From NCBI RefSeq assembly GCF_003464595.1, contig NZ_QRZF01000007.1, forward strand, positions 1 to 64,000: a stretch of 64,000 bases of DNA, given 5' to 3'. Origin of the DNA: Bacteroides intestinalis (GTDB lineage Bacteria; Bacteroidota; Bacteroidia; Bacteroidales; Bacteroidaceae). Positions within the stretch are counted from its first letter, which is position 1; every line of letters starts with the position of its first letter. Positions 1-64,000 of this stretch are shown piece by piece. The position numbers were made by a program, and so were the translations under genes. Below the pieces are notes generated by a model. It was not told the DNA's origin and did no database searches. It saw nothing but the letters and a program-made list of their open reading frames with translations.

Positions 1-230
1 GACTGCGCAAATTAATAATTAAAAATTAATAATTAAAAAGCGACAGTATTTTGCTCTGTTCAGGACGCTCGGTTTATTAAAAGTTTGCAAATTACCTATA
101 TATATAAGTTACTTGACGGTTCTTTTTTTATACCCAAGATTACTTCAAATTTAATGCAGTAACCTTGCTCTTGTACTACTTGTATTGTTTATGTAAATTC
201 TTCAAAGATCGCTTCTTTTTTAAACTGCTT
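1..230 (-). other. Probable rRNA operon leader (gene lies beyond left edge)
   Basis: No gene is seen here. Read on the minus strand, the stretch follows three tandem strong promoters. At 201-210 it carries GATCTTTGAA, which resembles the boxA-like antitermination sequence of Bacteroidetes rRNA leaders, followed by an A-rich unstructured stretch running toward the left edge. Stacked promoters with a boxA-like leader suggest that a 16S rRNA gene begins just outside the window. This is inference: no rRNA sequence is visible. Bases 11-40 are AT-rich repeated words (aattaataatt) that look like one arm of a palindromic element seen elsewhere in the window. Confidence 0.45.
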
Positions 231-250
231 TTCTTTTCAGAAAGCGGATG

Positions 251-283
251 CAAAGGTAAGAACTTTTAAGTATATACTCCAAA
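251..283 (-). promoter_or_regulatory. Tandem promoter P1 (toward left edge)
   Basis: On the minus strand TTTG (280-283) is followed after 21 nt by TACCTTTG (251-258), matching the Bacteroides -33 and -7 elements. It is followed by GCATCCGCTTT. The same arrangement recurs at 425-457 and 606-637. Confidence 0.75.
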
Positions 284-424
284 TATTTTCGGAAGTTTTT
301 TTTCTTTTTTCTTTTTCTCGTCGTCTCTCTTTGCGAAAGGGAGATAAAAGGAGAAGAAAAATGTTCTTAGCACCGTTTCTGTCAGGAAGTCAATTCTTAA
401 ATTGCTTTTCTACAAAAGCGGGTG

Positions 425-457
425 CAAAGGTAAGAACTTTATCAGATAACTTCCAAA
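425..457 (-). promoter_or_regulatory. Tandem promoter P2 (toward left edge)
   Basis: On the minus strand TTTG (454-457) is followed after 21 nt by TACCTTTG (425-432) and then GCACCCGCTTT. It is nearly the same as P1, including the flanking GTTCT before the -7 element. Confidence 0.75.
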
Positions 458-605
458 TGTTTCGGAAGTTTTTTTTTCAAATTTCTTTTCTGCAGCGTCA
501 TTCTTGGTTAGAATAAGAGCAAAAGAAGAGAAATTTGCTGGAGTTCAGTATCCGTTTCTGTCAGAATGTCAATTTCAAGGCTTTCCGTCTCTTGGAAAGC
601 GGGTG

Positions 606-637
606 CAAAAGTAGCGGATATATCTATTCGCTCCAAA
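606..637 (-). promoter_or_regulatory. Tandem promoter P3 (toward left edge)
   Basis: On the minus strand TTTG (634-637), 20 nt, then TACTTTTG (606-613), followed by the same GCACCCGCTTT initial transcribed sequence as P2. It is the most upstream of the three. Bases 660-935 beyond it hold no gene or structure that I recognise. Confidence 0.7.
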
Positions 638-935
638 TATATCTATCATTTTTTCACAGGTTTTTTGAAACTAATTTGTAACTCGTTGATTGATAAGGAT
701 GTTGTAGAACATATTTCTGAAAGAAGGTGTGGACGGACACGGAAGGGCACACATTATATATATACGTGCACGCGCGAAAGGGAGAAAAGGTACTCGGTCA
801 TTGTTTTACCTACCATATCCCCTTAAAGAACACTCTACCCCTCCAATTCCTCCGTTATCGGGGGAGAGCGATTCCGACGGTGAAGAAGAATTAAGATAGT
901 ATTGTTATAGGAGATATAAATGAAAGGGGTAGCTA

Positions 936-972
936 TAAAAAAGAATACGGAGCTCATCACGGGCTCCGTATT
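936..972 (-). terminator. Rho-independent terminator
   Basis: Arms AATACGGAGC (944-953) and GCTCCGTATT (963-972) form a 10-bp stem. On the minus strand it is followed by a run of T (TTCTTTTTTAT). It lies 40 bp after the stop of the 162-residue gene, so it ends that transcript. Confidence 0.85.
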
Positions 973-1012
973 CAAGAGATGAAAAGGATTTAAAAAAAAT
1001 GAAATCCACTGG

Positions 1013-1501
1013 TTAGGTGAGGTATTTATTCTTTTTAGGAAGAAACAGATAACGTAAAAAAGCCCTAATTCCCATTTTAGCATTTAATAGACCTTCATAA
1101 TCTATGATTATTTGGCGATGCAAGGATATAACCTTGTTTGCAAGCTCTGTTATCTTAGTAAAATCATCATTTAACTCTTTCTCCCACTGAACATGCGAAT
1201 AAATCTCTTCTCTCAAGTCGTCATTGATTTTTGCTAATCGGGCATTTTCCTGATAAAGCCAGTCTAAATGGCCTTTAGGAACTCGCTCAATGGTTTCATC
1301 ATCAGGACAAGACTTAATGGAATTCGATTCAAGAACTTTATCAAGTTCATCAGTATCCACCATCGGATTGGGGTCATCACAAGGATCTCTTTTAAAAAAA
1401 GAAGAGTACGTCACATAATCGAGTCTAATCCATTCACGGATTTGCTCTTCAGGTATGCCGTATTTTTCGGCTGTCGATTGCATAGAAAGCCAATTAGCCA
1501 T
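1013..1501 (-). CDS. Hypothetical protein with MerR/excisionase-like N-terminus
   Basis: A 162-residue soluble protein of unknown function. Residues about 5-35 read like the helix-turn-helix of MerR or excisionase-type proteins (a STAEKYGIPEEQIREWI segment). Residues about 80-135 are rich in E, K, L and N and look helical or coiled coil. The last 20 residues are basic. The stop is followed by a clear terminator (936-972). Upstream lies a probable structured RNA (about 1540-1737), and I see no separate promoter between that RNA and this start, so the gene may be read from the RNA's promoter. DNA binding is inferred from the HTH look only. Confidence 0.7.
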   Translation of the reverse strand: MANWLSMQSTAEKYGIPEEQIREWIRLDYVTYSSFFKRDPCDDPNPMVDTDELDKVLESNSIKSCPDDETIERVPKGHLDWLYQENARLAKINDDLREEIYSHVQWEKELNDDFTKITELANKVISLHRQIIIDYEGLLNAKMGIRAFLRYLFLPKKNKYLT

Positions 1502-1539
1502 ATAGTGTTTGATTATAAGTTTAAAATCAACCCTATACG

Positions 1540-1737
1540 GCTAATGTATATTAGAGGTACGGGGCCCTACCAATCCCAACAGTCAGGTATGTGGCGCACC
1601 CTTGACACAGGACGAGTAAGCCCGTACCAAAGACTGATACAGGCTACGCTCATCCGGGTACCAATTAAATTGCCACATTTAGACCGTTCCGGAAGAGGAC
1701 ATGACTATATATTAAGATATCATCATGTCAATTAGTT
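1540..1737 (-). ncRNA. Structured RNA, 6S-like long hairpin (candidate)
   Basis: On the minus strand nested helices form one long interrupted hairpin: 1682-1688 with 1578-1584, 1672-1678 with 1589-1595, 1656-1661 with 1596-1601, 1649-1655 with 1610-1616, and 1642-1645 with 1619-1622. A 10-nt one-sided bubble lies at 1662-1671. Three helices contain a G-U pair on the minus strand that would be an A-C mismatch on the plus strand, so the transcript should be minus. A consensus promoter sits directly upstream. Length near 200 nt, a single long hairpin and an open bubble are 6S RNA hallmarks; the Rfam Bacteroidales-1 family is the one to compare. A structured mRNA leader for the downstream 162-residue gene is the alternative. 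Confidence 0.6.
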
Positions 1738-1743
1738 CAGTCA

Positions 1744-1774
1744 CAAAGATATGTCTTTTTTTCACATTCAACAA
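1744..1774 (-). promoter_or_regulatory. Promoter of the 6S-like RNA
   Basis: On the minus strand TTG (1772-1774), 20 nt, then TATCTTTG (1744-1751). The predicted transcription start is near 1737-1739, which matches the outer end of the hairpin RNA. Bases 1775-1916 hold nothing else that I recognise. Confidence 0.75.
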
Positions 1775-1916
1775 CAAAAACTATTATTTGTTTCGAATTA
1801 AACAGAAAAAAATATGCCCCAAAATGCTAAGTAGCTGTCTAAATACCCTTTAACTCACTTTTCTTTTAAATGTCTTTATTATAAACATTTTCACCCCTCC
1901 ACACCCATGAAACGCC

Positions 1917-3224
1917 CTATTTATCAAGGTTAGCGGGTGGAAAGGTGTTTTCAGGCAAGGCAACTACCGAATAGTAATTACCGTAACGACTCCGCGAGCG
2001 GGGAAACCCTAAAGGAGCTAACTGTTGAGCAAACGCATTCGGATTAACTCCACGCATAGCTGCCGGATTCTGCTTTTTCAGAACCTTGAAAATATCAGCA
2101 GCAGAAAGGCGTTGTACCATTTCATCCTTATCTTCAGTCATGGCAGGGCGAAAACAAGCATAAAGAATTTCCTCCATCATACTGTGCCGCTGAAATCTCT
2201 TATTATGTTCCTTCAACTCAGACTCTTCTTCCGCTGTAAACCAATACCGGACTCCTTCCAGAAGTTCATGTTTCAACTGGGCATAGATTTGTTTATGCTC
2301 GATATGCGAGCAATCTATCTTCCCTTTCACTTCCACACAAAGAAAACGGCGACTCCCTGTAGGGTCGGAAAGCAGATCAAAACGATTGCTCGTACCGATA
2401 AAAGAAGCAATGCGTGGCAAGTTGCGATAGTTCCTTTGATAGGCTTTGCAAAGATTCAGGTTCGCCATCTGCATCAGATTCTTCAATAAGGGCATTTTAG
2501 AAGCAGGATATTTATCAAACTCATCAAGATTCAGCAATCCCATTTCCGACATTTTACGGGTAACATTTCCCTTTGAAGTCAGTTCCACTTCATCCGAATA
2601 GTAACGAGCCAGAGTTTCAGGCATCAGACTTTTACAAAAGGTAGACTTTAAACACCCTTGCTCCGCACTGATAAGAATAGGTGCCACGCTGTTGGCATGC
2701 TTTCCCGTCATTCCCAGCCATTGTGCAGTGAGAGCCAATATCCAGATATGGAAATCCTTCATCCACAACGGATTGGAAGATACACGGCGAGCAAGTGCTT
2801 CAAGACGATCCACTCCATCCCAAGCAGGAAGTTCATCCATATAAAGAAGGAAAGGATGATAAGCAGGAACACAAGTGGAATAAAGATAACGGCTGATATC
2901 CTTGTCCCAACATGCAATTCCCCGTGCATGGGCCTCAAGGCAAAAGGTATTCAGTTCTCGCTTTCCAACAGATGAGAACCCCTCTCCCACTTTACCCACC
3001 GGACGGAATTCGGTTTCTTCCGTCAACAGATTATAACGGAAATCATAAGCGGATTGCAGAAAGCGGTTTACTCGATCCGTCAGACTGACCGGTGAGGACT
3101 TCACAAGCTCCGCAGCAGGGTTAGCTGCTAAAGGAGTCGTTTCCGGCTGATTTTCTACTACTTGCTTTACTTCTCCCCAGCCTTCCCAAAGAGAAGCAAT
3201 AAATTGCATAAATTTTGTCTTCAT
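1917..3224 (-). CDS. VirE-family P-loop protein
   Basis: A 435-residue protein of the virulence-associated E (VirE) family, often found in Bacteroides and in phage or mobile-element replication modules, where relatives look like primase-linked helicase ATPases. A P-loop-like segment SAEQGCLKSTF is at about 186-196, a Walker B-like LLNLDEFD at about 230-237, a sensor-like FIGTSNRFD at about 275-283, and a possible arginine finger in DPTGSRRF at about 287-294. Residues 1-60 are a variable linker. It is divergent from an HU-like gene, with a 22-bp repeat array between them. Bacteroides genomes often pair these two genes. The cellular role is not known, and no integrase or other mobility gene is nearby. 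Confidence 0.85.
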   Translation of the reverse strand: MKTKFMQFIASLWEGWGEVKQVVENQPETTPLAANPAAELVKSSPVSLTDRVNRFLQSAYDFRYNLLTEETEFRPVGKVGEGFSSVGKRELNTFCLEAHARGIACWDKDISRYLYSTCVPAYHPFLLYMDELPAWDGVDRLEALARRVSSNPLWMKDFHIWILALTAQWLGMTGKHANSVAPILISAEQGCLKSTFCKSLMPETLARYYSDEVELTSKGNVTRKMSEMGLLNLDEFDKYPASKMPLLKNLMQMANLNLCKAYQRNYRNLPRIASFIGTSNRFDLLSDPTGSRRFLCVEVKGKIDCSHIEHKQIYAQLKHELLEGVRYWFTAEEESELKEHNKRFQRHSMMEEILYACFRPAMTEDKDEMVQRLSAADIFKVLKKQNPAAMRGVNPNAFAQQLAPLGFPRSRSRYGNYYSVVALPENTFPPANLDK

Positions 3225-3370
3225 AATTTAATTGTTAGTTCAGTGATTGATGCCACGAAGTTAGCATCACAGATATACCTTTTGCAAGTATTTTGAGCGG
3301 TTTACTACAAATTAATACCGCTAACTAAATACATATAGTTTGTTGACATTATACATATAGTATTGTCATG

Positions 3371-3498
3371 TTTTAGATAAAGCATCTGGTAGTGTTGACA
3401 GTCGTCAACCATCTTGTTTTCTATCGTCAACATATTTACCTACATCTGTCAAGAGATCTGCCAACAACTGTCAACACTACCAGATGCTTTATCTAAAA
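3371..3498. repeat. 31-bp perfect inverted repeat enclosing a 22-bp periodic array
   Basis: Arms 3371-3401 and 3468-3498 are perfect inverted copies (31 bp) separated by 66 bp. Within 3393-3480 the word GTCAA recurs at 3404, 3426, 3448 and 3470, exactly 22 bp apart, giving four 22-bp units; the first is a palindrome GTTGAC-agtc-GTCAAC. The right arm ends one base before the -33 box of the HU-like gene. The arrangement suggests a cooperative binding site (operator) controlling the divergent VirE and HU-like genes. Confidence 0.85.
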
Positions 3499-3530
3499 TT
3501 TGCTCTTCCTATATATAAATGGTACATTTG
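3499..3530 (+). promoter_or_regulatory. Promoter of HU-like gene
   Basis: TTTG (3499-3502), 20 nt, then TACATTTG (3523-3530), a full Bacteroides consensus. The predicted start of transcription is near 3536, so translation must begin at the ATG at 3561 and not at the in-frame ATG at 3519, which lies inside the promoter. Confidence 0.85.
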
Positions 3531-3560
3531 CACCATTATCTATCTATAAAACGACAAACA

Positions 3561-4199
3561 ATGGCTATACTTTTTGAATGGTATGAGAATCCGGTACCTA
3601 ACGATCAAACGGACCCAAAAACAATCCATGCACGCATCACCCTCAATGGAAAAGTAGGAACAGACGAAATCCGCCACAAAATACAGGCACGCAGTTCGCT
3701 GACAGAGACGGATGTGTCGGCAGTGCTCGATGCACTATCGCATATAATGGGAGAAGAATTGGCGGAAGGACGACAAGTACATCTGGACGGCATCGGATAC
3801 TTCCATCCTACACTGAAATGCGAGGAAGGAATCACAATGGAAACGAAACGAAAAAATGAGAAAGTGAAACTGAAGGGCATCAAGTTTCGCGCCGACCAAG
3901 CGTTGAAGAACGAGATAGGTAATGTAAAACTGAAGAATTTTAAGCATAGCGGGCACTCCAGCAAGCTATCGGACGTGGAGATAGACATGCGACTGAAGGA
4001 ATACTTTGCCGAACATCAACTGATGACACGCCTGGACTTCCAGCATATATGTGGTTTCATGAAATCGAAGGCAATGGAACACCTGAGACGACTGAAAGCA
4101 GAAGGAAAAATAGAAAACATCGGACGACAAATGCAACCGATATATGTACCCGTGGCAGGATACTACGGAGTAAGTAAAGACAAGATAGTAACAAGATAA
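3561..4199 (+). CDS. HU-like DNA-binding protein (HU-HIG type)
   Basis: A 212-residue protein whose first ~125 residues resemble the Bacteroidetes HU/IHF-like domain. It opens with MAILFEWYENPVP, and the central HARITLNGKVGTDEIRHKIQ and VHLDGIGYFHPTLK segments are typical. The last ~75 residues look like a winged-helix extension (LMTRLDFQHICGFMKSKAMEHLRRLKAEGKI). It probably binds and bends DNA. The start at 3561 is chosen because the -7 box covers the earlier ATG. It is divergent from the VirE-family gene across a palindromic array that it may itself bind (inference). Confidence 0.85.
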   Translation: MAILFEWYENPVPNDQTDPKTIHARITLNGKVGTDEIRHKIQARSSLTETDVSAVLDALSHIMGEELAEGRQVHLDGIGYFHPTLKCEEGITMETKRKNEKVKLKGIKFRADQALKNEIGNVKLKNFKHSGHSSKLSDVEIDMRLKEYFAEHQLMTRLDFQHICGFMKSKAMEHLRRLKAEGKIENIGRQMQPIYVPVAGYYGVSKDKIVTR

Positions 4200-4216
4200 A
4201 AGCAAGATAAGGAGCA

Positions 4217-4285
4217 AAAGCCCCCTTCCACACGCAAACCCCGATGAATAAAGGAATACAGCCGTGTGGAAGGGGGCTTTACTTT
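4217..4285 (+). terminator. Strong terminator after HU-like gene
   Basis: An 18-bp perfect stem, 4217-4234 (AAAGCCCCCTTCCACACG) with 4263-4280, encloses a 28-nt loop and is followed by a T-rich tail (acttttctct). It lies 17 bp after the stop codon of the HU-like gene. Confidence 0.9.
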
Positions 4286-4338
4286 TCTCTATTTATATTC
4301 AAATAAGCCCATAAAATTCAACAAATAAATGACAGCTA

Positions 4339-4534
4339 AGTTCTTGCAGTACTTAGTGTTATGATTAGCGCAAAGATATAAATAAATATTAAAAAGCAAA
4401 CAAATCAAACGTTAAAATGCAAATGTTTATTTACTCCTAATATACGATTTATTTATTCCTATTAGGTGATAATACAACTCATACCCTTCGAAGCTCTCTA
4501 ATGATGTTATTCATGTTTAAGTACTGCAAGAACT
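4339..4534. promoter_or_regulatory. Candidate invertible promoter (inverton), OFF orientation
   Basis: Two 17-bp perfect inverted repeats, 4339-4355 and 4518-4534 (core TAAGTACTGCAAGAAC), flank 162 bp. Inside, a promoter points away from susC: on the minus strand TTTG (4397-4400, or 4401-4404) then TATCTTTG (4371-4378). No TAnnTTTG faces susC. Inversion would place TATCTTTG at 4495-4502 on the plus strand, about 65 nt before the susC start. Phase-variable invertible promoters ahead of SusC/SusD genes are known in Bacteroides. No recombinase gene is nearby, so one would have to act in trans. Confidence 0.65.
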
Positions 4535-4570
4535 CGAGAAATAAAAATACTAATTTTAAAAAGAGAGCTT

Positions 4571-7500
4571 ATGAAAAGGAAACTACTATTTATCATGCTG
4601 GCTTATCTGTTTTTATGGACAAGTGCAACATTGGCCCAAGTCTCCAAAGTAACCGGAGTCGTGATTTCAGAAGAAGGCAATGAGCCGGTGGTTGGTGCAT
4701 CTATTCTGGTGAAAGGATTCTCGCAAGGAGTGATTACCAACGTAAATGGAGAGTTTACACTCACCAATGTTCCCAATGATGCCAGAACCTTAATTATCTC
4801 GTTTGTTGGCATGAAAACGCAGGAAGTTGCAATCAAGCCTCAACTCAGGATCATCATGTCAAACGATTCTCAGATGCTGGATGAAGTGATTGTAACAGTA
4901 GCCTACGGTACAGCAAAAAAATCATCGCTGACAGGAGCCATTTCATCCGTCAATCAGGATCAGATTGAAATGCGACCAACCTCCAGCGTAACTTCAGCAT
5001 TGGAAGGAACGACATCGGGCGTACAGATTAATAGTACTTACGGTGCACCGGGCAGTGATCCGTCAATCCGTATTCGCGGTATCGGAACTGTAAACGGTTC
5101 GAGCACTCCGCTTTATGTGGTAGACGGTGTTCCTTTCGGAGGAAATATTTCGGATATAAACCCGGCCGATATAGAGAGCATTTCAGTTCTGAAAGATGCA
5201 GCCTCAGCCGCACTATACGGCAACCGCGCATCAAACGGTGTGATCCTGATCAGCACAAGAAAAGGGACTTCCAACAAAATCAGTTTCGACCTAAAAATCA
5301 ACCAAGGAGTCTATTCACGCGGTATCAAAGAGTATAAGCGTACCTCACCTAACCAGTTTATGGAAGCAAGTTGGCAAAACCTGAAGAATGCACGTATGTC
5401 TGCAGGTGATGATGCAGCCACCGCGGCCAAGTATGCGTCGGAAAATCTGATTTCGGAACAACTATACCTTAATATATATAATAAGGCGGACAATGCTTTG
5501 TTCGACGCGAATGGTAATCTGGTTTCGGATGCACAAATCCTTCCGGGATATGCCGATGACCTTGACTGGTATTCGGATGCCATCCGCAACGGATACCGGC
5601 AGGAATATTCCTTTAGCGGAAATACCGCTAACGAAAAGAGTAACTATTACTTTTCCATTGGCTATCTGGATGAGAAAGGTTATGTGACAAACTCGGATTT
5701 CAATCGTATCTCAGCCCGTACCTCCATGAGCTTCACCCCTAAGAAATGGTTCAAGGCAGGCATTAACCTATCCGGCACGCACCAAAATTCTCATGCAACC
5801 AATGGGGACAGTGACGCCGGATATACCAATGCATTTATGTATTGTCGTCAGATAGCCCCCATCTATCCCGTGCATCTGCATAATGCCGATGGTTCTTATC
5901 GCTTGGATGCCCTGAACAACAAACAGTACGATCCGGGATACTATAAAGATGACGAGGGAGTAACGATCTCCACCCGTAACCAATATGTAGACCGTCATGT
6001 AATCTGGGAAAACGAATTGAGTACGGACAAAACCATACGCAACACACTGCAAGCTATTGCTTTTGCAGATGTCAAGTTCCTGAACGACTTCACATTCACA
6101 GTGAAAGGCGACCTCAACGTGCGAAACTCCGAACAGACCTCTTACGACAATGCCACTATCGGTGACGGTAAAGGAAACAACGGACGTACCAAGCGAGTGA
6201 CTTACCGCTATAAGAATTATACCTTCCAGCAGCAACTGAACTGGAATCATGTATATGGCAAACACTACATAGATGTACTGGCAGCACACGAAAACTACTC
6301 CAACAATTATGATTATGAGTATGCATTCAAGACGACCGAGACATTTGCCGGAAAGCCGAATCTGTCGAACTTCACAGATATTACCAGCCTGACCGGCTAC
6401 GAGACAGACTATCGTACGGAAAGTTACCTGGGACGTATCCGCTACAACTACGCCGAGAAATACAATCTGGAAGTTTCGTTCCGCCGTGACGGTTCATCCC
6501 GCTTCTCCAAACAGAACCGCTGGGGTAACTTCGGTAGCATCGGTGCAAACTGGATTATATCGGAAGAGGACTTCATGCAATCTCTCACCTGGATAAACTC
6601 TTTGAAGTTCCGCGCCAACTACGGACAAGTGGGAAATGATGCCGGAACCGGATATTATGGCTACATGGGGCTTTATGCCGGTAGCCAGAATGCAAACATC
6701 GGGGCATATTATTTATCTCAGAACGAAGCTCTCGATCTGAAGTGGGAGACCGGAGAGGCTTATGGCATAGCACTTGAAGGCCGTTTGTTCAACCGCTGGA
6801 ACATCAGTCTTGAGTATTTTGACAAACGGAACAAGGATCTTTTGTTCGATGTTTATCTGCCGTTGTCAGCAGGAGCCACTTCCACCACATCCGCACAGGC
6901 CACCATTGCAAAGAATCTGGGAACCATCTCCAACAAAGGTTTCGAAATCAATACGGACATCGATATCTACAGAGATAAGAAATGGAAAGTGAACTTTGCA
7001 ACGAATGCCACATTCGTCAAGAACAAGATTGTGAAACTGCCTGAACAAAATAAGGATGGGATCATATCGGGGAACTACAAGATAGTGGAAGGTAAAAGCC
7101 GTTATGAGTTCTTCCTGCCGACTTATGTCGGTGTCGACCAACTCACCGGTAACTCCCTGTACACACTCAATCTGGAAGACTATTTCATCACACTGCCCGA
7201 TGGCAGCAAATTGGGAAATGCAGAAGGTACTGACATCAGCGACAATGAAAGCCTGACTTCCATCAACGGCACTTATTATACCAACAACACGACTTACGCC
7301 CTGAAAGAATTCCACGGTTCGGCACTACCCAAAGTCTACGGCAGCTTTACCGGTACGGTATCTTACAAATCACTTACTTTCTCCGCCTTGTTCACCTACT
7401 CGCTGGGAGGTCAAACCTATGATGGGGTATACCGTTCGTTAATGACTACAGGCACTTCACCCGGCAACTTCCACTCCGACATTATGAATGCCTGGAAAGC

Positions 7501-7843
7501 GGTTCCCGAGGGAATGTCAGAAAACTCGGCAGACCGTATCTGGATAGATGGCATTCCTCAGATAAACAGTACGATGAGTGCAAACAATAATTCCGCTTCT
7601 TCCAGATGGCTTGTCAGTTCGGACTATTTAGTAGTTAAAAACCTCACACTGAGCTACCGACTACCGGCTTCCTTTGTGAAACGACTGGACCTGCAGGGAA
7701 TAAGCGTGAGCGCAAATTGCGAGAACTTATGGACATTCACAGCCCGCCAGGGCATGAATCCCCAGCAATCATTCGGCGGTTCGCAATACAACTATCTGGT
7801 AACTCCGAGAGTATTCTCCGTCGGTATCAACATTAAACTATAA
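4571..7843 (+). CDS. SusC/RagA-family TonB-linked outer membrane receptor
   Basis: A 1090-residue outer membrane transporter that imports a glycan or other large nutrient using TonB energy, with its SusD partner as lid. Order: signal peptide (1-22, ending ATLAQ), carboxypeptidase-regulatory-like domain (about 27-105: VTGVVISEEGNEPVVGASI), a DEVIVTVAYG segment before the plug, plug domain (about 115-235, with RIRGIGTVNGSSTPLYVVDG and ALYGNRASNGVI), then a 22-strand type barrel ending in VFSVGINIKL. It lies 17 bp before the susD-like gene, so the two form an operon. No glycoside hydrolase or sensor is adjacent, so the substrate cannot be read from context. Expression may depend on the invertible segment upstream. 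Confidence 0.95.
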   Translation: MKRKLLFIMLAYLFLWTSATLAQVSKVTGVVISEEGNEPVVGASILVKGFSQGVITNVNGEFTLTNVPNDARTLIISFVGMKTQEVAIKPQLRIIMSNDSQMLDEVIVTVAYGTAKKSSLTGAISSVNQDQIEMRPTSSVTSALEGTTSGVQINSTYGAPGSDPSIRIRGIGTVNGSSTPLYVVDGVPFGGNISDINPADIESISVLKDAASAALYGNRASNGVILISTRKGTSNKISFDLKINQGVYSRGIKEYKRTSPNQFMEASWQNLKNARMSAGDDAATAAKYASENLISEQLYLNIYNKADNALFDANGNLVSDAQILPGYADDLDWYSDAIRNGYRQEYSFSGNTANEKSNYYFSIGYLDEKGYVTNSDFNRISARTSMSFTPKKWFKAGINLSGTHQNSHATNGDSDAGYTNAFMYCRQIAPIYPVHLHNADGSYRLDALNNKQYDPGYYKDDEGVTISTRNQYVDRHVIWENELSTDKTIRNTLQAIAFADVKFLNDFTFTVKGDLNVRNSEQTSYDNATIGDGKGNNGRTKRVTYRYKNYTFQQQLNWNHVYGKHYIDVLAAHENYSNNYDYEYAFKTTETFAGKPNLSNFTDITSLTGYETDYRTESYLGRIRYNYAEKYNLEVSFRRDGSSRFSKQNRWGNFGSIGANWIISEEDFMQSLTWINSLKFRANYGQVGNDAGTGYYGYMGLYAGSQNANIGAYYLSQNEALDLKWETGEAYGIALEGRLFNRWNISLEYFDKRNKDLLFDVYLPLSAGATSTTSAQATIAKNLGTISNKGFEINTDIDIYRDKKWKVNFATNATFVKNKIVKLPEQNKDGIISGNYKIVEGKSRYEFFLPTYVGVDQLTGNSLYTLNLEDYFITLPDGSKLGNAEGTDISDNESLTSINGTYYTNNTTYALKEFHGSALPKVYGSFTGTVSYKSLTFSALFTYSLGGQTYDGVYRSLMTTGTSPGNFHSDIMNAWKAVPEGMSENSADRIWIDGIPQINSTMSANNNSASSRWLVSSDYLVVKNLTLSYRLPASFVKRLDLQGISVSANCENLWTFTARQGMNPQQSFGGSQYNYLVTPRVFSVGINIKL

Positions 7844-7860
7844 TAATAAAACGCTCACTT

Positions 7861-9411
7861 ATGAAAAAGATATTATACACATTAGGACTCACAGTTCTGT
7901 TGACCTCGTGCGGCAGCAACTATCTGGACACTGTACCCCAATCATCTACGGGTACGGCCACTATCTTTGAAACCACTCAGAATGCCAAACTCGCAATAAA
8001 TGGTATTTGCAGGTTAATGGTCAACCAATATCTCAGTTCACAAGGATTCAATGGCGAAGGAACTATCAAGACGTGGTATGGCAACTATCCGGGAAACGAT
8101 TTTCAGAAATCAAACCTGACCGGATGGTCTTCCGTCATCAATTCGCTTTATCACGAAAGAAATACTTCAAGCTATTGTTATTACCCCTGGTTCTACTATT
8201 ATAAGCTGATAGGTAATGCCAATGCCATCATTGAAAACATAGACAATGCCAGCGGTAGCAATGAAGAAAAGCAGTTTATAAAAGCTCAGGCACTGACATT
8301 CAGAGCATACAGCTATATGATGCTGAGCCAACTCTATTGTCATCGCTGGTGCGACAGTAATAATGGTTCCAGCCGCGGACTTCCCCTGCGCATAGACCTG
8401 AGTACGGGTGAACTGCCAACTTCTACACTGGCAGAAGTTTACGGCCGGATTTATGAAGATTTGAATGAGGCTATCTCCAATTTCACAGCATCGGAACTGG
8501 ACCGCGCGAGCGGGGACAATTACAGTCCGAACCTCGATGTGGCTTATGCCACCTATGCCCGTGCGGCCCTGACTCGTGAAGACTGGGCAACCGCTGCACG
8601 CTATGCAGTATTGGCACGTGCCAATTATCCGTTGATGACAAACTCCGAGTATGTGGATGGCGGTTTTAATACCCCTAACCAAGAATGGATATGGAGCAGT
8701 TACAATGCTACGGACCAGAATTTGCACTATTATTCATTCTTTGCCTATCAGGGCAGCAACTCCAGCGCCAGCATTTGCAGAACCTACGCATGTTCCATCA
8801 GTAAAGAACTGTACGATCAGATTCCTGAAACCGATGTACGTAAGAACATGTTTCTGGGACCCAAAGAAGGTGAAACATATACCACATCTACCGGACGTGC
8901 TTCGAAAGGCGCCCTGTATGACCGGGCTATGAAAGATTATGCCGACAAAATTTATAGCACCAGTTATATCTTTGCCTATATGCAGTTCAAAATATTATGT
9001 GCCGACCAACCGGGTATAGGGCAATTGAATAATTTCCGTTCGGCAGAGATGTATCTGATTGAAGCCGAAGCCAACTGCCACATAGGCGGCAAGGATGCAG
9101 AAACACAAAAATTACTGGTTGCCCTGAATAAGGATTCAGGCCGCAATCCCGCCTATACCTGTACGAAAACAGGAGATGACCTGCTGCAAGAAGTAAAACT
9201 GTATCGCAGGATAGAGCTCTGGGGCGAAGGTTTCGACTGGTTCGACTACAAACGCTGGAAAGAGCCGATCGTGCGCAAAGCATATCCGGAAGGCAGTTTC
9301 CATGTACAGTTTGCTATAACCATCCAGCCTTCGGACAACAATCAGTGGACTTGGGTATTCCCGGCCAAAGAAGTCGATTATAATGATGCACTTTCTTCAT
9401 ATATAGAATAA
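7861..9411 (+). CDS. SusD/RagB-family nutrient-binding lipoprotein
   Basis: A 516-residue surface lipoprotein that binds substrate over the SusC channel. The lipobox LLTSC places the lipidated Cys at residue 17. The N-terminal helical part has the usual YLDTVPQS opening, a TPR-like helix set follows (KAQALTFRAYSYMMLSQLYCHRW), and the C-terminal family motif is RRIELWGEGFDWFDYKRW. The length is usual for the family. It follows the SusC gene by 17 bp and ends at a hairpin terminator. Confidence 0.95.
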   Translation: MKKILYTLGLTVLLTSCGSNYLDTVPQSSTGTATIFETTQNAKLAINGICRLMVNQYLSSQGFNGEGTIKTWYGNYPGNDFQKSNLTGWSSVINSLYHERNTSSYCYYPWFYYYKLIGNANAIIENIDNASGSNEEKQFIKAQALTFRAYSYMMLSQLYCHRWCDSNNGSSRGLPLRIDLSTGELPTSTLAEVYGRIYEDLNEAISNFTASELDRASGDNYSPNLDVAYATYARAALTREDWATAARYAVLARANYPLMTNSEYVDGGFNTPNQEWIWSSYNATDQNLHYYSFFAYQGSNSSASICRTYACSISKELYDQIPETDVRKNMFLGPKEGETYTTSTGRASKGALYDRAMKDYADKIYSTSYIFAYMQFKILCADQPGIGQLNNFRSAEMYLIEAEANCHIGGKDAETQKLLVALNKDSGRNPAYTCTKTGDDLLQEVKLYRRIELWGEGFDWFDYKRWKEPIVRKAYPEGSFHVQFAITIQPSDNNQWTWVFPAKEVDYNDALSSYIE

Positions 9412-9436
9412 GTATAAACTCTCTCTGACAGTAAGC

Positions 9437-9478
9437 GGAAGGAGGTAGCTCTCATTTTTTGAGAGACTGCCTCCTTTC
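9437..9478. terminator. Bidirectional terminator between susD-like and MATE genes
   Basis: A stem made of GGAAGGAGGTAGCTCTCA-like and TGAGAGACTGCCTCCTTTCC-like arms around a T-rich loop lies between two convergent genes, so it can end both transcripts. Bases 9479-9559 hold nothing else. Confidence 0.75.
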
Positions 9479-9559
9479 CTACTACTTCCCCAGACCATCA
9501 CGTATCTTCTATCCGCTTCATATCGGATACATCGAAAATAATTCATAGATATATCAATA

Positions 9560-10894
9560 CTAAACCTTCTTTCTGCATAGCAAAATAAGGATTGTCGTAG
9601 TAATATCTCCCGCCGCCACCGCAAGCCAGATTCCCGTCACACCGAACCATGCAGGCAGTATAAAGAAGAACAAGACCGGCAAGATACCACGCAGCAGTGT
9701 AAGTCTCATCGCCAGATTGATACGCTCAATGCTAGTATAATACCCTATTGTGATTACATTGATCCCGAAGAAAATGTAATCGACAGCAAACAGAGGCAGA
9801 CCGGCAACCGCATACTGCCAGGCATGGCTCGTCCGATCCGGCAAGAATAAGGAAACGATATCGCCGGAGAAACAGACAAACACTCCGCTAATCAGCAAAG
9901 CGAACACAACAGCGGAAATGATGCATAAACGCAACGCCTTATTGGATCGCAATAACTGTCCGCAACCGTAATTGTAGCTGACAATAGGTTGTGCCGACTG
10001 AACCATAGCATTGAACACCATGAAAATAATAGGGAACAGATAGCAGACAATGCTATAAGCCGCTACTCCATCCGTTCCCAGATGGCTCATAAACACATAA
10101 TTGCCGGCAATAGCCATGACAGCAATTGTCATTTCGCTCAAACAGGATGAAACACCCAGTTTCAGCATATACCATGTATTCCTCAGTGTCAGTCGGATAC
10201 TCTTGATACTCATTTTCAGCCTGGCAAACCGAACGGATACGGACGGGCGAAGCAGATAACCCAAGAGTAAAAGTGTCCCCACCAGTTCTCCCAAGTCAGT
10301 GGCAATAGCAGCACCGAACAATCCCCACTCAAAAATAAAGATAAAGATATAATCGAGTACAATATTGACAACAGTGGCCGCCAGCATGGCCCACATGGCA
10401 AAGTTAGGGTTCGTCAGACGCACGAAGAACGGCAACGCCACCAGTAAAACCGTGGACGGAATGGATATGGAGAACCAAAACAAATACTCCGCCGACAATT
10501 CCGCCAGATGCCCTTCGGCCCCTAATAAGGTTACTACAGTTTCGGGGAACACAGTCAACAGTATTCCCATAATGATACTGACAATCGTCAGCATGACGAT
10601 TGACTGCGTGACATTGATATTGGCAACCACCAATTTGCCACGAGACAGATTAATGGAAGTAAGAATTCCTCCGCCCATACCGAACATCAGTCCCAACCCG
10701 GCCGCTATCATAAAAATAGGCGCCGCAATATTCACCGCGGCAATAGCATCACTGCCTATTCCGCGTCCTACGAATATCCCGTCGACAACAGTGAACAATG
10801 CGGATGATACCATACCCAGCAACGTGGGGAAGAGTTGTTTTGTAAACAACTTACTCACACTCATGTTTTTGAAGTCCAAATTATCCCTTTGCAT
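9560..10894 (-). CDS. MATE-family efflux transporter
   Basis: A 444-residue inner membrane protein with about 12 hydrophobic segments in two halves, the multidrug and toxin extrusion (MATE) layout. The N-terminal segment LFPTLLGMVSSALFTVVDGIFVGRGIG is typical of the family. Such proteins export organic cations or drugs using a Na+ or H+ gradient; the substrate here is unknown. It stands alone, divergent from the thioredoxin-like lipoprotein gene and convergent with the susD-like gene. A -7 box (10921-10928) lies upstream. A start at the internal Met (MSVSKL) is possible. Confidence 0.9.
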   Translation of the reverse strand: MQRDNLDFKNMSVSKLFTKQLFPTLLGMVSSALFTVVDGIFVGRGIGSDAIAAVNIAAPIFMIAAGLGLMFGMGGGILTSINLSRGKLVVANINVTQSIVMLTIVSIIMGILLTVFPETVVTLLGAEGHLAELSAEYLFWFSISIPSTVLLVALPFFVRLTNPNFAMWAMLAATVVNIVLDYIFIFIFEWGLFGAAIATDLGELVGTLLLLGYLLRPSVSVRFARLKMSIKSIRLTLRNTWYMLKLGVSSCLSEMTIAVMAIAGNYVFMSHLGTDGVAAYSIVCYLFPIIFMVFNAMVQSAQPIVSYNYGCGQLLRSNKALRLCIISAVVFALLISGVFVCFSGDIVSLFLPDRTSHAWQYAVAGLPLFAVDYIFFGINVITIGYYTSIERINLAMRLTLLRGILPVLFFFILPAWFGVTGIWLAVAAGDITTTILILLCRKKV

Positions 10895-10920
10895 ATCTCA
10901 TTGTTTTTAAAAAAGCGGTG

Positions 10921-10987
10921 CAAAGGTAGGTTTCATTAATTTGTTGATACTTAACAAATGGTAATTAAAACATTTGCATTATCTTTG
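10921..10987. promoter_or_regulatory. Divergent promoter region with palindrome
   Basis: On the minus strand TACCTTTG (10921-10928) serves the MATE gene; on the plus strand TATCTTTG (10980-10987) serves the lipoprotein gene. Neither has a clear TTTG at the right distance. Between them ATTTGTT-gatac-TTAACAAAT (10939-10959) is a palindrome with 7-bp arms that could be an operator shared by both genes. Confidence 0.5.
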
Positions 10988-11013
10988 TCTTTCAATATAT
11001 AAGTAGTTGAATT

Positions 11014-11940
11014 ATGAAAACTTATCTCAACATTTTCTTCCTGTTCCTGATTCTGTGTGCCTCATGCGGCAGCCGGAAAGCGAATGACAACAAGGAAACA
11101 ACACTTCAGGCAGACACCGTGAAAAAATTCACGCTTCCCATTATACCAGCCATGCTGAATACCCCCGAATTGCGTGCAGATTATCTGGTACGGCACTACT
11201 GGGACAATATGGATTTTACTGATACCACTTATATTAACCTGCCGGATGTTACGGAACAGGCGTGGGTGGACTTTATAGATATTATGAAGGTAGTTCCGGA
11301 CACTACCGCGATAGCTGCCATAAAGCAAATGTATAAGATGGCAGACCAAAAGAAAGTAGTATTCTTCTATTATACAGATTTAGCCGAAAAGTATTTGTAT
11401 GACCCGAACTCTCCGATGCGGAATGAGGAATTTTACATCCCGGTGCTGGATGCCATGCTGGAAAGCAAGGTGTTGAATGATACGGAGAAAATACTTCCGC
11501 AAGGACGCAGGGAACTGGCAGAACAGAACCGCATCGGAAGGCCGGCAGAAGATTTCACCTATACATTACCGTCCGGGAAAGGCGGTACGCTCTACGGAGT
11601 GAAAGCAAAATATACGCTGCTGTTTATCAACAATCCAGGATGCCATGCTTGTGAAGAAGGTATAGAAGCCTTGAAACAGGCACCCGCCATCAATAATGAG
11701 TTTGCCGCAGGAAACTTAAAGATACTGGCTGTTTATCCGGATGAAGATAAGGAAGAATGGGAAAGACACTTACCGGATTTCCCAAAAGAATGGATAAACG
11801 GATATGATAAAAAACTCGTTATAAAAGAAAAAAATCTGTATGATCTGAAAGCAATACCTACCCTGTATCTGCTGGATAAAGACAAGAAAGTATTACTGAA
11901 AGATGCAACGGTGGCGCAGATCGACCAGTACCTGCAATAA
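11014..11940 (+). CDS. DUF5106-type lipoprotein with thioredoxin-like domain
   Basis: A 308-residue lipoprotein: the lipobox ILCASC gives Cys18 as the lipidation site. Residues about 30-170 fit the DUF5106 domain often found before thioredoxin folds in Bacteroidetes. Residues about 175-308 are TlpA-like, with the redox pair CHAC at 210-213 in LLFINNPGCHACEEG and a cis-proline-type segment near KAIPTLYLLD. It probably acts in the periplasm on disulfides of envelope proteins. It is a single gene, divergent from the MATE gene. The partner is unknown. Confidence 0.8.
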   Translation: MKTYLNIFFLFLILCASCGSRKANDNKETTLQADTVKKFTLPIIPAMLNTPELRADYLVRHYWDNMDFTDTTYINLPDVTEQAWVDFIDIMKVVPDTTAIAAIKQMYKMADQKKVVFFYYTDLAEKYLYDPNSPMRNEEFYIPVLDAMLESKVLNDTEKILPQGRRELAEQNRIGRPAEDFTYTLPSGKGGTLYGVKAKYTLLFINNPGCHACEEGIEALKQAPAINNEFAAGNLKILAVYPDEDKEEWERHLPDFPKEWINGYDKKLVIKEKNLYDLKAIPTLYLLDKDKKVLLKDATVAQIDQYLQ

Positions 11941-12014
11941 GTGATTAGTGGTGAGTGATTAGTGATTAGCGGCAGACAGCGCAACTAATCACTAATCACT
12001 CACCACTAATCACT
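11940..12014. repeat. 30-bp perfect hairpin made of repeated words
   Basis: Arms 11940-11969 and 11985-12014 are perfect inverted copies built from the word GTGATTAGT, with a 15-nt loop CGGCAGACAGCGCAA. The element directly abuts the stop codon of the lipoprotein gene and lies between convergent genes. The loop resembles the tip of the similar element at 29338-29424. Confidence 0.85.
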
Positions 12015-12020
12015 AAAAAT

Positions 12021-12062
12021 ATCCCCTCTCACCACTCCACATCGTGAAGGATAAAAGGGGAT
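12021..12062. terminator. Weak hairpin near end of efflux operon
   Basis: ATCCCCT (12021-12027) pairs with AGGGGAT (12056-12062). It lies between the convergent lipoprotein gene and the efflux operon and could serve as a terminator, but the stem is short and the loop is 28 nt. Confidence 0.35.
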
Positions 12063-12098
12063 GAAGAAACGAGAGAAGAGAGAGTATTGATTTATTCT

Positions 12099-13463
12099 TT
12101 ATTCCCTGCCACCACCTAAAGCCTGGTAGAGATTGATAATTCCCTGTATCTCATCGAAGCGGTCGGCTATCTGCGTCAGTTGGGCAGAGAGCAACGATTG
12201 CTGGGCAGTAAGTACTTCCAGATAAGTGGAGTTACCATGTTTCATTAACAGTTGCGTGCTGCGGACTGCGGTTTCCAATGAAGTGATCTGTCCGTCGCGC
12301 AACTCCGTTTTGCCACGGGCCACCTGCACTTGGGTAAGGGCATTATTCACTTCACTTCCTGCATTCAGCAGAGCCTGCTGGAAAGAAAGTTTAGCTTCTT
12401 CCTGTTGGGCTTTGGCTATTTTCAACTGCGCCATGTTCAATCCTTTATTAAATAAAGGTTGTGTCAGTGAGCCGACTGCGGAGAGTAACAGTTTGCCCGG
12501 ATTGATAATCATGCTTCCGGCAGAGTTTGTCCAACCTGCCGTACCTCCCAAAGTGATGGAAGGATAAAAGGCCGAACGAGCTTCATTGGTACTATAAAAA
12601 GCCTGTGCCAACGACAGCTCCGCACTCTTCACATCGGGACGGCGGGAAAGTAACTGCAAAGGTACTCCGACAGTAAGTTCTTCCGGGAAGCTTTGTCCCT
12701 GTAACTTTCCACGTTCGATGGCGTCGGGCACATCACCCAGTAAAATAGAAAGTGAATTCTCGACTTCACGGATTTGCTGTTTCAGGTCGAGCAAAGAAGC
12801 TTCTACCATATAACAGTTTGCTTCGGTCTGGGCTACTCCGGCCTCATCCGTCATACCTGCTGCTTTCATGGCACGCATTGTCTTCACGCTCTCACGCCAC
12901 TTAGCGGCAGTTTCGGCAGATACGTTGTATTGCGCATCGAGCATTAATAAGGTGTAATACATATTTGCCACATTGGCTATCAACGAAGTGGTGACAGCTT
13001 GTTCGTACTCCAGGCTCTGAAGGTACAAAGCTTTTGCACGGCGTTTCGCATTGGTCAGTTTACCGAAAATATCAATTTCCCAACTGGCGGATGCTATGCC
13101 GCTGTACGTCCAGGAACCTTTTGATTTATCAAAGCTACTGACACCTCCCTGCGGAGTCAACATAAAAGAAGGCAGATAGGCCAGACGGGCGGATGACAGA
13201 GTGGCTTCCGCTTCTTTGATACGCCACTGAGCGGACTGCAAGTCGGTATTGCCTTGCAGTGCATGCTCAATGAGAGATTGTAGTTGCGGGTCGGTGAACA
13301 ACTCGCGCCAGGAGAGAGAGGCGATAGAGGTGGTGTCTTCCACCTCTACATCCTGCCCGTAAAGTCCGTCGGTCTTGACTTCGGGACGTTCATATTTAGT
13401 ATAGATGCCGCAACTACTCAACAGCAAGGCTGCGACAGCTAAAGCGATGATTTGTTTCTTCAT
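12099..13463 (-). CDS. NodT/OprM-type outer membrane efflux lipoprotein
   Basis: A 454-residue TolC-family channel. The lipobox LLLSSC gives Cys18, followed by YERPEV as in OprM and NodT proteins. Two repeated outer membrane efflux domains contain long alpha-helical hairpins (WRIKEAEATLSSARLAYLPSF; LSLAQAFYSTNEARSAFYPSI). It forms the exit duct for the RND pump encoded just upstream. Its start overlaps the pump's stop by 4 bp, so the genes are translationally coupled. Confidence 0.93.
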   Translation of the reverse strand: MKKQIIALAVAALLLSSCGIYTKYERPEVKTDGLYGQDVEVEDTTSIASLSWRELFTDPQLQSLIEHALQGNTDLQSAQWRIKEAEATLSSARLAYLPSFMLTPQGGVSSFDKSKGSWTYSGIASASWEIDIFGKLTNAKRRAKALYLQSLEYEQAVTTSLIANVANMYYTLLMLDAQYNVSAETAAKWRESVKTMRAMKAAGMTDEAGVAQTEANCYMVEASLLDLKQQIREVENSLSILLGDVPDAIERGKLQGQSFPEELTVGVPLQLLSRRPDVKSAELSLAQAFYSTNEARSAFYPSITLGGTAGWTNSAGSMIINPGKLLLSAVGSLTQPLFNKGLNMAQLKIAKAQQEEAKLSFQQALLNAGSEVNNALTQVQVARGKTELRDGQITSLETAVRSTQLLMKHGNSTYLEVLTAQQSLLSAQLTQIADRFDEIQGIINLYQALGGGRE

Positions 13464-16400
13464 TTTTCTTTTGATTGATGTTCTTCTATTTCTTTCTTAC
13501 TCACTTCCATCTCCTCCTCAATCTGCCAGTCTTTGGTAGGCATGGACTGAGCCGGACGAAGACGTTCCTGCAACCACTGGAAGGTGACAAACAAAGCCGG
13601 AACGATGAAAAGCAATGCCAGTGTACCGATGGTCATACCACCTACTACACCCGTACCCAACGAACGGTTACCGTTAGCACCTACTCCGGTAGCTACCACC
13701 AGCGGGAACAGACCGAAGATCATGGTGAGTGCCGTCATCAGGATAGGACGAAGACGTGCTTTGGCTGCGCTGACTGCGGAAGCAATCAATCCCATGCCTG
13801 CTTTTCGGCGCTCGGCAGCATATTCCGTCAACAGAATGGCTGTCTTGGCAAGCAAACCGATCAACATAATCAAACCTGTTTGCAGATAAATATTATTCTC
13901 CAATCCTGCTATCTTGGCAAACAAGAACGTACCCATCAGACCTACCGGAACCGCAAGAATAACTGCAAACGGAACGATGAAGCTTTCATAAAGCGCACTC
14001 AGGATAAGATAGATCATCAGAATACAGATACCGAAGATAATTACCGTCGTACCACTCTGCTGGTTCTCTTCACGTGTGATACCACCGAAGTCATAACCGT
14101 AACCTTTCGGCAGGCTGATTTCTGCTGTCTCTTTCACGGCACGGATGGCATCACCCGTACTATATCCCTCGGCAGGCATGGCATTCACAGCTATGGAATT
14201 ATACATATTGAAGCGACTCAAAGTCTCGGCACCATAACTACGGGTCAGCGTAACAAACTGGCTCAGCGGAGCCATTTCACCGTTTGCCATCCGCACAAAG
14301 GTGTTGTGCAACGAAGTCTCATCCATGCGGTATTCAGGACCAGACTGTATCATAACCCTATATACCTTTGAGAAACGGTTGAAGTTAGATACATACTGTC
14401 CGCCATAGTAACCCGAAAGTGTGGAAAGCACTGCATCCGGAGTAATGCCGGCACGTTTACATTTGGCAGCATCTACCTCGACAGTCCATTGCGGATAGCG
14501 CACATCGAAAGTAGAATAAGCCATGGAGATTTCGGGACGCTGGTTCAAAGCACCCAAGTATTGCTGGGTAGTCTGGAAGAAGGTATTCACATCCGTGCCC
14601 AACTTATCCTGTACATTCAGGTCGAGCGCATTACCCATACCATAACCCGGAATCATACCCGGAGCAATTGCAAAGATCGTGGCATCCTTGATATCCGCCG
14701 TGCGGGCATAGATCTGTCCGATGACAGCCTGCACCTGATCTTCTTTCTTTGTACGTTCATCCCAGGGTTTCAGCTTCATAACAATCATACCGAATGTATT
14801 TCCCTGTCCGGAAAGCAATCCGTAACCGGCTACTTTCTGAATATGCAACTTTTGCGGAATAGCTTCCAAGCGTTCTTCTATACGAAGCATAACATCATCC
14901 GTAGTCTTCAGTGAACTACCCGGAGCCGTACTTACGTTGACGAACAATACACCCTGGTCTTCATCAGGCACCAAACTGGTCTTCGTTGAATTCATCAGGA
15001 GTACTAACAATACTACCGAACAAGCCAGCAACGACCATGACAACCAACGACGCTTGATAAAGAACAGTACCGCATTCTTATACTTATTCACCACAACATC
15101 GAAAGCTGCATTGAACGAATTGCGGAAACGGGCGGCAAAATTATTCTTCTGCGTACCATCTTCATTAATATAAGGTCTCAGCAACAAGGCGCAAAGGGCC
15201 GGACTCAGTGTCAAAGCGTTAATAGCTGAGATACCTACGGCAACTGCCATTGTTAAACCGAACTGCGTATAGAACGTACCGGACGTACCACTCATAAACG
15301 ATACAGGAATGAACACTGCCATAAATACCAGTGAAGAGGTGATAACCGCATTACTAATCCCCTTCATAGCGTCGATACTTGCCATATAAGGAGACTTATA
15401 ACCGACATCGAACCTCGACTGTACCGCCTCGACGACGACTATGGCGTCGTCTACCACCGTACCGATCACAAGTACCAATGCAAACAGAGTAATCAGGTTG
15501 ATACTGAATCCGGCAACGGACATAAAAGCGAAGGTACCTATCAGTGACACGATGATACCCACCAACGGAATCAATGTGGAGCGGATATCCTGCAAGAATA
15601 CATATACTACCAGGATCACAAGAAGGATAGCCTCAATCAAAGTCTTTACGACCTCATGGATAGAAGCGAACAGGAAGTCATTGGAACTCATCATCTGTGT
15701 CAGCTCCACACCTTTCGGCAGGTCTTTGCGCACTTCGTCCAGCAGGTTGTCAATGTTCTGGTTTACTTCCGTAGCATTGGAGCCGGCCGTCTGGAACACC
15801 ATACAGGAAACACCATTGTGACCGTCCATACCGCCTTTGTAGGCGTAGCTGTCCTTACCCAGTTCCACATCTGCAATGTCTTTCAACTTCAGCACTTCAC
15901 CGTCTTCCGTAGAACGGATTACGATTTCACCAAATTCCTCCGGTGTTATCAGACGACCTTTATACTTCATAGTATATTGATAAGTTTCGTCCGAATTTTC
16001 ACCGAACGAACCAGTAGCCGACTCAATATTCTGCTCGGCAAGTGCTGCCGTCACGTCAGACGGAATCAGTTTGTACTGTGCCATCACATCAGGCTTCATC
16101 CAGACACGCATACTGTAGTCACCACCCATAATCATCATATCGCCCACACCTGCAATACGCAGCAACTGCGGTTTCAGGTTGATACTCATATAGTTGGCAA
16201 GGAAGTTTTCATCGTACGAATTATCGGGGCTATGCAATGAAAACATCTGTAAGATACTGGTCTGGCGCTTCATAGTGGTCACACCTACCTGAGTTACTTC
16301 TCCCGGAAGCTGTCCGGTAGCTCTGGAAACGCGATTCTGCACATTAACGGCAGCCATATCCGGGTCGGTTCCCTGCTTGAAATAGACGGTAATGGATACC

Positions 16401-16663
16401 GAACCGGCATTGGTAGCGGTAGACGTCATATAGGTCATGTCTTCCACACCGTTGATAGCTTCTTCCAACGGAGCGATAACACTCTTCTGCAAAGTTTCCG
16501 CACTGGCACCGTAGTACGTGGTGCTTACCATAACGGTAGGCGGAGCAATATCAGGATATTGTTCGACGGGCAGGGTAAACAACCCGATGATACCCAGAAT
16601 GACAATCGTTATAGAAATGACTGCCGAAAATACCGGGCGTTCAATAAATGTTCTCAGATTCAT
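13460..16663 (-). CDS. RND multidrug efflux pump, HAE1 family (AcrB-like)
   Basis: A 1067-residue inner membrane proton-driven pump. It has twelve hydrophobic helices and two large periplasmic loops. Residues 1-30 (RTFIERPVFSAVISITIVI) are typical, and TM4 carries the proton-relay pair in [14 protein letters not shown]. The C-terminal half has FGLFPLVVATGVGANGNRSLG. The length is usual for HAE1 pumps that export drugs, bile salts or solvents; the substrate is not known. It is middle gene of an adaptor-pump-channel operon: 3 bp after the adaptor and overlapping the channel by 4 bp. Confidence 0.95.
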   Translation of the reverse strand: MNLRTFIERPVFSAVISITIVILGIIGLFTLPVEQYPDIAPPTVMVSTTYYGASAETLQKSVIAPLEEAINGVEDMTYMTSTATNAGSVSITVYFKQGTDPDMAAVNVQNRVSRATGQLPGEVTQVGVTTMKRQTSILQMFSLHSPDNSYDENFLANYMSINLKPQLLRIAGVGDMMIMGGDYSMRVWMKPDVMAQYKLIPSDVTAALAEQNIESATGSFGENSDETYQYTMKYKGRLITPEEFGEIVIRSTEDGEVLKLKDIADVELGKDSYAYKGGMDGHNGVSCMVFQTAGSNATEVNQNIDNLLDEVRKDLPKGVELTQMMSSNDFLFASIHEVVKTLIEAILLVILVVYVFLQDIRSTLIPLVGIIVSLIGTFAFMSVAGFSINLITLFALVLVIGTVVDDAIVVVEAVQSRFDVGYKSPYMASIDAMKGISNAVITSSLVFMAVFIPVSFMSGTSGTFYTQFGLTMAVAVGISAINALTLSPALCALLLRPYINEDGTQKNNFAARFRNSFNAAFDVVVNKYKNAVLFFIKRRWLSWSLLACSVVLLVLLMNSTKTSLVPDEDQGVLFVNVSTAPGSSLKTTDDVMLRIEERLEAIPQKLHIQKVAGYGLLSGQGNTFGMIVMKLKPWDERTKKEDQVQAVIGQIYARTADIKDATIFAIAPGMIPGYGMGNALDLNVQDKLGTDVNTFFQTTQQYLGALNQRPEISMAYSTFDVRYPQWTVEVDAAKCKRAGITPDAVLSTLSGYYGGQYVSNFNRFSKVYRVMIQSGPEYRMDETSLHNTFVRMANGEMAPLSQFVTLTRSYGAETLSRFNMYNSIAVNAMPAEGYSTGDAIRAVKETAEISLPKGYGYDFGGITREENQQSGTTVIIFGICILMIYLILSALYESFIVPFAVILAVPVGLMGTFLFAKIAGLENNIYLQTGLIMLIGLLAKTAILLTEYAAERRKAGMGLIASAVSAAKARLRPILMTALTMIFGLFPLVVATGVGANGNRSLGTGVVGGMTIGTLALLFIVPALFVTFQWLQERLRPAQSMPTKDWQIEEEMEVSKKEIEEHQSKEK

Positions 16664-16666
16664 GGA

Positions 16667-17824
16667 TTAATCCTCCTTTGTTTGTTGATTAACGGTTTCT
16701 TGTGTTGCAGAGGATGCTGACTTAGCTTGAATAGGTGTACCTTCGCGCAATAATCCTACGCCTTCAGCCACAATTACATCACCCACATTCAAACCCTTGT
16801 CTACAATATACTCTTTTCCACCATTCACACGGGTCACCTCCACCGGAGCAGACTGTGCTTTACCATCTACTACTTTAAATACGAACACTTTATCCTGCAC
16901 TTCATAAGTAGCCGCTTGCGGAACAACGATACAGTTCCGTTTTTGAACAGGAATCACTACATTACCGGCTCCCCCACTCTGTAACAATCCTTCTTTATTC
17001 GGGAATACGGCACGCAAGCTGACAGTTCCGGTAGAAGTATCGATAACTCCACTGATTGTTTCAATCTTACCCTGTGAAGGATAGGTGGATTTATCATTCA
17101 GAATCAGCCCAATAGCAGGCATTTCCTCCAGTGCTTTACTCCTGGAACCGTAGCGGCGCGTCATATCCAGCAACTGATTTTCCGTCATCGAGAAGTAAAC
17201 GTACATATCGGAATTATCGGAAACCGTAGTCAATGGCTTAGGCAGACTGGCACTGACCAAAGCACCCACACGATAGGGCAAAGTGCCTACAACACCATCG
17301 GCAGGACTTTTCACTTCCGTATAAGAAAGGTTATTGGCGGCACTTACACGTTGCGCTTCCGTCTGCGCCAATTGTGCTTTCGCCGTCAGCAGGTTATTAT
17401 AAGATGTCTGCAAATCGAACTCGGAAATCACGTTCTGGGCAAACAATTCTTTTTTACTGTCATACGTCAGTTGAGCCGTAGATACACTTGCACGTGCTGC
17501 CTCTACATTGGCTTCCGCAGTCTGCAAAGCCGCACGATAAGGCACTTGGTCGATAATAAACAAGACTTGTCCTTTGCGGACCGCCTGACCTTCTTCCACA
17601 CAAAGCTTAGTCAGAAAACCGGACACCTGTGGGTAAATGTCAATGTCTTGTCTTCCCCGGATACTCGCTGAATAGGTCGTTTGCAATTCCTTGTCGGATG
17701 TCGTGATTCTCATCACCTCATACTCAGAACTGGTCTGCACGGTAGGAGCCTGTCCGCATGCTACCAATGTTACTCCACAAATGAATGTCATCATCTGTCT
17801 AATCAATCTCTTCTTTGTTGTCAT
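16667..17824 (-). CDS. RND efflux periplasmic adaptor (AcrA-like lipoprotein)
   Basis: A 385-residue membrane fusion protein that links the inner pump to the outer channel. The lipobox TLVAC gives a lipidated Cys near residue 23. It has a biotinyl-lipoyl-like half (FLTKLCVEEGQAVRKGQVLFIID), a coiled-coil hairpin (about 85-145), the second lipoyl half (EVKSPADGVVGTLPYRVGALV) and a beta-barrel. It is the first gene of the operon, with a -7 box upstream inside a small palindrome (17862-17877), and divergent from an AraC-type regulator. Confidence 0.93.
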   Translation of the reverse strand: MTTKKRLIRQMMTFICGVTLVACGQAPTVQTSSEYEVMRITTSDKELQTTYSASIRGRQDIDIYPQVSGFLTKLCVEEGQAVRKGQVLFIIDQVPYRAALQTAEANVEAARASVSTAQLTYDSKKELFAQNVISEFDLQTSYNNLLTAKAQLAQTEAQRVSAANNLSYTEVKSPADGVVGTLPYRVGALVSASLPKPLTTVSDNSDMYVYFSMTENQLLDMTRRYGSRSKALEEMPAIGLILNDKSTYPSQGKIETISGVIDTSTGTVSLRAVFPNKEGLLQSGGAGNVVIPVQKRNCIVVPQAATYEVQDKVFVFKVVDGKAQSAPVEVTRVNGGKEYIVDKGLNVGDVIVAEGVGLLREGTPIQAKSASSATQETVNQQTKED

Positions 17825-17861
17825 ACTACAATCTTTTTAAAAACATCTTTTGTTATGTCGG

Positions 17862-17877
17862 CGGCAAAGGTATGCCG
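17862..17877 (-). promoter_or_regulatory. Efflux operon promoter -7 box inside a palindrome
   Basis: On the minus strand TACCTTTG (17865-17872) is the -7 element. The flanking sequence CGGCA-n6-TGCCG (17862-17866 and 17873-17877) is a palindrome covering it, so a regulator bound here would block the promoter. The -33 match is weak, as expected for a regulated promoter. Confidence 0.55.
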
Positions 17878-17933
17878 TTTTTGAACAACAACTTGTTTCA
17901 TTTGTCGCACTCCTTTGTTCATTTTCGGAACGG

Positions 17934-17968
17934 TTTGCTTAACATTCCAAAAAGAACTTCTACCTTTG
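17934..17968 (+). promoter_or_regulatory. Promoter of AraC-type gene
   Basis: TTTG (17934-17937) and TACCTTTG (17961-17968) with a 23-nt spacer, a little longer than the usual 19-21. The predicted transcript starts about 25 nt before the ATG at 17997. Confidence 0.6.
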
Positions 17969-17996
17969 TTCCAGCAAAACTTTAAAAAGATAAAGT

Positions 17997-18833
17997 ATGA
18001 ATTCATTATTAACTACGAAAGCAGAAACCTTCAGATCCGGGACCGATAATCTGGAGTTTTACCACAACCGGCTCATCAAACTGACAAACGGAGTCCTTTT
18101 GTTCTGTTCCAGCGGAGAAGCGGAAATCACCATAGATCTGGAGAAGCATCACATTATACCGAATACGAATATCATGCTGTTGCCCGGCTCTATCCTTTCG
18201 CTCAGATCGGCCAGTCCGGACTTCCGGATACACTATTTCGCTTATTCAGGCGAGATGATGAAGGTGGCCTGTTTCCGACTGGATCCGGCATTCATGCATT
18301 TCATGAAGGAAAATTCCTGTTATACACATACCAGACCCGAAACAATACGTCCCATCCTGAGAATGATAGAGGCAAGTGCTGCTATTTATGCCGATAAGGA
18401 AAACCAGTTCCGCGAGAGCATTGCCCAAAACCTGCTTCAGATATTTTTTCTGGATACGTATGATAAGGTGCAGAGATACTTCACGAAGGAACAATTGGAA
18501 GGAGGCAACCGGAAAGGGCAACTGTTCAAAAAGTTCATTCACCTGGTACACAGCAATTGTACCATGCAGCGGGATGTAGCCTTTTATGCCGAGCAACTTT
18601 GTATTTCTACACGCTACCTTTCTGCCATTACTAAAGAGATAGGTCAGATTTCCGCTAAAGAAATCATCGATGAGTTCCTCACATTGGAAATCAAAGTTGC
18701 CCTGCAATCCACCAATCTCTCACTGAAAGAAATAGCCGACCGGTATAATTTTCCCGACCAGTCGTTCTTCGGACGATACTTCAAGAAGCATACGGGGATG
18801 TCGCCAAAAGAATACAGGGCAAAAAGAATATAA
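17997..18833 (+). CDS. AraC-family transcriptional regulator
   Basis: A 278-residue regulator. Residues about 1-165 form a cupin-like sensing part (LTNGVLLFCSSGEAEITID). Residues about 180-278 hold two helix-turn-helix motifs (VAFYAEQLCISTRYLSAITKE; SLKEIADRYNFPDQSFFGRYFKKHTGMSPKEYR), the AraC signature. It is divergent from the RND efflux operon with 172 bp between start codons, so it is the likely regulator of that operon. The inducer is unknown. Confidence 0.9.
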   Translation: MNSLLTTKAETFRSGTDNLEFYHNRLIKLTNGVLLFCSSGEAEITIDLEKHHIIPNTNIMLLPGSILSLRSASPDFRIHYFAYSGEMMKVACFRLDPAFMHFMKENSCYTHTRPETIRPILRMIEASAAIYADKENQFRESIAQNLLQIFFLDTYDKVQRYFTKEQLEGGNRKGQLFKKFIHLVHSNCTMQRDVAFYAEQLCISTRYLSAITKEIGQISAKEIIDEFLTLEIKVALQSTNLSLKEIADRYNFPDQSFFGRYFKKHTGMSPKEYRAKRI

Positions 18834-18943
18834 TGAAACTTATTGGTACAACTTGTTCCCTTTTCATCCCGATATGAGTTATCTTACTTCACCTTTATAA
18901 GTACACGGTTGTTCCTTTCATGGAAATTCAGTTTACTCCAAAT
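18834..18943. other. Intergenic spacer, no feature seen
   Basis: Between the AraC-type gene and the palindromic array I see no gene, promoter or clear hairpin. It is the first part of a 581-bp gene-free stretch that continues with a repeat array (18944-19075), a 36-bp-stem hairpin (19177-19278) and a promoter (19380-19387). Confidence 0.5.
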
Positions 18944-19075
18944 GGTAACTTTGTTAACCCCGCACGGTAACTCCCTTTACATGCCGAAGTAAAGACCGTT
19001 ACATACCGAGGTAAAGGTCGTTACAATAAGGGGTAAAGGCCGTTACATACGGCAGTAAATGCTTTTACATCCTAC
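18944..19075. repeat. Six tandem 22-bp palindromic units (GTAA...TTAC)
   Basis: Six units, each exactly 22 bp, start at 18944, 18966, 18988, 19010, 19032 and 19054. Each holds a small palindrome of GTAA-n4-6-TTAC (for example GTAAAGGCCGTTAC) followed by a variable ACATnCCGA-like spacer. 22 bp is about two helical turns, so identical faces of the DNA are presented. It lies about 340 bp before the hexosaminidase start and 110 bp after the AraC-type gene. The function is unknown. Confidence 0.9.
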
Positions 19076-19176
19076 AGCAAGCCGTCGGTAAATGCTATTA
19101 GCTGATTATCAATAAGCTAATAAAAGCTCCATTAGCAATCTTCCATCCATTATAGATGGGTTATGAATTAAATGGG

Positions 19177-19278
19177 TACGCGGACGACACGGATAAGGCG
19201 GACGAACGCGGATTTAAAAATATTATAAATGATAAATTAAAGTCCGCGTTCGTCCGCCTTATCCGTGTCGTCCGCGTA
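19177..19278. repeat. Long perfect hairpin, 36-bp stem
   Basis: Arms 19177-19212 and 19243-19278 are perfect inverted copies, GC-rich (TACGCGGACGACACGGATAA... style), around a 30-nt AT-rich loop. The GC content contrasts sharply with the surroundings. It shares words such as ACACGGAT with the hairpin at 24131-24213. No gene lies inside. Confidence 0.9.
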
Positions 19279-19379
19279 TCTATTCATTCATTACTGTACA
19301 AGCATGAACAAAACCCTCTTACACCGTAAGAAAACAAAACAATACAACTGGTTAGTATAGGTTTTTAGCATTTATTTGA

Positions 19380-19387
19380 TAACTTTG
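19380..19387 (+). promoter_or_regulatory. -7 box of hexosaminidase promoter
   Basis: TAACTTTG matches TAnnTTTG; no good TTTG lies at the expected distance. The predicted start of transcription (about 19393) rules out the in-frame TTG at 19376 and supports the ATG at 19415. Confidence 0.6.
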
Positions 19388-19414
19388 TACACGAATCAAT
19401 TAAATACTAACACC

Positions 19415-21748
19415 ATGAGAAAACTTAACCACGCACTTCTTGCAAGTGCTCTCGCCTTGGCATGCGCTTCGTGTACCGCGGAGAAAGAAGCTAACTACCA
19501 AGTGATACCTCTCCCCCAAGAGGTAAGCTTAACCCAGGAAACCCCGTTCAAACTGAACGAAAATGTTCTCATCGCTTATCCGGAAAACAATGCCTTACTG
19601 CAACGCAATGCTGAGTTCCTGTCGGAGTACATCCAACAAGCCACGAACTATGCACCGAAGACAAAGGCCATCGTAGCAGGAGAACAAGTAAAAAATGCAA
19701 TTGTACTGGGACTCGACCCAGGCATTGCAAACAAGGAAGGCTATGTGCTGACTACCACCCCCGAAGGTATCAGCATCAACGGCCAAACCGAAAACGGAGT
19801 GTTCTATGGCATCCAGACTTTACGCAAGTCCATTCCCGCCGAAGCCAAAGGAGCAACCATCCTGATACCGGCGGGTGAAATTAAGGACGAACCGCGTTTC
19901 AGTTACCGCGGCATGCATCTCGACGTAGGACGTCATTTCTTCCCCAAAGAATTCATGAAGAAGTATATAGACTTACTGGCACTGCACAACATGAATACTT
20001 TCCACTGGCACCTGACGGACGACCAAGGCTGGCGCATCGAGATTAAGAAGTATCCGAAACTTACGGAAATAGGTTCCCAGCGCAGTCGTACGGTAATCGG
20101 AAGAAACACACAGGAGTATGACAATACGCCGTATGGTGGTTTCTTTACCCAGGAAGAAGCGAAAGAGATCGTGAAATATGCACAGGAACGTTACATTACG
20201 GTAATTCCGGAAGTAGACCTGCCCGGACACATGCTTGCCGCATTAGCCGCTTACCCTGAAATGGGATGTACGGGTGGTCCGTACGAAGTATGTCCGCGTT
20301 GGGGTATATTTGAAGATGTGCTCTGCATTGGTAACGACCAGACGATGCAATTCCTGGAAGATGTAATGAGTGAAATCATTGAGATCTTCCCGTCGAAGTA
20401 TGTTCATATCGGTGGTGACGAAGCTCCACGTACCCGTTGGGAAAAATGCCCGAAATGCCAGGCACGTATCAAAGCGGAAGGACTGAAAGCGGATAAGAAC
20501 CATACTGCCGAAGACCGTCTGCAAAGTTATTGCATGACACGCATCGAAGAGTTCCTGAATAGCAAAGGACGCCAGATCATCGGTTGGGATGAAATATTGG
20601 AAGGCGACGTAGCTCCTAACGCAACCGTAATGTCATGGCGCGGTATGGAAGGCGGTATCAAAGCCGCACAACTGGGACACGATGTTATCATGACTCCGAC
20701 CTCTTTCTGCTATTTCGACTATTATCAGACAGCAGACACTAAGGATGAACCGCTCGGTATCGGTGGATATGTTCCCATCGAAAAAGTATATAGTCTGGAA
20801 CCCGTACCGGCAGCACTTACAGAAGAACAAAGCAAGCATATTCTCGGTGCTCAGGCTAATCTCTGGACAGAGTATATCCACTCCTCCGAACACGTGGAAT
20901 ACATGATATTACCCCGTATGGCCGCCCTTGCCGAAGTACAATGGACGCAACCCGAAAAGAAAGATTTCAAAGATTTCACTAAACGTCTGGCACGCTTGAT
21001 GAAGTTCTATCAAAGAGATGGCTTCAACTATGCCAAGCATGTATTCGACTTGAAGGTAGACTTCACACCGGATGTTGCCAAGAAAGCAGTAGTAGTTACA
21101 TTGAGTACTATTGATGACGCTCCTATTTATTATACATTAGATGGAACCGAACCGACCACAGCTTCATTGAAATATACAGAGCCTGTTTCCATTACCGAAA
21201 CAGCAGATTTCCAGGCAGTGGTTATCCGCCCGGAAGGAAAGAGCAAAGTGGTGAATAAGAAGATTTCTTTCAATAAAGCTACATATTGTCCTATCGAGCT
21301 GACCTTCCAGCCTTCGGAAAAGTATAAATTCGGAGGTGCCATCACCTTGGTAGACGGTATGAAGGGGAATGATAGCTATGCCACCGGAGCCTGGTTAGGT
21401 TTTGTAGGTGGTGATGTGGAAGCCATCATCGACCTGGGACAGGAAACAGAAATCAAGCGGGTGGCTACGAATGCTATTGTCGACATGAGTGCCTGGATTA
21501 TGGGAAGCACAGGATTGGTAGTCTCTGTATCTGATGATAACAAAGAGTTCCGCGAAGTAGCCGTTAAAGATATTCCGGCTGAAACAAATATTGATAAGAA
21601 AGGTGTGGAAAACTATGAGATAACTTTCGATCCGGTGAAAGCACGGTATGTGAAAGTTGTCATCAAGCGAAGCCCTGCCTTGCCAAAAGGACATGCAGGC
21701 GAAGGAAAAGCAGCTTATATGTTCATTGATGAAATAGAGGTGGATTAG
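19415..21748 (+). CDS. Beta-N-acetylhexosaminidase (GH20), lipoprotein
   Basis: A 777-residue exo-acting enzyme that removes terminal N-acetylglucosamine or N-acetylgalactosamine from glycans. The lipobox LACASC gives Cys20. Domains: GH20b (about 25-150), catalytic barrel (about 155-500) with FRYRGMHLDVGRHFF-like entry, HWHLTDDQGWR, and the acid/base pair D335-E336 in HIGGDEAPRTRW; a chitobiase-type C-terminal domain with YYTLDGTEPT (about 555-610); and a discoidin-like C-terminal domain (about 640-777). It likely sits on the cell surface or periplasmic face and acts on host mucin or N-glycans (inference). It is a single gene with its own promoter. Confidence 0.95.
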   Translation: MRKLNHALLASALALACASCTAEKEANYQVIPLPQEVSLTQETPFKLNENVLIAYPENNALLQRNAEFLSEYIQQATNYAPKTKAIVAGEQVKNAIVLGLDPGIANKEGYVLTTTPEGISINGQTENGVFYGIQTLRKSIPAEAKGATILIPAGEIKDEPRFSYRGMHLDVGRHFFPKEFMKKYIDLLALHNMNTFHWHLTDDQGWRIEIKKYPKLTEIGSQRSRTVIGRNTQEYDNTPYGGFFTQEEAKEIVKYAQERYITVIPEVDLPGHMLAALAAYPEMGCTGGPYEVCPRWGIFEDVLCIGNDQTMQFLEDVMSEIIEIFPSKYVHIGGDEAPRTRWEKCPKCQARIKAEGLKADKNHTAEDRLQSYCMTRIEEFLNSKGRQIIGWDEILEGDVAPNATVMSWRGMEGGIKAAQLGHDVIMTPTSFCYFDYYQTADTKDEPLGIGGYVPIEKVYSLEPVPAALTEEQSKHILGAQANLWTEYIHSSEHVEYMILPRMAALAEVQWTQPEKKDFKDFTKRLARLMKFYQRDGFNYAKHVFDLKVDFTPDVAKKAVVVTLSTIDDAPIYYTLDGTEPTTASLKYTEPVSITETADFQAVVIRPEGKSKVVNKKISFNKATYCPIELTFQPSEKYKFGGAITLVDGMKGNDSYATGAWLGFVGGDVEAIIDLGQETEIKRVATNAIVDMSAWIMGSTGLVVSVSDDNKEFREVAVKDIPAETNIDKKGVENYEITFDPVKARYVKVVIKRSPALPKGHAGEGKAAYMFIDEIEVD

Positions 21749-21751
21749 AAA

Positions 21752-21773
21752 CCTCTCCCGATGAAGGGAGAGG
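21752..21773. terminator. Bidirectional terminator
   Basis: CCTCTCCC (21752-21759) pairs with GGGAGAGG (21766-21773) around a 6-nt loop, between the convergent hexosaminidase and acyltransferase genes. It is followed by AGAAATTTTA on the plus strand. Confidence 0.75.
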
Positions 21774-21780
21774 AGAAATT

Positions 21781-23268
21781 TTAGAACTGGAAGTAAATGA
21801 AAGGCTGAATCTCCGTACTCTTCATCTGGATTACCAAGTAAATTAAAGCAAGCATCAGAACCGCCTTTCCCATCAGGGGGAGGCGGATTACTGTTTTACA
21901 GCAAGCATTCTCCCAACGGTCGGGGCAGAAATGCAGGAAGAAACCCAATGCCATCAGTGCAAACACTTCCCAATAACCCGCAATCAGTTGTGGGAAAAGT
22001 TGCGGACGGAAAGTGGTACAGATCTGTTTGAGCATATCCAATGAAGTGGAAAAGTCCGCATTGCGGAAGAATATCCAGCAGAAACAAACAAAGTGGAATG
22101 TGATCAGTATACCGAAGAAACGGCGGATGCCCTGGCTTTCTTCTCCCTTCTTTCTTCCAGTCAACGTCATCCAGAATTTATGTGCCGCCAAAGCAATGCC
22201 ATGGAACAATCCCCAAACGACAAAATTCCAAGAAGCGCCATGCCACAAACCACCCAAAAACATGGTAATGACAAGATTGGCATACTGGCGAATCTTTCCT
22301 TTCCGGTTTCCACCCAAAGATATATAGAGATAATCTTTCAGCCAACTGGAAAGCGAAATGTGCCATCGCCGCCAAAACTCTGTAATGGAAGCGGACTTAT
22401 AAGGAGAGTCAAAGTTCTTATTAAAATGAAAACCTAACAACAAGGCTATTCCGATAGCCATATCACTGTATCCGGAAAAGTCGCAATAGATTTGCAAGGC
22501 ATATCCATAAACACCCATCAGATTCTCTACTCCGGAATAGAGCGTAGGATTATCAAAAATACGCTCTACAAAGTTCACACTGATATAATCCGAAATAATC
22601 GCTTTCTTAAACAGACCGCTTGCAATCAGGAATATCCCCCTTCCGAACATCTCATGGGATACGAACAAAGGGCGGCGTATCTGTGGGATAAAATCACGGG
22701 CACGCACAATAGGGCCTGCCACCAACTGCGGGAAAAAGGATACGTAAAAAGCATAATCCAGCAAATTGGTAAGAGGGGTTATATCTTTGCGATAAACATC
22801 GATGGTATAGCTAAGTGACTGGAAAGTAAAGAAAGAAATACCCACAGGGAGGAATATATCGTAATGATGGAACGTACCGCCTACCAGCGAGGCAAAGACA
22901 TCTCCCAGAAAATTAGTATATTTGAAGTATGCAAGCAAACCAAGATTAATAGCAAGGCTAAGCACAACACTTGCCTTACGTTTCCAGCCTACGGAAGTAC
23001 CTGCCATAAAACGGGCAATAAAGAAATCGCTTACCGTGACAAGTGCCAGCAGGAAAAAGTAAGTTCCGCTACTTTTATAATAAAAATAATAGGAGAATGC
23101 GGTAACAAACAACAAGCGGGCAGTCAGACGGCGTTGCAACAGCAGATAAACCAGTATAAATGCTGCAAACAACCACAAGAAAATGCCGCTACTGAATATC
23201 ATCGGCGCTTGCGGGTCATAAACGAATACGTCTCGCAGACGGTTAAAGTCAATATCCCACATAATCAT
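21781..23268 (-). CDS. MBOAT-family O-acyltransferase (AlgI/DltB-like)
   Basis: A 495-residue multi-pass membrane protein. MBOAT proteins pass an acyl group, usually acetyl, across the inner membrane to a surface polymer. It has about 10-12 hydrophobic segments. The family core includes QIYCDFSGYSDMAIGIALLLGF, the FWRRWHISLSSWLKDYLY motif and the catalytic-histidine region GGLWHGASWNFVVWGLFHG. The start overlaps the upstream SGNH gene by about 20 bp (ATG at 23268; an alternative ATG is at 23262), so the genes are coupled. With the two SGNH proteins upstream it forms a PatA/PatB- or AlgI/AlgJ-like envelope O-acetylation system. Confidence 0.93.
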   Translation of the reverse strand: MIMWDIDFNRLRDVFVYDPQAPMIFSSGIFLWLFAAFILVYLLLQRRLTARLLFVTAFSYYFYYKSSGTYFFLLALVTVSDFFIARFMAGTSVGWKRKASVVLSLAINLGLLAYFKYTNFLGDVFASLVGGTFHHYDIFLPVGISFFTFQSLSYTIDVYRKDITPLTNLLDYAFYVSFFPQLVAGPIVRARDFIPQIRRPLFVSHEMFGRGIFLIASGLFKKAIISDYISVNFVERIFDNPTLYSGVENLMGVYGYALQIYCDFSGYSDMAIGIALLLGFHFNKNFDSPYKSASITEFWRRWHISLSSWLKDYLYISLGGNRKGKIRQYANLVITMFLGGLWHGASWNFVVWGLFHGIALAAHKFWMTLTGRKKGEESQGIRRFFGILITFHFVCFCWIFFRNADFSTSLDMLKQICTTFRPQLFPQLIAGYWEVFALMALGFFLHFCPDRWENACCKTVIRLPLMGKAVLMLALIYLVIQMKSTEIQPFIYFQF

Positions 23269-24139
23269 TATAGGCTTTTAAAAGAGCTTGATAAAACAAT
23301 TCACCTTGCAGCACATATCCTTCGGGAAGATAATGTACATGGTCCGGACGCATCAATTTTGCTTCCTGCCAGTTCAGACAAGCACGCTGTCTCCCTCCCA
23401 CCGCTTCGTACATATCCCACACGGCAAGACCGTTGTCATCAGCAAAGCGACGCATGGTTTCTACGGCAATAGCAGTACGGGGATTAATGGAATAGGTGCG
23501 GCGACGACGACTTTTCCGGAAACTGTCGTAGGAACCGGGAGGAGTTGTCATCAGTAAGGGTACATTGGGCAGACTGTCGCGAAGCATACGCACCAGTTCA
23601 TCCATTTGTCGGTAGTGCAACAGGGGGTTATAACGTCGGTTATGGCTTTCGTTCGTCCCGAAAGAAAGTATAACCAGGTCGGGATGCAGGGCGGCAATAT
23701 CAGAAATACGGTCGGGACGGGTAAAGGTGGTACAAAAAGCACCATTGATACCCATATCAGTATAAGAGATAGCACCAAAAGTTTCTGTCAGCAGCGTTCC
23801 GGTAGTGCGGGGCAAGATACGCCCACGGATATGGCTGTCACCGATATGTACGATACGGATGGTATCTGTAGAAAAGCCGGCATGTAACAGACGCAACTTT
23901 TCCCAAAAAGGATTGAGGATGCCAAGGCTATCCGTCAACTCATTTTCACCAAGTTGCTGAAAGCCGGAAGGAAAAGCTATTTGAGGAACGGAAACAGTAT
24001 CCGTACGCTGGGAATAGGAACGAAGTGTGTCACAATTTGCTGTGACTTTGCTAATTAGAGGACAGGATGGAATAGGGTCCTGGGCATGGAGCGGGAAAAA
24101 GCATAGAAGAAACAAAGTTGTGATAAAGAGATTTTTCAT
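23249..24139 (-). CDS. SGNH/GDSL-family periplasmic protein
   Basis: A 296-residue exported protein with signal peptide MKNLFITTLFLLCFFPLHAQ, which fixes the start at 24139. SGNH blocks: VHIGDSHIRG (catalytic Ser), SFGTNESH (Gly and Asn), and RPDHVHYLPEGY (Asp and His). The family includes acetylesterases and O-acetyltransferases working with MBOAT partners, as here: it overlaps the MBOAT gene by about 20 bp. The start codon lies inside a 25-bp hairpin stem (24131-24213). Confidence 0.88.
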   Translation of the reverse strand: MKNLFITTLFLLCFFPLHAQDPIPSCPLISKVTANCDTLRSYSQRTDTVSVPQIAFPSGFQQLGENELTDSLGILNPFWEKLRLLHAGFSTDTIRIVHIGDSHIRGRILPRTTGTLLTETFGAISYTDMGINGAFCTTFTRPDRISDIAALHPDLVILSFGTNESHNRRYNPLLHYRQMDELVRMLRDSLPNVPLLMTTPPGSYDSFRKSRRRRTYSINPRTAIAVETMRRFADDNGLAVWDMYEAVGGRQRACLNWQEAKLMRPDHVHYLPEGYVLQGELFYQALLKAYNDYVGY

Positions 24140-24213
24140 CCGCAGATAACACGGATGACACGGATTCTTATATTTAAAACCTGCGTTATCCGTGTTATCT
24201 GCGGATGAAAAAT
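24131..24213 (-). repeat. 25-bp perfect hairpin covering a start codon
   Basis: Arms 24131-24155 and 24189-24213 pair perfectly around a 33-nt loop. The start codon of the downstream SGNH gene (24137-24139) lies within the 3' arm on the minus strand. The same words (ACACGGAT, TCCGTGTTATC) occur in the hairpin at 19177-19278. It sits inside the O-acylation operon. Confidence 0.85.
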
Positions 24214-24248
24214 ATGCTTTTGAAACTTCCAATACGATTTTTATTCTA

Positions 24249-25622
24249 TTATTCCGCTTCATAAGCCCTCCTCCTGTCGTACTGTTCCTTTCCATACACA
24301 AGCGCTTCATAAAGCAGGCCTGCCAAATGCTTACCTCCCCGGAAATTAATATGCGTATAGTCGTAATTCGCCAAAGAAGGCTTGGCATGTACCAAATTTG
24401 CCATACTTCCCTCTCCTCCCATTGCTTCGAACATATTCCAAAAAGCAATGTCGTTATCTGCCGCCAAGTTTTGTTGGTAACGCACCAGATTTTTAATACC
24501 GGGCATTGTGCGTAGAGTGCCATCTTCCGTCTTATAATCCCGGTCACCTACGCTGACTATCAAGATACCTGCTTGTGGAAATGCATCCTTCAAATGATCA
24601 ATAGTAGTCTGCATACCTGCAATGTATTTGTCATAATTCCGCCCACGTTCAGTAGCAACGTTCAATCCATATTGCAAAATAATCAGATCGTAAGGACGCT
24701 GCTCATTAAATTCGTGCATCATCCACACAGGAATAGAACGCAAGGATAAGCCCGAACTGCCGCGCAAAGAGAAATTATCCAGGATAATTCCTTTTTTACC
24801 ATCCATAGCCAAACCATAGAATAAGGTAGAATCCGCCTCATCAACCGTCCAACGGACAGAACCAATGTTTCCATCCACTTGCATTTCCTGCAAATCATCT
24901 GTAGCCAGGAAAGTACGGGTTTGCTTTTCATTCCGGTTGACATTCACAGAAAGGGTAACTTCTCCTTTACTATAAAAGAAGATAGAAGCCTGTTCACAGG
25001 TATCCAGATGGGAAGCATATTTATTCTGTCCCTTCAGTTCCACATAAGCACCGGGACGGGGAACAAAGTAATGTCCGGAAATACCTTGCTTCTTGCGGTC
25101 AAAGAAAGTAGAATCCATTACAGAATGGCTTTGCCAACCACCAAACGAATGGCGCACGGTAGGACGGAATCCGCTGGTCATAGAAGTAATGGTAACAAAG
25201 CCTACTCCGCAACCACCATATTTATTCTGCAACATATCGCGCAAATCCGCAGTAAGAATATCCGCTTCAATGAAGGAATCTCCGAAAACTGCAATACGTA
25301 CCTGGCGGGGACGTTGTGTCAATTCATCCAAAGCCCGGTAAAAAGGTGTCATGCCGCGAAGAGTGGAGTCGCTGTAGTCTTCAATGCACGTCATACCCGC
25401 ACGGCAAGTATCCACAAAAGCCGGTTTCACCTTCGGCGGAAGCGGAAGCAAACTGTCCGGTTCTTCCGTAAGTTCTTTCTGAATACGCACATCACCCAGC
25501 AAGTCGACACGCCTCATCACGTGTTCACCTACCGTAAAACCGGGCAGGAAGTACATCAGTAACAAGCCCGCCAATATAATCAATGCCCAAATGCAAGTAT
25601 ATTTCAGATAATTCTTTTCCAT
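24249..25622 (-). CDS. SGNH-family protein with N-terminal membrane anchor
   Basis: A 457-residue protein. One transmembrane segment lies near the N-terminus (WALIILAGLLLMYFLPGF), so most of it is periplasmic. SGNH blocks: IAVFGDSFIEADIL (catalytic Ser), IILQYGLNVATERG (block III region) and DYTHINFRGGKHL (Asp/His). It is first gene of the O-acylation operon; the larger relative of the second SGNH protein, it may transfer the acyl group onto the polymer. The start at 25622 is chosen because a TATCTTTG box (25642-25649) lies just upstream and would fall inside a longer reading frame. Confidence 0.85.
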   Translation of the reverse strand: MEKNYLKYTCIWALIILAGLLLMYFLPGFTVGEHVMRRVDLLGDVRIQKELTEEPDSLLPLPPKVKPAFVDTCRAGMTCIEDYSDSTLRGMTPFYRALDELTQRPRQVRIAVFGDSFIEADILTADLRDMLQNKYGGCGVGFVTITSMTSGFRPTVRHSFGGWQSHSVMDSTFFDRKKQGISGHYFVPRPGAYVELKGQNKYASHLDTCEQASIFFYSKGEVTLSVNVNRNEKQTRTFLATDDLQEMQVDGNIGSVRWTVDEADSTLFYGLAMDGKKGIILDNFSLRGSSGLSLRSIPVWMMHEFNEQRPYDLIILQYGLNVATERGRNYDKYIAGMQTTIDHLKDAFPQAGILIVSVGDRDYKTEDGTLRTMPGIKNLVRYQQNLAADNDIAFWNMFEAMGGEGSMANLVHAKPSLANYDYTHINFRGGKHLAGLLYEALVYGKEQYDRRRAYEAE

Positions 25623-25641
25623 GTTGTCCGTAAAGGATTTG

Positions 25642-25649
25642 CAAAGATA
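25642..25649 (-). promoter_or_regulatory. -7 box of the O-acylation operon
   Basis: TATCTTTG on the minus strand, about 20 nt before the ATG at 25622. No clear TTTG is found at the expected -33 position. Confidence 0.6.
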
Positions 25650-25667
25650 GAGAAAAGACATAAAAAG

Positions 25668-25703
25668 AGAGGGAAATCTTCACGTTTTGTAAGATTTCCC
25701 TCT
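25668..25703 (-). terminator. Terminator of the second RND operon
   Basis: AGAGGGAAATCTT (25668-25680) pairs with AAGATTTCCCTCT (25691-25703), a 13-bp stem with a 10-nt loop. On the minus strand CTTTTTATG follows. It lies just after the P-II-like gene and before the O-acylation promoter. Confidence 0.85.
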
Positions 25704-25757
25704 ATCAGATTCCCAAGAAAGTGTTTCCACTCACTCTGAAGAACCACCTTCTTCAGA

Positions 25758-26051
25758 TTATATCGTCTTCTCAATGTTCCAGACAAATGCCCGGAGCCCG
25801 AGTTGCTGAGTCTCCTCGTCCATCAGATGGAGTGCATCAAGCAATGGGTCAACTTTAGCTTCGTCTACAATAGTAATAATAGCAGAGCACATACTGGGCC
25901 ATGCATGACTACCATAGTGCGGCTCGCCCGTCTTGCTACCACGTCCCTGTACTTGCTGCCAATAGCTGAATCCACGGCAACCCTGGCGATCGAGTAACGC
26001 CATGATGCGCTCAAAGAACGCCTGGTCGAATGTTATAAATACGGATTTCAT
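25758..26051 (-). CDS. Small P-II-like protein (DUF3240-like)
   Basis: A 97-residue protein whose alternating pattern and the segment GEPHYGSHAWPSMCSAIITIVDEAKVDPLLDAL resemble P-II-type ferredoxin-like folds. Small proteins of this kind are encoded next to RND pumps in several bacteria. Here it is the last gene of the TetR-TolC-adaptor-RND operon, with a hairpin element between it and the pump gene. It may sense a small ligand and tune the pump, but this is inference; no binding residues can be assigned with confidence. Confidence 0.6.
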   Translation of the reverse strand: MKSVFITFDQAFFERIMALLDRQGCRGFSYWQQVQGRGSKTGEPHYGSHAWPSMCSAIITIVDEAKVDPLLDALHLMDEETQQLGLRAFVWNIEKTI

Positions 26052-26052
26052 G

Positions 26053-26157
26053 TTGATTAATTATGAATTATAAATTATGAATCATGAATTATGAGTCAGA
26101 AAACAATGAACACTGTACGGCTATTCATAATTCATAACTCATAATTCATAATTATTA
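26053..26157. repeat. Imperfect palindromic element of AATTATGAATT words
   Basis: The left half is built from ATTATGAATT words and the right half from AATTCATAATT words, forming an imperfect long hairpin between two genes of one operon. The tip contains CACTGTACGGC. It is a member of the same class as the elements at 29338-29424 and at the window start. Confidence 0.75.
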
Positions 26158-29100
26158 TCACTGTTTTTTCGGTTTCGTCATCTTCTCCTTATGAGCCTGA
26201 TAGTAATCATTCAGTTCACGGTCTTTCTTAATCTTACGACGGTTACGTCTGATACCAATACCGGCAAATGAACAATAAAGCACGGGAACCAGAATCAGCG
26301 TCAAGATGGTAGATACTGTCAGACCACCAATTACGGCCACACCCAGCGGACGCCACATCTCAGCACCTTCACCTTGCCCTACAGCCATCGGCACCATACC
26401 GAGGATAGTAGTCAGCGTGGTCATTAATACCGGACGCAGACGGCTACGACCTGCCGTAACCACAGAGTGAAGTACCGCCATACCACGCTCGCGACAGAGT
26501 GTGATGTAGTCAATCAACACGATACCGTTCTTCACCACAATACCAATCAACATGATTCCACCCAGCAAACTCATTACGTTCAGGTTGGTGCCCGTAAAGA
26601 AGAGTGCCATCAATACACCGCTGAATGCAAATGGAATGGAGAACATGATAATAAACGGATAACTCAAAGACTCAAACTGAGCGGCCATTACAATAAATAC
26701 CAGAATGATAATCAGTACAGCCAGCGTGCCCAAGTCTGAGAACGAGTCCTGCTGGTCCTCGTACGAACCCGAAATCTGGATAGAAATACCGCTCGGCAAG
26801 TCCATCTTATCGACAATGGCATTACCATCAGCCACCACGTCGCCCAACGGAACTCCGGAAATAACGGCGGATACTGTCACAATACGTTCACGGTCCTTAC
26901 GCTCGATAGTAGGAGGAGCCGAGCGCTCAACTACTTTACCAAGGTCCTTCACACGGATACCTTCACCGGAAGGTGTATAAATAAGGATGTTCTCCAAATC
27001 TTCAATCTTTGTACGGAACTCAGGAGCATAACGTACACGGATGTCGTACTCATCACCATCCTCACGATAATAAGAAGCCAATGCTCCGTTCACACGGTTA
27101 CGCAGATAACCGGAAGCAGTGGAGAGATTCAGTCCATGTAATGCCAGTTTCTCACGATCGAAGTCTACCTGATATTCAGGTTGATAATCCTGACGGCTGA
27201 TGTTTACTTCACTCACTCCTTTTACATTCAGCAGTTTCTCTTTCAGTTCGGCCGAGACTTTATCCGTAGCGGTAAAATCATAACCATATACTTCAAAGTC
27301 GGCACTGGCCTGGGCACTCATACCACCGGTACTACCACCCAAAATTACCTGTGCCTTATCCAACTCGGGATAGGCCTTCAAGTCTTCACGCATCTCATCA
27401 CAGACCGTTTCCAATTTGACTTTACGGTCGCCCGGGCTCACCAAACTGATGTTAAAGCTGATAATATGACTACCGTTGTCCTGCATGGAAGCAAAAGTAT
27501 TATCCGAATCAGCCTGTCCCACAGTATAATTACAAACCCTCATCACACCTTCGTAACGTTTCATCCACTTTTCCGTCAGTTCCGAAGCCAGCGCTTGCGC
27601 ACGCTCTACACGGGCACCGATGGGAAGTTGCAAGTTCACACCGATACGGCTATTATCAGCCGCCGGAAAGAACTCCGTACCAATATACTTAGCACAAAAC
27701 AAACTTGCTACAAAGAAAGTAGCACAACCGACCATAATAGTGATGCGATGGCGTACAGCCCAGTTCAAACGGTTCTGATACCACACATCGAGAGCATCGA
27801 GTCCACGTTGAATCGGCCTATAAAATGCAATGAACATCTTGCTCTGCTTCTTCTGCAAGCGCAGGAGTTGTGCACACATCATCGGCGTAAATGACAAAGC
27901 CGAAATGGTAGAAACGGTCATGATCACACACATCATCCAACCCAACTGGCGAAACAATACACCGGACATACCGCTCACCATAGTCAGCGGGAAAAATACC
28001 GCAATCATGGTCAGTGTCGAGGCAATTACGGAGATGGCCACCTCATTCGTGGCATGAACCGCCGCCTGCTTCGGCTCGGACCCTCGTTCAATATGGGTCG
28101 TCACATTCTCAAGCACTACAATAGCATCGTCCACCACATTACCGATAGCAATGGAAAGACAAGAAAGCGAAATAATATTCAGCGAACCGCCGTCTATAAT
28201 ACCCAAATAGATGAATGAGGCTACCAATGACATTGGGATAGTGATACAGATAATAACCGTAGCACGCCAACGTCCCAAGAATACAAATACCACTAGAATT
28301 ACGAATAGCATGGCGTACATGATAGTCTCTTCCAAACTGTCAATGGTATTCAGAATGTTATCGGAAGTATTGACAATAATACCCAGTTTCACGTCACTCG
28401 GCAACGATTTTTGCAACTGCGGCAGCATATCGATAACCTTCTGAGAAATAGCCACAGAGTTGGCACCGGATTGCTTCTGTACCACAATCATAGCACCTTG
28501 TACACCATTACTATACGTCTTTTGCGCACGTTCTTCCACAGAGTCTACCACTGTTGCCACATCGCGCAAATAAACGGAAGCTCCATTGTGCGTACCTACT
28601 ACGATATTCTCCATCTCCTTGGGGTCCTTAAACTCTCCCTCTACACGAAGTGAATAGGTATTGTTTCCCACATCGAAGGTACCACCCGGTGTATTGCGGT
28701 TTTCAGCACTAATAATAGAACTAATGGTCTCCACTGAAAGATTATAAGCATCCAGTTTGTTAGGATCGCAATAAACATTCACCTCACGTTTGGGTGCACC
28801 GGAAATAGACACCGTACCCACACCCGGCACACGTGCCAGAGGATTCACGATGTTGTCATCCAATATTTTATAAAGTGCCGGCTGACTTTCTTCCGCCTGA
28901 ACGGAAAGCAGCAGGATAGGAATCATGTCCGTACTGAACTTAAAGATAATAGGTGTCTCCACTTCATCGGGAAGCTGAGAGCTTACCATATCCAGTTTAT
29001 CGCGTACATCATTCGTCAGCACATCTATATCATATCCATATTCAAACTCCAGTGTAATCACAGAGATATTTTCTGAAGATCTGGAAGTAATATGCTTTAG

Positions 29101-29328
29101 GTTGCTGACAGAGTTCAGCGTATTTTCTAACGGACGGGTCACGTTGTTCTCAATATCCGACGCACTGGCTCCCGCATAGGAAGTCATCACCATGATGGTG
29201 TTGGTCTCGATATCCGGGTAAAGGTCCACCGGTAATTTTGACAAAGAGAACAGACCAAATATCGCTACTGCCAAAAAGCAGAGCGAGGTCATAATCGGTT
29301 TTTTAACCGCTCCTTCGTATAAACTCAT
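26158..29328 (-). CDS. RND multidrug efflux pump, HAE1 family (second system)
   Basis: A 1056-residue inner membrane pump. It begins [16 protein letters not shown] and has the 12-helix, two-loop RND layout. The TM4 proton-relay pair is in [14 protein letters not shown], and the late part has [21 protein letters not shown]. The sequence differs clearly from the first pump in this window. It lies in a tetR-tolC-adaptor-pump operon; the export substrate is unknown. The last ~30 residues form a basic, cytoplasmic tail. Confidence 0.95.
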
Positions 29329-29337
29329 GTTATTTAA

Positions 29338-29424
29338 TGATGAATTTTTAATTATTAATTATGAATTGGCTGCGCTATCATGCCGCACGGTAGTTCATAA
29401 TTAATAATTCATAATTAATAATTA
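29338..29424. repeat. Palindromic element with GC-rich tip inside operon
   Basis: AT-rich arms made of AATTATTAATT and AATTCATAATT words flank a GC-rich tip (GGCTGCGCTATCATGCCG). It lies between the adaptor and pump genes of one operon. The tip motif GCGCT...TGCCG recurs, inverted, in the loop of the hairpin at 11940-12014, and TGCGC occurs at bases 4-8. Confidence 0.8.
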
Positions 29425-30441
29425 TTTCTCGACTTCTACTTCTACGCCATCAGCCAACTTGGACTGTCCTGCAACGACCACCTGCGAATTGTTATCCACA
29501 CCGGAAATCAACTCATATTCCGTATCCATACGACGTCCCAGTTCAACTTTGTTATAAGAAACTTTTCCGTCCTTATATACATATACATAGCGGTCGCCGG
29601 AACCGGCACGTTTCACAATAGCCAAATCGGGCACAACTACGTGCTCCTGTGTTCCGAAGTTCAGTGTTACACGTGCAAACATACCCGGACGGACTTTCTG
29701 GTCACGGTTAGTTAAACGCACTTCAACAGGGAAAGTACGGGTATTCGAATCAATGGTCGGATAAACCAGATTTATCGTTCCTTCAAACTCTTCATCGCCA
29801 TACACGTCTACCTTAACAGCCACGGGAGCGCCCTTCTTTACTTTCGCAAAGTAGCCTTCGGAAACGTTGATCATCAGTTTCACCGGAGTGATTTGCTCTA
29901 CTACCAACACCGGATCACCTCCACTGTACATATCGCCGTTATCGTAATTACGAGCTGTCACCACACCATTGATGGGGCTGAGCAACGCAGTATTTTCCAA
30001 CAGATTCTTATACGTTGTCTTCTGTACGTCCAATGCCATTTTGGCCGCATCCCATTCTGATTTGGAAGTACCGCCCACCTTATATAATTCGTCGGTACGC
30101 TTGAACTCTATTTCCTGATTGTCCAAACGAAACTTAGCTTGTTTCAGGTTGGCAGCATCCATCTGCACCAATTTCTGACCTTTAGATACACGGTCACCCA
30201 CTTCCACAAATATCTGATCGATACGCACCGGAGAAGAAGGAGCAATATTGTTTTTCACTTCTGCCTGAACAGTAGCAGTATATTCTTGTATCTGGTCTAC
30301 AGGACGTGCGGTCACAGAGGCCAGTTTAACTCTCGGTTTTTCATCCACCTTTTCAGCTGTAGCCTTGTCTTTCTCTCCACCACCGCATGAGCTCAGCAGA
30401 GCAACTGCCACCAGGGCAATTAATTGAATACTTTTTTTCAT
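29422..30441 (-). CDS. RND efflux periplasmic adaptor lipoprotein (second system)
   Basis: A 339-residue membrane fusion protein. The lipobox ALLSSC gives Cys19. The adaptor layout is lipoyl-like half (QIFVEVGDRVSKGQKLVQMD), short coiled coil, second lipoyl half (LLSPINGVVTARNYDNGDMYSGG) and beta-barrel (GEEFEGTINLVYP-like). The coiled coil is shorter than in the first adaptor. It connects the pump to the TolC-like channel encoded 24 bp upstream. Confidence 0.92.
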   Translation of the reverse strand: MKKSIQLIALVAVALLSSCGGGEKDKATAEKVDEKPRVKLASVTARPVDQIQEYTATVQAEVKNNIAPSSPVRIDQIFVEVGDRVSKGQKLVQMDAANLKQAKFRLDNQEIEFKRTDELYKVGGTSKSEWDAAKMALDVQKTTYKNLLENTALLSPINGVVTARNYDNGDMYSGGDPVLVVEQITPVKLMINVSEGYFAKVKKGAPVAVKVDVYGDEEFEGTINLVYPTIDSNTRTFPVEVRLTNRDQKVRPGMFARVTLNFGTQEHVVVPDLAIVKRAGSGDRYVYVYKDGKVSYNKVELGRRMDTEYELISGVDNNSQVVVAGQSKLADGVEVEVEK

Positions 30442-30465
30442 ATCGTTGTGATTTTTCTTTTTTAC

Positions 30466-31815
30466 TTATTTAATTGAATAGTCGCGACCCAAAACCTGGT
30501 CAAGATCAGCCTTAGATACCAGATAGTCGTAAATAGATTGGTTATAAGTCAGTTCAGCCTGAGTTAATGATACTTGGGAACTGTTCAATTCCAGCACTGT
30601 ACCTTTACCTACTTCATAGCGCTTCCCGGCTATTTCCACTGCCTTCTGAGCCTGCATTACGTTCTCTTTATTACTTACCACCTGCTCTGAACTTGCTGCC
30701 ATGTTATTCTGGTAACTGGTAATCTGCATATTCAGTTTACGCTCAGTATCCGTGCGGTTTTCCTTTAGCTGGTTGATCTGAATTCGTGCGGTTTTCAGTT
30801 TCGTAAAGTTACTGGCCTTATAAAGAGGGATATTCAGGGTAAATACCAAAGCTGAACTTCCACCCCAATTATAGTTGAACACATTCCAGTTATTATTATA
30901 CAATGACTGGTATTGATAAGAATAGTTCATTCCCAGTGTCGGCATGAAGTTTGTTTTCAGAGATTTCAAACTCTGATTGAGCATCTTCATGTTCAAGTCG
31001 AACTGCTTCATTGTGGTATTGTTCACCAAACCTTCATTCAATTCATTCAGCTGGTTAGCAAACAAATCAGTCTCATAATTAGCCAGATTATCGGCAATCT
31101 TGAGATCGAAGTCTTCCGTTATTCCCATCAGCACTTTCAGTTGAAGTTTGGATAAGGTAACGGCATTTCCCGCTGAAATGACATTCGGCTTTACACTACG
31201 CATTTGTACTTCAGCGCTAATCTTATCAAATTCGCTGACAGCTCCCTGCTGGTATTTCGCATTAACCACGTTATAATTGTCTTCCGACAATTTATAACTC
31301 TTCTGCAAAACCTCATAAGAGTCTTGTGCCAACATCAACTGATAATACGCTTTCGTAACCTGGTTCACCAGATCCTGCTTAGAAGCACGAGATTTTTCTA
31401 CCGCCAATTCTATGTCGGTTTTCGTCATAGACATTGCTTTGTAGACTGAAGGGGCAAATAACGGTAAGCTGATATTCAAGGTTCCGCTTACTGTATTCGA
31501 ATCGTCCTGACCCATTTTAAAAGACTGGCCGCCGAGATTCATTTGAGCCGCCGTAATTGTATGGTTCCATGTTCCACCAATACTGGCTTCCGGCAACAAA
31601 CTCTGCCAGGTCTCCTTGTTAGCCACTTTTTTCAGGGCTATTTCCTCTTCGGCAACCTTTATCGTAGGATTATCACTAAGTGCGATTTCCAGTGCTTTGT
31701 CGAGGGTCAAGGTTAGGGTTTCTGTCGTCTCCTGTGCCTGTATATGGCCTATAGCCAATAAAAGGAACACAGTCAACATAATTTTCTTGCTTGCCAAAAA
31801 TAGTTGTCTGTCCAT
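30466..31815 (-). CDS. TolC-family outer membrane channel
   Basis: A 449-residue TolC-like protein with a signal peptide ending in IGHIQAQ and no lipobox, unlike the channel of the first system. Two repeats of long helical hairpins are visible (KSYKLSEDNYNVVNAKYQQGAVSEFDKISAEVQ; VEIAGKRYEVGKGTVLELNSSQVSLTQAE). The start at the ATG at 31815 is preferred to an in-frame TTG at 31824. It lies 35 bp after the TetR-type gene. Confidence 0.9.
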   Translation of the reverse strand: MDRQLFLASKKIMLTVFLLLAIGHIQAQETTETLTLTLDKALEIALSDNPTIKVAEEEIALKKVANKETWQSLLPEASIGGTWNHTITAAQMNLGGQSFKMGQDDSNTVSGTLNISLPLFAPSVYKAMSMTKTDIELAVEKSRASKQDLVNQVTKAYYQLMLAQDSYEVLQKSYKLSEDNYNVVNAKYQQGAVSEFDKISAEVQMRSVKPNVISAGNAVTLSKLQLKVLMGITEDFDLKIADNLANYETDLFANQLNELNEGLVNNTTMKQFDLNMKMLNQSLKSLKTNFMPTLGMNYSYQYQSLYNNNWNVFNYNWGGSSALVFTLNIPLYKASNFTKLKTARIQINQLKENRTDTERKLNMQITSYQNNMAASSEQVVSNKENVMQAQKAVEIAGKRYEVGKGTVLELNSSQVSLTQAELTYNQSIYDYLVSKADLDQVLGRDYSIK

Positions 31816-31850
31816 AAAAATCAATCTGTATGTTTATTAGGATTATTCTT

Positions 31851-32510
31851 TTATTCCGTATTGGACTGTCGATCCTTACGATATTCCCGGATAAATTCTT
31901 CCAGTTTGCGAGCGCCCTTTTCTGTTGATATTCCCCGAAGATAGGTGAACATGATAGATTCATATACTTCCAGGAAAGAATGGTCTTTGCAAAGATCCGT
32001 ATTCATCAGCAAGTCTAGCTGTTCGCGCACTAACAGGTTTACAATCGTAAAATTTACGTCATCGCGGAAATATCCCTGCTGTATACCCAGCTTAAAGAAG
32101 GCAATCGTTTCCTCAGAATCGCGGTTGCGACGCTTCATCAATTCTGCATAGACTTTGGGGTATTTCTTGATATCTTCGAAAAACTTTTTATTAGTATTGT
32201 GAAACTTCTCAATACTCCGTTGGTAGAGTTTTAACAAAACTTCCAATACATTCGAAGCCTTTTCATAGACATCTTTCACGTAAGCGTCTCCCTCACGCTG
32301 GGCCTTCAGGAGGCATTCCATAAGTAAGGTTTCTTTATCAGAAAACACCTCATACAAAGTACGTTTGGAGATGCCCAGTGCCGCAGCAATATCATCCATT
32401 GTAATGCTCTTGATACCATGGGTAGCAAAAGATTTCAGAGCAGTATCGATGATACGCTCCCGTAACTCTAATCTTTGAGGGTGTTCTTTCACATTGTCGC
32501 CCGTTTTCAT
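31851..32510 (-). CDS. TetR-family transcriptional regulator
   Basis: A 219-residue regulator. The N-terminal helix-turn-helix is at about 20-65 (IIDTALKSFATHGIKSITMDDIAAALGISKRTLYEVFSDK), the TetR signature. The rest is a helical ligand-binding and dimerisation domain. It is the first gene of a tetR-tolC-adaptor-pump operon, and a palindrome covers the promoter (32591-32614), so it probably represses its own operon until a ligand binds. The ligand is unknown. Confidence 0.92.
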   Translation of the reverse strand: MKTGDNVKEHPQRLELRERIIDTALKSFATHGIKSITMDDIAAALGISKRTLYEVFSDKETLLMECLLKAQREGDAYVKDVYEKASNVLEVLLKLYQRSIEKFHNTNKKFFEDIKKYPKVYAELMKRRNRDSEETIAFFKLGIQQGYFRDDVNFTIVNLLVREQLDLLMNTDLCKDHSFLEVYESIMFTYLRGISTEKGARKLEEFIREYRKDRQSNTE

Positions 32511-32576
32511 TTCTATTTTCTCTTTAATTTTTTAGATTTCAAGCAGAAGAATGTCCACTTTCGGAATAAAACTGGG

Positions 32577-32614
32577 CAAATATAGAAAGAAAACTCAATT
32601 CTCCAATTGAGTTT
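32577..32614 (-). promoter_or_regulatory. Promoter and palindromic operator of tetR-RND operon
   Basis: On the minus strand TTG (32604-32606), 19 nt, then TATATTTG (32577-32584). The perfect palindrome AAACTCAATT-CTCC-AATTGAGTTT (32591-32614) covers the -33 box and much of the spacer, an ideal site for a TetR-type dimer to block the polymerase. Confidence 0.8.
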
Positions 32615-32676
32615 CCTTTGAAAGATTAACTATATTAATGTTTATTATACTTCCGGCAGATTTATTGGGAAGAATG

Positions 32677-34173
32677 TCAATAATCGAACTTCGTCCGGTT
32701 CAGAAACGCCACTGTCTTATGAATTTCCTTGTACATGACAATGTCGTCTTTAATAAAAGGGACTTCTTTACGATATTCATTCAGGAAGCGTTCCAAAGCG
32801 GGAGAGGTCTTTAGAGGGCGACGGAATTCGATACCCTGTGCAGCATTCATCAATTCAATGGAGAGAATGTGTTCCAGATTGTCCATTATACGGTATAGTT
32901 TGGTAGCTGCATTAGCTCCCATGCTGACATGATCTTCCTGTCCGTTGGAGGAAACAATGGAATCACTGCTGGCAGCATAGCAATACATCTTATTCTGGCT
33001 AACCATGGATGCAGCGGCATATTGTGGTATCATAAAACCGGAGTTCAAACCGGGATTGGCTACCAGAAATTCAGGCAGACCACGCAGTCCCATGATAAGC
33101 TGTGCCACACGCCGCTCGGAAATGTTACCTAATTCGGCAAGGGCTATGCCGAGGAAGTCATAAGAAATGGCAAGTGGCTGACCGTGGAAATTTCCGCCGG
33201 AGATGATACGGTCTTCATCGGGGAAGATAGTTGGATTGTCCGTTACGGAATTGATTTCGGTCAGCAGGACGGAAGAAACATAACGGATAGCATCTTTCGT
33301 TGCACCATGTACTTGGGGGATGCAGCGGAAAGAGTACGGATCTTGTACATGGGCTTTGTATTGAGCAATGATTTCACTTCCTTCCAGTAGCTTGCGGAAA
33401 TTATCGCCTGTCTCGATTTGTCCCCGATGCGGACGGATTTGCTGGATACAATCCATAAAAGGATCGATACGCCCATCGAAAGCTTCGAGGGAAAGAGCGG
33501 CAATAAGGTCGGCTTTCTTGGAAAGGCGGAAGGCTTTCAGAATGGCAAACACACCATTGGCACTCATAAACTGCGTACCATTGAGCAGGGCAAGACCTTC
33601 TTTACTCATAAGTTTCACCGGTTCCCAACCAAACTCATCGAGGACACTGATGGCTTCGCGCTTCTTACCTTTATAATAAACATCGCCCACACCGATAAGC
33701 GGTAGGAAAAGATTGGCAAGGGGGGCCAGATCACCGGATGCACCGAGTGAACCACGATCGTAGACAATAGGCATCACATCGTTGTTGAAGAAATCGAGGA
33801 TACGCTGCACGGTAATGACTTGCACACCACTATGTCCCAAAGAAAGGGCATGGGCTTTGAGCAGCATCATTAGTTTGACAATGACGGGACGTATTTCTTC
33901 ACCGACGCTGCAAGCATGACTTTTAATCAGGTTTTCCTGCAAAGTACCCAGTTCGTCGGGGGATATATTCTTGCTGCACAGGGAACCGAAGCCTGTGGTG
34001 ATACCGTACAAAGGCTCTTCGGACTCGGCTATCTTATGGTCGAGGTAGTCGCGGCATTTCTGTATCCGTTCTTTGGCTTCGGGAGCCAGTTCCAGTTTCA
34101 GATTCTCGTTGATAATTCGTTCGATGATGTCGAATGTGAGTTCACCGGACCCTACATGATAGACGTTTTTCAT
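32677..34173 (-). CDS. hutH: Histidine ammonia-lyase
   Basis: A 498-residue cytoplasmic enzyme that removes ammonia from histidine to give urocanate, the first step of histidine breakdown. The Ala-Ser-Gly triad that cyclises into the MIO cofactor is at 145-147 in GSLGASGDLAPLANLF. The catalytic Tyr is in YGITTGFGS (about 56). The length is usual. It is the last gene of the hut operon and its start overlaps the stop of the cyclodeaminase gene by 4 bp. Confidence 0.97.
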   Translation of the reverse strand: MKNVYHVGSGELTFDIIERIINENLKLELAPEAKERIQKCRDYLDHKIAESEEPLYGITTGFGSLCSKNISPDELGTLQENLIKSHACSVGEEIRPVIVKLMMLLKAHALSLGHSGVQVITVQRILDFFNNDVMPIVYDRGSLGASGDLAPLANLFLPLIGVGDVYYKGKKREAISVLDEFGWEPVKLMSKEGLALLNGTQFMSANGVFAILKAFRLSKKADLIAALSLEAFDGRIDPFMDCIQQIRPHRGQIETGDNFRKLLEGSEIIAQYKAHVQDPYSFRCIPQVHGATKDAIRYVSSVLLTEINSVTDNPTIFPDEDRIISGGNFHGQPLAISYDFLGIALAELGNISERRVAQLIMGLRGLPEFLVANPGLNSGFMIPQYAAASMVSQNKMYCYAASSDSIVSSNGQEDHVSMGANAATKLYRIMDNLEHILSIELMNAAQGIEFRRPLKTSPALERFLNEYRKEVPFIKDDIVMYKEIHKTVAFLNRTKFDY

Positions 34174-34799
34174 ACTCGTAATTCTTGGTTAACAACATCC
34201 AATACTTCTTTTTCACGGTCACAAGCCATGCGTTCCAGCACATCGGCTTCTCTTTGGAGTTCATCTGCAAAGGTTTTGTCTTTGATGGAACCCAGGTTGA
34301 TACGAACGTTCAGCAAGGCCCCCAGTACAGCTGTACGGGCGGACATCATGGCCACACAAGCATCAGTCACTGCATTACGGTTTCCCAAACGGGCGACATC
34401 GGCAATCACCGACATCAGTTCGTAAGCATTACGGGCTACTTGCATAGGAACGAGGGCGGCATACTTAGTAGCTTCCTGAATGGCAGCGCTGCGGACGGCT
34501 TTTTCTTCATCGGTAGCCTTGGGCATTTTGAAGCATGCAAACACCGCATCATAGGCTTCCGAGTCACGATCTATATCAGCTATGAATACGTCTTTCTCTC
34601 TCAGTGCGAGAGAAGCGATATGGTTCATAAGTTCCTCGTGTTCTTCGTAATTCTTCTTGCCGATGGTGAGGTTAGCGACCATAACGGTAAGTGCCGAAGC
34701 TACAGCACCGTTCAAGGCAGCAATGCTTCCGCCACCGGGGACAGGATCACTGCCCGCCACTTTATTCAAGAATTCTTTTACTGTTAAATCAACTAACAT
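34170..34799 (-). CDS. fchA: Formimidoyltetrahydrofolate cyclodeaminase
   Basis: A 209-residue helical enzyme that converts formiminotetrahydrofolate to methenyltetrahydrofolate and ammonia. The folate-binding PVPGGGSIAALNGAVASAL segment is at about 19-37. In animals this activity is fused to glutamate formiminotransferase; here they are separate genes of one operon. It lies between hutI and hutH and overlaps hutH by 4 bp. Confidence 0.92.
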   Translation of the reverse strand: MLVDLTVKEFLNKVAGSDPVPGGGSIAALNGAVASALTVMVANLTIGKKNYEEHEELMNHIASLALREKDVFIADIDRDSEAYDAVFACFKMPKATDEEKAVRSAAIQEATKYAALVPMQVARNAYELMSVIADVARLGNRNAVTDACVAMMSARTAVLGALLNVRINLGSIKDKTFADELQREADVLERMACDREKEVLDVVNQELRV

Positions 34800-34819
34800 G
34801 GTATTTTTCTTTAAAGGTT

Positions 34820-36073
34820 TTACAATACAGGATAAATCACACCTTCTTTAATGGTGGTATTTACGCAATTCATACCGACATAGTAAGGCAGAAAATGGTA
34901 ATTATCAGAATTCAGCACTACAAAATCTCCCTTCTTGCCTACTTCGATGCTGCCGATACTATCCGCCCGGTTCAAGGCAGCAGCCCCGTTCAAAGTGAGG
35001 GCGGTGATAGCTTCTTCAATAGTAAGATGCATATAGATGCATGCCAGAGCAAAAGTCAGCGGAATGGAACCGGAGAAACAACTGCCCGGATTGAGATCTG
35101 TGGCAAGGGCTACGGCACAACCGGAATCAATCATTTCGCGACCACGTGCATAAGGTTCTTTCAGGGCAAAAGCTGTAAGAGGGAGTAAAGTCGCAACGGT
35201 TCCGGCATCCCGCATAGCGCGGATACCAGCATCGGATGCATGCAACAGATGATCTGCGGAAACAGCGGAAAGCTCGGCAGCCAGTTCGGCACCACCCAGC
35301 GGAACTATTTCATCGGCATGAAGTTTCAATCCCAAACCATATTCCTTGGCGACTTGCAACAGACGCCGGGATTGCTCGACGGAGAAAACGCCTTGTTCGC
35401 AGAAGACATCACAAAACTCGGCCAGTTCATTTTTGGCAACGCAAGGCAAGACGTCACTGATAATGAAATCAAGGTATTCGTCCGTACGTCCCTTATATTC
35501 CTCGGGTACGGCATGCGCACCCAGAAAAGTGGATACAATATCTACCCGCTTATGCTCGTCATTATTCAGGCTACGCATGACTTTGAGTTGCAGAAGCTCC
35601 GTTTCCTTATCCAGTCCGTAGCCGCTCTTGCCTTCTACGGTAGTAACCCCCATATTACTCATTTGCTTCAAAAAACCTTCGGCTTTGGAGCGGAGTTGAA
35701 TAAAACCACATTCGCGGGTGGCCTTTACAGTGCTTACAATGCCACCACCACGCTCCATGATAGACATATAGCTTTCTCCTTTCAATCGCCAGGAGAACTC
35801 TTCGGCACGTTCGCCACCAAATACAAAGTGAGTATGCGAATCGACGAAGCCGGGTAACAGGCATTTGCCACGAGCATTGTAGTGCCAATAGCGTTGATAA
35901 TATCCGTCACGCATCTCGCCCCGGGAAGGACCGACATAGGAAATGATACCGTCGGTTACTTCTATTGTAGCATTATCAATGATGCATAGTTCACCCATCT
36001 CTTTGCCACAACGGGCGGAAAAGCCGATGGGGGTTACAACGCGGGCATTGAAAATTATCAGGTTCTCGGTCAT
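34820..36073 (-). CDS. hutI: Imidazolonepropionase
   Basis: A 417-residue amidohydrolase that opens imidazolonepropionate to N-formiminoglutamate, the third step of the pathway. The metal-binding HxH is at 80-82 in GFVDSHTHFVFGGERAEEF. Further metal or substrate residues appear in LKLHADE and in LATDLNPGS. It lies 20 bp upstream of fchA in the hut operon. Confidence 0.96.
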   Translation of the reverse strand: MTENLIIFNARVVTPIGFSARCGKEMGELCIIDNATIEVTDGIISYVGPSRGEMRDGYYQRYWHYNARGKCLLPGFVDSHTHFVFGGERAEEFSWRLKGESYMSIMERGGGIVSTVKATRECGFIQLRSKAEGFLKQMSNMGVTTVEGKSGYGLDKETELLQLKVMRSLNNDEHKRVDIVSTFLGAHAVPEEYKGRTDEYLDFIISDVLPCVAKNELAEFCDVFCEQGVFSVEQSRRLLQVAKEYGLGLKLHADEIVPLGGAELAAELSAVSADHLLHASDAGIRAMRDAGTVATLLPLTAFALKEPYARGREMIDSGCAVALATDLNPGSCFSGSIPLTFALACIYMHLTIEEAITALTLNGAAALNRADSIGSIEVGKKGDFVVLNSDNYHFLPYYVGMNCVNTTIKEGVIYPVL

Positions 36074-36118
36074 ATTAAAAAACTTTATTTGTGTAATTTG
36101 CGTTCTTTTATCATTCTA

Positions 36119-37018
36119 TTATTCTTCCATAATCCTCGCCTCAAGCACTTGTTGCATAGAGAAATTCTCTAAACCAAGATAATAAGAAGCTGTATCAATG
36201 AGCGCCTCCATCGGAACAAGGCCGATAATCTCACTCCCCACGATGCTGACCCCATAGCGACGTGCTTCTACACGGGTCAGTTCAAAAGCGCGGTAAAGGG
36301 CGGTACGGGTATAGTCTGTCATATTGATGGAGACCTGAGTAATGCCCCGGTCTTTCAACTCTACTCCCATTGCTTTGCAATAACGCAGGCCACCGCCAAT
36401 GAAACGAATCTTCTTGGCAATATCATGTGCGATATCCAGATTAGGTGTATTCAGATTGATATTGTAGGCTACCAACGGCATGCGGGCACCGATAGCAACG
36501 GTTCCGGCAGTGGCATGGCGTTCGGCAGGACCAAAGTCGGGCTGCCATTCGGGTAGCTTTATCTTTTCTGCCATACCTTCGAACTCACCTTTACGCACGG
36601 CAGCAAGATTTTCGCGATGCGGAGCGGATGCGGATTTCTCATAGAGAAAGACAGGAAGATTATAGCGTTTGCCTACCTCTGCACCTACTTCTTTGGAAAG
36701 GGCGATAGCTTCTTCCATCGTCACATTCTTGATGGGGATGAAAGGAACTACATCTACGGCACCCATACGGGGATGTTGCCCGGTATGGTGATTAAGGTCA
36801 ATAAGTTTTACAGCAATACCGATAGCTTCGAGAACGGCATCACGAAGGGGGTCCGGTTCCCCTACCACGGTTACTACCAGACGGTTGTGGTCTTCATCGT
36901 TACTGTAATCCAATAGTTTTACACCTTGTTTACCACGGAAAGGGGATATGATTTGATCTATTTTCTGCAAGTCACGTCCCTCGCTGAAGTTGGGGACACA
37001 TTCGATGATTTTATTCAT
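36119..37018 (-). CDS. ftcD: Glutamate formimidoyltransferase
   Basis: A 299-residue enzyme that transfers the formimino group from formiminoglutamate to tetrahydrofolate, releasing glutamate. It begins KIIECVPNFSEGRDL, typical of the family, with a DYSNDEDHNRLVVTVVG segment and GQHPRMGAVDVVPFIP. It matches only the N-terminal, transferase part of the animal bifunctional protein; the cyclodeaminase is the separate fchA gene. It lies 10 bp after hutU. Confidence 0.95.
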   Translation of the reverse strand: MNKIIECVPNFSEGRDLQKIDQIISPFRGKQGVKLLDYSNDEDHNRLVVTVVGEPDPLRDAVLEAIGIAVKLIDLNHHTGQHPRMGAVDVVPFIPIKNVTMEEAIALSKEVGAEVGKRYNLPVFLYEKSASAPHRENLAAVRKGEFEGMAEKIKLPEWQPDFGPAERHATAGTVAIGARMPLVAYNINLNTPNLDIAHDIAKKIRFIGGGLRYCKAMGVELKDRGITQVSINMTDYTRTALYRAFELTRVEARRYGVSIVGSEIIGLVPMEALIDTASYYLGLENFSMQQVLEARIMEE

Positions 37019-37028
37019 GATTCTCTTT

Positions 37029-39008
37029 TTATGATATGTATTTATTTACTAATTCGTCATCAGCCACGTATGGCATCGTAATATGATAACCATCAGCATG
37101 TGTCCGGTTAAACTCTTCACTCGTCTCCATAGCATGCCCATTGCGTGCCCATGAACGCCGGGCCACACCGCCCATCACGTCCCACAACATAGCAGAACGA
37201 AGTATTTCATCCACCCGCTCACTACCATCGCATACCATACCGAAGCCGCCATTTATGGCTTTTCCAATACCCACACCACCACCATTGTGCAGTGCTACGA
37301 GGCTCATTCCCCGGGCACAGTTTCCGGCAAAGCATTGCACGGCCATATCCGCCATGACATTGCTTCCATCTTTTATATTAGAAGTTTCACGGAAAGGAGA
37401 GTCCGTACCACTCACATCGTGATGATCGCGTCCCAACATAATAGGTCCAACTTCACCATTGCGTACCATTTCGTTGAACTTCAACGCTATCGTCATACGT
37501 CCTACCGCATCCTGATAAAGAATACGCGCCTGAGTACCTACCACAAGATTATTCTTTTCCGCGTCACGTATCCAATTGTAGTTATCCAGATCCTGACCGC
37601 GACGGTTCGGGTCAATACATTCCATCGCTGCATGATCGGTCTTTATCAAATCTTCATGTTTACCACTGAGACATACCCAGCGGAAAGGTCCGTAACCATA
37701 ATCAAAAAGTTCCGGCCCCATAATATCTTCTACATAACTGGGGAATATAAATCCATTCTTATCATCTTCTTCTTTGGCAATCTCACGAACTCCGGCATCA
37801 TAAACGGCTTTCATAAAGGAGTTTCCATAATCGAAGAAATAGGTACCCTGCTCTACAAGGGCTCTTATAGCCCGGAAATGGCGCACCAACGATTCATTCA
37901 CCAGTCTACAGAATTTCTGCGGGTCTTCGTGCAACAGACTTGTACGTTCGGCGAAAGTAATTCCCGCCGGACAGTATCCGCCTTCGTAAACGGCATGGCA
38001 GGAAGTCTGGTCAGAAAGCAGGTCTATATGTATATTTTGGTTTACAGCATATTCCAGCAAGTCAACGATATTCCCATGATAAGCAATGGATATCGGTTTC
38101 TTGCCGTCCATCGCCTCATGCGCCAGCGAGAATGCTTCGGGAATAGAATCCGTGACATGCCCTACCCAACCTTGCCGATGCCGGGTTTCAATACGTGACA
38201 TATCTACCTCGGCTATAATGGAAGCTGCACCCGACATCTCGGCGGCCTTAGGTTGGGCACCGCTCATGCCGCCCAAACCGGAAGATATAAACAGGTGTCC
38301 GCGCAAATCACCGTTCTGAGGAATACCAAGCTTCATACGTCCGGCATTCAGCAGAGTATTAAAGGTACCATGCACAATACCTTGAGGACCAATATACATC
38401 CAGCCTCCGGCAGTCATCTGACCGTAGTTGGCAACTCCCATTTGCATGGCCACGTGCCAATCCTTCTGATTATCGTAAAGACCTACCATCATGGCATTCG
38501 TAATAATCACGCGTGGTGCATCGGGCTTAGAACGGAATAATCCCAGCGGATGTCCACTTTCAATAACGAGTGTCTGATCTTGAGTCAGTACTTCAAGATA
38601 CTGTTTAATGAGACGATACTGCATCCAGTTTTGACAAACCTGTCCCGTTTCGCCATAAGTGACTAGTTCATAAGGATAGAGGGCAATATCGAAGCAGAGA
38701 TTATTGTCAATCATCACTTGGAAAGCCTTGCCTTCAATGCAATTTCCTTTGTAAGCATCGATAGGTTTCGCTTTGAGATCGCCTTGCGGACGATATCGGT
38801 AGCCATAGATACGCCCGCGGGTACGAAGTTCTTCCATAAACTCCGGTGCGAGGGTCTCGTGTAATTCTTTGGGGATATAGCGCAATGCGTTCTTTAACGC
38901 CGTGGCAGTTTGTACGGGCGAAAGTGTGAAGCCACGGTCAGGAGCCCTCCGGATACCCTCTACAAAAGTGGGATAAGGGGGCAATGTGTTACTTAAGGTT
39001 ATTTCCAT
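37029..39008 (-). CDS. hutU: Urocanate hydratase
   Basis: A 659-residue NAD+-dependent enzyme that turns urocanate into imidazolonepropionate. The NAD-binding segment SGLGGMSGAQPKAAEM and GWVGHVTDSIPEAFSLA are clear, as is the late RDHHDVSGTDSPFRET. The usual Pseudomonas-type enzyme has about 555 residues; this one is about 100 longer and nearer the size of animal urocanase. It is the first gene of the hut operon. I could not find a consensus promoter in the 63 bp upstream. Confidence 0.95.
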   Translation of the reverse strand: MEITLSNTLPPYPTFVEGIRRAPDRGFTLSPVQTATALKNALRYIPKELHETLAPEFMEELRTRGRIYGYRYRPQGDLKAKPIDAYKGNCIEGKAFQVMIDNNLCFDIALYPYELVTYGETGQVCQNWMQYRLIKQYLEVLTQDQTLVIESGHPLGLFRSKPDAPRVIITNAMMVGLYDNQKDWHVAMQMGVANYGQMTAGGWMYIGPQGIVHGTFNTLLNAGRMKLGIPQNGDLRGHLFISSGLGGMSGAQPKAAEMSGAASIIAEVDMSRIETRHRQGWVGHVTDSIPEAFSLAHEAMDGKKPISIAYHGNIVDLLEYAVNQNIHIDLLSDQTSCHAVYEGGYCPAGITFAERTSLLHEDPQKFCRLVNESLVRHFRAIRALVEQGTYFFDYGNSFMKAVYDAGVREIAKEEDDKNGFIFPSYVEDIMGPELFDYGYGPFRWVCLSGKHEDLIKTDHAAMECIDPNRRGQDLDNYNWIRDAEKNNLVVGTQARILYQDAVGRMTIALKFNEMVRNGEVGPIMLGRDHHDVSGTDSPFRETSNIKDGSNVMADMAVQCFAGNCARGMSLVALHNGGGVGIGKAINGGFGMVCDGSERVDEILRSAMLWDVMGGVARRSWARNGHAMETSEEFNRTHADGYHITMPYVADDELVNKYIS

Positions 39009-39071
39009 AACATGCAGGATGAAAGGTTACAAAATGTCATCAGTTTACTTCTGTAAGCTGCCGCAATATAG

Positions 39072-39112
39072 AAATAAATCCCGATATCAACAAGTGATAC
39101 CGGGATTTATTT
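39072..39112 (-). terminator. Terminator of the 208-residue gene
   Basis: AAATAAATCCCG (39072-39083) pairs with CGGGATTTATTT (39101-39112); inner pairs (with one mismatch) extend the stem. It lies 10 bp after the stop codon of the upstream gene and 64 bp before hutU. Confidence 0.75.
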
Positions 39113-39121
39113 ATCATTTAG

Positions 39122-39748
39122 TCATTTTAAGCGTAGTAAGTATTTACCTGTAACTTCCGCACTTTCACTGCTTTCCTGTAAGAAGGCGTTCAGAAGTTCC
39201 GGCTCATTTTTTAGTAGCTGTAGCATTTTGTCTTTTCCTACGAACTCTACTTTACCCGTTTCCGGATTCAGTTCATAATAAACCCGCGCATTGACCAGCC
39301 CCGAAGCGGCAATGGCCGTACCGACATCTCCACCCAACTTTGTAGCGTCGGCAGGCTGTGTGGTACTTGCCGCCACAGAACCTACAGGCTGTGCATAGAA
39401 ATAAATTTTCCCCTGTATCCAAATGGCAGGGGCATACCAACCGCCGAAACGGAAGCGTTTATAACGCACTTTCTTACAGTTAACGTATAACGCCGAGTCA
39501 GCCCTCACCGCATAACAACGGGATTTCAAATATCGGCAGAGACCGGGATTGTCATCTACCGAGACGCGATAGTCAGCACCTCCCATCAGTAAAATCTGAT
39601 TCTTGGAGCGCTTCTCTATCTTCAATGTGGAGAGTGTGTCGCCACGATCTTCCACCAGTTCCTTCAAATTGGCATATATCACTTGCTGGGCGCTCCCATG
39701 CAAAGCAACCAATAATCCGAATATGCCTAATAACCACCACCTTTTCAT
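39122..39748 (-). CDS. Hypothetical exported protein
   Basis: A 208-residue protein with a signal peptide (MKRWWLLGIFGLLVALHGSAQ). The mature part has a repeated basic pattern (KKVRYKRFRFGGWYAPAIWI) and a Thr/Ala-rich middle. Similar proteins of unknown function are common in Bacteroides. It has its own promoter and terminator. I do not recognise a catalytic motif. Confidence 0.75.
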   Translation of the reverse strand: MKRWWLLGIFGLLVALHGSAQQVIYANLKELVEDRGDTLSTLKIEKRSKNQILLMGGADYRVSVDDNPGLCRYLKSRCYAVRADSALYVNCKKVRYKRFRFGGWYAPAIWIQGKIYFYAQPVGSVAASTTQPADATKLGGDVGTAIAASGLVNARVYYELNPETGKVEFVGKDKMLQLLKNEPELLNAFLQESSESAEVTGKYLLRLK

Positions 39749-39786
39749 ACCCCAAGCTTTTCTTTCTAAAACAGTTTTATCTGAGC

Positions 39787-39818
39787 GAAAGTTACATTAT
39801 TTATCCAAGAAGAGCAAA
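39787..39818 (-). promoter_or_regulatory. Promoter of hypothetical exported protein gene
   Basis: On the minus strand TTTG (39815-39818), 20 nt, then TAACTTTC (39787-39794), one base from the -7 consensus. Confidence 0.65.
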
Positions 39819-39989
39819 TTATTGAAAAGAAAAATGCAATTTCGGCAGATTTATGTTCATGCATATTTATACTTGGGCTTATCTCTATACTGCATAATAC
39901 GCTTCAAAGCTGCGAGTAACTGGAAAAATAAGCAATACTCATCAAAGGGATATCTAAGGCGAAAACTTACTACCTTGATGGATAAGAAT

Positions 39990-40121
39990 AGTTTCATCAC
40001 TTGGAACTGCAAGTTTCATGCCTTGAAACTGTCTGTTTCATGCTTTGAAACAAGCAGTTTCACACCGAGAAACAGACAGTTTCACACTGAGAAACAAACG
40101 CTTCTCTTAAAGGAAACATAA
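39990..40121. repeat. Six tandem 22-bp palindromic units (GTTTC...GAAAC)
   Basis: Six units of exactly 22 bp start at 39990, 40012, 40034, 40056, 40078 and 40100. Each holds GTTTC-n7-GAAAC (for example GTTTCATGCCTTGAAAC); the first and last are degenerate. The array lies 49 bp before the promoter of the MutS-like gene. It shares the period and palindromic design, but not the sequence, of the arrays at 3393-3480 and 18944-19075. Confidence 0.9.
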
Positions 40122-40169
40122 ATATGGATGCTAAGTTCTTCATTAGAGCAAGAGAAAGCAGATGAAGCA

Positions 40170-40201
40170 TTTGGTTATAAAGCAGGCTTATTTTACCTTT
40201 G
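40170..40201 (+). promoter_or_regulatory. Promoter of MutS-like gene
   Basis: TTTG (40170-40173), 20 nt, then TACCTTTG (40194-40201), a full consensus. The leader to the ATG at 40220 would be only about 13 nt. An in-frame TTG at 40199 lies inside the -7 box and is rejected. Confidence 0.85.
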
Positions 40202-40219
40202 CGGCAAAGAAACAATAGA

Positions 40220-42031
40220 ATGAACACAATCAATGAAATAACCGCCACTTATCAGCGCATCGCTGAAGAAGGACGTTCGGAATTAAATAAAGTACAAAAC
40301 AAGATTTACCGCATAGGCTCACTGCGATTATTGTTATTTGTTGCAGGAATTGCGGGAATTATATATTTCTGGTCATCAGGCTGGATAGTATTAACGGGGA
40401 TCATTGCCGTTACACTTCTGCCTTTTATCCTATTGATAAAGTATCACAACCGGCTGTTTCACCGGAAAGATTATCTGGAAAAAAAGATAGCAATCAATGA
40501 GCAAGAACTTTCGGCGCTGAACTATGACACATCTTCTTTTGAAGACGGAGCAGAATTTATCGATCCGGCACACCTGTACAGTTATGACCTGGATGTGTTT
40601 GGTCCACATTCTCTTTTTCAGTATATAAACCGTACCTGTACGCAACTTGGAAAAAGCTTGTTAGCCAATTGGCTGGGCACGCATCTGGTAAATAAGAAAG
40701 AGATAGAATCCCGACAGGAAGCCATTCGCGAACTGACATCGGAATTAAACTTTCGACAAGAATTCCGTATTCTGGGACTGCTCTATAAAGGAAAAGCTGC
40801 TGATGAAGATGAATTAAAGGCATGGGCTAAGAGTCCCAGTGTCTTCCGGAAGAATGTTTTCTTTCGCATGCTACCGCTATTGGCGGGTGGAATAAATATC
40901 TTATGTATAGCATTGGCTATTGCAGGCATTATTCCGCTCACTGTTTTCGGTATTCTATGGTTATGCTTTGTTTTTGCCAGCTTTTGTTTCACTAGTAAAA
41001 TCACTAAAATGCAAGCTGTCTACGGAAAGAAGCTACAGATATTAGCAACGTATGCCAATCTGCTCCGACTTATAGAGAACCAACCCATGAAAAGTCCGAT
41101 ATTGAAGGAAGTGAGAGAGTGGATCGGTGATGAAAAACAAACGGCTTCTCACTCCATCCAGCGTCTAAGTAAGCTTATGAACGAACTCGATCAGCGAAAC
41201 AACGCCTACATATATGCCACCCTCAACGGATTATTCTTCTGGGAAATCCGCAAAATCATACAGATTGAAGGATGGAAAGAGCAATATGCTTCTGAACTGC
41301 CACGCTGGCTGACAGCTATCGCTCACATGGATGCTCTGTGTTCACTGGCCACATTCGCCTATAATCATCCGGAGTACTCCTACCCTATTATTACCACCCG
41401 GTCTTTCAGTCTCCGCGCCGCATCTATGGGACATCCACTGATGAACCGCGACAAATGTGTACGCAATGACATTGATATAGAAAAACATCCTTTCTTCATT
41501 ATTATCACCGGTGCAAATATGGCAGGCAAAAGTACGTATCTTCGTACGGTAGGCATCAACTATTTGCTGGCTTGCATCGGTACCCCCGTTTACGCCCGGA
41601 GTATGGAACTGTATCCAGTTCAGCTCATCACCAGTCTGCGCACCAGCGACTCCCTGAATGATAACGAATCCTACTTCTTTGCAGAACTGAAACGTCTGAA
41701 ACTTATCATCGACAAACTGCAAGCCGGTGAAGAGCTTTTCATCATCCTTGATGAGATTCTAAAAGGAACCAACTCCATGGATAAACAGAAAGGTTCGCTT
41801 GCCCTTATCAAACAATTCATGACTTTACAGGCAAATGGTATCATCGCTACTCACGACCTGATGCTCGGCACGCTTGCCGACATTTATCCTGATGACATCC
41901 GTAATTACCGATTCGAGGCCGACATCACAGATAATGAACTGACTTTTTCTTATCGTCTGCGCGAAGGAGTAGCTCAGAATATGAATGCCTGTTTCTTGAT
42001 GAAAAAAATGGGGATAGCCGTTACCGACTGA
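40220..42031 (+). CDS. MutS-family ATPase with membrane segments
   Basis: A 603-residue protein. Residues about 425-590 hold the MutS ATPase: Walker A GANMAGKST (about 431-439), a QLITSLRTSDSLNDNESYFFAE segment, Walker B LFIILDEILKGTNSMD (DE near 511-512) and THDLML. The N-terminal mismatch-recognition and connector domains of MutS are missing. Instead there are hydrophobic segments at about 35-73 and 218-255, so it is probably membrane-bound. The middle resembles the MutS core (lever) region. A role in mismatch repair is unlikely; the true role is unknown. The array upstream suggests special control. Confidence 0.85.
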   Translation: MNTINEITATYQRIAEEGRSELNKVQNKIYRIGSLRLLLFVAGIAGIIYFWSSGWIVLTGIIAVTLLPFILLIKYHNRLFHRKDYLEKKIAINEQELSALNYDTSSFEDGAEFIDPAHLYSYDLDVFGPHSLFQYINRTCTQLGKSLLANWLGTHLVNKKEIESRQEAIRELTSELNFRQEFRILGLLYKGKAADEDELKAWAKSPSVFRKNVFFRMLPLLAGGINILCIALAIAGIIPLTVFGILWLCFVFASFCFTSKITKMQAVYGKKLQILATYANLLRLIENQPMKSPILKEVREWIGDEKQTASHSIQRLSKLMNELDQRNNAYIYATLNGLFFWEIRKIIQIEGWKEQYASELPRWLTAIAHMDALCSLATFAYNHPEYSYPIITTRSFSLRAASMGHPLMNRDKCVRNDIDIEKHPFFIIITGANMAGKSTYLRTVGINYLLACIGTPVYARSMELYPVQLITSLRTSDSLNDNESYFFAELKRLKLIIDKLQAGEELFIILDEILKGTNSMDKQKGSLALIKQFMTLQANGIIATHDLMLGTLADIYPDDIRNYRFEADITDNELTFSYRLREGVAQNMNACFLMKKMGIAVTD

Positions 42032-42070
42032 TCCCCATAACTTTAAAGTTAAGTCCAGAAACCCTGAGGG

Positions 42071-42610
42071 TTAGTTCACTTTACACTTCGCCAAGAAAGC
42101 CGATATGGTTGCTGCGTCGTTCCCTGTATAATAATGTACAGAGGTTACCGGAGTGTATGTATAAGGCACAAACTGGAACAACTGAACGGCTGCAAATTTA
42201 TTATCTTGAGAAAGTATAACATCCAAACGTACATTACCGCTTCCTTCACTCTTTACACCTTCTTCAATAGAAAGCTGGCCTTTTTCAATCATCTCTTTCA
42301 ACTTACCCATGTGTTTCAAATCGAAGAACACACTGCGTTCCTTAGTAATACTTCCTGTCGGAATATATACCACTTCTTTAGATTTCCAGAACAAACGGAA
42401 TATTCCTAAGAGGAAAAATGCCGTACCTAACACCATCAACAACATACTAAGCGTAGATGAGCGGTCAGTTACTTCAAAAGTTGATGCGAATATAAGGATA
42501 CCTAACAGCAGCATTGCCACTGAAAAAATTAGTCCGGAGACACTTGTGCGTTTTGCGATATCGGGGTGTGTAGACGCAAAAATAGTTGCGTCAATTGCTT
42601 GAGTTGCCAT
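42071..42610 (-). CDS. Hypothetical membrane protein
   Basis: A 179-residue protein with two hydrophobic segments at about 25-43 and 52-72, the second followed by a soluble C-terminal part of about 105 residues that includes YIPTGSITKERSVFFDLKHMGKL. No motif is recognised. It lies 40 bp from the convergent MutS-like gene. A TATGTTTT box that is close to consensus lies upstream. Confidence 0.7.
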   Translation of the reverse strand: MATQAIDATIFASTHPDIAKRTSVSGLIFSVAMLLLGILIFASTFEVTDRSSTLSMLLMVLGTAFFLLGIFRLFWKSKEVVYIPTGSITKERSVFFDLKHMGKLKEMIEKGQLSIEEGVKSEGSGNVRLDVILSQDNKFAAVQLFQFVPYTYTPVTSVHYYTGNDAATISAFLAKCKVN

Positions 42611-42720
42611 AATTTAAATCGTTTAAAATGAATAAAAATTTAACTGATAAAACATACCAATAATCACCTCGTACAGTCTATGACCACATAAGGCAAAAAA
42701 ATCTGAATTCATTCAAACGT

Positions 42721-43155
42721 CTAAATGATAATTCGCCTGAGCGTAAATACATAATATTCACACGCAGGGTGGCAGCGATAAGAGGTGCTGGTATCAAATA
42801 ACTTCGAGCGATGCAATGACAGTACATCGTCACGATGAGCCAGCCGCTCTATCATGTCTTTTAACGAAAGGATATATTCTGTTGTATACGAACGTTGCGC
42901 ACGTGAAAAGGTGAGCAACTGAGTAGTTCCAGCGGAACCTGCAAGTTCTGCATCTGACAAATATGGCAATTTCGGAGCCGGAATATAACTTCCTTGCCGA
43001 ACATCATTTCGCTGTGTATTCCCCTCTTCTCCTAAACTAACTTGGGTGGCAATAACCATTTCATCTACCGTCTGTACGGTAAATACATCACTCACACTTC
43101 CACAAAAGGCAGTAGCAAGGACTAGGAATAATATCACCTTCAGAAACTTTGCCAT
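42721..43155 (-). CDS. Hypothetical exported protein
   Basis: A 144-residue protein with an N-terminal hydrophobic segment (MAKFLKVILFLVLATAFCG) that looks like a signal peptide. The C-terminal half has two conserved-looking cysteines in YRCHPACEYYVF. The function is unknown. The start at 43155 is chosen because TATCTTTG (43165-43172) lies immediately upstream, leaving a leader of only about 5 nt. Confidence 0.65.
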   Translation of the reverse strand: MAKFLKVILFLVLATAFCGSVSDVFTVQTVDEMVIATQVSLGEEGNTQRNDVRQGSYIPAPKLPYLSDAELAGSAGTTQLLTFSRAQRSYTTEYILSLKDMIERLAHRDDVLSLHRSKLFDTSTSYRCHPACEYYVFTLRRIII

Positions 43156-43164
43156 ATCTATCTG

Positions 43165-43172
43165 CAAAGATA
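43165..43172 (-). promoter_or_regulatory. -7 box of hypothetical protein gene
   Basis: TATCTTTG on the minus strand, 9 nt before the ATG at 43155. It implies a nearly leaderless transcript. The -33 match is weak. Confidence 0.5.
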
Positions 43173-43263
43173 ACAGTTTGTTTCATTTAATTGTTTAATA
43201 GTAGAACCTTTTAATGAATGTTTAGGAAAGATATATCTTCTTTCCTCCCAAAATATCCGAATG

Positions 43264-43303
43264 CAAAGAAAAAAAGCCGCCCCTTTCACAAGAGACGGCT
43301 TTT
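43264..43303 (-). terminator. Terminator of the ribosomal cluster
   Basis: AAAAGCCG (43272-43279) pairs with CGGCTTTT (43296-43303), followed on the minus strand by TTTTTTTC. It lies 22 bp after the rplQ stop codon and ends the long ribosomal transcript. Confidence 0.9.
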
Positions 43304-43324
43304 ATATTGAAAAGAATAGTCGAT

Positions 43325-43834
43325 TTATTCAGCTTTAGCTTCTTCCGCTTTTGCCTCTTCAACTGCCGGTGCTTCAGCAACCGGAGCTTCTGCCGGAGCA
43401 GCAGCTTCAGTAGTAGCTTTCTTAGAACGGCGGGTACGAGTAGCTTTCTTAGCAACCTTTTCCTTAGCCATGTTTTCGTTGTAATCAACGAGTTCAATAA
43501 AGCACATTTCAGCGTTGTCACCCAGACGGTGTCCTGTCTTGATGATACGAGTATAACCACCCGGACGATCAGCAATCTTCACAGAGATTTCCTTGAACAA
43601 TTCCGTTACAACTTGCTTGTCTTGCAAGTTGCTGAATACAACACGACGAGAGTTAGTCGTGTCATCCTTTGACTTCGTGATCAAAGGCTCAACAAACTTC
43701 TTCAAAGCTTTAGCCTTTGCAACGGTCGTAGTGATTCTTTTGTGCTTAATCAAAGAACATGCCATGTTAGACAACATCGCGTTTCTGTGAGAAGCAGTAC
43801 GACCTAAATGGTTAAATTTCTTATTATGTCTCAT
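43325..43834 (-). CDS. rplQ: Ribosomal protein bL17
   Basis: A 169-residue 50S protein. Residues 1-120 are the usual bL17 ([21 protein letters not shown]). The last ~45 residues are an extension rich in Ala, Glu, Lys and Pro ([23 protein letters not shown]), which the 127-residue E. coli protein lacks; a low-complexity tail of this kind is common in Bacteroidetes. It is the last gene of the cluster, 3 bp after rpoA. Confidence 0.97.
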
Positions 43835-43837
43835 TTT

Positions 43838-44830
43838 TTATTCTTTATCTAATTTATATTTAGAAATATCGGTCCCAAACGAAAGATTCAGACTTTCCAG
43901 CAAATCATCAAGCTCGGTAAGCGATTTCTTTCCGAAGTTTCTGAATTTCAGCAGATCCGTCTTGTTGAATTGTACCAAGTCACCTAATGTTTCTACATCG
44001 GCAGCCTTCAAGCAATTGAGGGCACGAACCGATAAGTCCATATCAACAAGTTTGGTTTTCAACAATTGGCGCATGTGCAATACTTCTTCATCAAATTCTT
44101 CATTGCCATCCACATCAGTACTTTCCAATGTAATCTTCTCATCAGAGAAGAGCATGAAGTGATAAATCAGAATCTTTGCAGCTTCTTTCAGCGCTTCCTT
44201 CGGATGAATAGAACCGTCGGTAGTAATCTCAAGCACCAATTTGTCGTAGTCCGTCTTTTGTTCAACACGGAACGGTTCAATCTGATACTTCACATTACGT
44301 ATCGGTGTATAAATGGAATCGATAGGAATTACGTTAACATCCGTGCAATATTCGCGGTTTTCATCAGCCGGAATATATCCACGACCTTTGTTAATCGTAA
44401 TATCGATTTGCATAGTTGCTTTAGAATCTAAATGACAAATAACTAATTCAGGATTTAACACTTCAAATCCAGTCAAATACTTACCTATGTCACCTGCTTT
44501 AAATTCACTAGAATTTTCGATTGTAATACTTACTTTCTCACTTTCGAATTCTTCAACTACTTGCTTGAATCTCACCTGTTTCAGATTCAAGATAATGTTA
44601 GTAACATCCTCTTTAACTCCCGGTACGCTAGAGAACTCATGCTCAACACCATCTATTTTGATAGTAGTGATAGCAAAACCCTCTAATGACGAAAGCAGGA
44701 TGCGGCGCAATGCATTACCTACGGTAATACCGAAACCGGGCTCCAACGGACGAAATTCGAATTTACCGAATCTAGAATCCGCTTCCAACATTAATACTTT
44801 ATCAGGTTTTTGAAATGCTAATATCGCCAT
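43838..44830 (-). CDS. rpoA: RNA polymerase subunit alpha
   Basis: A 330-residue subunit. The N-terminal domain dimerises and starts polymerase assembly ([22 protein letters not shown] at about 33-54). The C-terminal domain (about 250-330) contacts DNA and regulators ([21 protein letters not shown]). It lies between rpsD and rplQ, as in most bacteria. Confidence 0.98.
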
Positions 44831-44843
44831 GAAATTAATTATT

Positions 44844-45449
44844 TTATTTAGAATACAATTCTACGATCAAATGCTCTTTAATGTTTTCAGGAATGTCTGC
44901 TCTTTCAGGTACATGCAGTAATTTACCAACCTTAGAGTTATCATCCCATTCCAACCAAGGATATTTGCTGTGGTTAAAGCCAGCCAGTGAATTAGCAATT
45001 ACTTCCAAAGATTTAGATCTTTCACGAACGCCAATTACCTGACCCGGTTTTACTGCAAATGAAGGGATATTTACCACTTCACCATCCACAGTGATATGCT
45101 TGTGACCCACCAACTGACGAGCAGCTGCACGAGTAGGAGCAATACCTAAACGGAATACAATATTATCAAGACGACCTTCTAGCAACTGAAGCAGAATTTC
45201 ACCGGTAATACCTTTAGCTGTTTCTGCTTTTTCAAACAGGTTGCGGAATTGTTTTTCTAAAACTCCATAGGTGTATTTGGCTTTCTGTTTCTCGCGAAGT
45301 TGAACACCATATTCAGAAGTTTTTCTCTTTCTAGAATTGCCATGCTGTCCGGGAGGATAATTTTTCTTAGACAAAACTTTATCTGCTCCGAAGATACCTT
45401 CACCGAATTTACGGGCTATTCTTGATTTTGGTCCAGTATATCTAGCCAT
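44844..45449 (-). CDS. rpsD: Ribosomal protein uS4
   Basis: A 201-residue 30S assembly protein binding 16S rRNA. It begins [17 protein letters not shown]; the S4 RNA-binding domain is at about 90-155 ([25 protein letters not shown]). No zinc-binding Cys cluster is seen near the N-terminus, so it is the C-minus form. The 117-bp gap upstream is large for this cluster and holds a hairpin (45501-45526). Confidence 0.97.
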
Positions 45450-45566
45450 TTCTTTTAAATTTTAATTGTTTTATTCATGAACTCAATTTGTTGCAGCCGC
45501 GATTACAGAGAGAAATTAATGTAATCCAAATAACAAAATCAAGATCATTTTTATTAAAGGTAAATC
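45450..45566 (-). promoter_or_regulatory. Long leader before rpsD with hairpin
   Basis: 117 bp without a gene, whereas most neighbours are spaced by under 30 bp. GATTACA and TGTAATC (45501-45507 and 45520-45526) form a 7-bp hairpin. A TTTACCTTTA segment near the rpsK stop is close to a -7 box. It may be an S4-binding autoregulatory leader or an internal promoter; neither is shown. Confidence 0.35.
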
Positions 45567-45956
45567 TTAAACTCTACGTCTTTTCGGAGGACGACAACCA
45601 TTATGTGGAAGCGGAGTTACGTCAATGATTTCAGTAACTTCAATACCTGCACCATGGATAGTTCTAATAGCAGACTCACGTCCGTTACCCGGACCTTTCA
45701 CATATGCTTTTACCTTTCTCAGGCCAAGATCGAATGCAATCTTTGCACAATCCTGGGCAGCCATTTGCGCTGCATAAGGAGTGTTCTTTTTAGAACCTCT
45801 AAATCCCATTTTACCGGCAGATGACCAAGAAATGATCTGCCCTTCACTGTTTGCGAGAGAAACAATAATATTGTTGAAAGATGAATGAACATGCAACTGT
45901 CCATTAGCGTCAACTTTCACATTTCTCTTCTTTGCTGCAACTGTTTTTTTTGCCAT
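45567..45956 (-). CDS. rpsK: Ribosomal protein uS11
   Basis: A 129-residue 30S platform protein. Family segments are [31 protein letters not shown] and the C-terminal [16 protein letters not shown]. It lies 11 bp after rpsM. Confidence 0.98.
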
Positions 45957-45967
45957 ATCAACAATTA

Positions 45968-46348
45968 TTATTTAGTAGCTTTTTTCTTATTTGCAACGGT
46001 TTTCTTTCTACCCTTACGAGTACGAGCATTATTCTTAGTGCTCTGACCTCTTACAGGTAAACCGATACGATGACGTACACCACGGTAGCAACCAATATCC
46101 ATCAAACGTTTGATATTCAATTGAACTTCCGAACGAAGGTCACCTTCTACTTTAAATTCTGCACCAATGATCTCACGAATCTTGGCAGCTTGATCGTCCG
46201 TCCAGTCTTTCACCTTCAGGTCTTTATCTACACCAGCTTTATCCAAAATCTTTGCTGAACTACTACGACCTATTCCATAGATATAGGTCAACGCAACTTC
46301 ACCTCTCTTATTCTGAGGCAAATCGACACCAACTATTCTTATAGCCAT
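45968..46348 (-). CDS. rpsM: Ribosomal protein uS13
   Basis: A 126-residue 30S head protein that touches the 50S subunit and P-site tRNA. It begins [20 protein letters not shown]; the C-terminus has [19 protein letters not shown]. It follows rpmJ. Confidence 0.98.
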
Positions 46349-46382
46349 ATACTAAATTATTTTTTTTGCAAAAATAATAATA

Positions 46383-46499
46383 TTATCCTTGACGTTGTTT
46401 ATACTTAGGATTTTTCTTGTTAATAACATACAAACGGCCATTGCGTCTAACGATCTTACATTCTGGCGTACGTTTCTTTAAAGATGCTCTTACTTTCAT
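46383..46499 (-). CDS. rpmJ: Ribosomal protein bL36
   Basis: A 38-residue 50S protein, [19 protein letters not shown] then [19 protein letters not shown]. The zinc-binding Cys pattern of some bL36 proteins is reduced to one Cys, so it is the C-minus form. It lies between infA and rpsM, its usual place. Confidence 0.96.
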
Positions 46500-46508
46500 A
46501 TCTTAATT

Positions 46509-46727
46509 TTATTTATATCTAAATACAATTCTTCCTTTCGATAAATCGTAAGGAGACATTTCGACTCTTACTTTATCACCCGGCAGGATTTTAATGTAGT
46601 GCATTCGCATCTTACCGGAAATATGTGCAGTAATCTCATGTCCGTTTTCTAATTCAACACGAAACATTGCATTAGACAATGCTTCAACAATAACTCCATC
46701 TTGTTCTATTGCAGATTGCTTAGCCAT
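46509..46727 (-). CDS. infA: Translation initiation factor IF-1
   Basis: A 72-residue OB-fold protein binding the 30S A site during initiation. It begins [19 protein letters not shown]; the [19 protein letters not shown] core is typical. It lies 9 bp after map. Confidence 0.98.
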
Positions 46728-46736
46728 ATTATTTTT

Positions 46737-47534
46737 TTAAATTGCTTTATCTCCTAATACTTCTTCTATGAACTCAAACGATGATAGGATATCAGCTTTA
46801 CCAGCTCCAACAGCCACTGTATGCTCAAAATGAGCTGCATACTTCCGATCCTTTGTTCTCACCGTCCAACCATCACGCTCCATTACTATCTGACGACTAC
46901 CTTGCGTAATCATCGGTTCTATAGCAATACAAAGACCTTTCTTCAGCATAGTTCCATAACCACGTTTTCCATAATTAGGAACCTGAGGGTCTTCGTGCAT
47001 TTCCTTGCCAATGCCATGACCAACAAACTCACGCACTACACCGAATGAATTGGACTCACAATGTTCTTGTATTGCATATCCGATATCACCCAACCGTTTT
47101 CCTTGAACGGCATTTTCTATTCCGATGTATAATGCCTCTTTAGTAACTTTCAGTAATTTGCGAACTTCCTCATCTACTTCTCCTACACAAAATGTATAGG
47201 CAGAATCACCACAAAATCCATTCATATAAGTACCACAATCAACTGACACAATATCACCTTCCTTCAGTACTATATCTCCAGGAATACCATGTACTACCTG
47301 TTCATTTACCGATGTACATAGCGAAGCTGGAAATGGATCACCATATTGATTTGGAAAACCTTTAAAAGTAGGAACAGCACCATGATCTCTGATAAACTCT
47401 TCTGCCACTTTATCCAGTTCCCCTGTAGTAACTCCAGGCTTTACTAGTTTTGCAACTTCAGCCAATGTCCTCCCGACAAGCAAATTACTCTCACGGAGCA
47501 GCTCTATTTCATCTTCCGTTTTAAGAAATATCAT
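46737..47534 (-). CDS. map: Type I methionine aminopeptidase
   Basis: A 265-residue enzyme that removes the initiator Met from new proteins. Metal ligands appear as D99 in SVDCGTYMNGFCGD, D110, the His in FVGHGIGKEMHEDP, and Glu residues in IAIEPM and FEHTV. It lies between secY and infA; adk, often in this place in other bacteria, is absent. Confidence 0.97.
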   Translation of the reverse strand: MIFLKTEDEIELLRESNLLVGRTLAEVAKLVKPGVTTGELDKVAEEFIRDHGAVPTFKGFPNQYGDPFPASLCTSVNEQVVHGIPGDIVLKEGDIVSVDCGTYMNGFCGDSAYTFCVGEVDEEVRKLLKVTKEALYIGIENAVQGKRLGDIGYAIQEHCESNSFGVVREFVGHGIGKEMHEDPQVPNYGKRGYGTMLKKGLCIAIEPMITQGSRQIVMERDGWTVRTKDRKYAAHFEHTVAVGAGKADILSSFEFIEEVLGDKAI

Positions 47535-47545
47535 CTTATAAAAGA

Positions 47546-48886
47546 TTAATATGCAGCTACGTTACTACGTCCTTTAATACGCCCAGACTTCAACAAACCG
47601 TCATAGTGTCTCATCAACAAGTGACTTTCAATCTGCTGGAGTGTATCAAGAACTACACCTACAAGAATTAACAGAGATGTACCGCCAAAGAATTGAGCAA
47701 ATTCAGCTTTCACACCAAAAATACCAGCAAATGCAGGCATAATAGCTACTAAAGCCAAGAAGAAAGAACCGGGCAATGTAATACGAGACATTATGTCATC
47801 AATATATTCTGCAGTCTTCTTTCCTGGTTTGATACCTGGAATGAAACCATTATTTCTCTTCATATCCTCAGCCATCTGAGTCGGATTAATCGTAATTGCA
47901 GTATAGAAATACGTAAATAGTATAATCATTATTGCAAATACGAAATTATACCAGAAGCTTGTATGATCAGTAAATGCACGCACAAAACCGCTCACATGAT
48001 CTACATTTGAAAAACCAATAAAGGTAATAGGAATAAACATGATTGCTTGAGCAAAAATGATAGGCATTACACCTGCAGCATTTACCTTCAACGGAATATA
48101 CTGTCTGGCACCACCATATTGCTTGTTACCAACAATTCTTTTAGCATATTGTACAGGAATTTTTCTTGTACCTTGTACTAACAAAATTGCAGCAGCAATC
48201 ACCAGTAATAAGAATACGATTTCAATTAAGAACATAATCAAACCACCTGTCTTATCAGTCATACGGGAAATCAATTCCTGGAATAAAGACTGAGGTAAAC
48301 GAGCGATAATACCGATTAAGATGATAAATGAAATACCATTACCAATACCCTTATCAGTGATTCTCTCACCAAGCCACAAAATAAACATACTACCAGCTGC
48401 CAAGATAATGGTAGAGGTAACCATGAACAGAGTCCAATCTAATGAAGCATTTAAGGAAGGACCGGCCTGCATTTTAAGATTGAGCAAATAAGAAGGAGCC
48501 TGAACTAATAAAATAATAATCGTCAAATAACGAGTATACTGGTTCATTTTTCTTCTACCACTCTCACCTTCACGTTGAAGTTTCTGGAAATACGGAACCG
48601 CAATCCCCAACAACTGAATAACGATTGAAGCAGAGATATAAGGCATAATTCCTAATGCAAAAATAGATGCATTAGAGAATGCTCCTCCCGAAAACATATT
48701 TAATAAGGCTAAGAGGCCCTCGCTTGTTTGTTGATGCAATTGTGTCAGCATAGCCGGGTTAATACCAGGCAGCACAACGTACGAACCGAAACGGTAGATT
48801 GCCACAAACAATATGGTAATGAGGATCCGTTGTCTCAGATCCTCAATTTTCCATATATTCTTTAATGTTTCAATAGCTTTTCTCAT
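47546..48886 (-). CDS. secY: Preprotein translocase subunit SecY
   Basis: A 446-residue inner membrane channel subunit with ten hydrophobic helices. Typical segments: RILITILFVAIYRFGSYVVLPGI at the start, SGGAFSNASIFALGIMPYISASI for the plug region, and YAKRIVGNKQYGGARQYIPLKVNAAGVMPIIFA. It lies 4 bp after rplO. Confidence 0.98.
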   Translation of the reverse strand: MRKAIETLKNIWKIEDLRQRILITILFVAIYRFGSYVVLPGINPAMLTQLHQQTSEGLLALLNMFSGGAFSNASIFALGIMPYISASIVIQLLGIAVPYFQKLQREGESGRRKMNQYTRYLTIIILLVQAPSYLLNLKMQAGPSLNASLDWTLFMVTSTIILAAGSMFILWLGERITDKGIGNGISFIILIGIIARLPQSLFQELISRMTDKTGGLIMFLIEIVFLLLVIAAAILLVQGTRKIPVQYAKRIVGNKQYGGARQYIPLKVNAAGVMPIIFAQAIMFIPITFIGFSNVDHVSGFVRAFTDHTSFWYNFVFAIMIILFTYFYTAITINPTQMAEDMKRNNGFIPGIKPGKKTAEYIDDIMSRITLPGSFFLALVAIMPAFAGIFGVKAEFAQFFGGTSLLILVGVVLDTLQQIESHLLMRHYDGLLKSGRIKGRSNVAAY

Positions 48887-48890
48887 TGAA

Positions 48891-49337
48891 TTAGAGTTTT
48901 ACTACACTTCCACCAGCAGCTTCAATGGCAGCAACAGCAGTCTTAGAGAATGCATGAGCTTGCACATCCAACTTTGTAGTCAAAGTTCCATTACCTAATA
49001 CTTTTACCAACTGATTTGAAGAAATAAAGCCAGCAGCGATAAAATCATTAATACCAACTGTCTCCAACTTTTTAGCTTCAGCAAGTTTCTGAATTGTATC
49101 CAAGTTGATAGCTTTATACTCTACACGATTAATGTTCTTAAAACCGAATTTAGGAACACGACGTTGGAGAGGCATCTGACCACCTTCAAAACCGATTTTT
49201 TTAGAATAACCAGATCTTGATTTAGCTCCCTTATGACCTCTGGTAGAAGTACCTCCCAAGCCAGAACCCGGACCACGTCCAATTCTCTTTCTTGTTTTAG
49301 TAGATCCTTCAGCAGGTTTTAAATTACTTAAGTTCAT
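48891..49337 (-). CDS. rplO: Ribosomal protein uL15
   Basis: A 148-residue 50S protein. The N-terminal Gly/Lys-rich extension KRIGRGPGSGLGGTSTRGHKG reaches into the ribosome. It lies 30 bp after rpmD and 4 bp before secY. Confidence 0.98.
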   Translation of the reverse strand: MNLSNLKPAEGSTKTRKRIGRGPGSGLGGTSTRGHKGAKSRSGYSKKIGFEGGQMPLQRRVPKFGFKNINRVEYKAINLDTIQKLAEAKKLETVGINDFIAAGFISSNQLVKVLGNGTLTTKLDVQAHAFSKTAVAAIEAAGGSVVKL

Positions 49338-49367
49338 ATTGTAATTCGTTTTATATTCAACAAATAA

Positions 49368-49544
49368 TTACTTAACAATGGTAACCAAGTGTTTAACCTT
49401 ATCCACCATTCCAAGAATTGAAGGAGTACACTCGTGTTCAACCACACGATTCAACTTACGAAGTCCCAGTGCATCAAGAGTTCTTTTTTGATCAGCCGGA
49501 GCACCAATTCTACTTTTAATTTGTTTAACCTTTATAGTCGACAT
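49368..49544 (-). CDS. rpmD: Ribosomal protein uL30
   Basis: A 58-residue 50S protein beginning MSTIKVKQIKSRIGAPADQK, with LDALGLRKLNRVVEHE and a GMVDKVKHLV end. It lies 9 bp after rpsE and 30 bp before rplO. Confidence 0.97.
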   Translation of the reverse strand: MSTIKVKQIKSRIGAPADQKRTLDALGLRKLNRVVEHECTPSILGMVDKVKHLVTIVK

Positions 49545-49553
49545 ATTTCCTCC

Positions 49554-50069
49554 TTATCCTCTAAATACTTTTTCAATACTAATACCTCTGTTTTGAGCAA
49601 CCATACGTGCGTCACGCATTTCACCCAACGCCAGGATAGTAGCTTTCACCAAGTTGTGCGGGTTGGAAGATCCTTTTGACTTAGCCAAAACATCCGTAAT
49701 ACCAACACTTTCAAGTACTGCACGCATTGCACCACCTGCAACTACACCTGTACCATGAGAAGCAGGTTTGATGAACACTTCTGCACCACCAAACTTAGCG
49801 GTCTGTTCGTGAGGAACAGTACCCTTCAGAACAGGCACCTTTGTCAGATTCTTCTTAGCAGATTCAACACCTTTAGCAATAGCTGCGGTTACTTCACCTG
49901 CTTTACCAAGACCCCAACCGATGATACCTTCTTCATTACCTACAACCACAATTGCAGAGAAACTAAAAGTTCTACCACCTTTGGTTACTTTGGTTACACG
50001 ATTAATAGCAACCAAACGGTCTTTCAGTTCTATATCGTTTGTAATCTTAACTCTATTATTAATTGCCAT
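49554..50069 (-). CDS. rpsE: Ribosomal protein uS5
   Basis: A 171-residue 30S fidelity protein. [29 protein letters not shown] is the double-stranded RNA-binding part; [22 protein letters not shown] is in the second domain. It lies 5 bp after rplR. Confidence 0.98.
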
Positions 50070-50074
50070 AATGA

Positions 50075-50419
50075 TTAAAATTTAAGTCCACCGTTACGAG
50101 CAGCATCAGCCACTTCTTTTACTCTCCCATGATACAAGTAACCATTACGGTCGAAAACAACAGTAGTAATACCTGCTTCCTGAGCTTTCTTAGCGATCAA
50201 CTCTCCAACCTTTGCAGCTTGTTCTTTCTTTGGTAACTTTTCAGTCATACCTAAAGAAGATGCAGCAGCCAAAGTCTTACCTCCCAAATCGTCGATAAGC
50301 TGAACGTAGATCTGCTTATTACTTCTAAATACACTCATACGCGGACGTTCAGCAGTACCTGAAATTTTGTTGCGTACTCTATATTTGATCTTAATTCGTC
50401 TTTCTATTTTTGTTGTCAT
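50075..50419 (-). CDS. rplR: Ribosomal protein uL18
   Basis: A 114-residue 50S protein that binds 5S rRNA. Typical: [21 protein letters not shown] and the C-terminal [20 protein letters not shown]. It lies 21 bp after rplF. Confidence 0.98.
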
Positions 50420-50440
50420 AACATTCTAATTTTATGTAAA

Positions 50441-51010
50441 TTACTTAGCGCCGGCAGATTTACCAGACTTTCTACGAATTTCTTCACCAACAAACTTAAT
50501 ACCTTTACCTTTATACGGTTCGGGCTTACGGAAAGAACGTATCTTAGAGCAAACTTGACCCAGCAATTGTTTATCGCAAGACTCTAAAATAATAAGTGGA
50601 TTCTTATTTCTTTCAGATTTTGTCTCTACTTTAACTTCAGGAGGCAACTGTATAAAGATATTGTGCGTATAACCCAAAGACAATTCAATGATATTACCTT
50701 GGTTAGAAGCACGGTAACCTACACCTACAAGCTCCAATTCTTTTTTATATCCTTCAGATACACCAACTACCATGTTGTGTACCAAAGAACGGTACAAGCC
50801 ATGGAATGCATGCTTTTGTTTGGGATTATCCAACATTGCATTTTCATTCTCGCTCAAAGTCAGATGACCATCTTCGATGGCAACATTGATAGCAGGATCT
50901 ACATATTGGCTAAGTTCGCCTTTGGGTCCCTTCACGGTAACCACATTTTCTTTCAGAGTAACTGTTACTCCAGCGGGAATACTAATGGGTAATTTTCCTA
51001 TTCTTGACAT
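50441..51010 (-). CDS. rplF: Ribosomal protein uL6
   Basis: A 189-residue 50S protein near the factor-binding site. Two similar domains; it begins MSRIGKLPISIPAGVTV and ends with PEPYKGKGIKFVGEEIRRKSGKSAGAK. It lies 15 bp after rpsH. Confidence 0.98.
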   Translation of the reverse strand: MSRIGKLPISIPAGVTVTLKENVVTVKGPKGELSQYVDPAINVAIEDGHLTLSENENAMLDNPKQKHAFHGLYRSLVHNMVVGVSEGYKKELELVGVGYRASNQGNIIELSLGYTHNIFIQLPPEVKVETKSERNKNPLIILESCDKQLLGQVCSKIRSFRKPEPYKGKGIKFVGEEIRRKSGKSAGAK

Positions 51011-51025
51011 TGCTAATTCCTCCTA

Positions 51026-51421
51026 TTAATATACATAACACAAAACTTCACCACCGATTTTCAGTTCAGCGGCTTCTTTGTTGGTCATTACACCTTTGGA
51101 AGTAGATATTATAGCAATACCCAAACCATTAATAACTCGCGGCATGTCCTTATAACCGGTATACTGACGCAAACCCGGAGAAGAAATTCTTTCCAGTTTC
51201 TTAATTGCGTTTACTTTGTTAACCGGATCATACTTCAAGGCTACCTTAATTGTACCTTGAGGACCATCTTCTACAAACTTATAATTAAGAATGTAGCCTT
51301 TCTCAAAAAGAATCTTAGTGATTTCTTTTTTCAAATTTGAAGCGGGAACTTCTACAACTCTGTGCTTTGCTTGAATAGCGTTCCGCAACCTCGTCAAATA
51401 ATCTGCTATTGGATCAGTCAT
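51026..51421 (-). CDS. rpsH: Ribosomal protein uS8
   Basis: A 131-residue 30S protein central to 16S folding. It begins MTDPIADYLTRLRNAIQAKH; the RNA-binding end has GLGIAIISTSKGVMTNKEA. It lies 53 bp after rpsN. Confidence 0.98.
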   Translation of the reverse strand: MTDPIADYLTRLRNAIQAKHRVVEVPASNLKKEITKILFEKGYILNYKFVEDGPQGTIKVALKYDPVNKVNAIKKLERISSPGLRQYTGYKDMPRVINGLGIAIISTSKGVMTNKEAAELKIGGEVLCYVY

Positions 51422-51474
51422 ATAATAAAAAATTAAATTAATCAGGCCTACCCTGACAATATTTAAAACAAAAA

Positions 51475-51774
51475 TTACCAGCTTGCTTTCTTAATACCGG
51501 GAATAAGACCGTTAGAAGCCATCTCACGGAATTGAATTCTGGAGATACCGAATTGACGGATATATCCTTTAGGACGACCAGTCAATTTGCAACGGTTATG
51601 CATACGAATCGGATTAGAATTCTTAGGCAGTTCCTGTAATTTCTGTGCAGCTTCAAAAGCTTCAGCAGGATCACCTGTTCTAACGATTTGTTTCAATGCA
51701 GCTCTCTTCTCGGCATATTTGGCTACTAATTTAGCACGTCTTACTTCACGTGCCTTCATTGATTCCTTTGCCAT
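51475..51774 (-). CDS. rpsN: Ribosomal protein uS14, zinc-free type
   Basis: A 99-residue 30S head protein of the long form: it lacks the CxxC...CxxC zinc site of the short form. Typical end: [20 protein letters not shown] and [11 protein letters not shown]. It lies 4 bp after rplE. Confidence 0.97.
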
Positions 51775-51778
51775 ATTA

Positions 51779-52336
51779 TCAATCTTTTTTAGCGTTTTTA
51801 AACGGTAAACCGAATTCTTTCAACAAGGCATAACCTTCTTCATCTGTTTGTGCAGAGGTTACAAAGGTAATATTCATTCCGAGAATTCTGGTAATACTAT
51901 CGATATTAATTTCAGGGAAAATGATTTGTTCCTGAATACCAAGAGTATAGTTACCCTTTCCATCAAACTTACTTTCAATACCCTTGAAGTCACGGATACG
52001 AGGAAGAGCTACACGAACCAATTTTTCAAGAAATTCGTACATTCTCTCACGACGCAAAGTTACCATAACGCCAATAGGCATTTTTTTACGCAACTTAAAG
52101 TTAGCGATATCTTTACGAGAAATGGTTGCTACAGCTTTCTGACCTGTGATAGCAGTCATTTCATTAATTGCCACTTCGATAATCTTCTTATCAGCAACAG
52201 CCATACCCAAACCCTGATTGATAACAATCTTCTTAAGTACGGGTACCTGCATTGCAGAAGAATACTGGAACTGTGATTTCAATGCAGGCGCAATACGCTC
52301 TACATATTCTTTCTTAAGGCTTGCAGTATTACTCAT
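51779..52336 (-). CDS. rplE: Ribosomal protein uL5
   Basis: A 185-residue 50S protein binding 5S rRNA and the P-site t[20 protein letters not shown] and [20 protein letters not shown] are typical. Its first base overlaps the last base of the rplX stop codon. Confidence 0.98.
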
Positions 52337-52668
52337 TACTTAATCTCCTCTCCTGATTTTTTAGAAACACGTGCAATAGTCTTCTTACCATTTTCATCAA
52401 TAGTTACTTTACGACTGATACGCGTGGCTTTACCCGTTTTAGGATCTACGGGATTCAAGTTAGACAAATGGATAGAAGCTTCCTGCTTCACAATACCACC
52501 CTGGGGGTTCTTTGCATTAGGCTTAGTGCTCTTGGACACCATGTTGATACCTTCAACAATTGCACGATTTTTATCAACAAGAACCTTCAACACACGACCA
52601 GTTTTGCCTTTGTCTTCACCAGCATTTACGTAAACTGTATCGCCTTTTTTAATATGTAATTTACTCAT
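52336..52668 (-). CDS. rplX: Ribosomal protein uL24
   Basis: A 110-residue 50S assembly-initiator protein with a KOW motif ([25 protein letters not shown]). It overlaps rplE by one base and lies 20 bp after rplN. Confidence 0.98.
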
Positions 52669-52688
52669 TACTTAAATCTTTTACAAAA

Positions 52689-53054
52689 TTAAAGTACTTC
52701 AGGAGCGAGTGACACAACTTTCATGTTAGTAGCACGAAGTTCACGAGCTACCGGACCGAAAATACGACTACCTCTAATCTCGCCTGCGTTGTTCAACAAC
52801 ACACAAGCATTATCATCAAAACGTATATAAGAACCATCGGGACGACGGATTTCTTTCTTAGTACGTACGATCAAAGCTTTAGACACTGCACCTTTTTTAA
52901 TATCACTTGAAGGGATGACGCTCTTTACAGAAACAACAATTACGTCCCCCACTGAAGCATAACGACGACCCGTACCGCCCAAAACGCGAATACAGAGAGC
53001 TTCTTTTGCTCCACTGTTATCACATACTGTAATTCTGGATTCTACTTGTATCAT
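52689..53054 (-). CDS. rplN: Ribosomal protein uL14
   Basis: A 121-residue 50S protein at the subunit interface, beginning [20 protein letters not shown] and ending [20 protein letters not shown]. It lies 2 bp after rpsQ. Confidence 0.98.
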
Positions 53055-53056
53055 AA

Positions 53057-53326
53057 TTACTTAGCTCTTTCAATTATTTCTACCAATCTCCATCTTTTAG
53101 TCTTGCTCAAAGGACGAGTCTCCATAATAAGTACAGTATCACCGATATTGCACTCATTTTTTTCATCATGAGCATGGTACTTCTTAGTCTTGCTAACGAA
53201 CTTACCATATATGGGGTGTTTCTCTTTAAACTTAGCTGCTACTGTAATGGTTTTATCCATCTTATTGCTCAGCACAACCCCAGTTCTTTCTTTTCTTAAA
53301 TTTCTTGCTTCCATCAAGCTCATCAT
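53057..53326 (-). CDS. rpsQ: Ribosomal protein uS17
   Basis: An 89-residue 30S protein. [20 protein letters not shown] and the C-terminal [16 protein letters not shown] are typical. The ATG at 53326 overlaps the rpmC stop by 4 bp (ATGA); ATG at 53314 (MEARNL) would give an 85-residue protein closer to the usual length, so the start is not certain. Confidence 0.95.
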
Positions 53327-53526
53327 TTATTGTTAAGTTCTCTTTGGCGTAATTCTGTTTTCATACGCGCAATAGTCCTGCGTAATTGTTTGATCTGAGC
53401 AGGATTATCCAAAGGAGAAATAGAATGATTTAAAACCATTTGATTATAGTTTGTCACTTCTGCCTCTACTCTTTCTACCAGATCATTGGTAGGTATTTCT
53501 TTAATTTCTGCTATTTTCATATCCAT
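53323..53526 (-). CDS. rpmC: Ribosomal protein uL29
   Basis: A 67-residue 50S protein at the tunnel exit. [20 protein letters not shown] and [20 protein letters not shown] are typical. The start overlaps the rplP stop by one base, and a start two codons later is possible. Confidence 0.96.
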
Positions 53527-53960
53527 TACGCATTTTGATTTTGAATATCATAATCACGTCTCACAACAAACTTCGTTGTAATAGGAAGCTTCTGTGCAGC
53601 TAAGCGCAAAGCTTCTTTTGCGATTTCATAAGATACTCCTTCAGCTTCGATAATAATTCTTCCCGGAGTAACAGGGGCAACAAAGCCCTCTGGAGCACCC
53701 TTACCTTTACCCATACGTACATCTGCAGGTTTTCTGGTAATAGGTTTATCCGGGAAAATACGAATCCAAATTTGTCCTTGACGTTGCATATATCTTGTCA
53801 CTGCAATACGAGCAGCTTCGATCTGACGGCCTGTAATCCATTTTGTTTCCAAAGCCTTAATTCCAAAAGAACCGAAAGCCAACTGATTACCTCTTTGGGC
53901 AATACCTTTTTGACGGCCTTTTTGTTGTCTTCTGAATTTTGTCTTTTTCGGTTGTAACAT
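53526..53960 (-). CDS. rplP: Ribosomal protein uL16
   Basis: A 144-residue 50S protein near the A-site tRNA elbow. [20 protein letters not shown], then [20 protein letters not shown] are typical. It overlaps rpmC by one base. Confidence 0.98.
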
Positions 53961-53983
53961 AATTCCTAAAAATTCAAATTCGT

Positions 53984-54715
53984 TTAGCGATTATTTTTCT
54001 TTCTTTTGAAGTTCTTTCCGCCATTGTTTCCGCTATTGCTTCCACGACCGCTTTCTTTGCTTTGCGTAAAGTTCGGAGCTAATTCTCTCTTACCAAAAAC
54101 TTCACCTCTACAGATCCAAACTTTAATACCGAGAAGACCAACCTTCGTCAATGCTTCTGCATGACAGTAGTCGATATCTGCTCTGAAAGTGTGCAACGGA
54201 GTTCTTCCTTCCTTATACATTTCAGAACGGGCCATTTCAGCGCCATTCAAACGTCCTGAAATCTGAATTTTGATACCTTCAGCACCCATACGCATAGTAT
54301 TAGCGATAGCCATTTTAATGGCACGGCGATAGGCAATCTTTCCCTCTACCTGACGAGCGATGTTATTAGCAACAATAACAGCATCCAACTCAGGTCTTTT
54401 CACTTCGAAGATATTGATCTGAATATCCTTATCGGTAACCTTCTTCAACTCTTCTTTCAACTTATCAACTTCCTGGCCACCTTTACCGATAATAATACCC
54501 GGACGTGCAGTACAAACGGTAATAGTCACGAGTTTCAGTGTACGTTCAATTACGATTCTTGATACACTAGCTTTTGCAAGTCTAGCGTTCAAATATTTAC
54601 GAATCTTGCTATCTTCCAGCAGAGAATCGCCGTAATTATTTCCACCATACCAATTGGAATCCCATCCTCTGATAATTCCTAAACGGTTGCTTATTGGATT
54701 AACTTTTTGTCCCAT
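53984..54715 (-). CDS. rpsC: Ribosomal protein uS3
   Basis: A 243-residue 30S head protein at mRNA entry. A KH domain is visible with the loop [20 protein letters not shown] at about 69-88. The C-terminal ~25 residues are an Asn-, Gly- and Lys-rich tail. It lies 23 bp before rplP and 5 bp after rplV. Confidence 0.98.
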
Positions 54716-54720
54716 TTACC

Positions 54721-55131
54721 TTAATTTTGATCTTCGTTATTACTTTTAGAACCAACGAACAACGTTACGTGATTTGAACGCTTACGAATTCTGTAACCTC
54801 TACCCTGCGGAGCCGGTCTCATTCTCTTGAGTGTAGCACCACCATCAACAAAAATCTTTGTTACGAATAACTCGCCACTTTCAGCTTTACGTTCGTTTTT
54901 CTGCTCCCAGTTAGCAATTGCAGAGCGCAGTAATTTCTCAACTCTGGCAGCTGCTTCTTTTGAAGAAAACTTCAAAACGCCAAGTGCTCTGTTCACTTCC
55001 ATCCCGCGAATCATGTCAGCCACGAGACGCATTTTGCGAGGGGAAGTAGGAACATTCTGCAACTTTGCAAAATACATGGTCTTAAGGGCTTCTTTTCTTT
55101 TTTCAGCCGATATTTTTTTTCTTGCTCCCAT
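54721..55131 (-). CDS. rplV: Ribosomal protein uL22
   Basis: A 136-residue 50S protein whose loop lines the exit tunnel. [19 protein letters not shown] and the tunnel-loop region [20 protein letters not shown] are clear. It lies 34 bp after rpsS. Confidence 0.98.
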
Positions 55132-55165
55132 TATATTTATACTTTATTATTTCAGATAAATCCTG

Positions 55166-55435
55166 TTATTTTTTCTTGTTACCAGCGTGTCCTCTGAAAG
55201 TACGAGTTGGAGCAAATTCGCCCAACTTGTGACCTACCATATTTTCGGTAACGTATACAGGAATAAATTTATTTCCGTTATGAACTGCAACTGTATGGCC
55301 TACGAAATCAGGCGAAATCATTGAAGCTCTGGCCCAAGTCTTAACAACAACTTTCTTGCCTGATTCATTCATAGCAAGAACTTTCTTCTCAAGCTTAACG
55401 TTAATATACGGACCTTTTTTTAATGAACGACTCAT
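55166..55435 (-). CDS. rpsS: Ribosomal protein uS19
   Basis: An 89-residue 30S head protein: [19 protein letters not shown] and [20 protein letters not shown] are typical. It lies 20 bp after rplB. Confidence 0.98.
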
Positions 55436-55455
55436 AGTTTACTCAATTAATCAGA

Positions 55456-56280
55456 TTACTTCTTTCTTCTCTCAATAATATACTTAGACGATTGTTTCTT
55501 CGGAGCTCTTGTCTTAAGTCCCTTAGCATACAATCCCTTACGAGATCTTGGGTGTCCTCCTGAAGCACGTCCTTCACCACCACCCATCGGGTGATCAACC
55601 GGGTTCATTACAACACCACGGTTACGCGGGCGACGGCCCATCCAACGAGAGCGTCCAGCTTTACCTGAACTTTCCAATCCATGATCTGAGTTACCAACAC
55701 TACCGATAGTAGCTTTACAAGTGCTAAGTATTTGTCTAACTTCACCTGAAGGTAATTTGATAACACAATATTTACCTTCTCTTGAAGTCAACTGAGCAAA
55801 ATTACCAGCTGAACGAACCAAAGCTGCACCTTGACCCGGACGTAATTCAATGTTATGAATTACAGTACCAACCGGAATATTCTGAAGAGGAAGTGCATTA
55901 CCGATTTCCGGAGCAGCACTCTCACCTGACATTAAAGTCGCACCTACTTGCAATCCATTGGGAGCAATTATATATCTTTTTTCTCCATCTGCATAAAACA
56001 ACAAAGCTATACGAGCCGAACGATTCGGATCATATTCAATTGTTTTAACCACTGCAGGTACACCGTCCTTATTTCTCTTGAAATCTACAATTCTAATAAT
56101 CTTCTTATGACCACCACCAATGTAGCGCATAGTCATCTTACCTTCGCTGTTACGACCACCTGAAGATTTCTTGCCAAAAACAAGAGATTTTTCTGGTACC
56201 CGCGCAGTAATTTCCTCAAAGGTACCAATAATTTTATGTCTTTGCCCCGGTGTTGTGGGCTTAAATTTACGTACTGCCAT
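55456..56280 (-). CDS. rplB: Ribosomal protein uL2
   Basis: A 274-residue 50S protein close to the peptidyl-transferase centre. The conserved His lies in [21 protein letters not shown]. It starts [18 protein letters not shown]. It lies 5 bp after rplW. Confidence 0.98.
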
Positions 56281-56285
56281 TTCTT

Positions 56286-56579
56286 TTAAATATTGCTATA
56301 AAAATCAATAGTATCTCCTTCTTTCAACGTAACGATTGCTTTTTTATATGCATTCGTACGACCATTGATGATACCTGCTTTTGTATAACGGCTTTTGTTT
56401 TTACCGGCATACTTAACTGTATTTACATCAACTACCGTAACGTTATATAAGGCTTCAACTTCACTCTTAATTTCCAATTTGTTAGCATCAGGACGTACAA
56501 TAAAGCCGAAACGATTGTTCGCCTTATCTGTAATTGCAGTCATTTTCTCTGTTACTAACGGTTTAATAATAATTCCCAT
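56286..56579 (-). CDS. rplW: Ribosomal protein uL23
   Basis: A 97-residue 50S protein at the tunnel exit, a docking site for SRP and trigger factor. [16 protein letters not shown] and [20 protein letters not shown] are typical. It lies 16 bp after rplD. Confidence 0.97.
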
Positions 56580-56595
56580 TATTTAAGCCTCCTTT

Positions 56596-57222
56596 TTACA
56601 TTAAGATATTGTCAATAGCCGAAAGAGCGCTTTCAGTAAACACAACAACCCCAGCATTCAATACTCTGTAAGTATTTAATCCTGAGATAGTCTGTACATT
56701 TGCACTTTCCACGTTACGAGCCGACAAATATACATTTTTATTTGCTTCCGGTAAAATCACCAGCAGCTTTTTGTCAGAAACTTTAAGGTTTTTTGTCATT
56801 GCAACAAAATCTTTCGTTTTCGGAGCTTCGAAATTGAAGTCTTCTACAATAACAACCGCATTGTTCTGTGCTTTATACGCCAAAGCTGACTTACGAGCTA
56901 ATGTCTTTACTTTTTTATTCAACTTGAAGTAGTAATCTCTCGGTTTAGGACCGAAAACACGAGCACCACCGACAAGTACCGGTGAGTTCATGTCACCACG
57001 ACGTGCACCGCCACCGCCTTTTTGACGACCGATCTTACGAGTAGAACCACTAATCTCGCTTCTTTCTTTTGATTTATGTGTACCCTGACGCTGATTAGCC
57101 ATAAATTGCTTTACGTCCAAATAGATAGCGTGGTCGTTGGGCTCAATTCCGAAGATAGATTCGTTTAACGTAATCTTTCTCCCAGTGTCTTCACCTTTAA
57201 TGTTATATACGTTAACTTCCAT
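56596..57222 (-). CDS. rplD: Ribosomal protein uL4
   Basis: A 208-residue 50S protein with a tunnel-lining loop ([20 protein letters not shown]). It overlaps rplC by one base. In E. coli L4 represses this operon; no such site is visible here. Confidence 0.98.
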
Positions 57223-57839
57223 TATTTCTCAATTATTACGATTGAACCTTTGCAACCGGGAACAGACCCCTTAATCAAAAGAAGGTTGTGATCCGGAAGA
57301 ACCTTTAATACCTGTAAGTTTTGAACAGTCACTCTGTCGCCGCCAAGTTGACCACCCATACGCATTCCTTTGAATACTTTTGCAGGGTATGAACAAGCAC
57401 CGATAGAACCCGGCTTACGAGCACGGTTGTGCTGACCGTGAGTAGTTTGACCTACACCACCAAAACCATGTCTTTTAACTACACCTTGGAAACCCTTACC
57501 TTTAGAAGTTCCGATAACATCAACGAAAGTTGCGTCATTAAACAATTCTACGGTAACAGTATCACCCAGATTTAACTCTGTTTCAAATTCTTTGAACTCA
57601 GCCAAGTGTTTCTTGGGAGTTACTCCAGCCTTCTTAAAGTGACCCATCAACGGTTTAGTTGTATGCTTCTCCTTTTTATCCTGGAAGCCCAACTGAACAG
57701 CTGCATAGCCATCTTTTTCGACACTCTTAACTTGAGTAACAACACAAGGACCTGCTTCGATAACAGTGCATGGTACATTCTTACCCTCGGCACTGAAAAC
57801 GGATGTCATTCCGATTTTTTTTCCTAATAATCCTGGCAT
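57222..57839 (-). CDS. rplC: Ribosomal protein uL3
   Basis: A 205-residue 50S protein; its long loop ([20 protein letters not shown]) reaches the peptidyl-transferase centre. It lies 19 bp after rpsJ. Confidence 0.98.
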
Positions 57840-57858
57840 TTCACTTAAAATTTAAATA

Positions 57859-58164
57859 CTAAACTTTGATTTCTACTTCCACACCACTCGGTAACTCCAA
57901 CTTCATCAGAGCGTCTACAGTCTTAGCTGTTGAGCTATAGATGTCGATCAGTCTCTTATAAGAAGAGAGTTCAAACTGCTCACGTGACTTCTTGTTTACG
58001 AAAGTCGAACGGTTCACGGTAAAGATACGCTTGTGCGTAGGGAGAGGAATCGGACCGCTAACGATGGCGCCCGTTGCCTTCACCGTTCTTACAATCTTCT
58101 CAGCTGACTTGTCAACTAAGTTGTGGTCGTAAGATTTCAATTTAATTCTAATTTTTTGACTCAT
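57859..58164 (-). CDS. rpsJ: Ribosomal protein uS10
   Basis: A 101-residue 30S head protein, also able to bind NusB in antitermination. [20 protein letters not shown] and [19 protein letters not shown] are typical. It follows fusA across 83 bp that hold a terminator-like hairpin, so it may start a separate S10 transcript. Confidence 0.98.
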
Positions 58165-58202
58165 TAGTTTGATTAATTATTAAAGTTATAATAAGATAAA
58201 AT

Positions 58203-58236
58203 TCCGTAGGCTAAGAGTCATTCGCTAGCCTACGGA
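58203..58236 (-). terminator. Terminator or attenuator between fusA and rpsJ
   Basis: TCCGTAGGCT (58203-58212) pairs with AGCCTACGGA (58227-58236) around a 14-nt loop. On the minus strand it is followed by AATTTTATCTTATT. Downstream, TAACTTTA is one base from the -7 consensus and could start the S10 operon. Confidence 0.75.
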
Positions 58237-58247
58237 TTCTAAGTATT

Positions 58248-60365
58248 TTAGAGTAAATCAGCACGTCCCTTTACTTCCTCCAATACTGCCTTGGCAATAG
58301 AGTTAGAAAGTTGAGCGTGATGAGAATATACCATTGATGAAGTAGCACGGCCAGAAGTGATAGTACGCAATGCTGTTACATATCCAAACATTTCTGCCAA
58401 TGGAACCATAGCCTTCACAATGCGAGCACCCGAACGACTAGACTCCATACCTTCTACCTGGCCACGACGCTTATTCAAGTCACCGATTACATCACCCATG
58501 TTTTCTTCCGGAGTTACAACTTCCAGTTTCATGATAGGTTCCATAAGTACAGGACCTGCTTTAGCACAAGCACTCTTATATGCCTGGATAGCACAGATTT
58601 CGAATGACAACTGGTCAGAGTCAACCGGGTGGAAAGAACCATCAAGCAATGTCACCTTCAGTGAATCCAAAGGATAACCAGCTAATACACCATTCTTCAT
58701 TGCAGTCGTGAATCCCTTTTGTACAGATGGGATAAATTCCTTAGGAATATTACCACCTTTTACTTCGTCTACAAACTGCAAACCTCCCTGTACAAAGTCT
58801 TCGTCAGCCGGGCCGATATTTACTATGATATCAGCAAATTTACCACGTCCACCAGACTGCTTCTTATAAACTTCACGCAAGTTAACTGTCTTCGTAATAG
58901 CTTCCTTGTAGTTAACTTGAGGTTTACCTTGGTTACATTCTACCTTAAACTCACGTTTCAGACGGTCAATAATAATATCCAAGTGAAGCTCACCCATACC
59001 AGAAATAACCGTCTGACCAGTCTGCTCGTCAGTTTTCACAGTAAACGTCGGATCTTCTTCAGCCAATTTAGCCAAACCGTTAGACAGTTTGTCCATATCT
59101 TTCTGAGTCTTTGGTTCTACTGCAATACCAATAACCGGTTCCGGGAAATCCATAGATTCCAATACAATCGGTGCATCTTCATCACACAAGGTATCACCTG
59201 TATGAATATCTTTGAAACCAACACCTGCACCAATATCACCAGCACCAATAACTTCAACCGGGTTCTGCTTGTTTGAGTGCATCTGGAACAAACGAGATAC
59301 ACGTTCTTTCTTACCAGAACGAGAGTTGTAAATATAAGAGCCAGCTTCTATTTTACCCGAATAAACACGGAAGAAAGTCAAACGACCTACATAAGGGTCA
59401 GTTGCAATCTTAAATGCCAAAGCAGAAGTTTTTTCGTCATCACTAGGTTTACGATCTTCTTCAGCCCCTGTGTCAGGATTTGTACCAACTACATTTTCTG
59501 TATCCAATGGAGACGGCAAGAATGCACAAACATAGTCAAGTAAAGTCTGTACGCCCTTGTTCTTAAATGAAGAGCCACACAACATCGGAACAACTGCCAT
59601 CTGCACTGTAGCATTGCGAAGAGCTCTCAACACTTCTTCTTCTGTAATAGTAGAAGGATCATCGAAATATTTCTCCATCAAAGCATCGTCAAACTCCGCC
59701 ACTTTTTCGAGCATTTTGTCTCTCCACTCGTTAGCTTCGTCTACCAGATTAGCAGGAATTTCTTCCACTGTATAGTCAGCGCCCATTGTTTCATCATGCC
59801 AATAAATAGCTTTCATCTTAATAAGATCCACCAGACCTTTAAAAGATTCCTCAGCGCCAATAGGAATAACTATCGGACACGGATTAGCTCCCAAAACAGC
59901 CTTCATCTGGCGCACAACCTCAAAGAAGTCAGCACCTGAACGGTCCATCTTATTCACATAAGCAATACGTGGCACATTATATTTATCAGCCTGGCGCCAT
60001 ACAGTCTCAGACTGCGGTTCAACTCCACCTACTGCACAGTATGCAGCAACAGCACCATCCAAGATACGCAAAGAACGCTCTACTTCAGCAGTGAAGTCAA
60101 CGTGTCCCGGAGTATCAATCAAGTTGATTTTATAAGTATCACCTGCATATTTCCAACGAGTTGTAGTAGCAGCAGAAGTGATAGTAATACCACGTTCTTG
60201 CTCCTGCGCCATCCAGTCCATTGTAGCAGCACCATCATGTACTTCTCCAATTTTGTGAGTCAAACCCGTATAGAACAGGATACGTTCAGAGGTAGTTGTT
60301 TTTCCGGCATCGATGTGAGCCATGATACCAATATTACGCGTCAAATGTAAATCTTGCTTAGCCAT
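58248..60365 (-). CDS. fusA: Elongation factor G
   Basis: A 705-residue GTPase that moves tRNA and mRNA through the ribosome. G motifs: AHIDAGKT (16-23), [16 protein letters not shown] and NKMD. The five-domain layout and length are usual. It lies 52 bp after rpsG; no tuf gene follows, unlike in E. coli. Confidence 0.98.
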
Positions 60366-60417
60366 TTTTTAATTCCTTTTACTTTAAGTTTTTAATCTAT
60401 CGGTTATTCTTATAGTA

Positions 60418-60894
60418 TTAGAATCTAAAATGAGCAAATGCACGGTTAGCTTCAGCCATTCTATGCATATCTTCTTTACGTTTGTAAGCACCACCTTGTT
60501 CATTATATGCATCCATGATCTCAGCAGCCAATTTATCAGCCATTGATTTACCACCACGCTTGCGAGCAAAAATAATCAGGTTCTTCATTGATACTGACTC
60601 CTTACGATCCGGACGGATTTCTGTCGGAACCTGGAATGTAGCACCACCCACACGACGAGATTTAACCTCAACTTGCGGAGTTACATTATCCAAAGCCTTT
60701 TTCCAAATTTCAAGAGCAGACTTTTCTTCGTTAGGAAGTTTTGCTTTTACTGTTTCCAAAGCGGCGTAGAAGATTTCATAAGAGGTATTCTTCTTTCCGT
60801 CATACATCAGATGGTTTACGAATTTTGAAACCTTTTGATCATTAAACACGGGATCCGGCAGGATAACGCGTTTTTTGGGTTTTGCTTTTCTCAT
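60418..60894 (-). CDS. rpsG: Ribosomal protein uS7
   Basis: A 158-residue 30S head protein that starts head assembly. [19 protein letters not shown] and [20 protein letters not shown] are typical. The 156 bp between it and rpsL hold nothing I recognise. Confidence 0.98.
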
Positions 60895-61050
60895 TTGTTT
60901 GAAAGAATAATGTTTTTCGTTCTTGGTTGTTTACTTCTTGACTTCTTCAACTCTCCCTCCGGAGAATTTACTCAACCTTTAGCATTTCCAATAAACTAAA
61001 ACGTAAGTTATTACTTTTAATTTAACTGTTTACAGTGTAGGGCTATTCTA

Positions 61051-61455
61051 TTATTTTTTCTTAGCCGGTGCAGCTTGCTGTCCCGGTTTCGGACGCTTAG
61101 TTCCGTATTTAGAACGTCTCTGAGTACGACCTGCAACACCTGCAGTATCCAATGTACCACGAACAATGTGATAACGTACACCCGGAAGGTCCTTAACACG
61201 ACCACCACGAACTAATACAATAGAGTGCTCCTGCAAGTTGTGTCCTTCTCCCGGAATGTAAGAGTTCACCTCTTTACCATTGGTCAAACGTACACGTGCA
61301 ACTTTACGCATTGCAGAATTCGGTTTTTTCGGAGTGGTTGTATACACTCTCACGCAAACGCCACGTCTTTGAGGACATGAATCGAGAGCCGGTGATTTAC
61401 TTTTCTCCACCAACACCTCGCGTCCTTTTCTTACTAATTGCTGAATTGTAGGCAT
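61051..61455 (-). CDS. rpsL: Ribosomal protein uS12
   Basis: A 134-residue 30S decoding-centre protein. [20 protein letters not shown] and the [19 protein letters not shown] loop are typical. The lysines of the streptomycin-relevant sites (PKKPNS and RVKDLPG) are unchanged, the usual sensitive form. It is the first gene of the str operon. Confidence 0.98.
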
Positions 61456-61518
61456 TTTAATTGTTTTTAATTATATATTATTGTTATATTAATTTCGTAG
61501 CTATACACTTTTGGGCTG

Positions 61519-61548
61519 CAAAAATACGAATAATATTTGAATAATCAA
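61519..61548 (-). promoter_or_regulatory. Promoter of the str operon
   Basis: On the minus strand TTG (61546-61548), 19 nt, then TATTTTTG (61519-61526). It gives a leader of about 57 nt to the rpsL ATG and could drive the whole rpsL-rpsG-fusA unit. Confidence 0.75.
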
Positions 61549-61572
61549 TGCACTACAAGTTTTTTTTTAATT

Positions 61573-61881
61573 TTAAGCTTCCCCTTTGACATTCGTCATA
61601 GGCGGAATTGATTGTTCATCCAACAACCTGATAGCACCAAATGTACGTTCATATTTACCGATATTTTCTTCCAAAGCACGCAATAGTCTCTTAGCGTGCT
61701 CCGGTGCCAGCACAATACGTGATTTTACCCCAGCTTTGGGCATTCCCGGCATCACGCGTACAAAATCAACAATAAACTCAGAGCTGGAGTGTGTAATCAC
61801 AGCTAAATTTGCATACGTCCCCTGTGCAATATCTTCTTTTAGTTCAATTTGTAATTGATTATTCATTTCCTGATTTTCCAT
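61573..61881 (-). CDS. DUF3467 protein
   Basis: A 102-residue protein of the DUF3467 family, which is widespread in Bacteroidetes and of unknown function. Typical segments: YANLAVITHSSSEFIVDFVR and KSRIVLAPEHAKRLLRALEENI. It lies between rpoC and rpsL, a position typical of Bacteroidetes, with its own -7 box at 61911-61918. A role linked to translation or polymerase is only inferred from its place. Confidence 0.9.
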   Translation of the reverse strand: MENQEMNNQLQIELKEDIAQGTYANLAVITHSSSEFIVDFVRVMPGMPKAGVKSRIVLAPEHAKRLLRALEENIGKYERTFGAIRLLDEQSIPPMTNVKGEA

Positions 61882-61910
61882 TTTCGCTTTACGTTTAGAA
61901 TTTAAATATT

Positions 61911-61918
61911 CAAAGGTA
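61911..61918 (-). promoter_or_regulatory. -7 box of DUF3467 gene
   Basis: TACCTTTG on the minus strand, about 30 nt before the ATG at 61881; TTTG words lie 17 and 22 nt upstream. It separates this gene from the terminated rpoC transcript. Confidence 0.6.
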
Positions 61919-61942
61919 AGAATAATATTTTATTCCAAAACA

Positions 61943-61978
61943 AAAGAGGAGACATCCTTTTAAAGATATCTCCTCTTT
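61943..61978 (-). terminator. Terminator of the rpoC transcript
   Basis: AAAGAGGAGACATC (61943-61956) pairs with GATATCTCCTCTTT (61965-61978) with one mismatch, followed on the minus strand by TTGTTTTGG. It lies 37 bp after the rpoC stop codon. Confidence 0.85.
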
Positions 61979-62014
61979 CCTATTTAATAATCAATTGACT
62001 GTATTTATTACATC

Positions 62015-64000
62015 TTATTCTTCAACATCCATTGAGTTATAATCAAGAACCGTTTTCTTGTTTGCAAGGATACGGTCATATTCCTCTTTGGAGCCAACAA
62101 TTATCTTTTCAAATTCACGCTGACCCGTACCGGCAGGAATCAAGTGACCGCAAATAACGTTCTCTTTCATACCTTCCAACTTATCAATCTTACCGTTGAT
62201 AGCAGCTTCGTTCAAGACCTTGGTAGTTTCCTGGAATGAAGCAGCTGACATGAAGCTTGAAGTTTGCAGAGCTGCGCGAGTTATACCCTGAAGAATCTGA
62301 GTAGAAGTTGCAGGAACAGCATCACGCACTTCAACAGGTTTCAAGTCACGACGTTTCAGCATACTGTTTTCATCGCGCAATTTGCGAGCAGTAACAATCT
62401 GCCCCGGCTGCAAATTCTGAGAATCACCAGCATCAACAACAACCTTCTTACCCCAGATACGATCGTTTTCTTCCATGAACTCCAACTTATCCACTACCTG
62501 TTGTTCCAGGAAGCGAGTATCGCCCGGTTCATCGATTTCAACTTTACGCATCATCTGGCGAACTATAATTTCAAAGTGCTTATCATTAATCTTCACACCC
62601 TGCAGACGATATACATCCTGTACCTCATTTACGATATATTCCTGTACAGCCGTAGGGCCTTTAATAGCCAGAATATCAGCAGGAGTTGTAGCACCGTCAG
62701 ACAATGGAGTTCCAGCGCGTACATAGTCGTTCTCCTGTACCAGAATCTGTTTTGACAACGGCACCAGATACTTCTTAACTTCACCAGTCTTAGAAGTTAC
62801 CACGATTTCACGATTACCACGTTTAACCTTACCCATTGTAACCTCACCATCGATTTCAGAAACAACAGCAGGATTAGACGGATTACGAGCCTCAAACAAC
62901 TCTGTTACACGTGGAAGACCACCCGTGATATCACCAGCCTTACCAACTGCACGAGGTATTTTCACGATAACTTCACCGGCTTTTACCTTTTGCTTGTTTT
63001 CGACAACAACGTGACCACCCACAGGGAGGTTATATGTACGAATCAAGTCACCATCTTCTGTCATAATGTGAGCTGTCGGAACTTTCGTCTTATCCTTAGA
63101 CTCAATGATGATAATTTCGCGCAGACCGGTAGATTCATCAGATTCCACCTTATAGGTGACATTCTCGATAACACCTTCAAACTCAATCCTACCTGTAGCT
63201 TCCGTTATAATAACAGCGTTGAACGGATCCCAACGGGCAATCATCTTACCTTTTTCTACGACCTCACCATCAGCTGCATAAAGAGTAGAACCATAAGGTA
63301 CATTATGAGTAGAAAGAACAATACCAGTATTCACATCCACAAAGCGTACTTCAGCCAAACGACCTACTACCACCTTCGCCGGTTCACCAGCTTCATCTAC
63401 AACATCTACAGTACGAAGTTCTTCAAATTCCAGACGTGCCGGATTCTTGGCCGTGATACTTGCATTGGCTGCAATATTGGCAGCCGTACCACCGGCGTGG
63501 AAAGTACGCAACGTCAACTGTGTACCCGGCTCACCGATAGACTGTGCAGCAATTACACCAACAGCCTCACCTCTCTGAACCATCTGGCTCGTTGCAAGAT
63601 TACGTCCATAACATTTTGCACAAACACCCTTCTTCGATTCGCAAGTCAATACAGAACGTATTTCAACACTTTCAATCGGAGAATCCTGAATCTTCTTAGC
63701 AACTTCTTCGGTTATTTCTTCACCACCTGCAACCAGCAATTCACCTGTTGTAGGATGAACAATATCATGTACAGATACACGACCAAGGATACGCTCATAC
63801 AATGTAGCAATGATTTCATCATTATTCTTCAAGTCTGTACAAACCAATCCACGGAGCGTACCGCAGTCTTCTTCATTAATAATCACATCATGAGATACGT
63901 CAACCAAACGACGAGTCAAATATCCGGCATCAGCCGTTTTCAACGCCGTATCCGCCAAACCTTTACGAGCACCGTGGGTAGAGATGAAGTACTCCAACAC
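62015..64000 (-). CDS. rpoC: RNA polymerase subunit beta-prime (partial, C-terminal)
   Basis: The C-terminal 661 residues are present; the start lies beyond the right edge. It begins in the bridge-helix/trigger-loop region ([31 protein letters not shown]), includes the zinc ribbon-like [13 protein letters not shown], and ends with DYNSMDVEE. The catalytic NADFDGD motif lies outside the window. It is followed by its own terminator. Confidence 0.97.

Follow-up and report, generated by a model that had tools for sequence, protein, structure and literature searches.

The window analysed here, a stretch of 64,000 nt from Bacteroides intestinalis, carries three intergenic arrays of palindromic units. 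A sequence-only reading of this DNA had noted that the three arrays differ in their words but share a spacing of exactly 22 bp, and had suggested one common two-turn architecture, recognized by a protein family whose members each prefer another word, with a possible link to HU-like genes. This raises the question of whether the arrays are one kind of element and which proteins would read them. All three arrays are present, with differing words. The features of the window that the argument needs are:

Array 1, 3394..3481: four 22-bp units, leader array of an HU-HIG gene, folded score 13.7-14.7
Array 2, 18944..19075: six 22-bp units (GTAA/TTAC), dispersed class
Array 3, 39990..40121: six 22-bp units (GTTTC/GAAAC), dispersed class, score 23.9
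VapE-like/DUF3874 gene, 1917..3224, minus strand: PF05272 and PF12990, divergent and in the same intergenic region as array 1
HU-HIG protein, 3561..4199, plus strand: 212 aa when translated from 3561, its likely start (the open reading frame opens at 3519), HU domain and predicted C-terminal winged helix

Array 1 contains GTCAA(C/G) at 3404, 3426, 3448, and 3470, in steps of exactly 22. The GTTGAC of the earlier description is exact at 3394 alone, and array 1 was thus counted as the most worn of the three. It is enclosed by an inverted repeat (arms 3352-3405 and 3464-3517, 83% complementary) and is located between the VapE-like/DUF3874 gene on the minus strand and the HU-HIG gene on the plus strand, the latter with a SusC/SusD pair downstream of it. 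Array 2 has an AraC-type gene on one side and a GH20 gene on the other, with GTAA at 18945, 18967, 18989, 19011, 19033, and 19055 and TTAC at 18977, 18999, 19021, 19043, and 19065. Array 3 separates a DUF6563 gene from a divergently oriented MutS-domain gene and shows GTTTC at 39991, 40013, 40035, 40057, and 40079 and G(A/G)AAC at 40003, 40025, 40047, 40069, 40091, and 40113.

Bacteroides chromosomes hold many such short palindrome arrays with a 22-base repeat and many different words. We analyzed the window together with its nearest genome (G001; 6.94 Mb, one contig), which is 92-98% identical to it in syntenic stretches and 76% in the array-1 region, and with a second Bacteroides genome (G022). 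A strict scan for any 5-letter word followed by its reverse complement, the word again, and the reverse complement again (periods 14-60) yielded six arrays at period 44, five at 22, three each at 23 and 46, and none or one at all other periods over 1.2 Mb of G001; the 0.4 Mb scanned in G022 contained seven at period 44, six at 22, and one at each of two further periods. One shuffle gave no array at period 22. A word-independent folded dyad score in intergenic DNA (cut-off 13 or more, periods 15-35) placed period-22 arrays in 25/261 and 10/147 intervals of two G001 stretches, 10/121 intervals of G022, and 2/26 intervals of the window, i.e., in 7-10% of the sampled Bacteroides intergenic intervals, with zero to four arrays per stretch at each of the 20 other periods and none at period 22 in one shuffle per stretch. 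Palindromes with this spacing are thus commoner than in shuffled intergenic DNA, the comparison by which the sequence-only reading would have its proposal judged. Array 3 was masked from the interval scan by a spurious open reading frame (39603-40121) and was detected by two other scans.

Taking the best array per interval at a score of at least 12 in 2.0 Mb of G001, we found arrays in 86 of 670 intervals, 70 of them with period 22 and eight each with periods 21 and 23. The exact 22-bp period thus stands for the three arrays of the window, but 22 is the main period of these elements and not the sole one. Four units were counted in 34 out of 50 arrays, five in 14, and six in two, although the four-unit scan window biases this distribution toward four.

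The HU-HIG protein encoded next to array 1 is the proposed reader of this array. HU-HIG, reportedly defined by Burroughs and colleagues in 2017, is recognized in residues 15-139 by PF18291 (E 2.7e-29; 102.2 bits vs a cut-off of 26.2), and the protein also matches TIGR01201. As modelled by AlphaFold2 (mean pLDDT 73, pTM 0.40; the HU part is weaker, with a pLDDT of about 54-81), it is an HU domain fused to a C-terminal winged helix, the latter being organized as helix-helix-helix-strand-strand (helices 138-151, 157-164, and 168-181, strands 184-186 and 194-197) with a pLDDT of about 85-90. The top Foldseek chains were CadC, AntR, Z-alpha, and small ribosomal proteins, all of which we take to be winged helices (best E 2e-3, none below 1e-3), and a Bacteroides vulgatus DNA-binding protein (4fmr) followed at rank 20. 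By sequence, only HU chains in the PDB match the window protein. Out of 1410 candidates, 1328 qualified as relatives (E of at most 0.001).

HU-HIG matches number 45 in G001, 34 in G022, and one in the window, and 67 of these 80 could be classified as readable proteins (38, 28, and one, respectively). Those left out comprise seven matches in G001 (L247, L275, two at L277, and L278-L280), which are short, broken, or fail the length/stop filter, and six in G022 (L312, L313, and four without a locus); L275, outside the 67, has an array scoring 13.6. An iterated winged-helix profile drifted onto the HU domain, and classes were therefore defined by how many residues follow the HU domain, giving tails of at most 51 aa and of at least 74 aa without overlap. 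The longer tails (74-87 aa, n = 22) align as one winged-helix family. An upstream array is present at 22 out of 22 winged-helix HU-HIG genes vs 10 out of 45 short-tail genes (Fisher p = 2e-10; window, G001, and G022) at a threshold of 11; at a threshold of 12 the winged-helix count is 21 out of 22, with L293 scoring 11.3. L245 is tallied as array-free owing to a misplaced start, its array at 1116119 being located 117 bp past the upstream end of its HU-HIG match. The ten array-bearing short-tail proteins include four with a YPLSKYFP-like tail, as judged by eye, and all four leader arrays with period 21 belong to proteins of one tail type.

Among genes in general (at least 100 codons), 48 out of 1102 reach a score of 12 in a region of equal size, and within 150 bp an array is found at 5/13 HU-HIG genes vs 20/1145 other genes of the same stretches. 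None of the seven HU-DNA_bdg (PF14848) genes has an upstream array. The linkage is therefore to HU-HIG and not to HU-like genes generally, which was rejected; the suggested connection with HU-like genes is borne out in this narrower form.

These observations suggest, with a probability of about 0.7, that HU-HIG proteins bind private words as rows of dimers, repress their own gene, and occupy dispersed copies of the same word. The arrays would be rows of sites for paralogous HU-HIG proteins acting as HU-type dimers, with a core class that carries the winged helix. Each paralogue would read its own palindromic word, and the dimers, typically four, would lie side by side on one face of the helix, every 22 bp (21 or 23 bp in some classes). 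The architecture, period, linkage, promoter spacing, shared words, and locations were read from the sequence, from which we infer the binding, the occupancy by dimers, the self-repression, and the role as barriers.

The position of the leader arrays relative to the promoter is part of this picture. The motif TAnnTTTG, presumably the Bacteroides -7 promoter element, is located upstream of 22 of the 33 leader arrays, and in 20 its end lies 10-18 nt before the first unit, with controls of 1.4 in shuffles, 0 on the reverse strand, and 3 in the stretch past the array. The motif is absent before the other 11, array 1 of the window among them, a point against the model. Since a leader array starts just past the promoter, an array filled with protein would stop transcription early on and thereby repress its own gene. 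With a promoter motif just upstream, the leader arrays also appear to lie inside the transcript, which would suit RNA elements, with hairpins strung together in the leaders and at the 3′ ends of mRNAs; the dispersed arrays lean toward gene 3′ ends as well, and 22 nt corresponds to two turns of an A-form helix. An RNA stem would favor G.U pairs on the transcribed strand, however, and the mismatches of the 33 leader arrays show no such wobble bias (G.T 134 vs A.C 149 within units, 98 vs 130 across the array). Selection therefore seems to act on DNA. In addition, no Rfam family was found at the arrays, the sole match in the window at the gathering threshold being a ribosomal leader elsewhere, and the linked genes encode proteins of a DNA-binding fold type. 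RNA hairpins were rejected because the paired positions are not richer in G.U than in A.C, and an RNA function of the arrays is very improbable.

No fifth unit above 3 bits was found in 29 of the 33 leader arrays, using a profile built from the same four units. Over the whole array, 958 out of 1450 position pairs are complementary when the center is picked for best fit, and in 16 of the 33 the dyad extends at least 5 bp beyond the four units. Inverted arms occur at array 1 and at about half of the leader arrays. The homologous HU-HIG locus in G001 has an array that keeps the 22-bp architecture, with a word different from that of array 1. Among 17 proteins, the similarity of the words tracks that of the proteins (r 0.34 for the tail and 0.38 for the HU domain, both p < 0.001); L296, a near-duplicate of L295, is included in the array count of 67 proteins and excluded here. 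The correlation fits the tail and the HU domain alike and does not single out the reading domain.

VapE-like relatives adjoin 7 of the 67 HU-HIG loci (5 of these 7 with arrays), and BT4734-like neighbors were found at 4 of 10 scanned winged-helix loci. Such neighbors could point to a decayed replicon whose initiator, HU-HIG, used the arrays as iteron-like sites, the VapE- or BT4734-like protein being the helicase-primase, and 22-bp iterons are indeed known. Iterons are direct repeats, however, whereas the units here are palindromic. Further HU-HIG loci adjoin a carbamoyl phosphate synthase, class I tRNA synthetase, or acetyltransferase gene, and 81 of the 82 dispersed arrays in 2.0 Mb of G001 are more than 1 kb away from any HU-HIG match. 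Replication origins are thus the least probable of the explanations considered. Iterons and the tandem operators of autoregulated proteins have sites two helical turns apart near their own promoter, and a replicon or regulon usually has just one such protein with a single word. The leader arrays resemble them in the two-turn spacing near the promoter of the protein itself, but there are tens of paralogues with private words and dispersed copies instead of one word each. If the mechanism is plain autoregulation, the pairing of HU-HIG proteins and arrays would be a variation on known operators rather than a wholly new kind.

Arrays 2 and 3 belong to the dispersed class and array 1 to the leader class; the three share the two-turn architecture but not the class. 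In intergenic gaps of at least 110 bp (2.0 Mb of G001), dispersed arrays are distributed as 21 in 80 convergent, 41 in 349 tandem, and 15 in 139 divergent gaps, with 5 of the 82 not assigned. Convergent gaps are enriched compared to the rest (Fisher p = 0.001), and 31 of the 41 dispersed arrays in tandem gaps are closer to a gene 3′ end. In the same 2.0 Mb, 16 of the 81 distant arrays (more than 1 kb from HU-HIG) share their word with a G001 HU-HIG leader array, at a similarity of 0.7 or more and with period 21 paired with 21 and 23 with 23 by construction. These matches cover 10 of the 18 G001 leader words. As a foreign control, 14 leader arrays of G022 matched 2/81, both of the period-21 type common to both genomes, and a dyad-keeping permutation gave 1/1620 matches. 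The words of the remaining 65 of the 81 match no leader array of G001, which speaks against the model. In the model, the protein that fills a leader array would also occupy its dispersed copies, between convergent genes and toward gene 3′ ends, and these would form local nucleoprotein barriers. With an array at all 22 winged-helix HU-HIG genes of the window, G001, and G022 and leader words recurring in distant arrays, the sequences support the earlier idea of a common architecture that a protein family may read through different words. That some array words also precede HU-HIG genes points to a large, apparently undescribed family of protein-and-operator pairs.

The dispersed sites might instead have no regulatory role and represent short non-autonomous MITE- or REP-like elements that a transposase or the HU-HIG locus has spread. 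Grouped by word, the 68 dispersed period-22 arrays form 25 clusters (the largest with 11, 9, 6, and 6 members, and 11 single), and multi-copy families in intergenic locations are in line with mobile repeats. Array 3 is also absent from its orthologous site in G001, where there are 84 bp of other sequence, and the leader array of L239 and the array at 706600 agree unit by unit in 80/88 positions vs at most 70 when permuted, with unrelated flanks. Two leader/distant pairs (L276, L266) have flanks in common too. Against this, in 12 of the 15 pairs analyzed for unit order (out of the 16), the true order beats the best permuted one by no more than a single position; the word is therefore shared and not the block, and block copying is not supported as a general rule. 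In REP/RAYT systems, a gene has palindromes of a word of its own both at its flanks and dispersed elsewhere, much as HU-HIG genes are matched to theirs, and a Y1 transposase is needed. The arrays described here differ in their fixed 22-bp pitch, and the Y1 transposase (PF01797) was detected in 0/4 genomes (control rings in 5/14), by which REP/RAYT was rejected. Mobility would further leave unexplained why all 22 winged-helix HU-HIG genes have an own-word array at a set promoter distance. We consider mobile repeats unlikely; REP/RAYT, plain MITEs, and RNA hairpins fit the arrays poorly.

In the model of HU-HIG proteins with private words, arrays 2 and 3 would be placed by their architecture alone, as no partner protein was found for them, another point against the model. 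Candidate partners of the unmatched dispersed arrays may be sought among the short-tail HU-HIG proteins that lack a leader array. The array 2 family has 12 matches in G001, which resolve to 10 places that include an array (two matches overlap and one is outside an array), and in an alignment of its copies the 3′ border is conserved while the 5′ border fades out. The flanks of array 2 are 13.8 kb apart in G001, with no array at either junction in the stretch examined. Used as DNA query, array 2 was found in 2 out of 61 genomes and array 1 in none of the 61, the latter search having no positive control. The two-unit pattern of array 3 occurs in 10 out of 61 genomes with up to 35 forward matches, while the reversed-pattern control gave zero, except for three in one genome. 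No HU-HIG gene was found beside array-3-type arrays among 1836 open reading frames (loci L001-L142), and an adjoining HU-HIG gene was rejected as their partner.

HU-HIG matches are present in 60 out of 60 genomes of the order, although many are weak and perhaps plain HU. Seven readable loci in seven further genomes comprise four long-tail loci with arrays (25.2, 29.1, 13.3, and 14.6) and three loci without a long tail (10.4, 5.5, and 10.9). Two other genomes of the order encode six long-frame HU-HIG genes, counted by frame length and not by tail, with one clear array (23.2), one borderline array (10.6), and none at the remaining four, which again counts against the model. The association of winged-helix genes and leader arrays is thus firm in the two Bacteroides genomes G001 and G022 and tentative elsewhere.

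Two described systems of the same order come close. BrickBuilt is a minisatellite MITE of Porphyromonas gingivalis with a 23-nt tandem repeat showing dyad symmetry (PMC4596501). It resembles the arrays in being intergenic and multi-copy with about the same period, but it is a single family with a leader and a tail bearing IS5-type terminal repeats and a variable, often large repeat number, and the available part of its description contains no linked binding protein or set of words (PMC4596501). PG0121, an HU protein of P. gingivalis, has an in vitro preference for a 77-bp inverted repeat upstream of the capsule operon compared with a control 77-mer (PMC3969353). Like HU-HIG, it is an HU-type protein, and its target is an inverted repeat upstream of an operon; unlike HU-HIG, it has one repeat, with no 22-bp array or paralogue words in the available part of the description, and at about 10 kDa it would therefore be without a winged-helix tail (PMC3969353). 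The accessible text of PMC5771137 adds nothing on such arrays. We found no paper on HU-HIG in the openly licensed literature, an earlier mention in other literature being possible, and a set of paralogues that each go with a private four-unit array and its dispersed copies apparently corresponds to no named system in that literature.

If true, this reading would provide a function and a target code for HU-HIG, an expanded DNA-binding family of Bacteroides, and would account for a class of repeats that occupies about one in ten of the intergenic intervals sampled. Many natural pairs would become available of a protein and a 22-bp word from which the sequence specificity of HU-type dimers and the co-change of regulator and site could be learned. 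A wider version, to which we give somewhat less than an even chance, is a private-word chromatin code of Bacteroides, in which tens of HU-HIG paralogues (winged-helix and related) would each have a private word, repress themselves through an array of four dimers, and fill further arrays dispersed at gene ends, with word and protein co-evolving into strain-specific nucleoprotein fences.

Two minor observations concern array 3. Its orthologous site in G001 contains, as judged by eye, one unit of another family. Within the array 3 family, counted without correction for species relatedness, shared descent or copying may explain the excess of recurrent spacers: across 297 units, the 7-base spacer that separates GTTTC from GAAAC occurs in 150 forms vs 239 predicted from independent columns (s.d. 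6), and ten spacer forms account for 99 of the 297 units vs 33 expected.

Array 2 is the array of six 22-bp palindromic units at window 18944-19075, and its family has members at loci L131-L141 of G001, the genome nearest to the window. The aligned copies at these loci have a common 3' border that follows the array and reads GTAAATGCTATnnnTTGATAATCA in most of them; their 5' side fades, unlike this border. In the window, array 2 is followed immediately on its 3' side by another dispersed repeat (19155-19312), which has palindromic arms of the CGCGGACGAACGCGGA type and numerous partial matches on both strands of G001. By eye, a CTGATTATCAA-like motif was also seen adjoining arrays with differing words (unit sequences), specifically those at G001 505264, 376080 and 306859 and array 2 of the window.

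BT4734-like genes (PF08800) are the divergent neighbours at HU-HIG loci L237, L241, L285 and L288, and VapE-like relatives are found at seven of the 67 HU-HIG loci. Just 3' of the HU-HIG gene of the window, the segment 4216-4274 has its match in G001 as an inverted pair (734709-734821). A dispersed array, at 734474, lies within a few hundred bases of that pair.

Only one Rfam family matched the window at the gathering threshold:

45494-45526, minus strand, S4-Bacteroidia ribosomal protein leader
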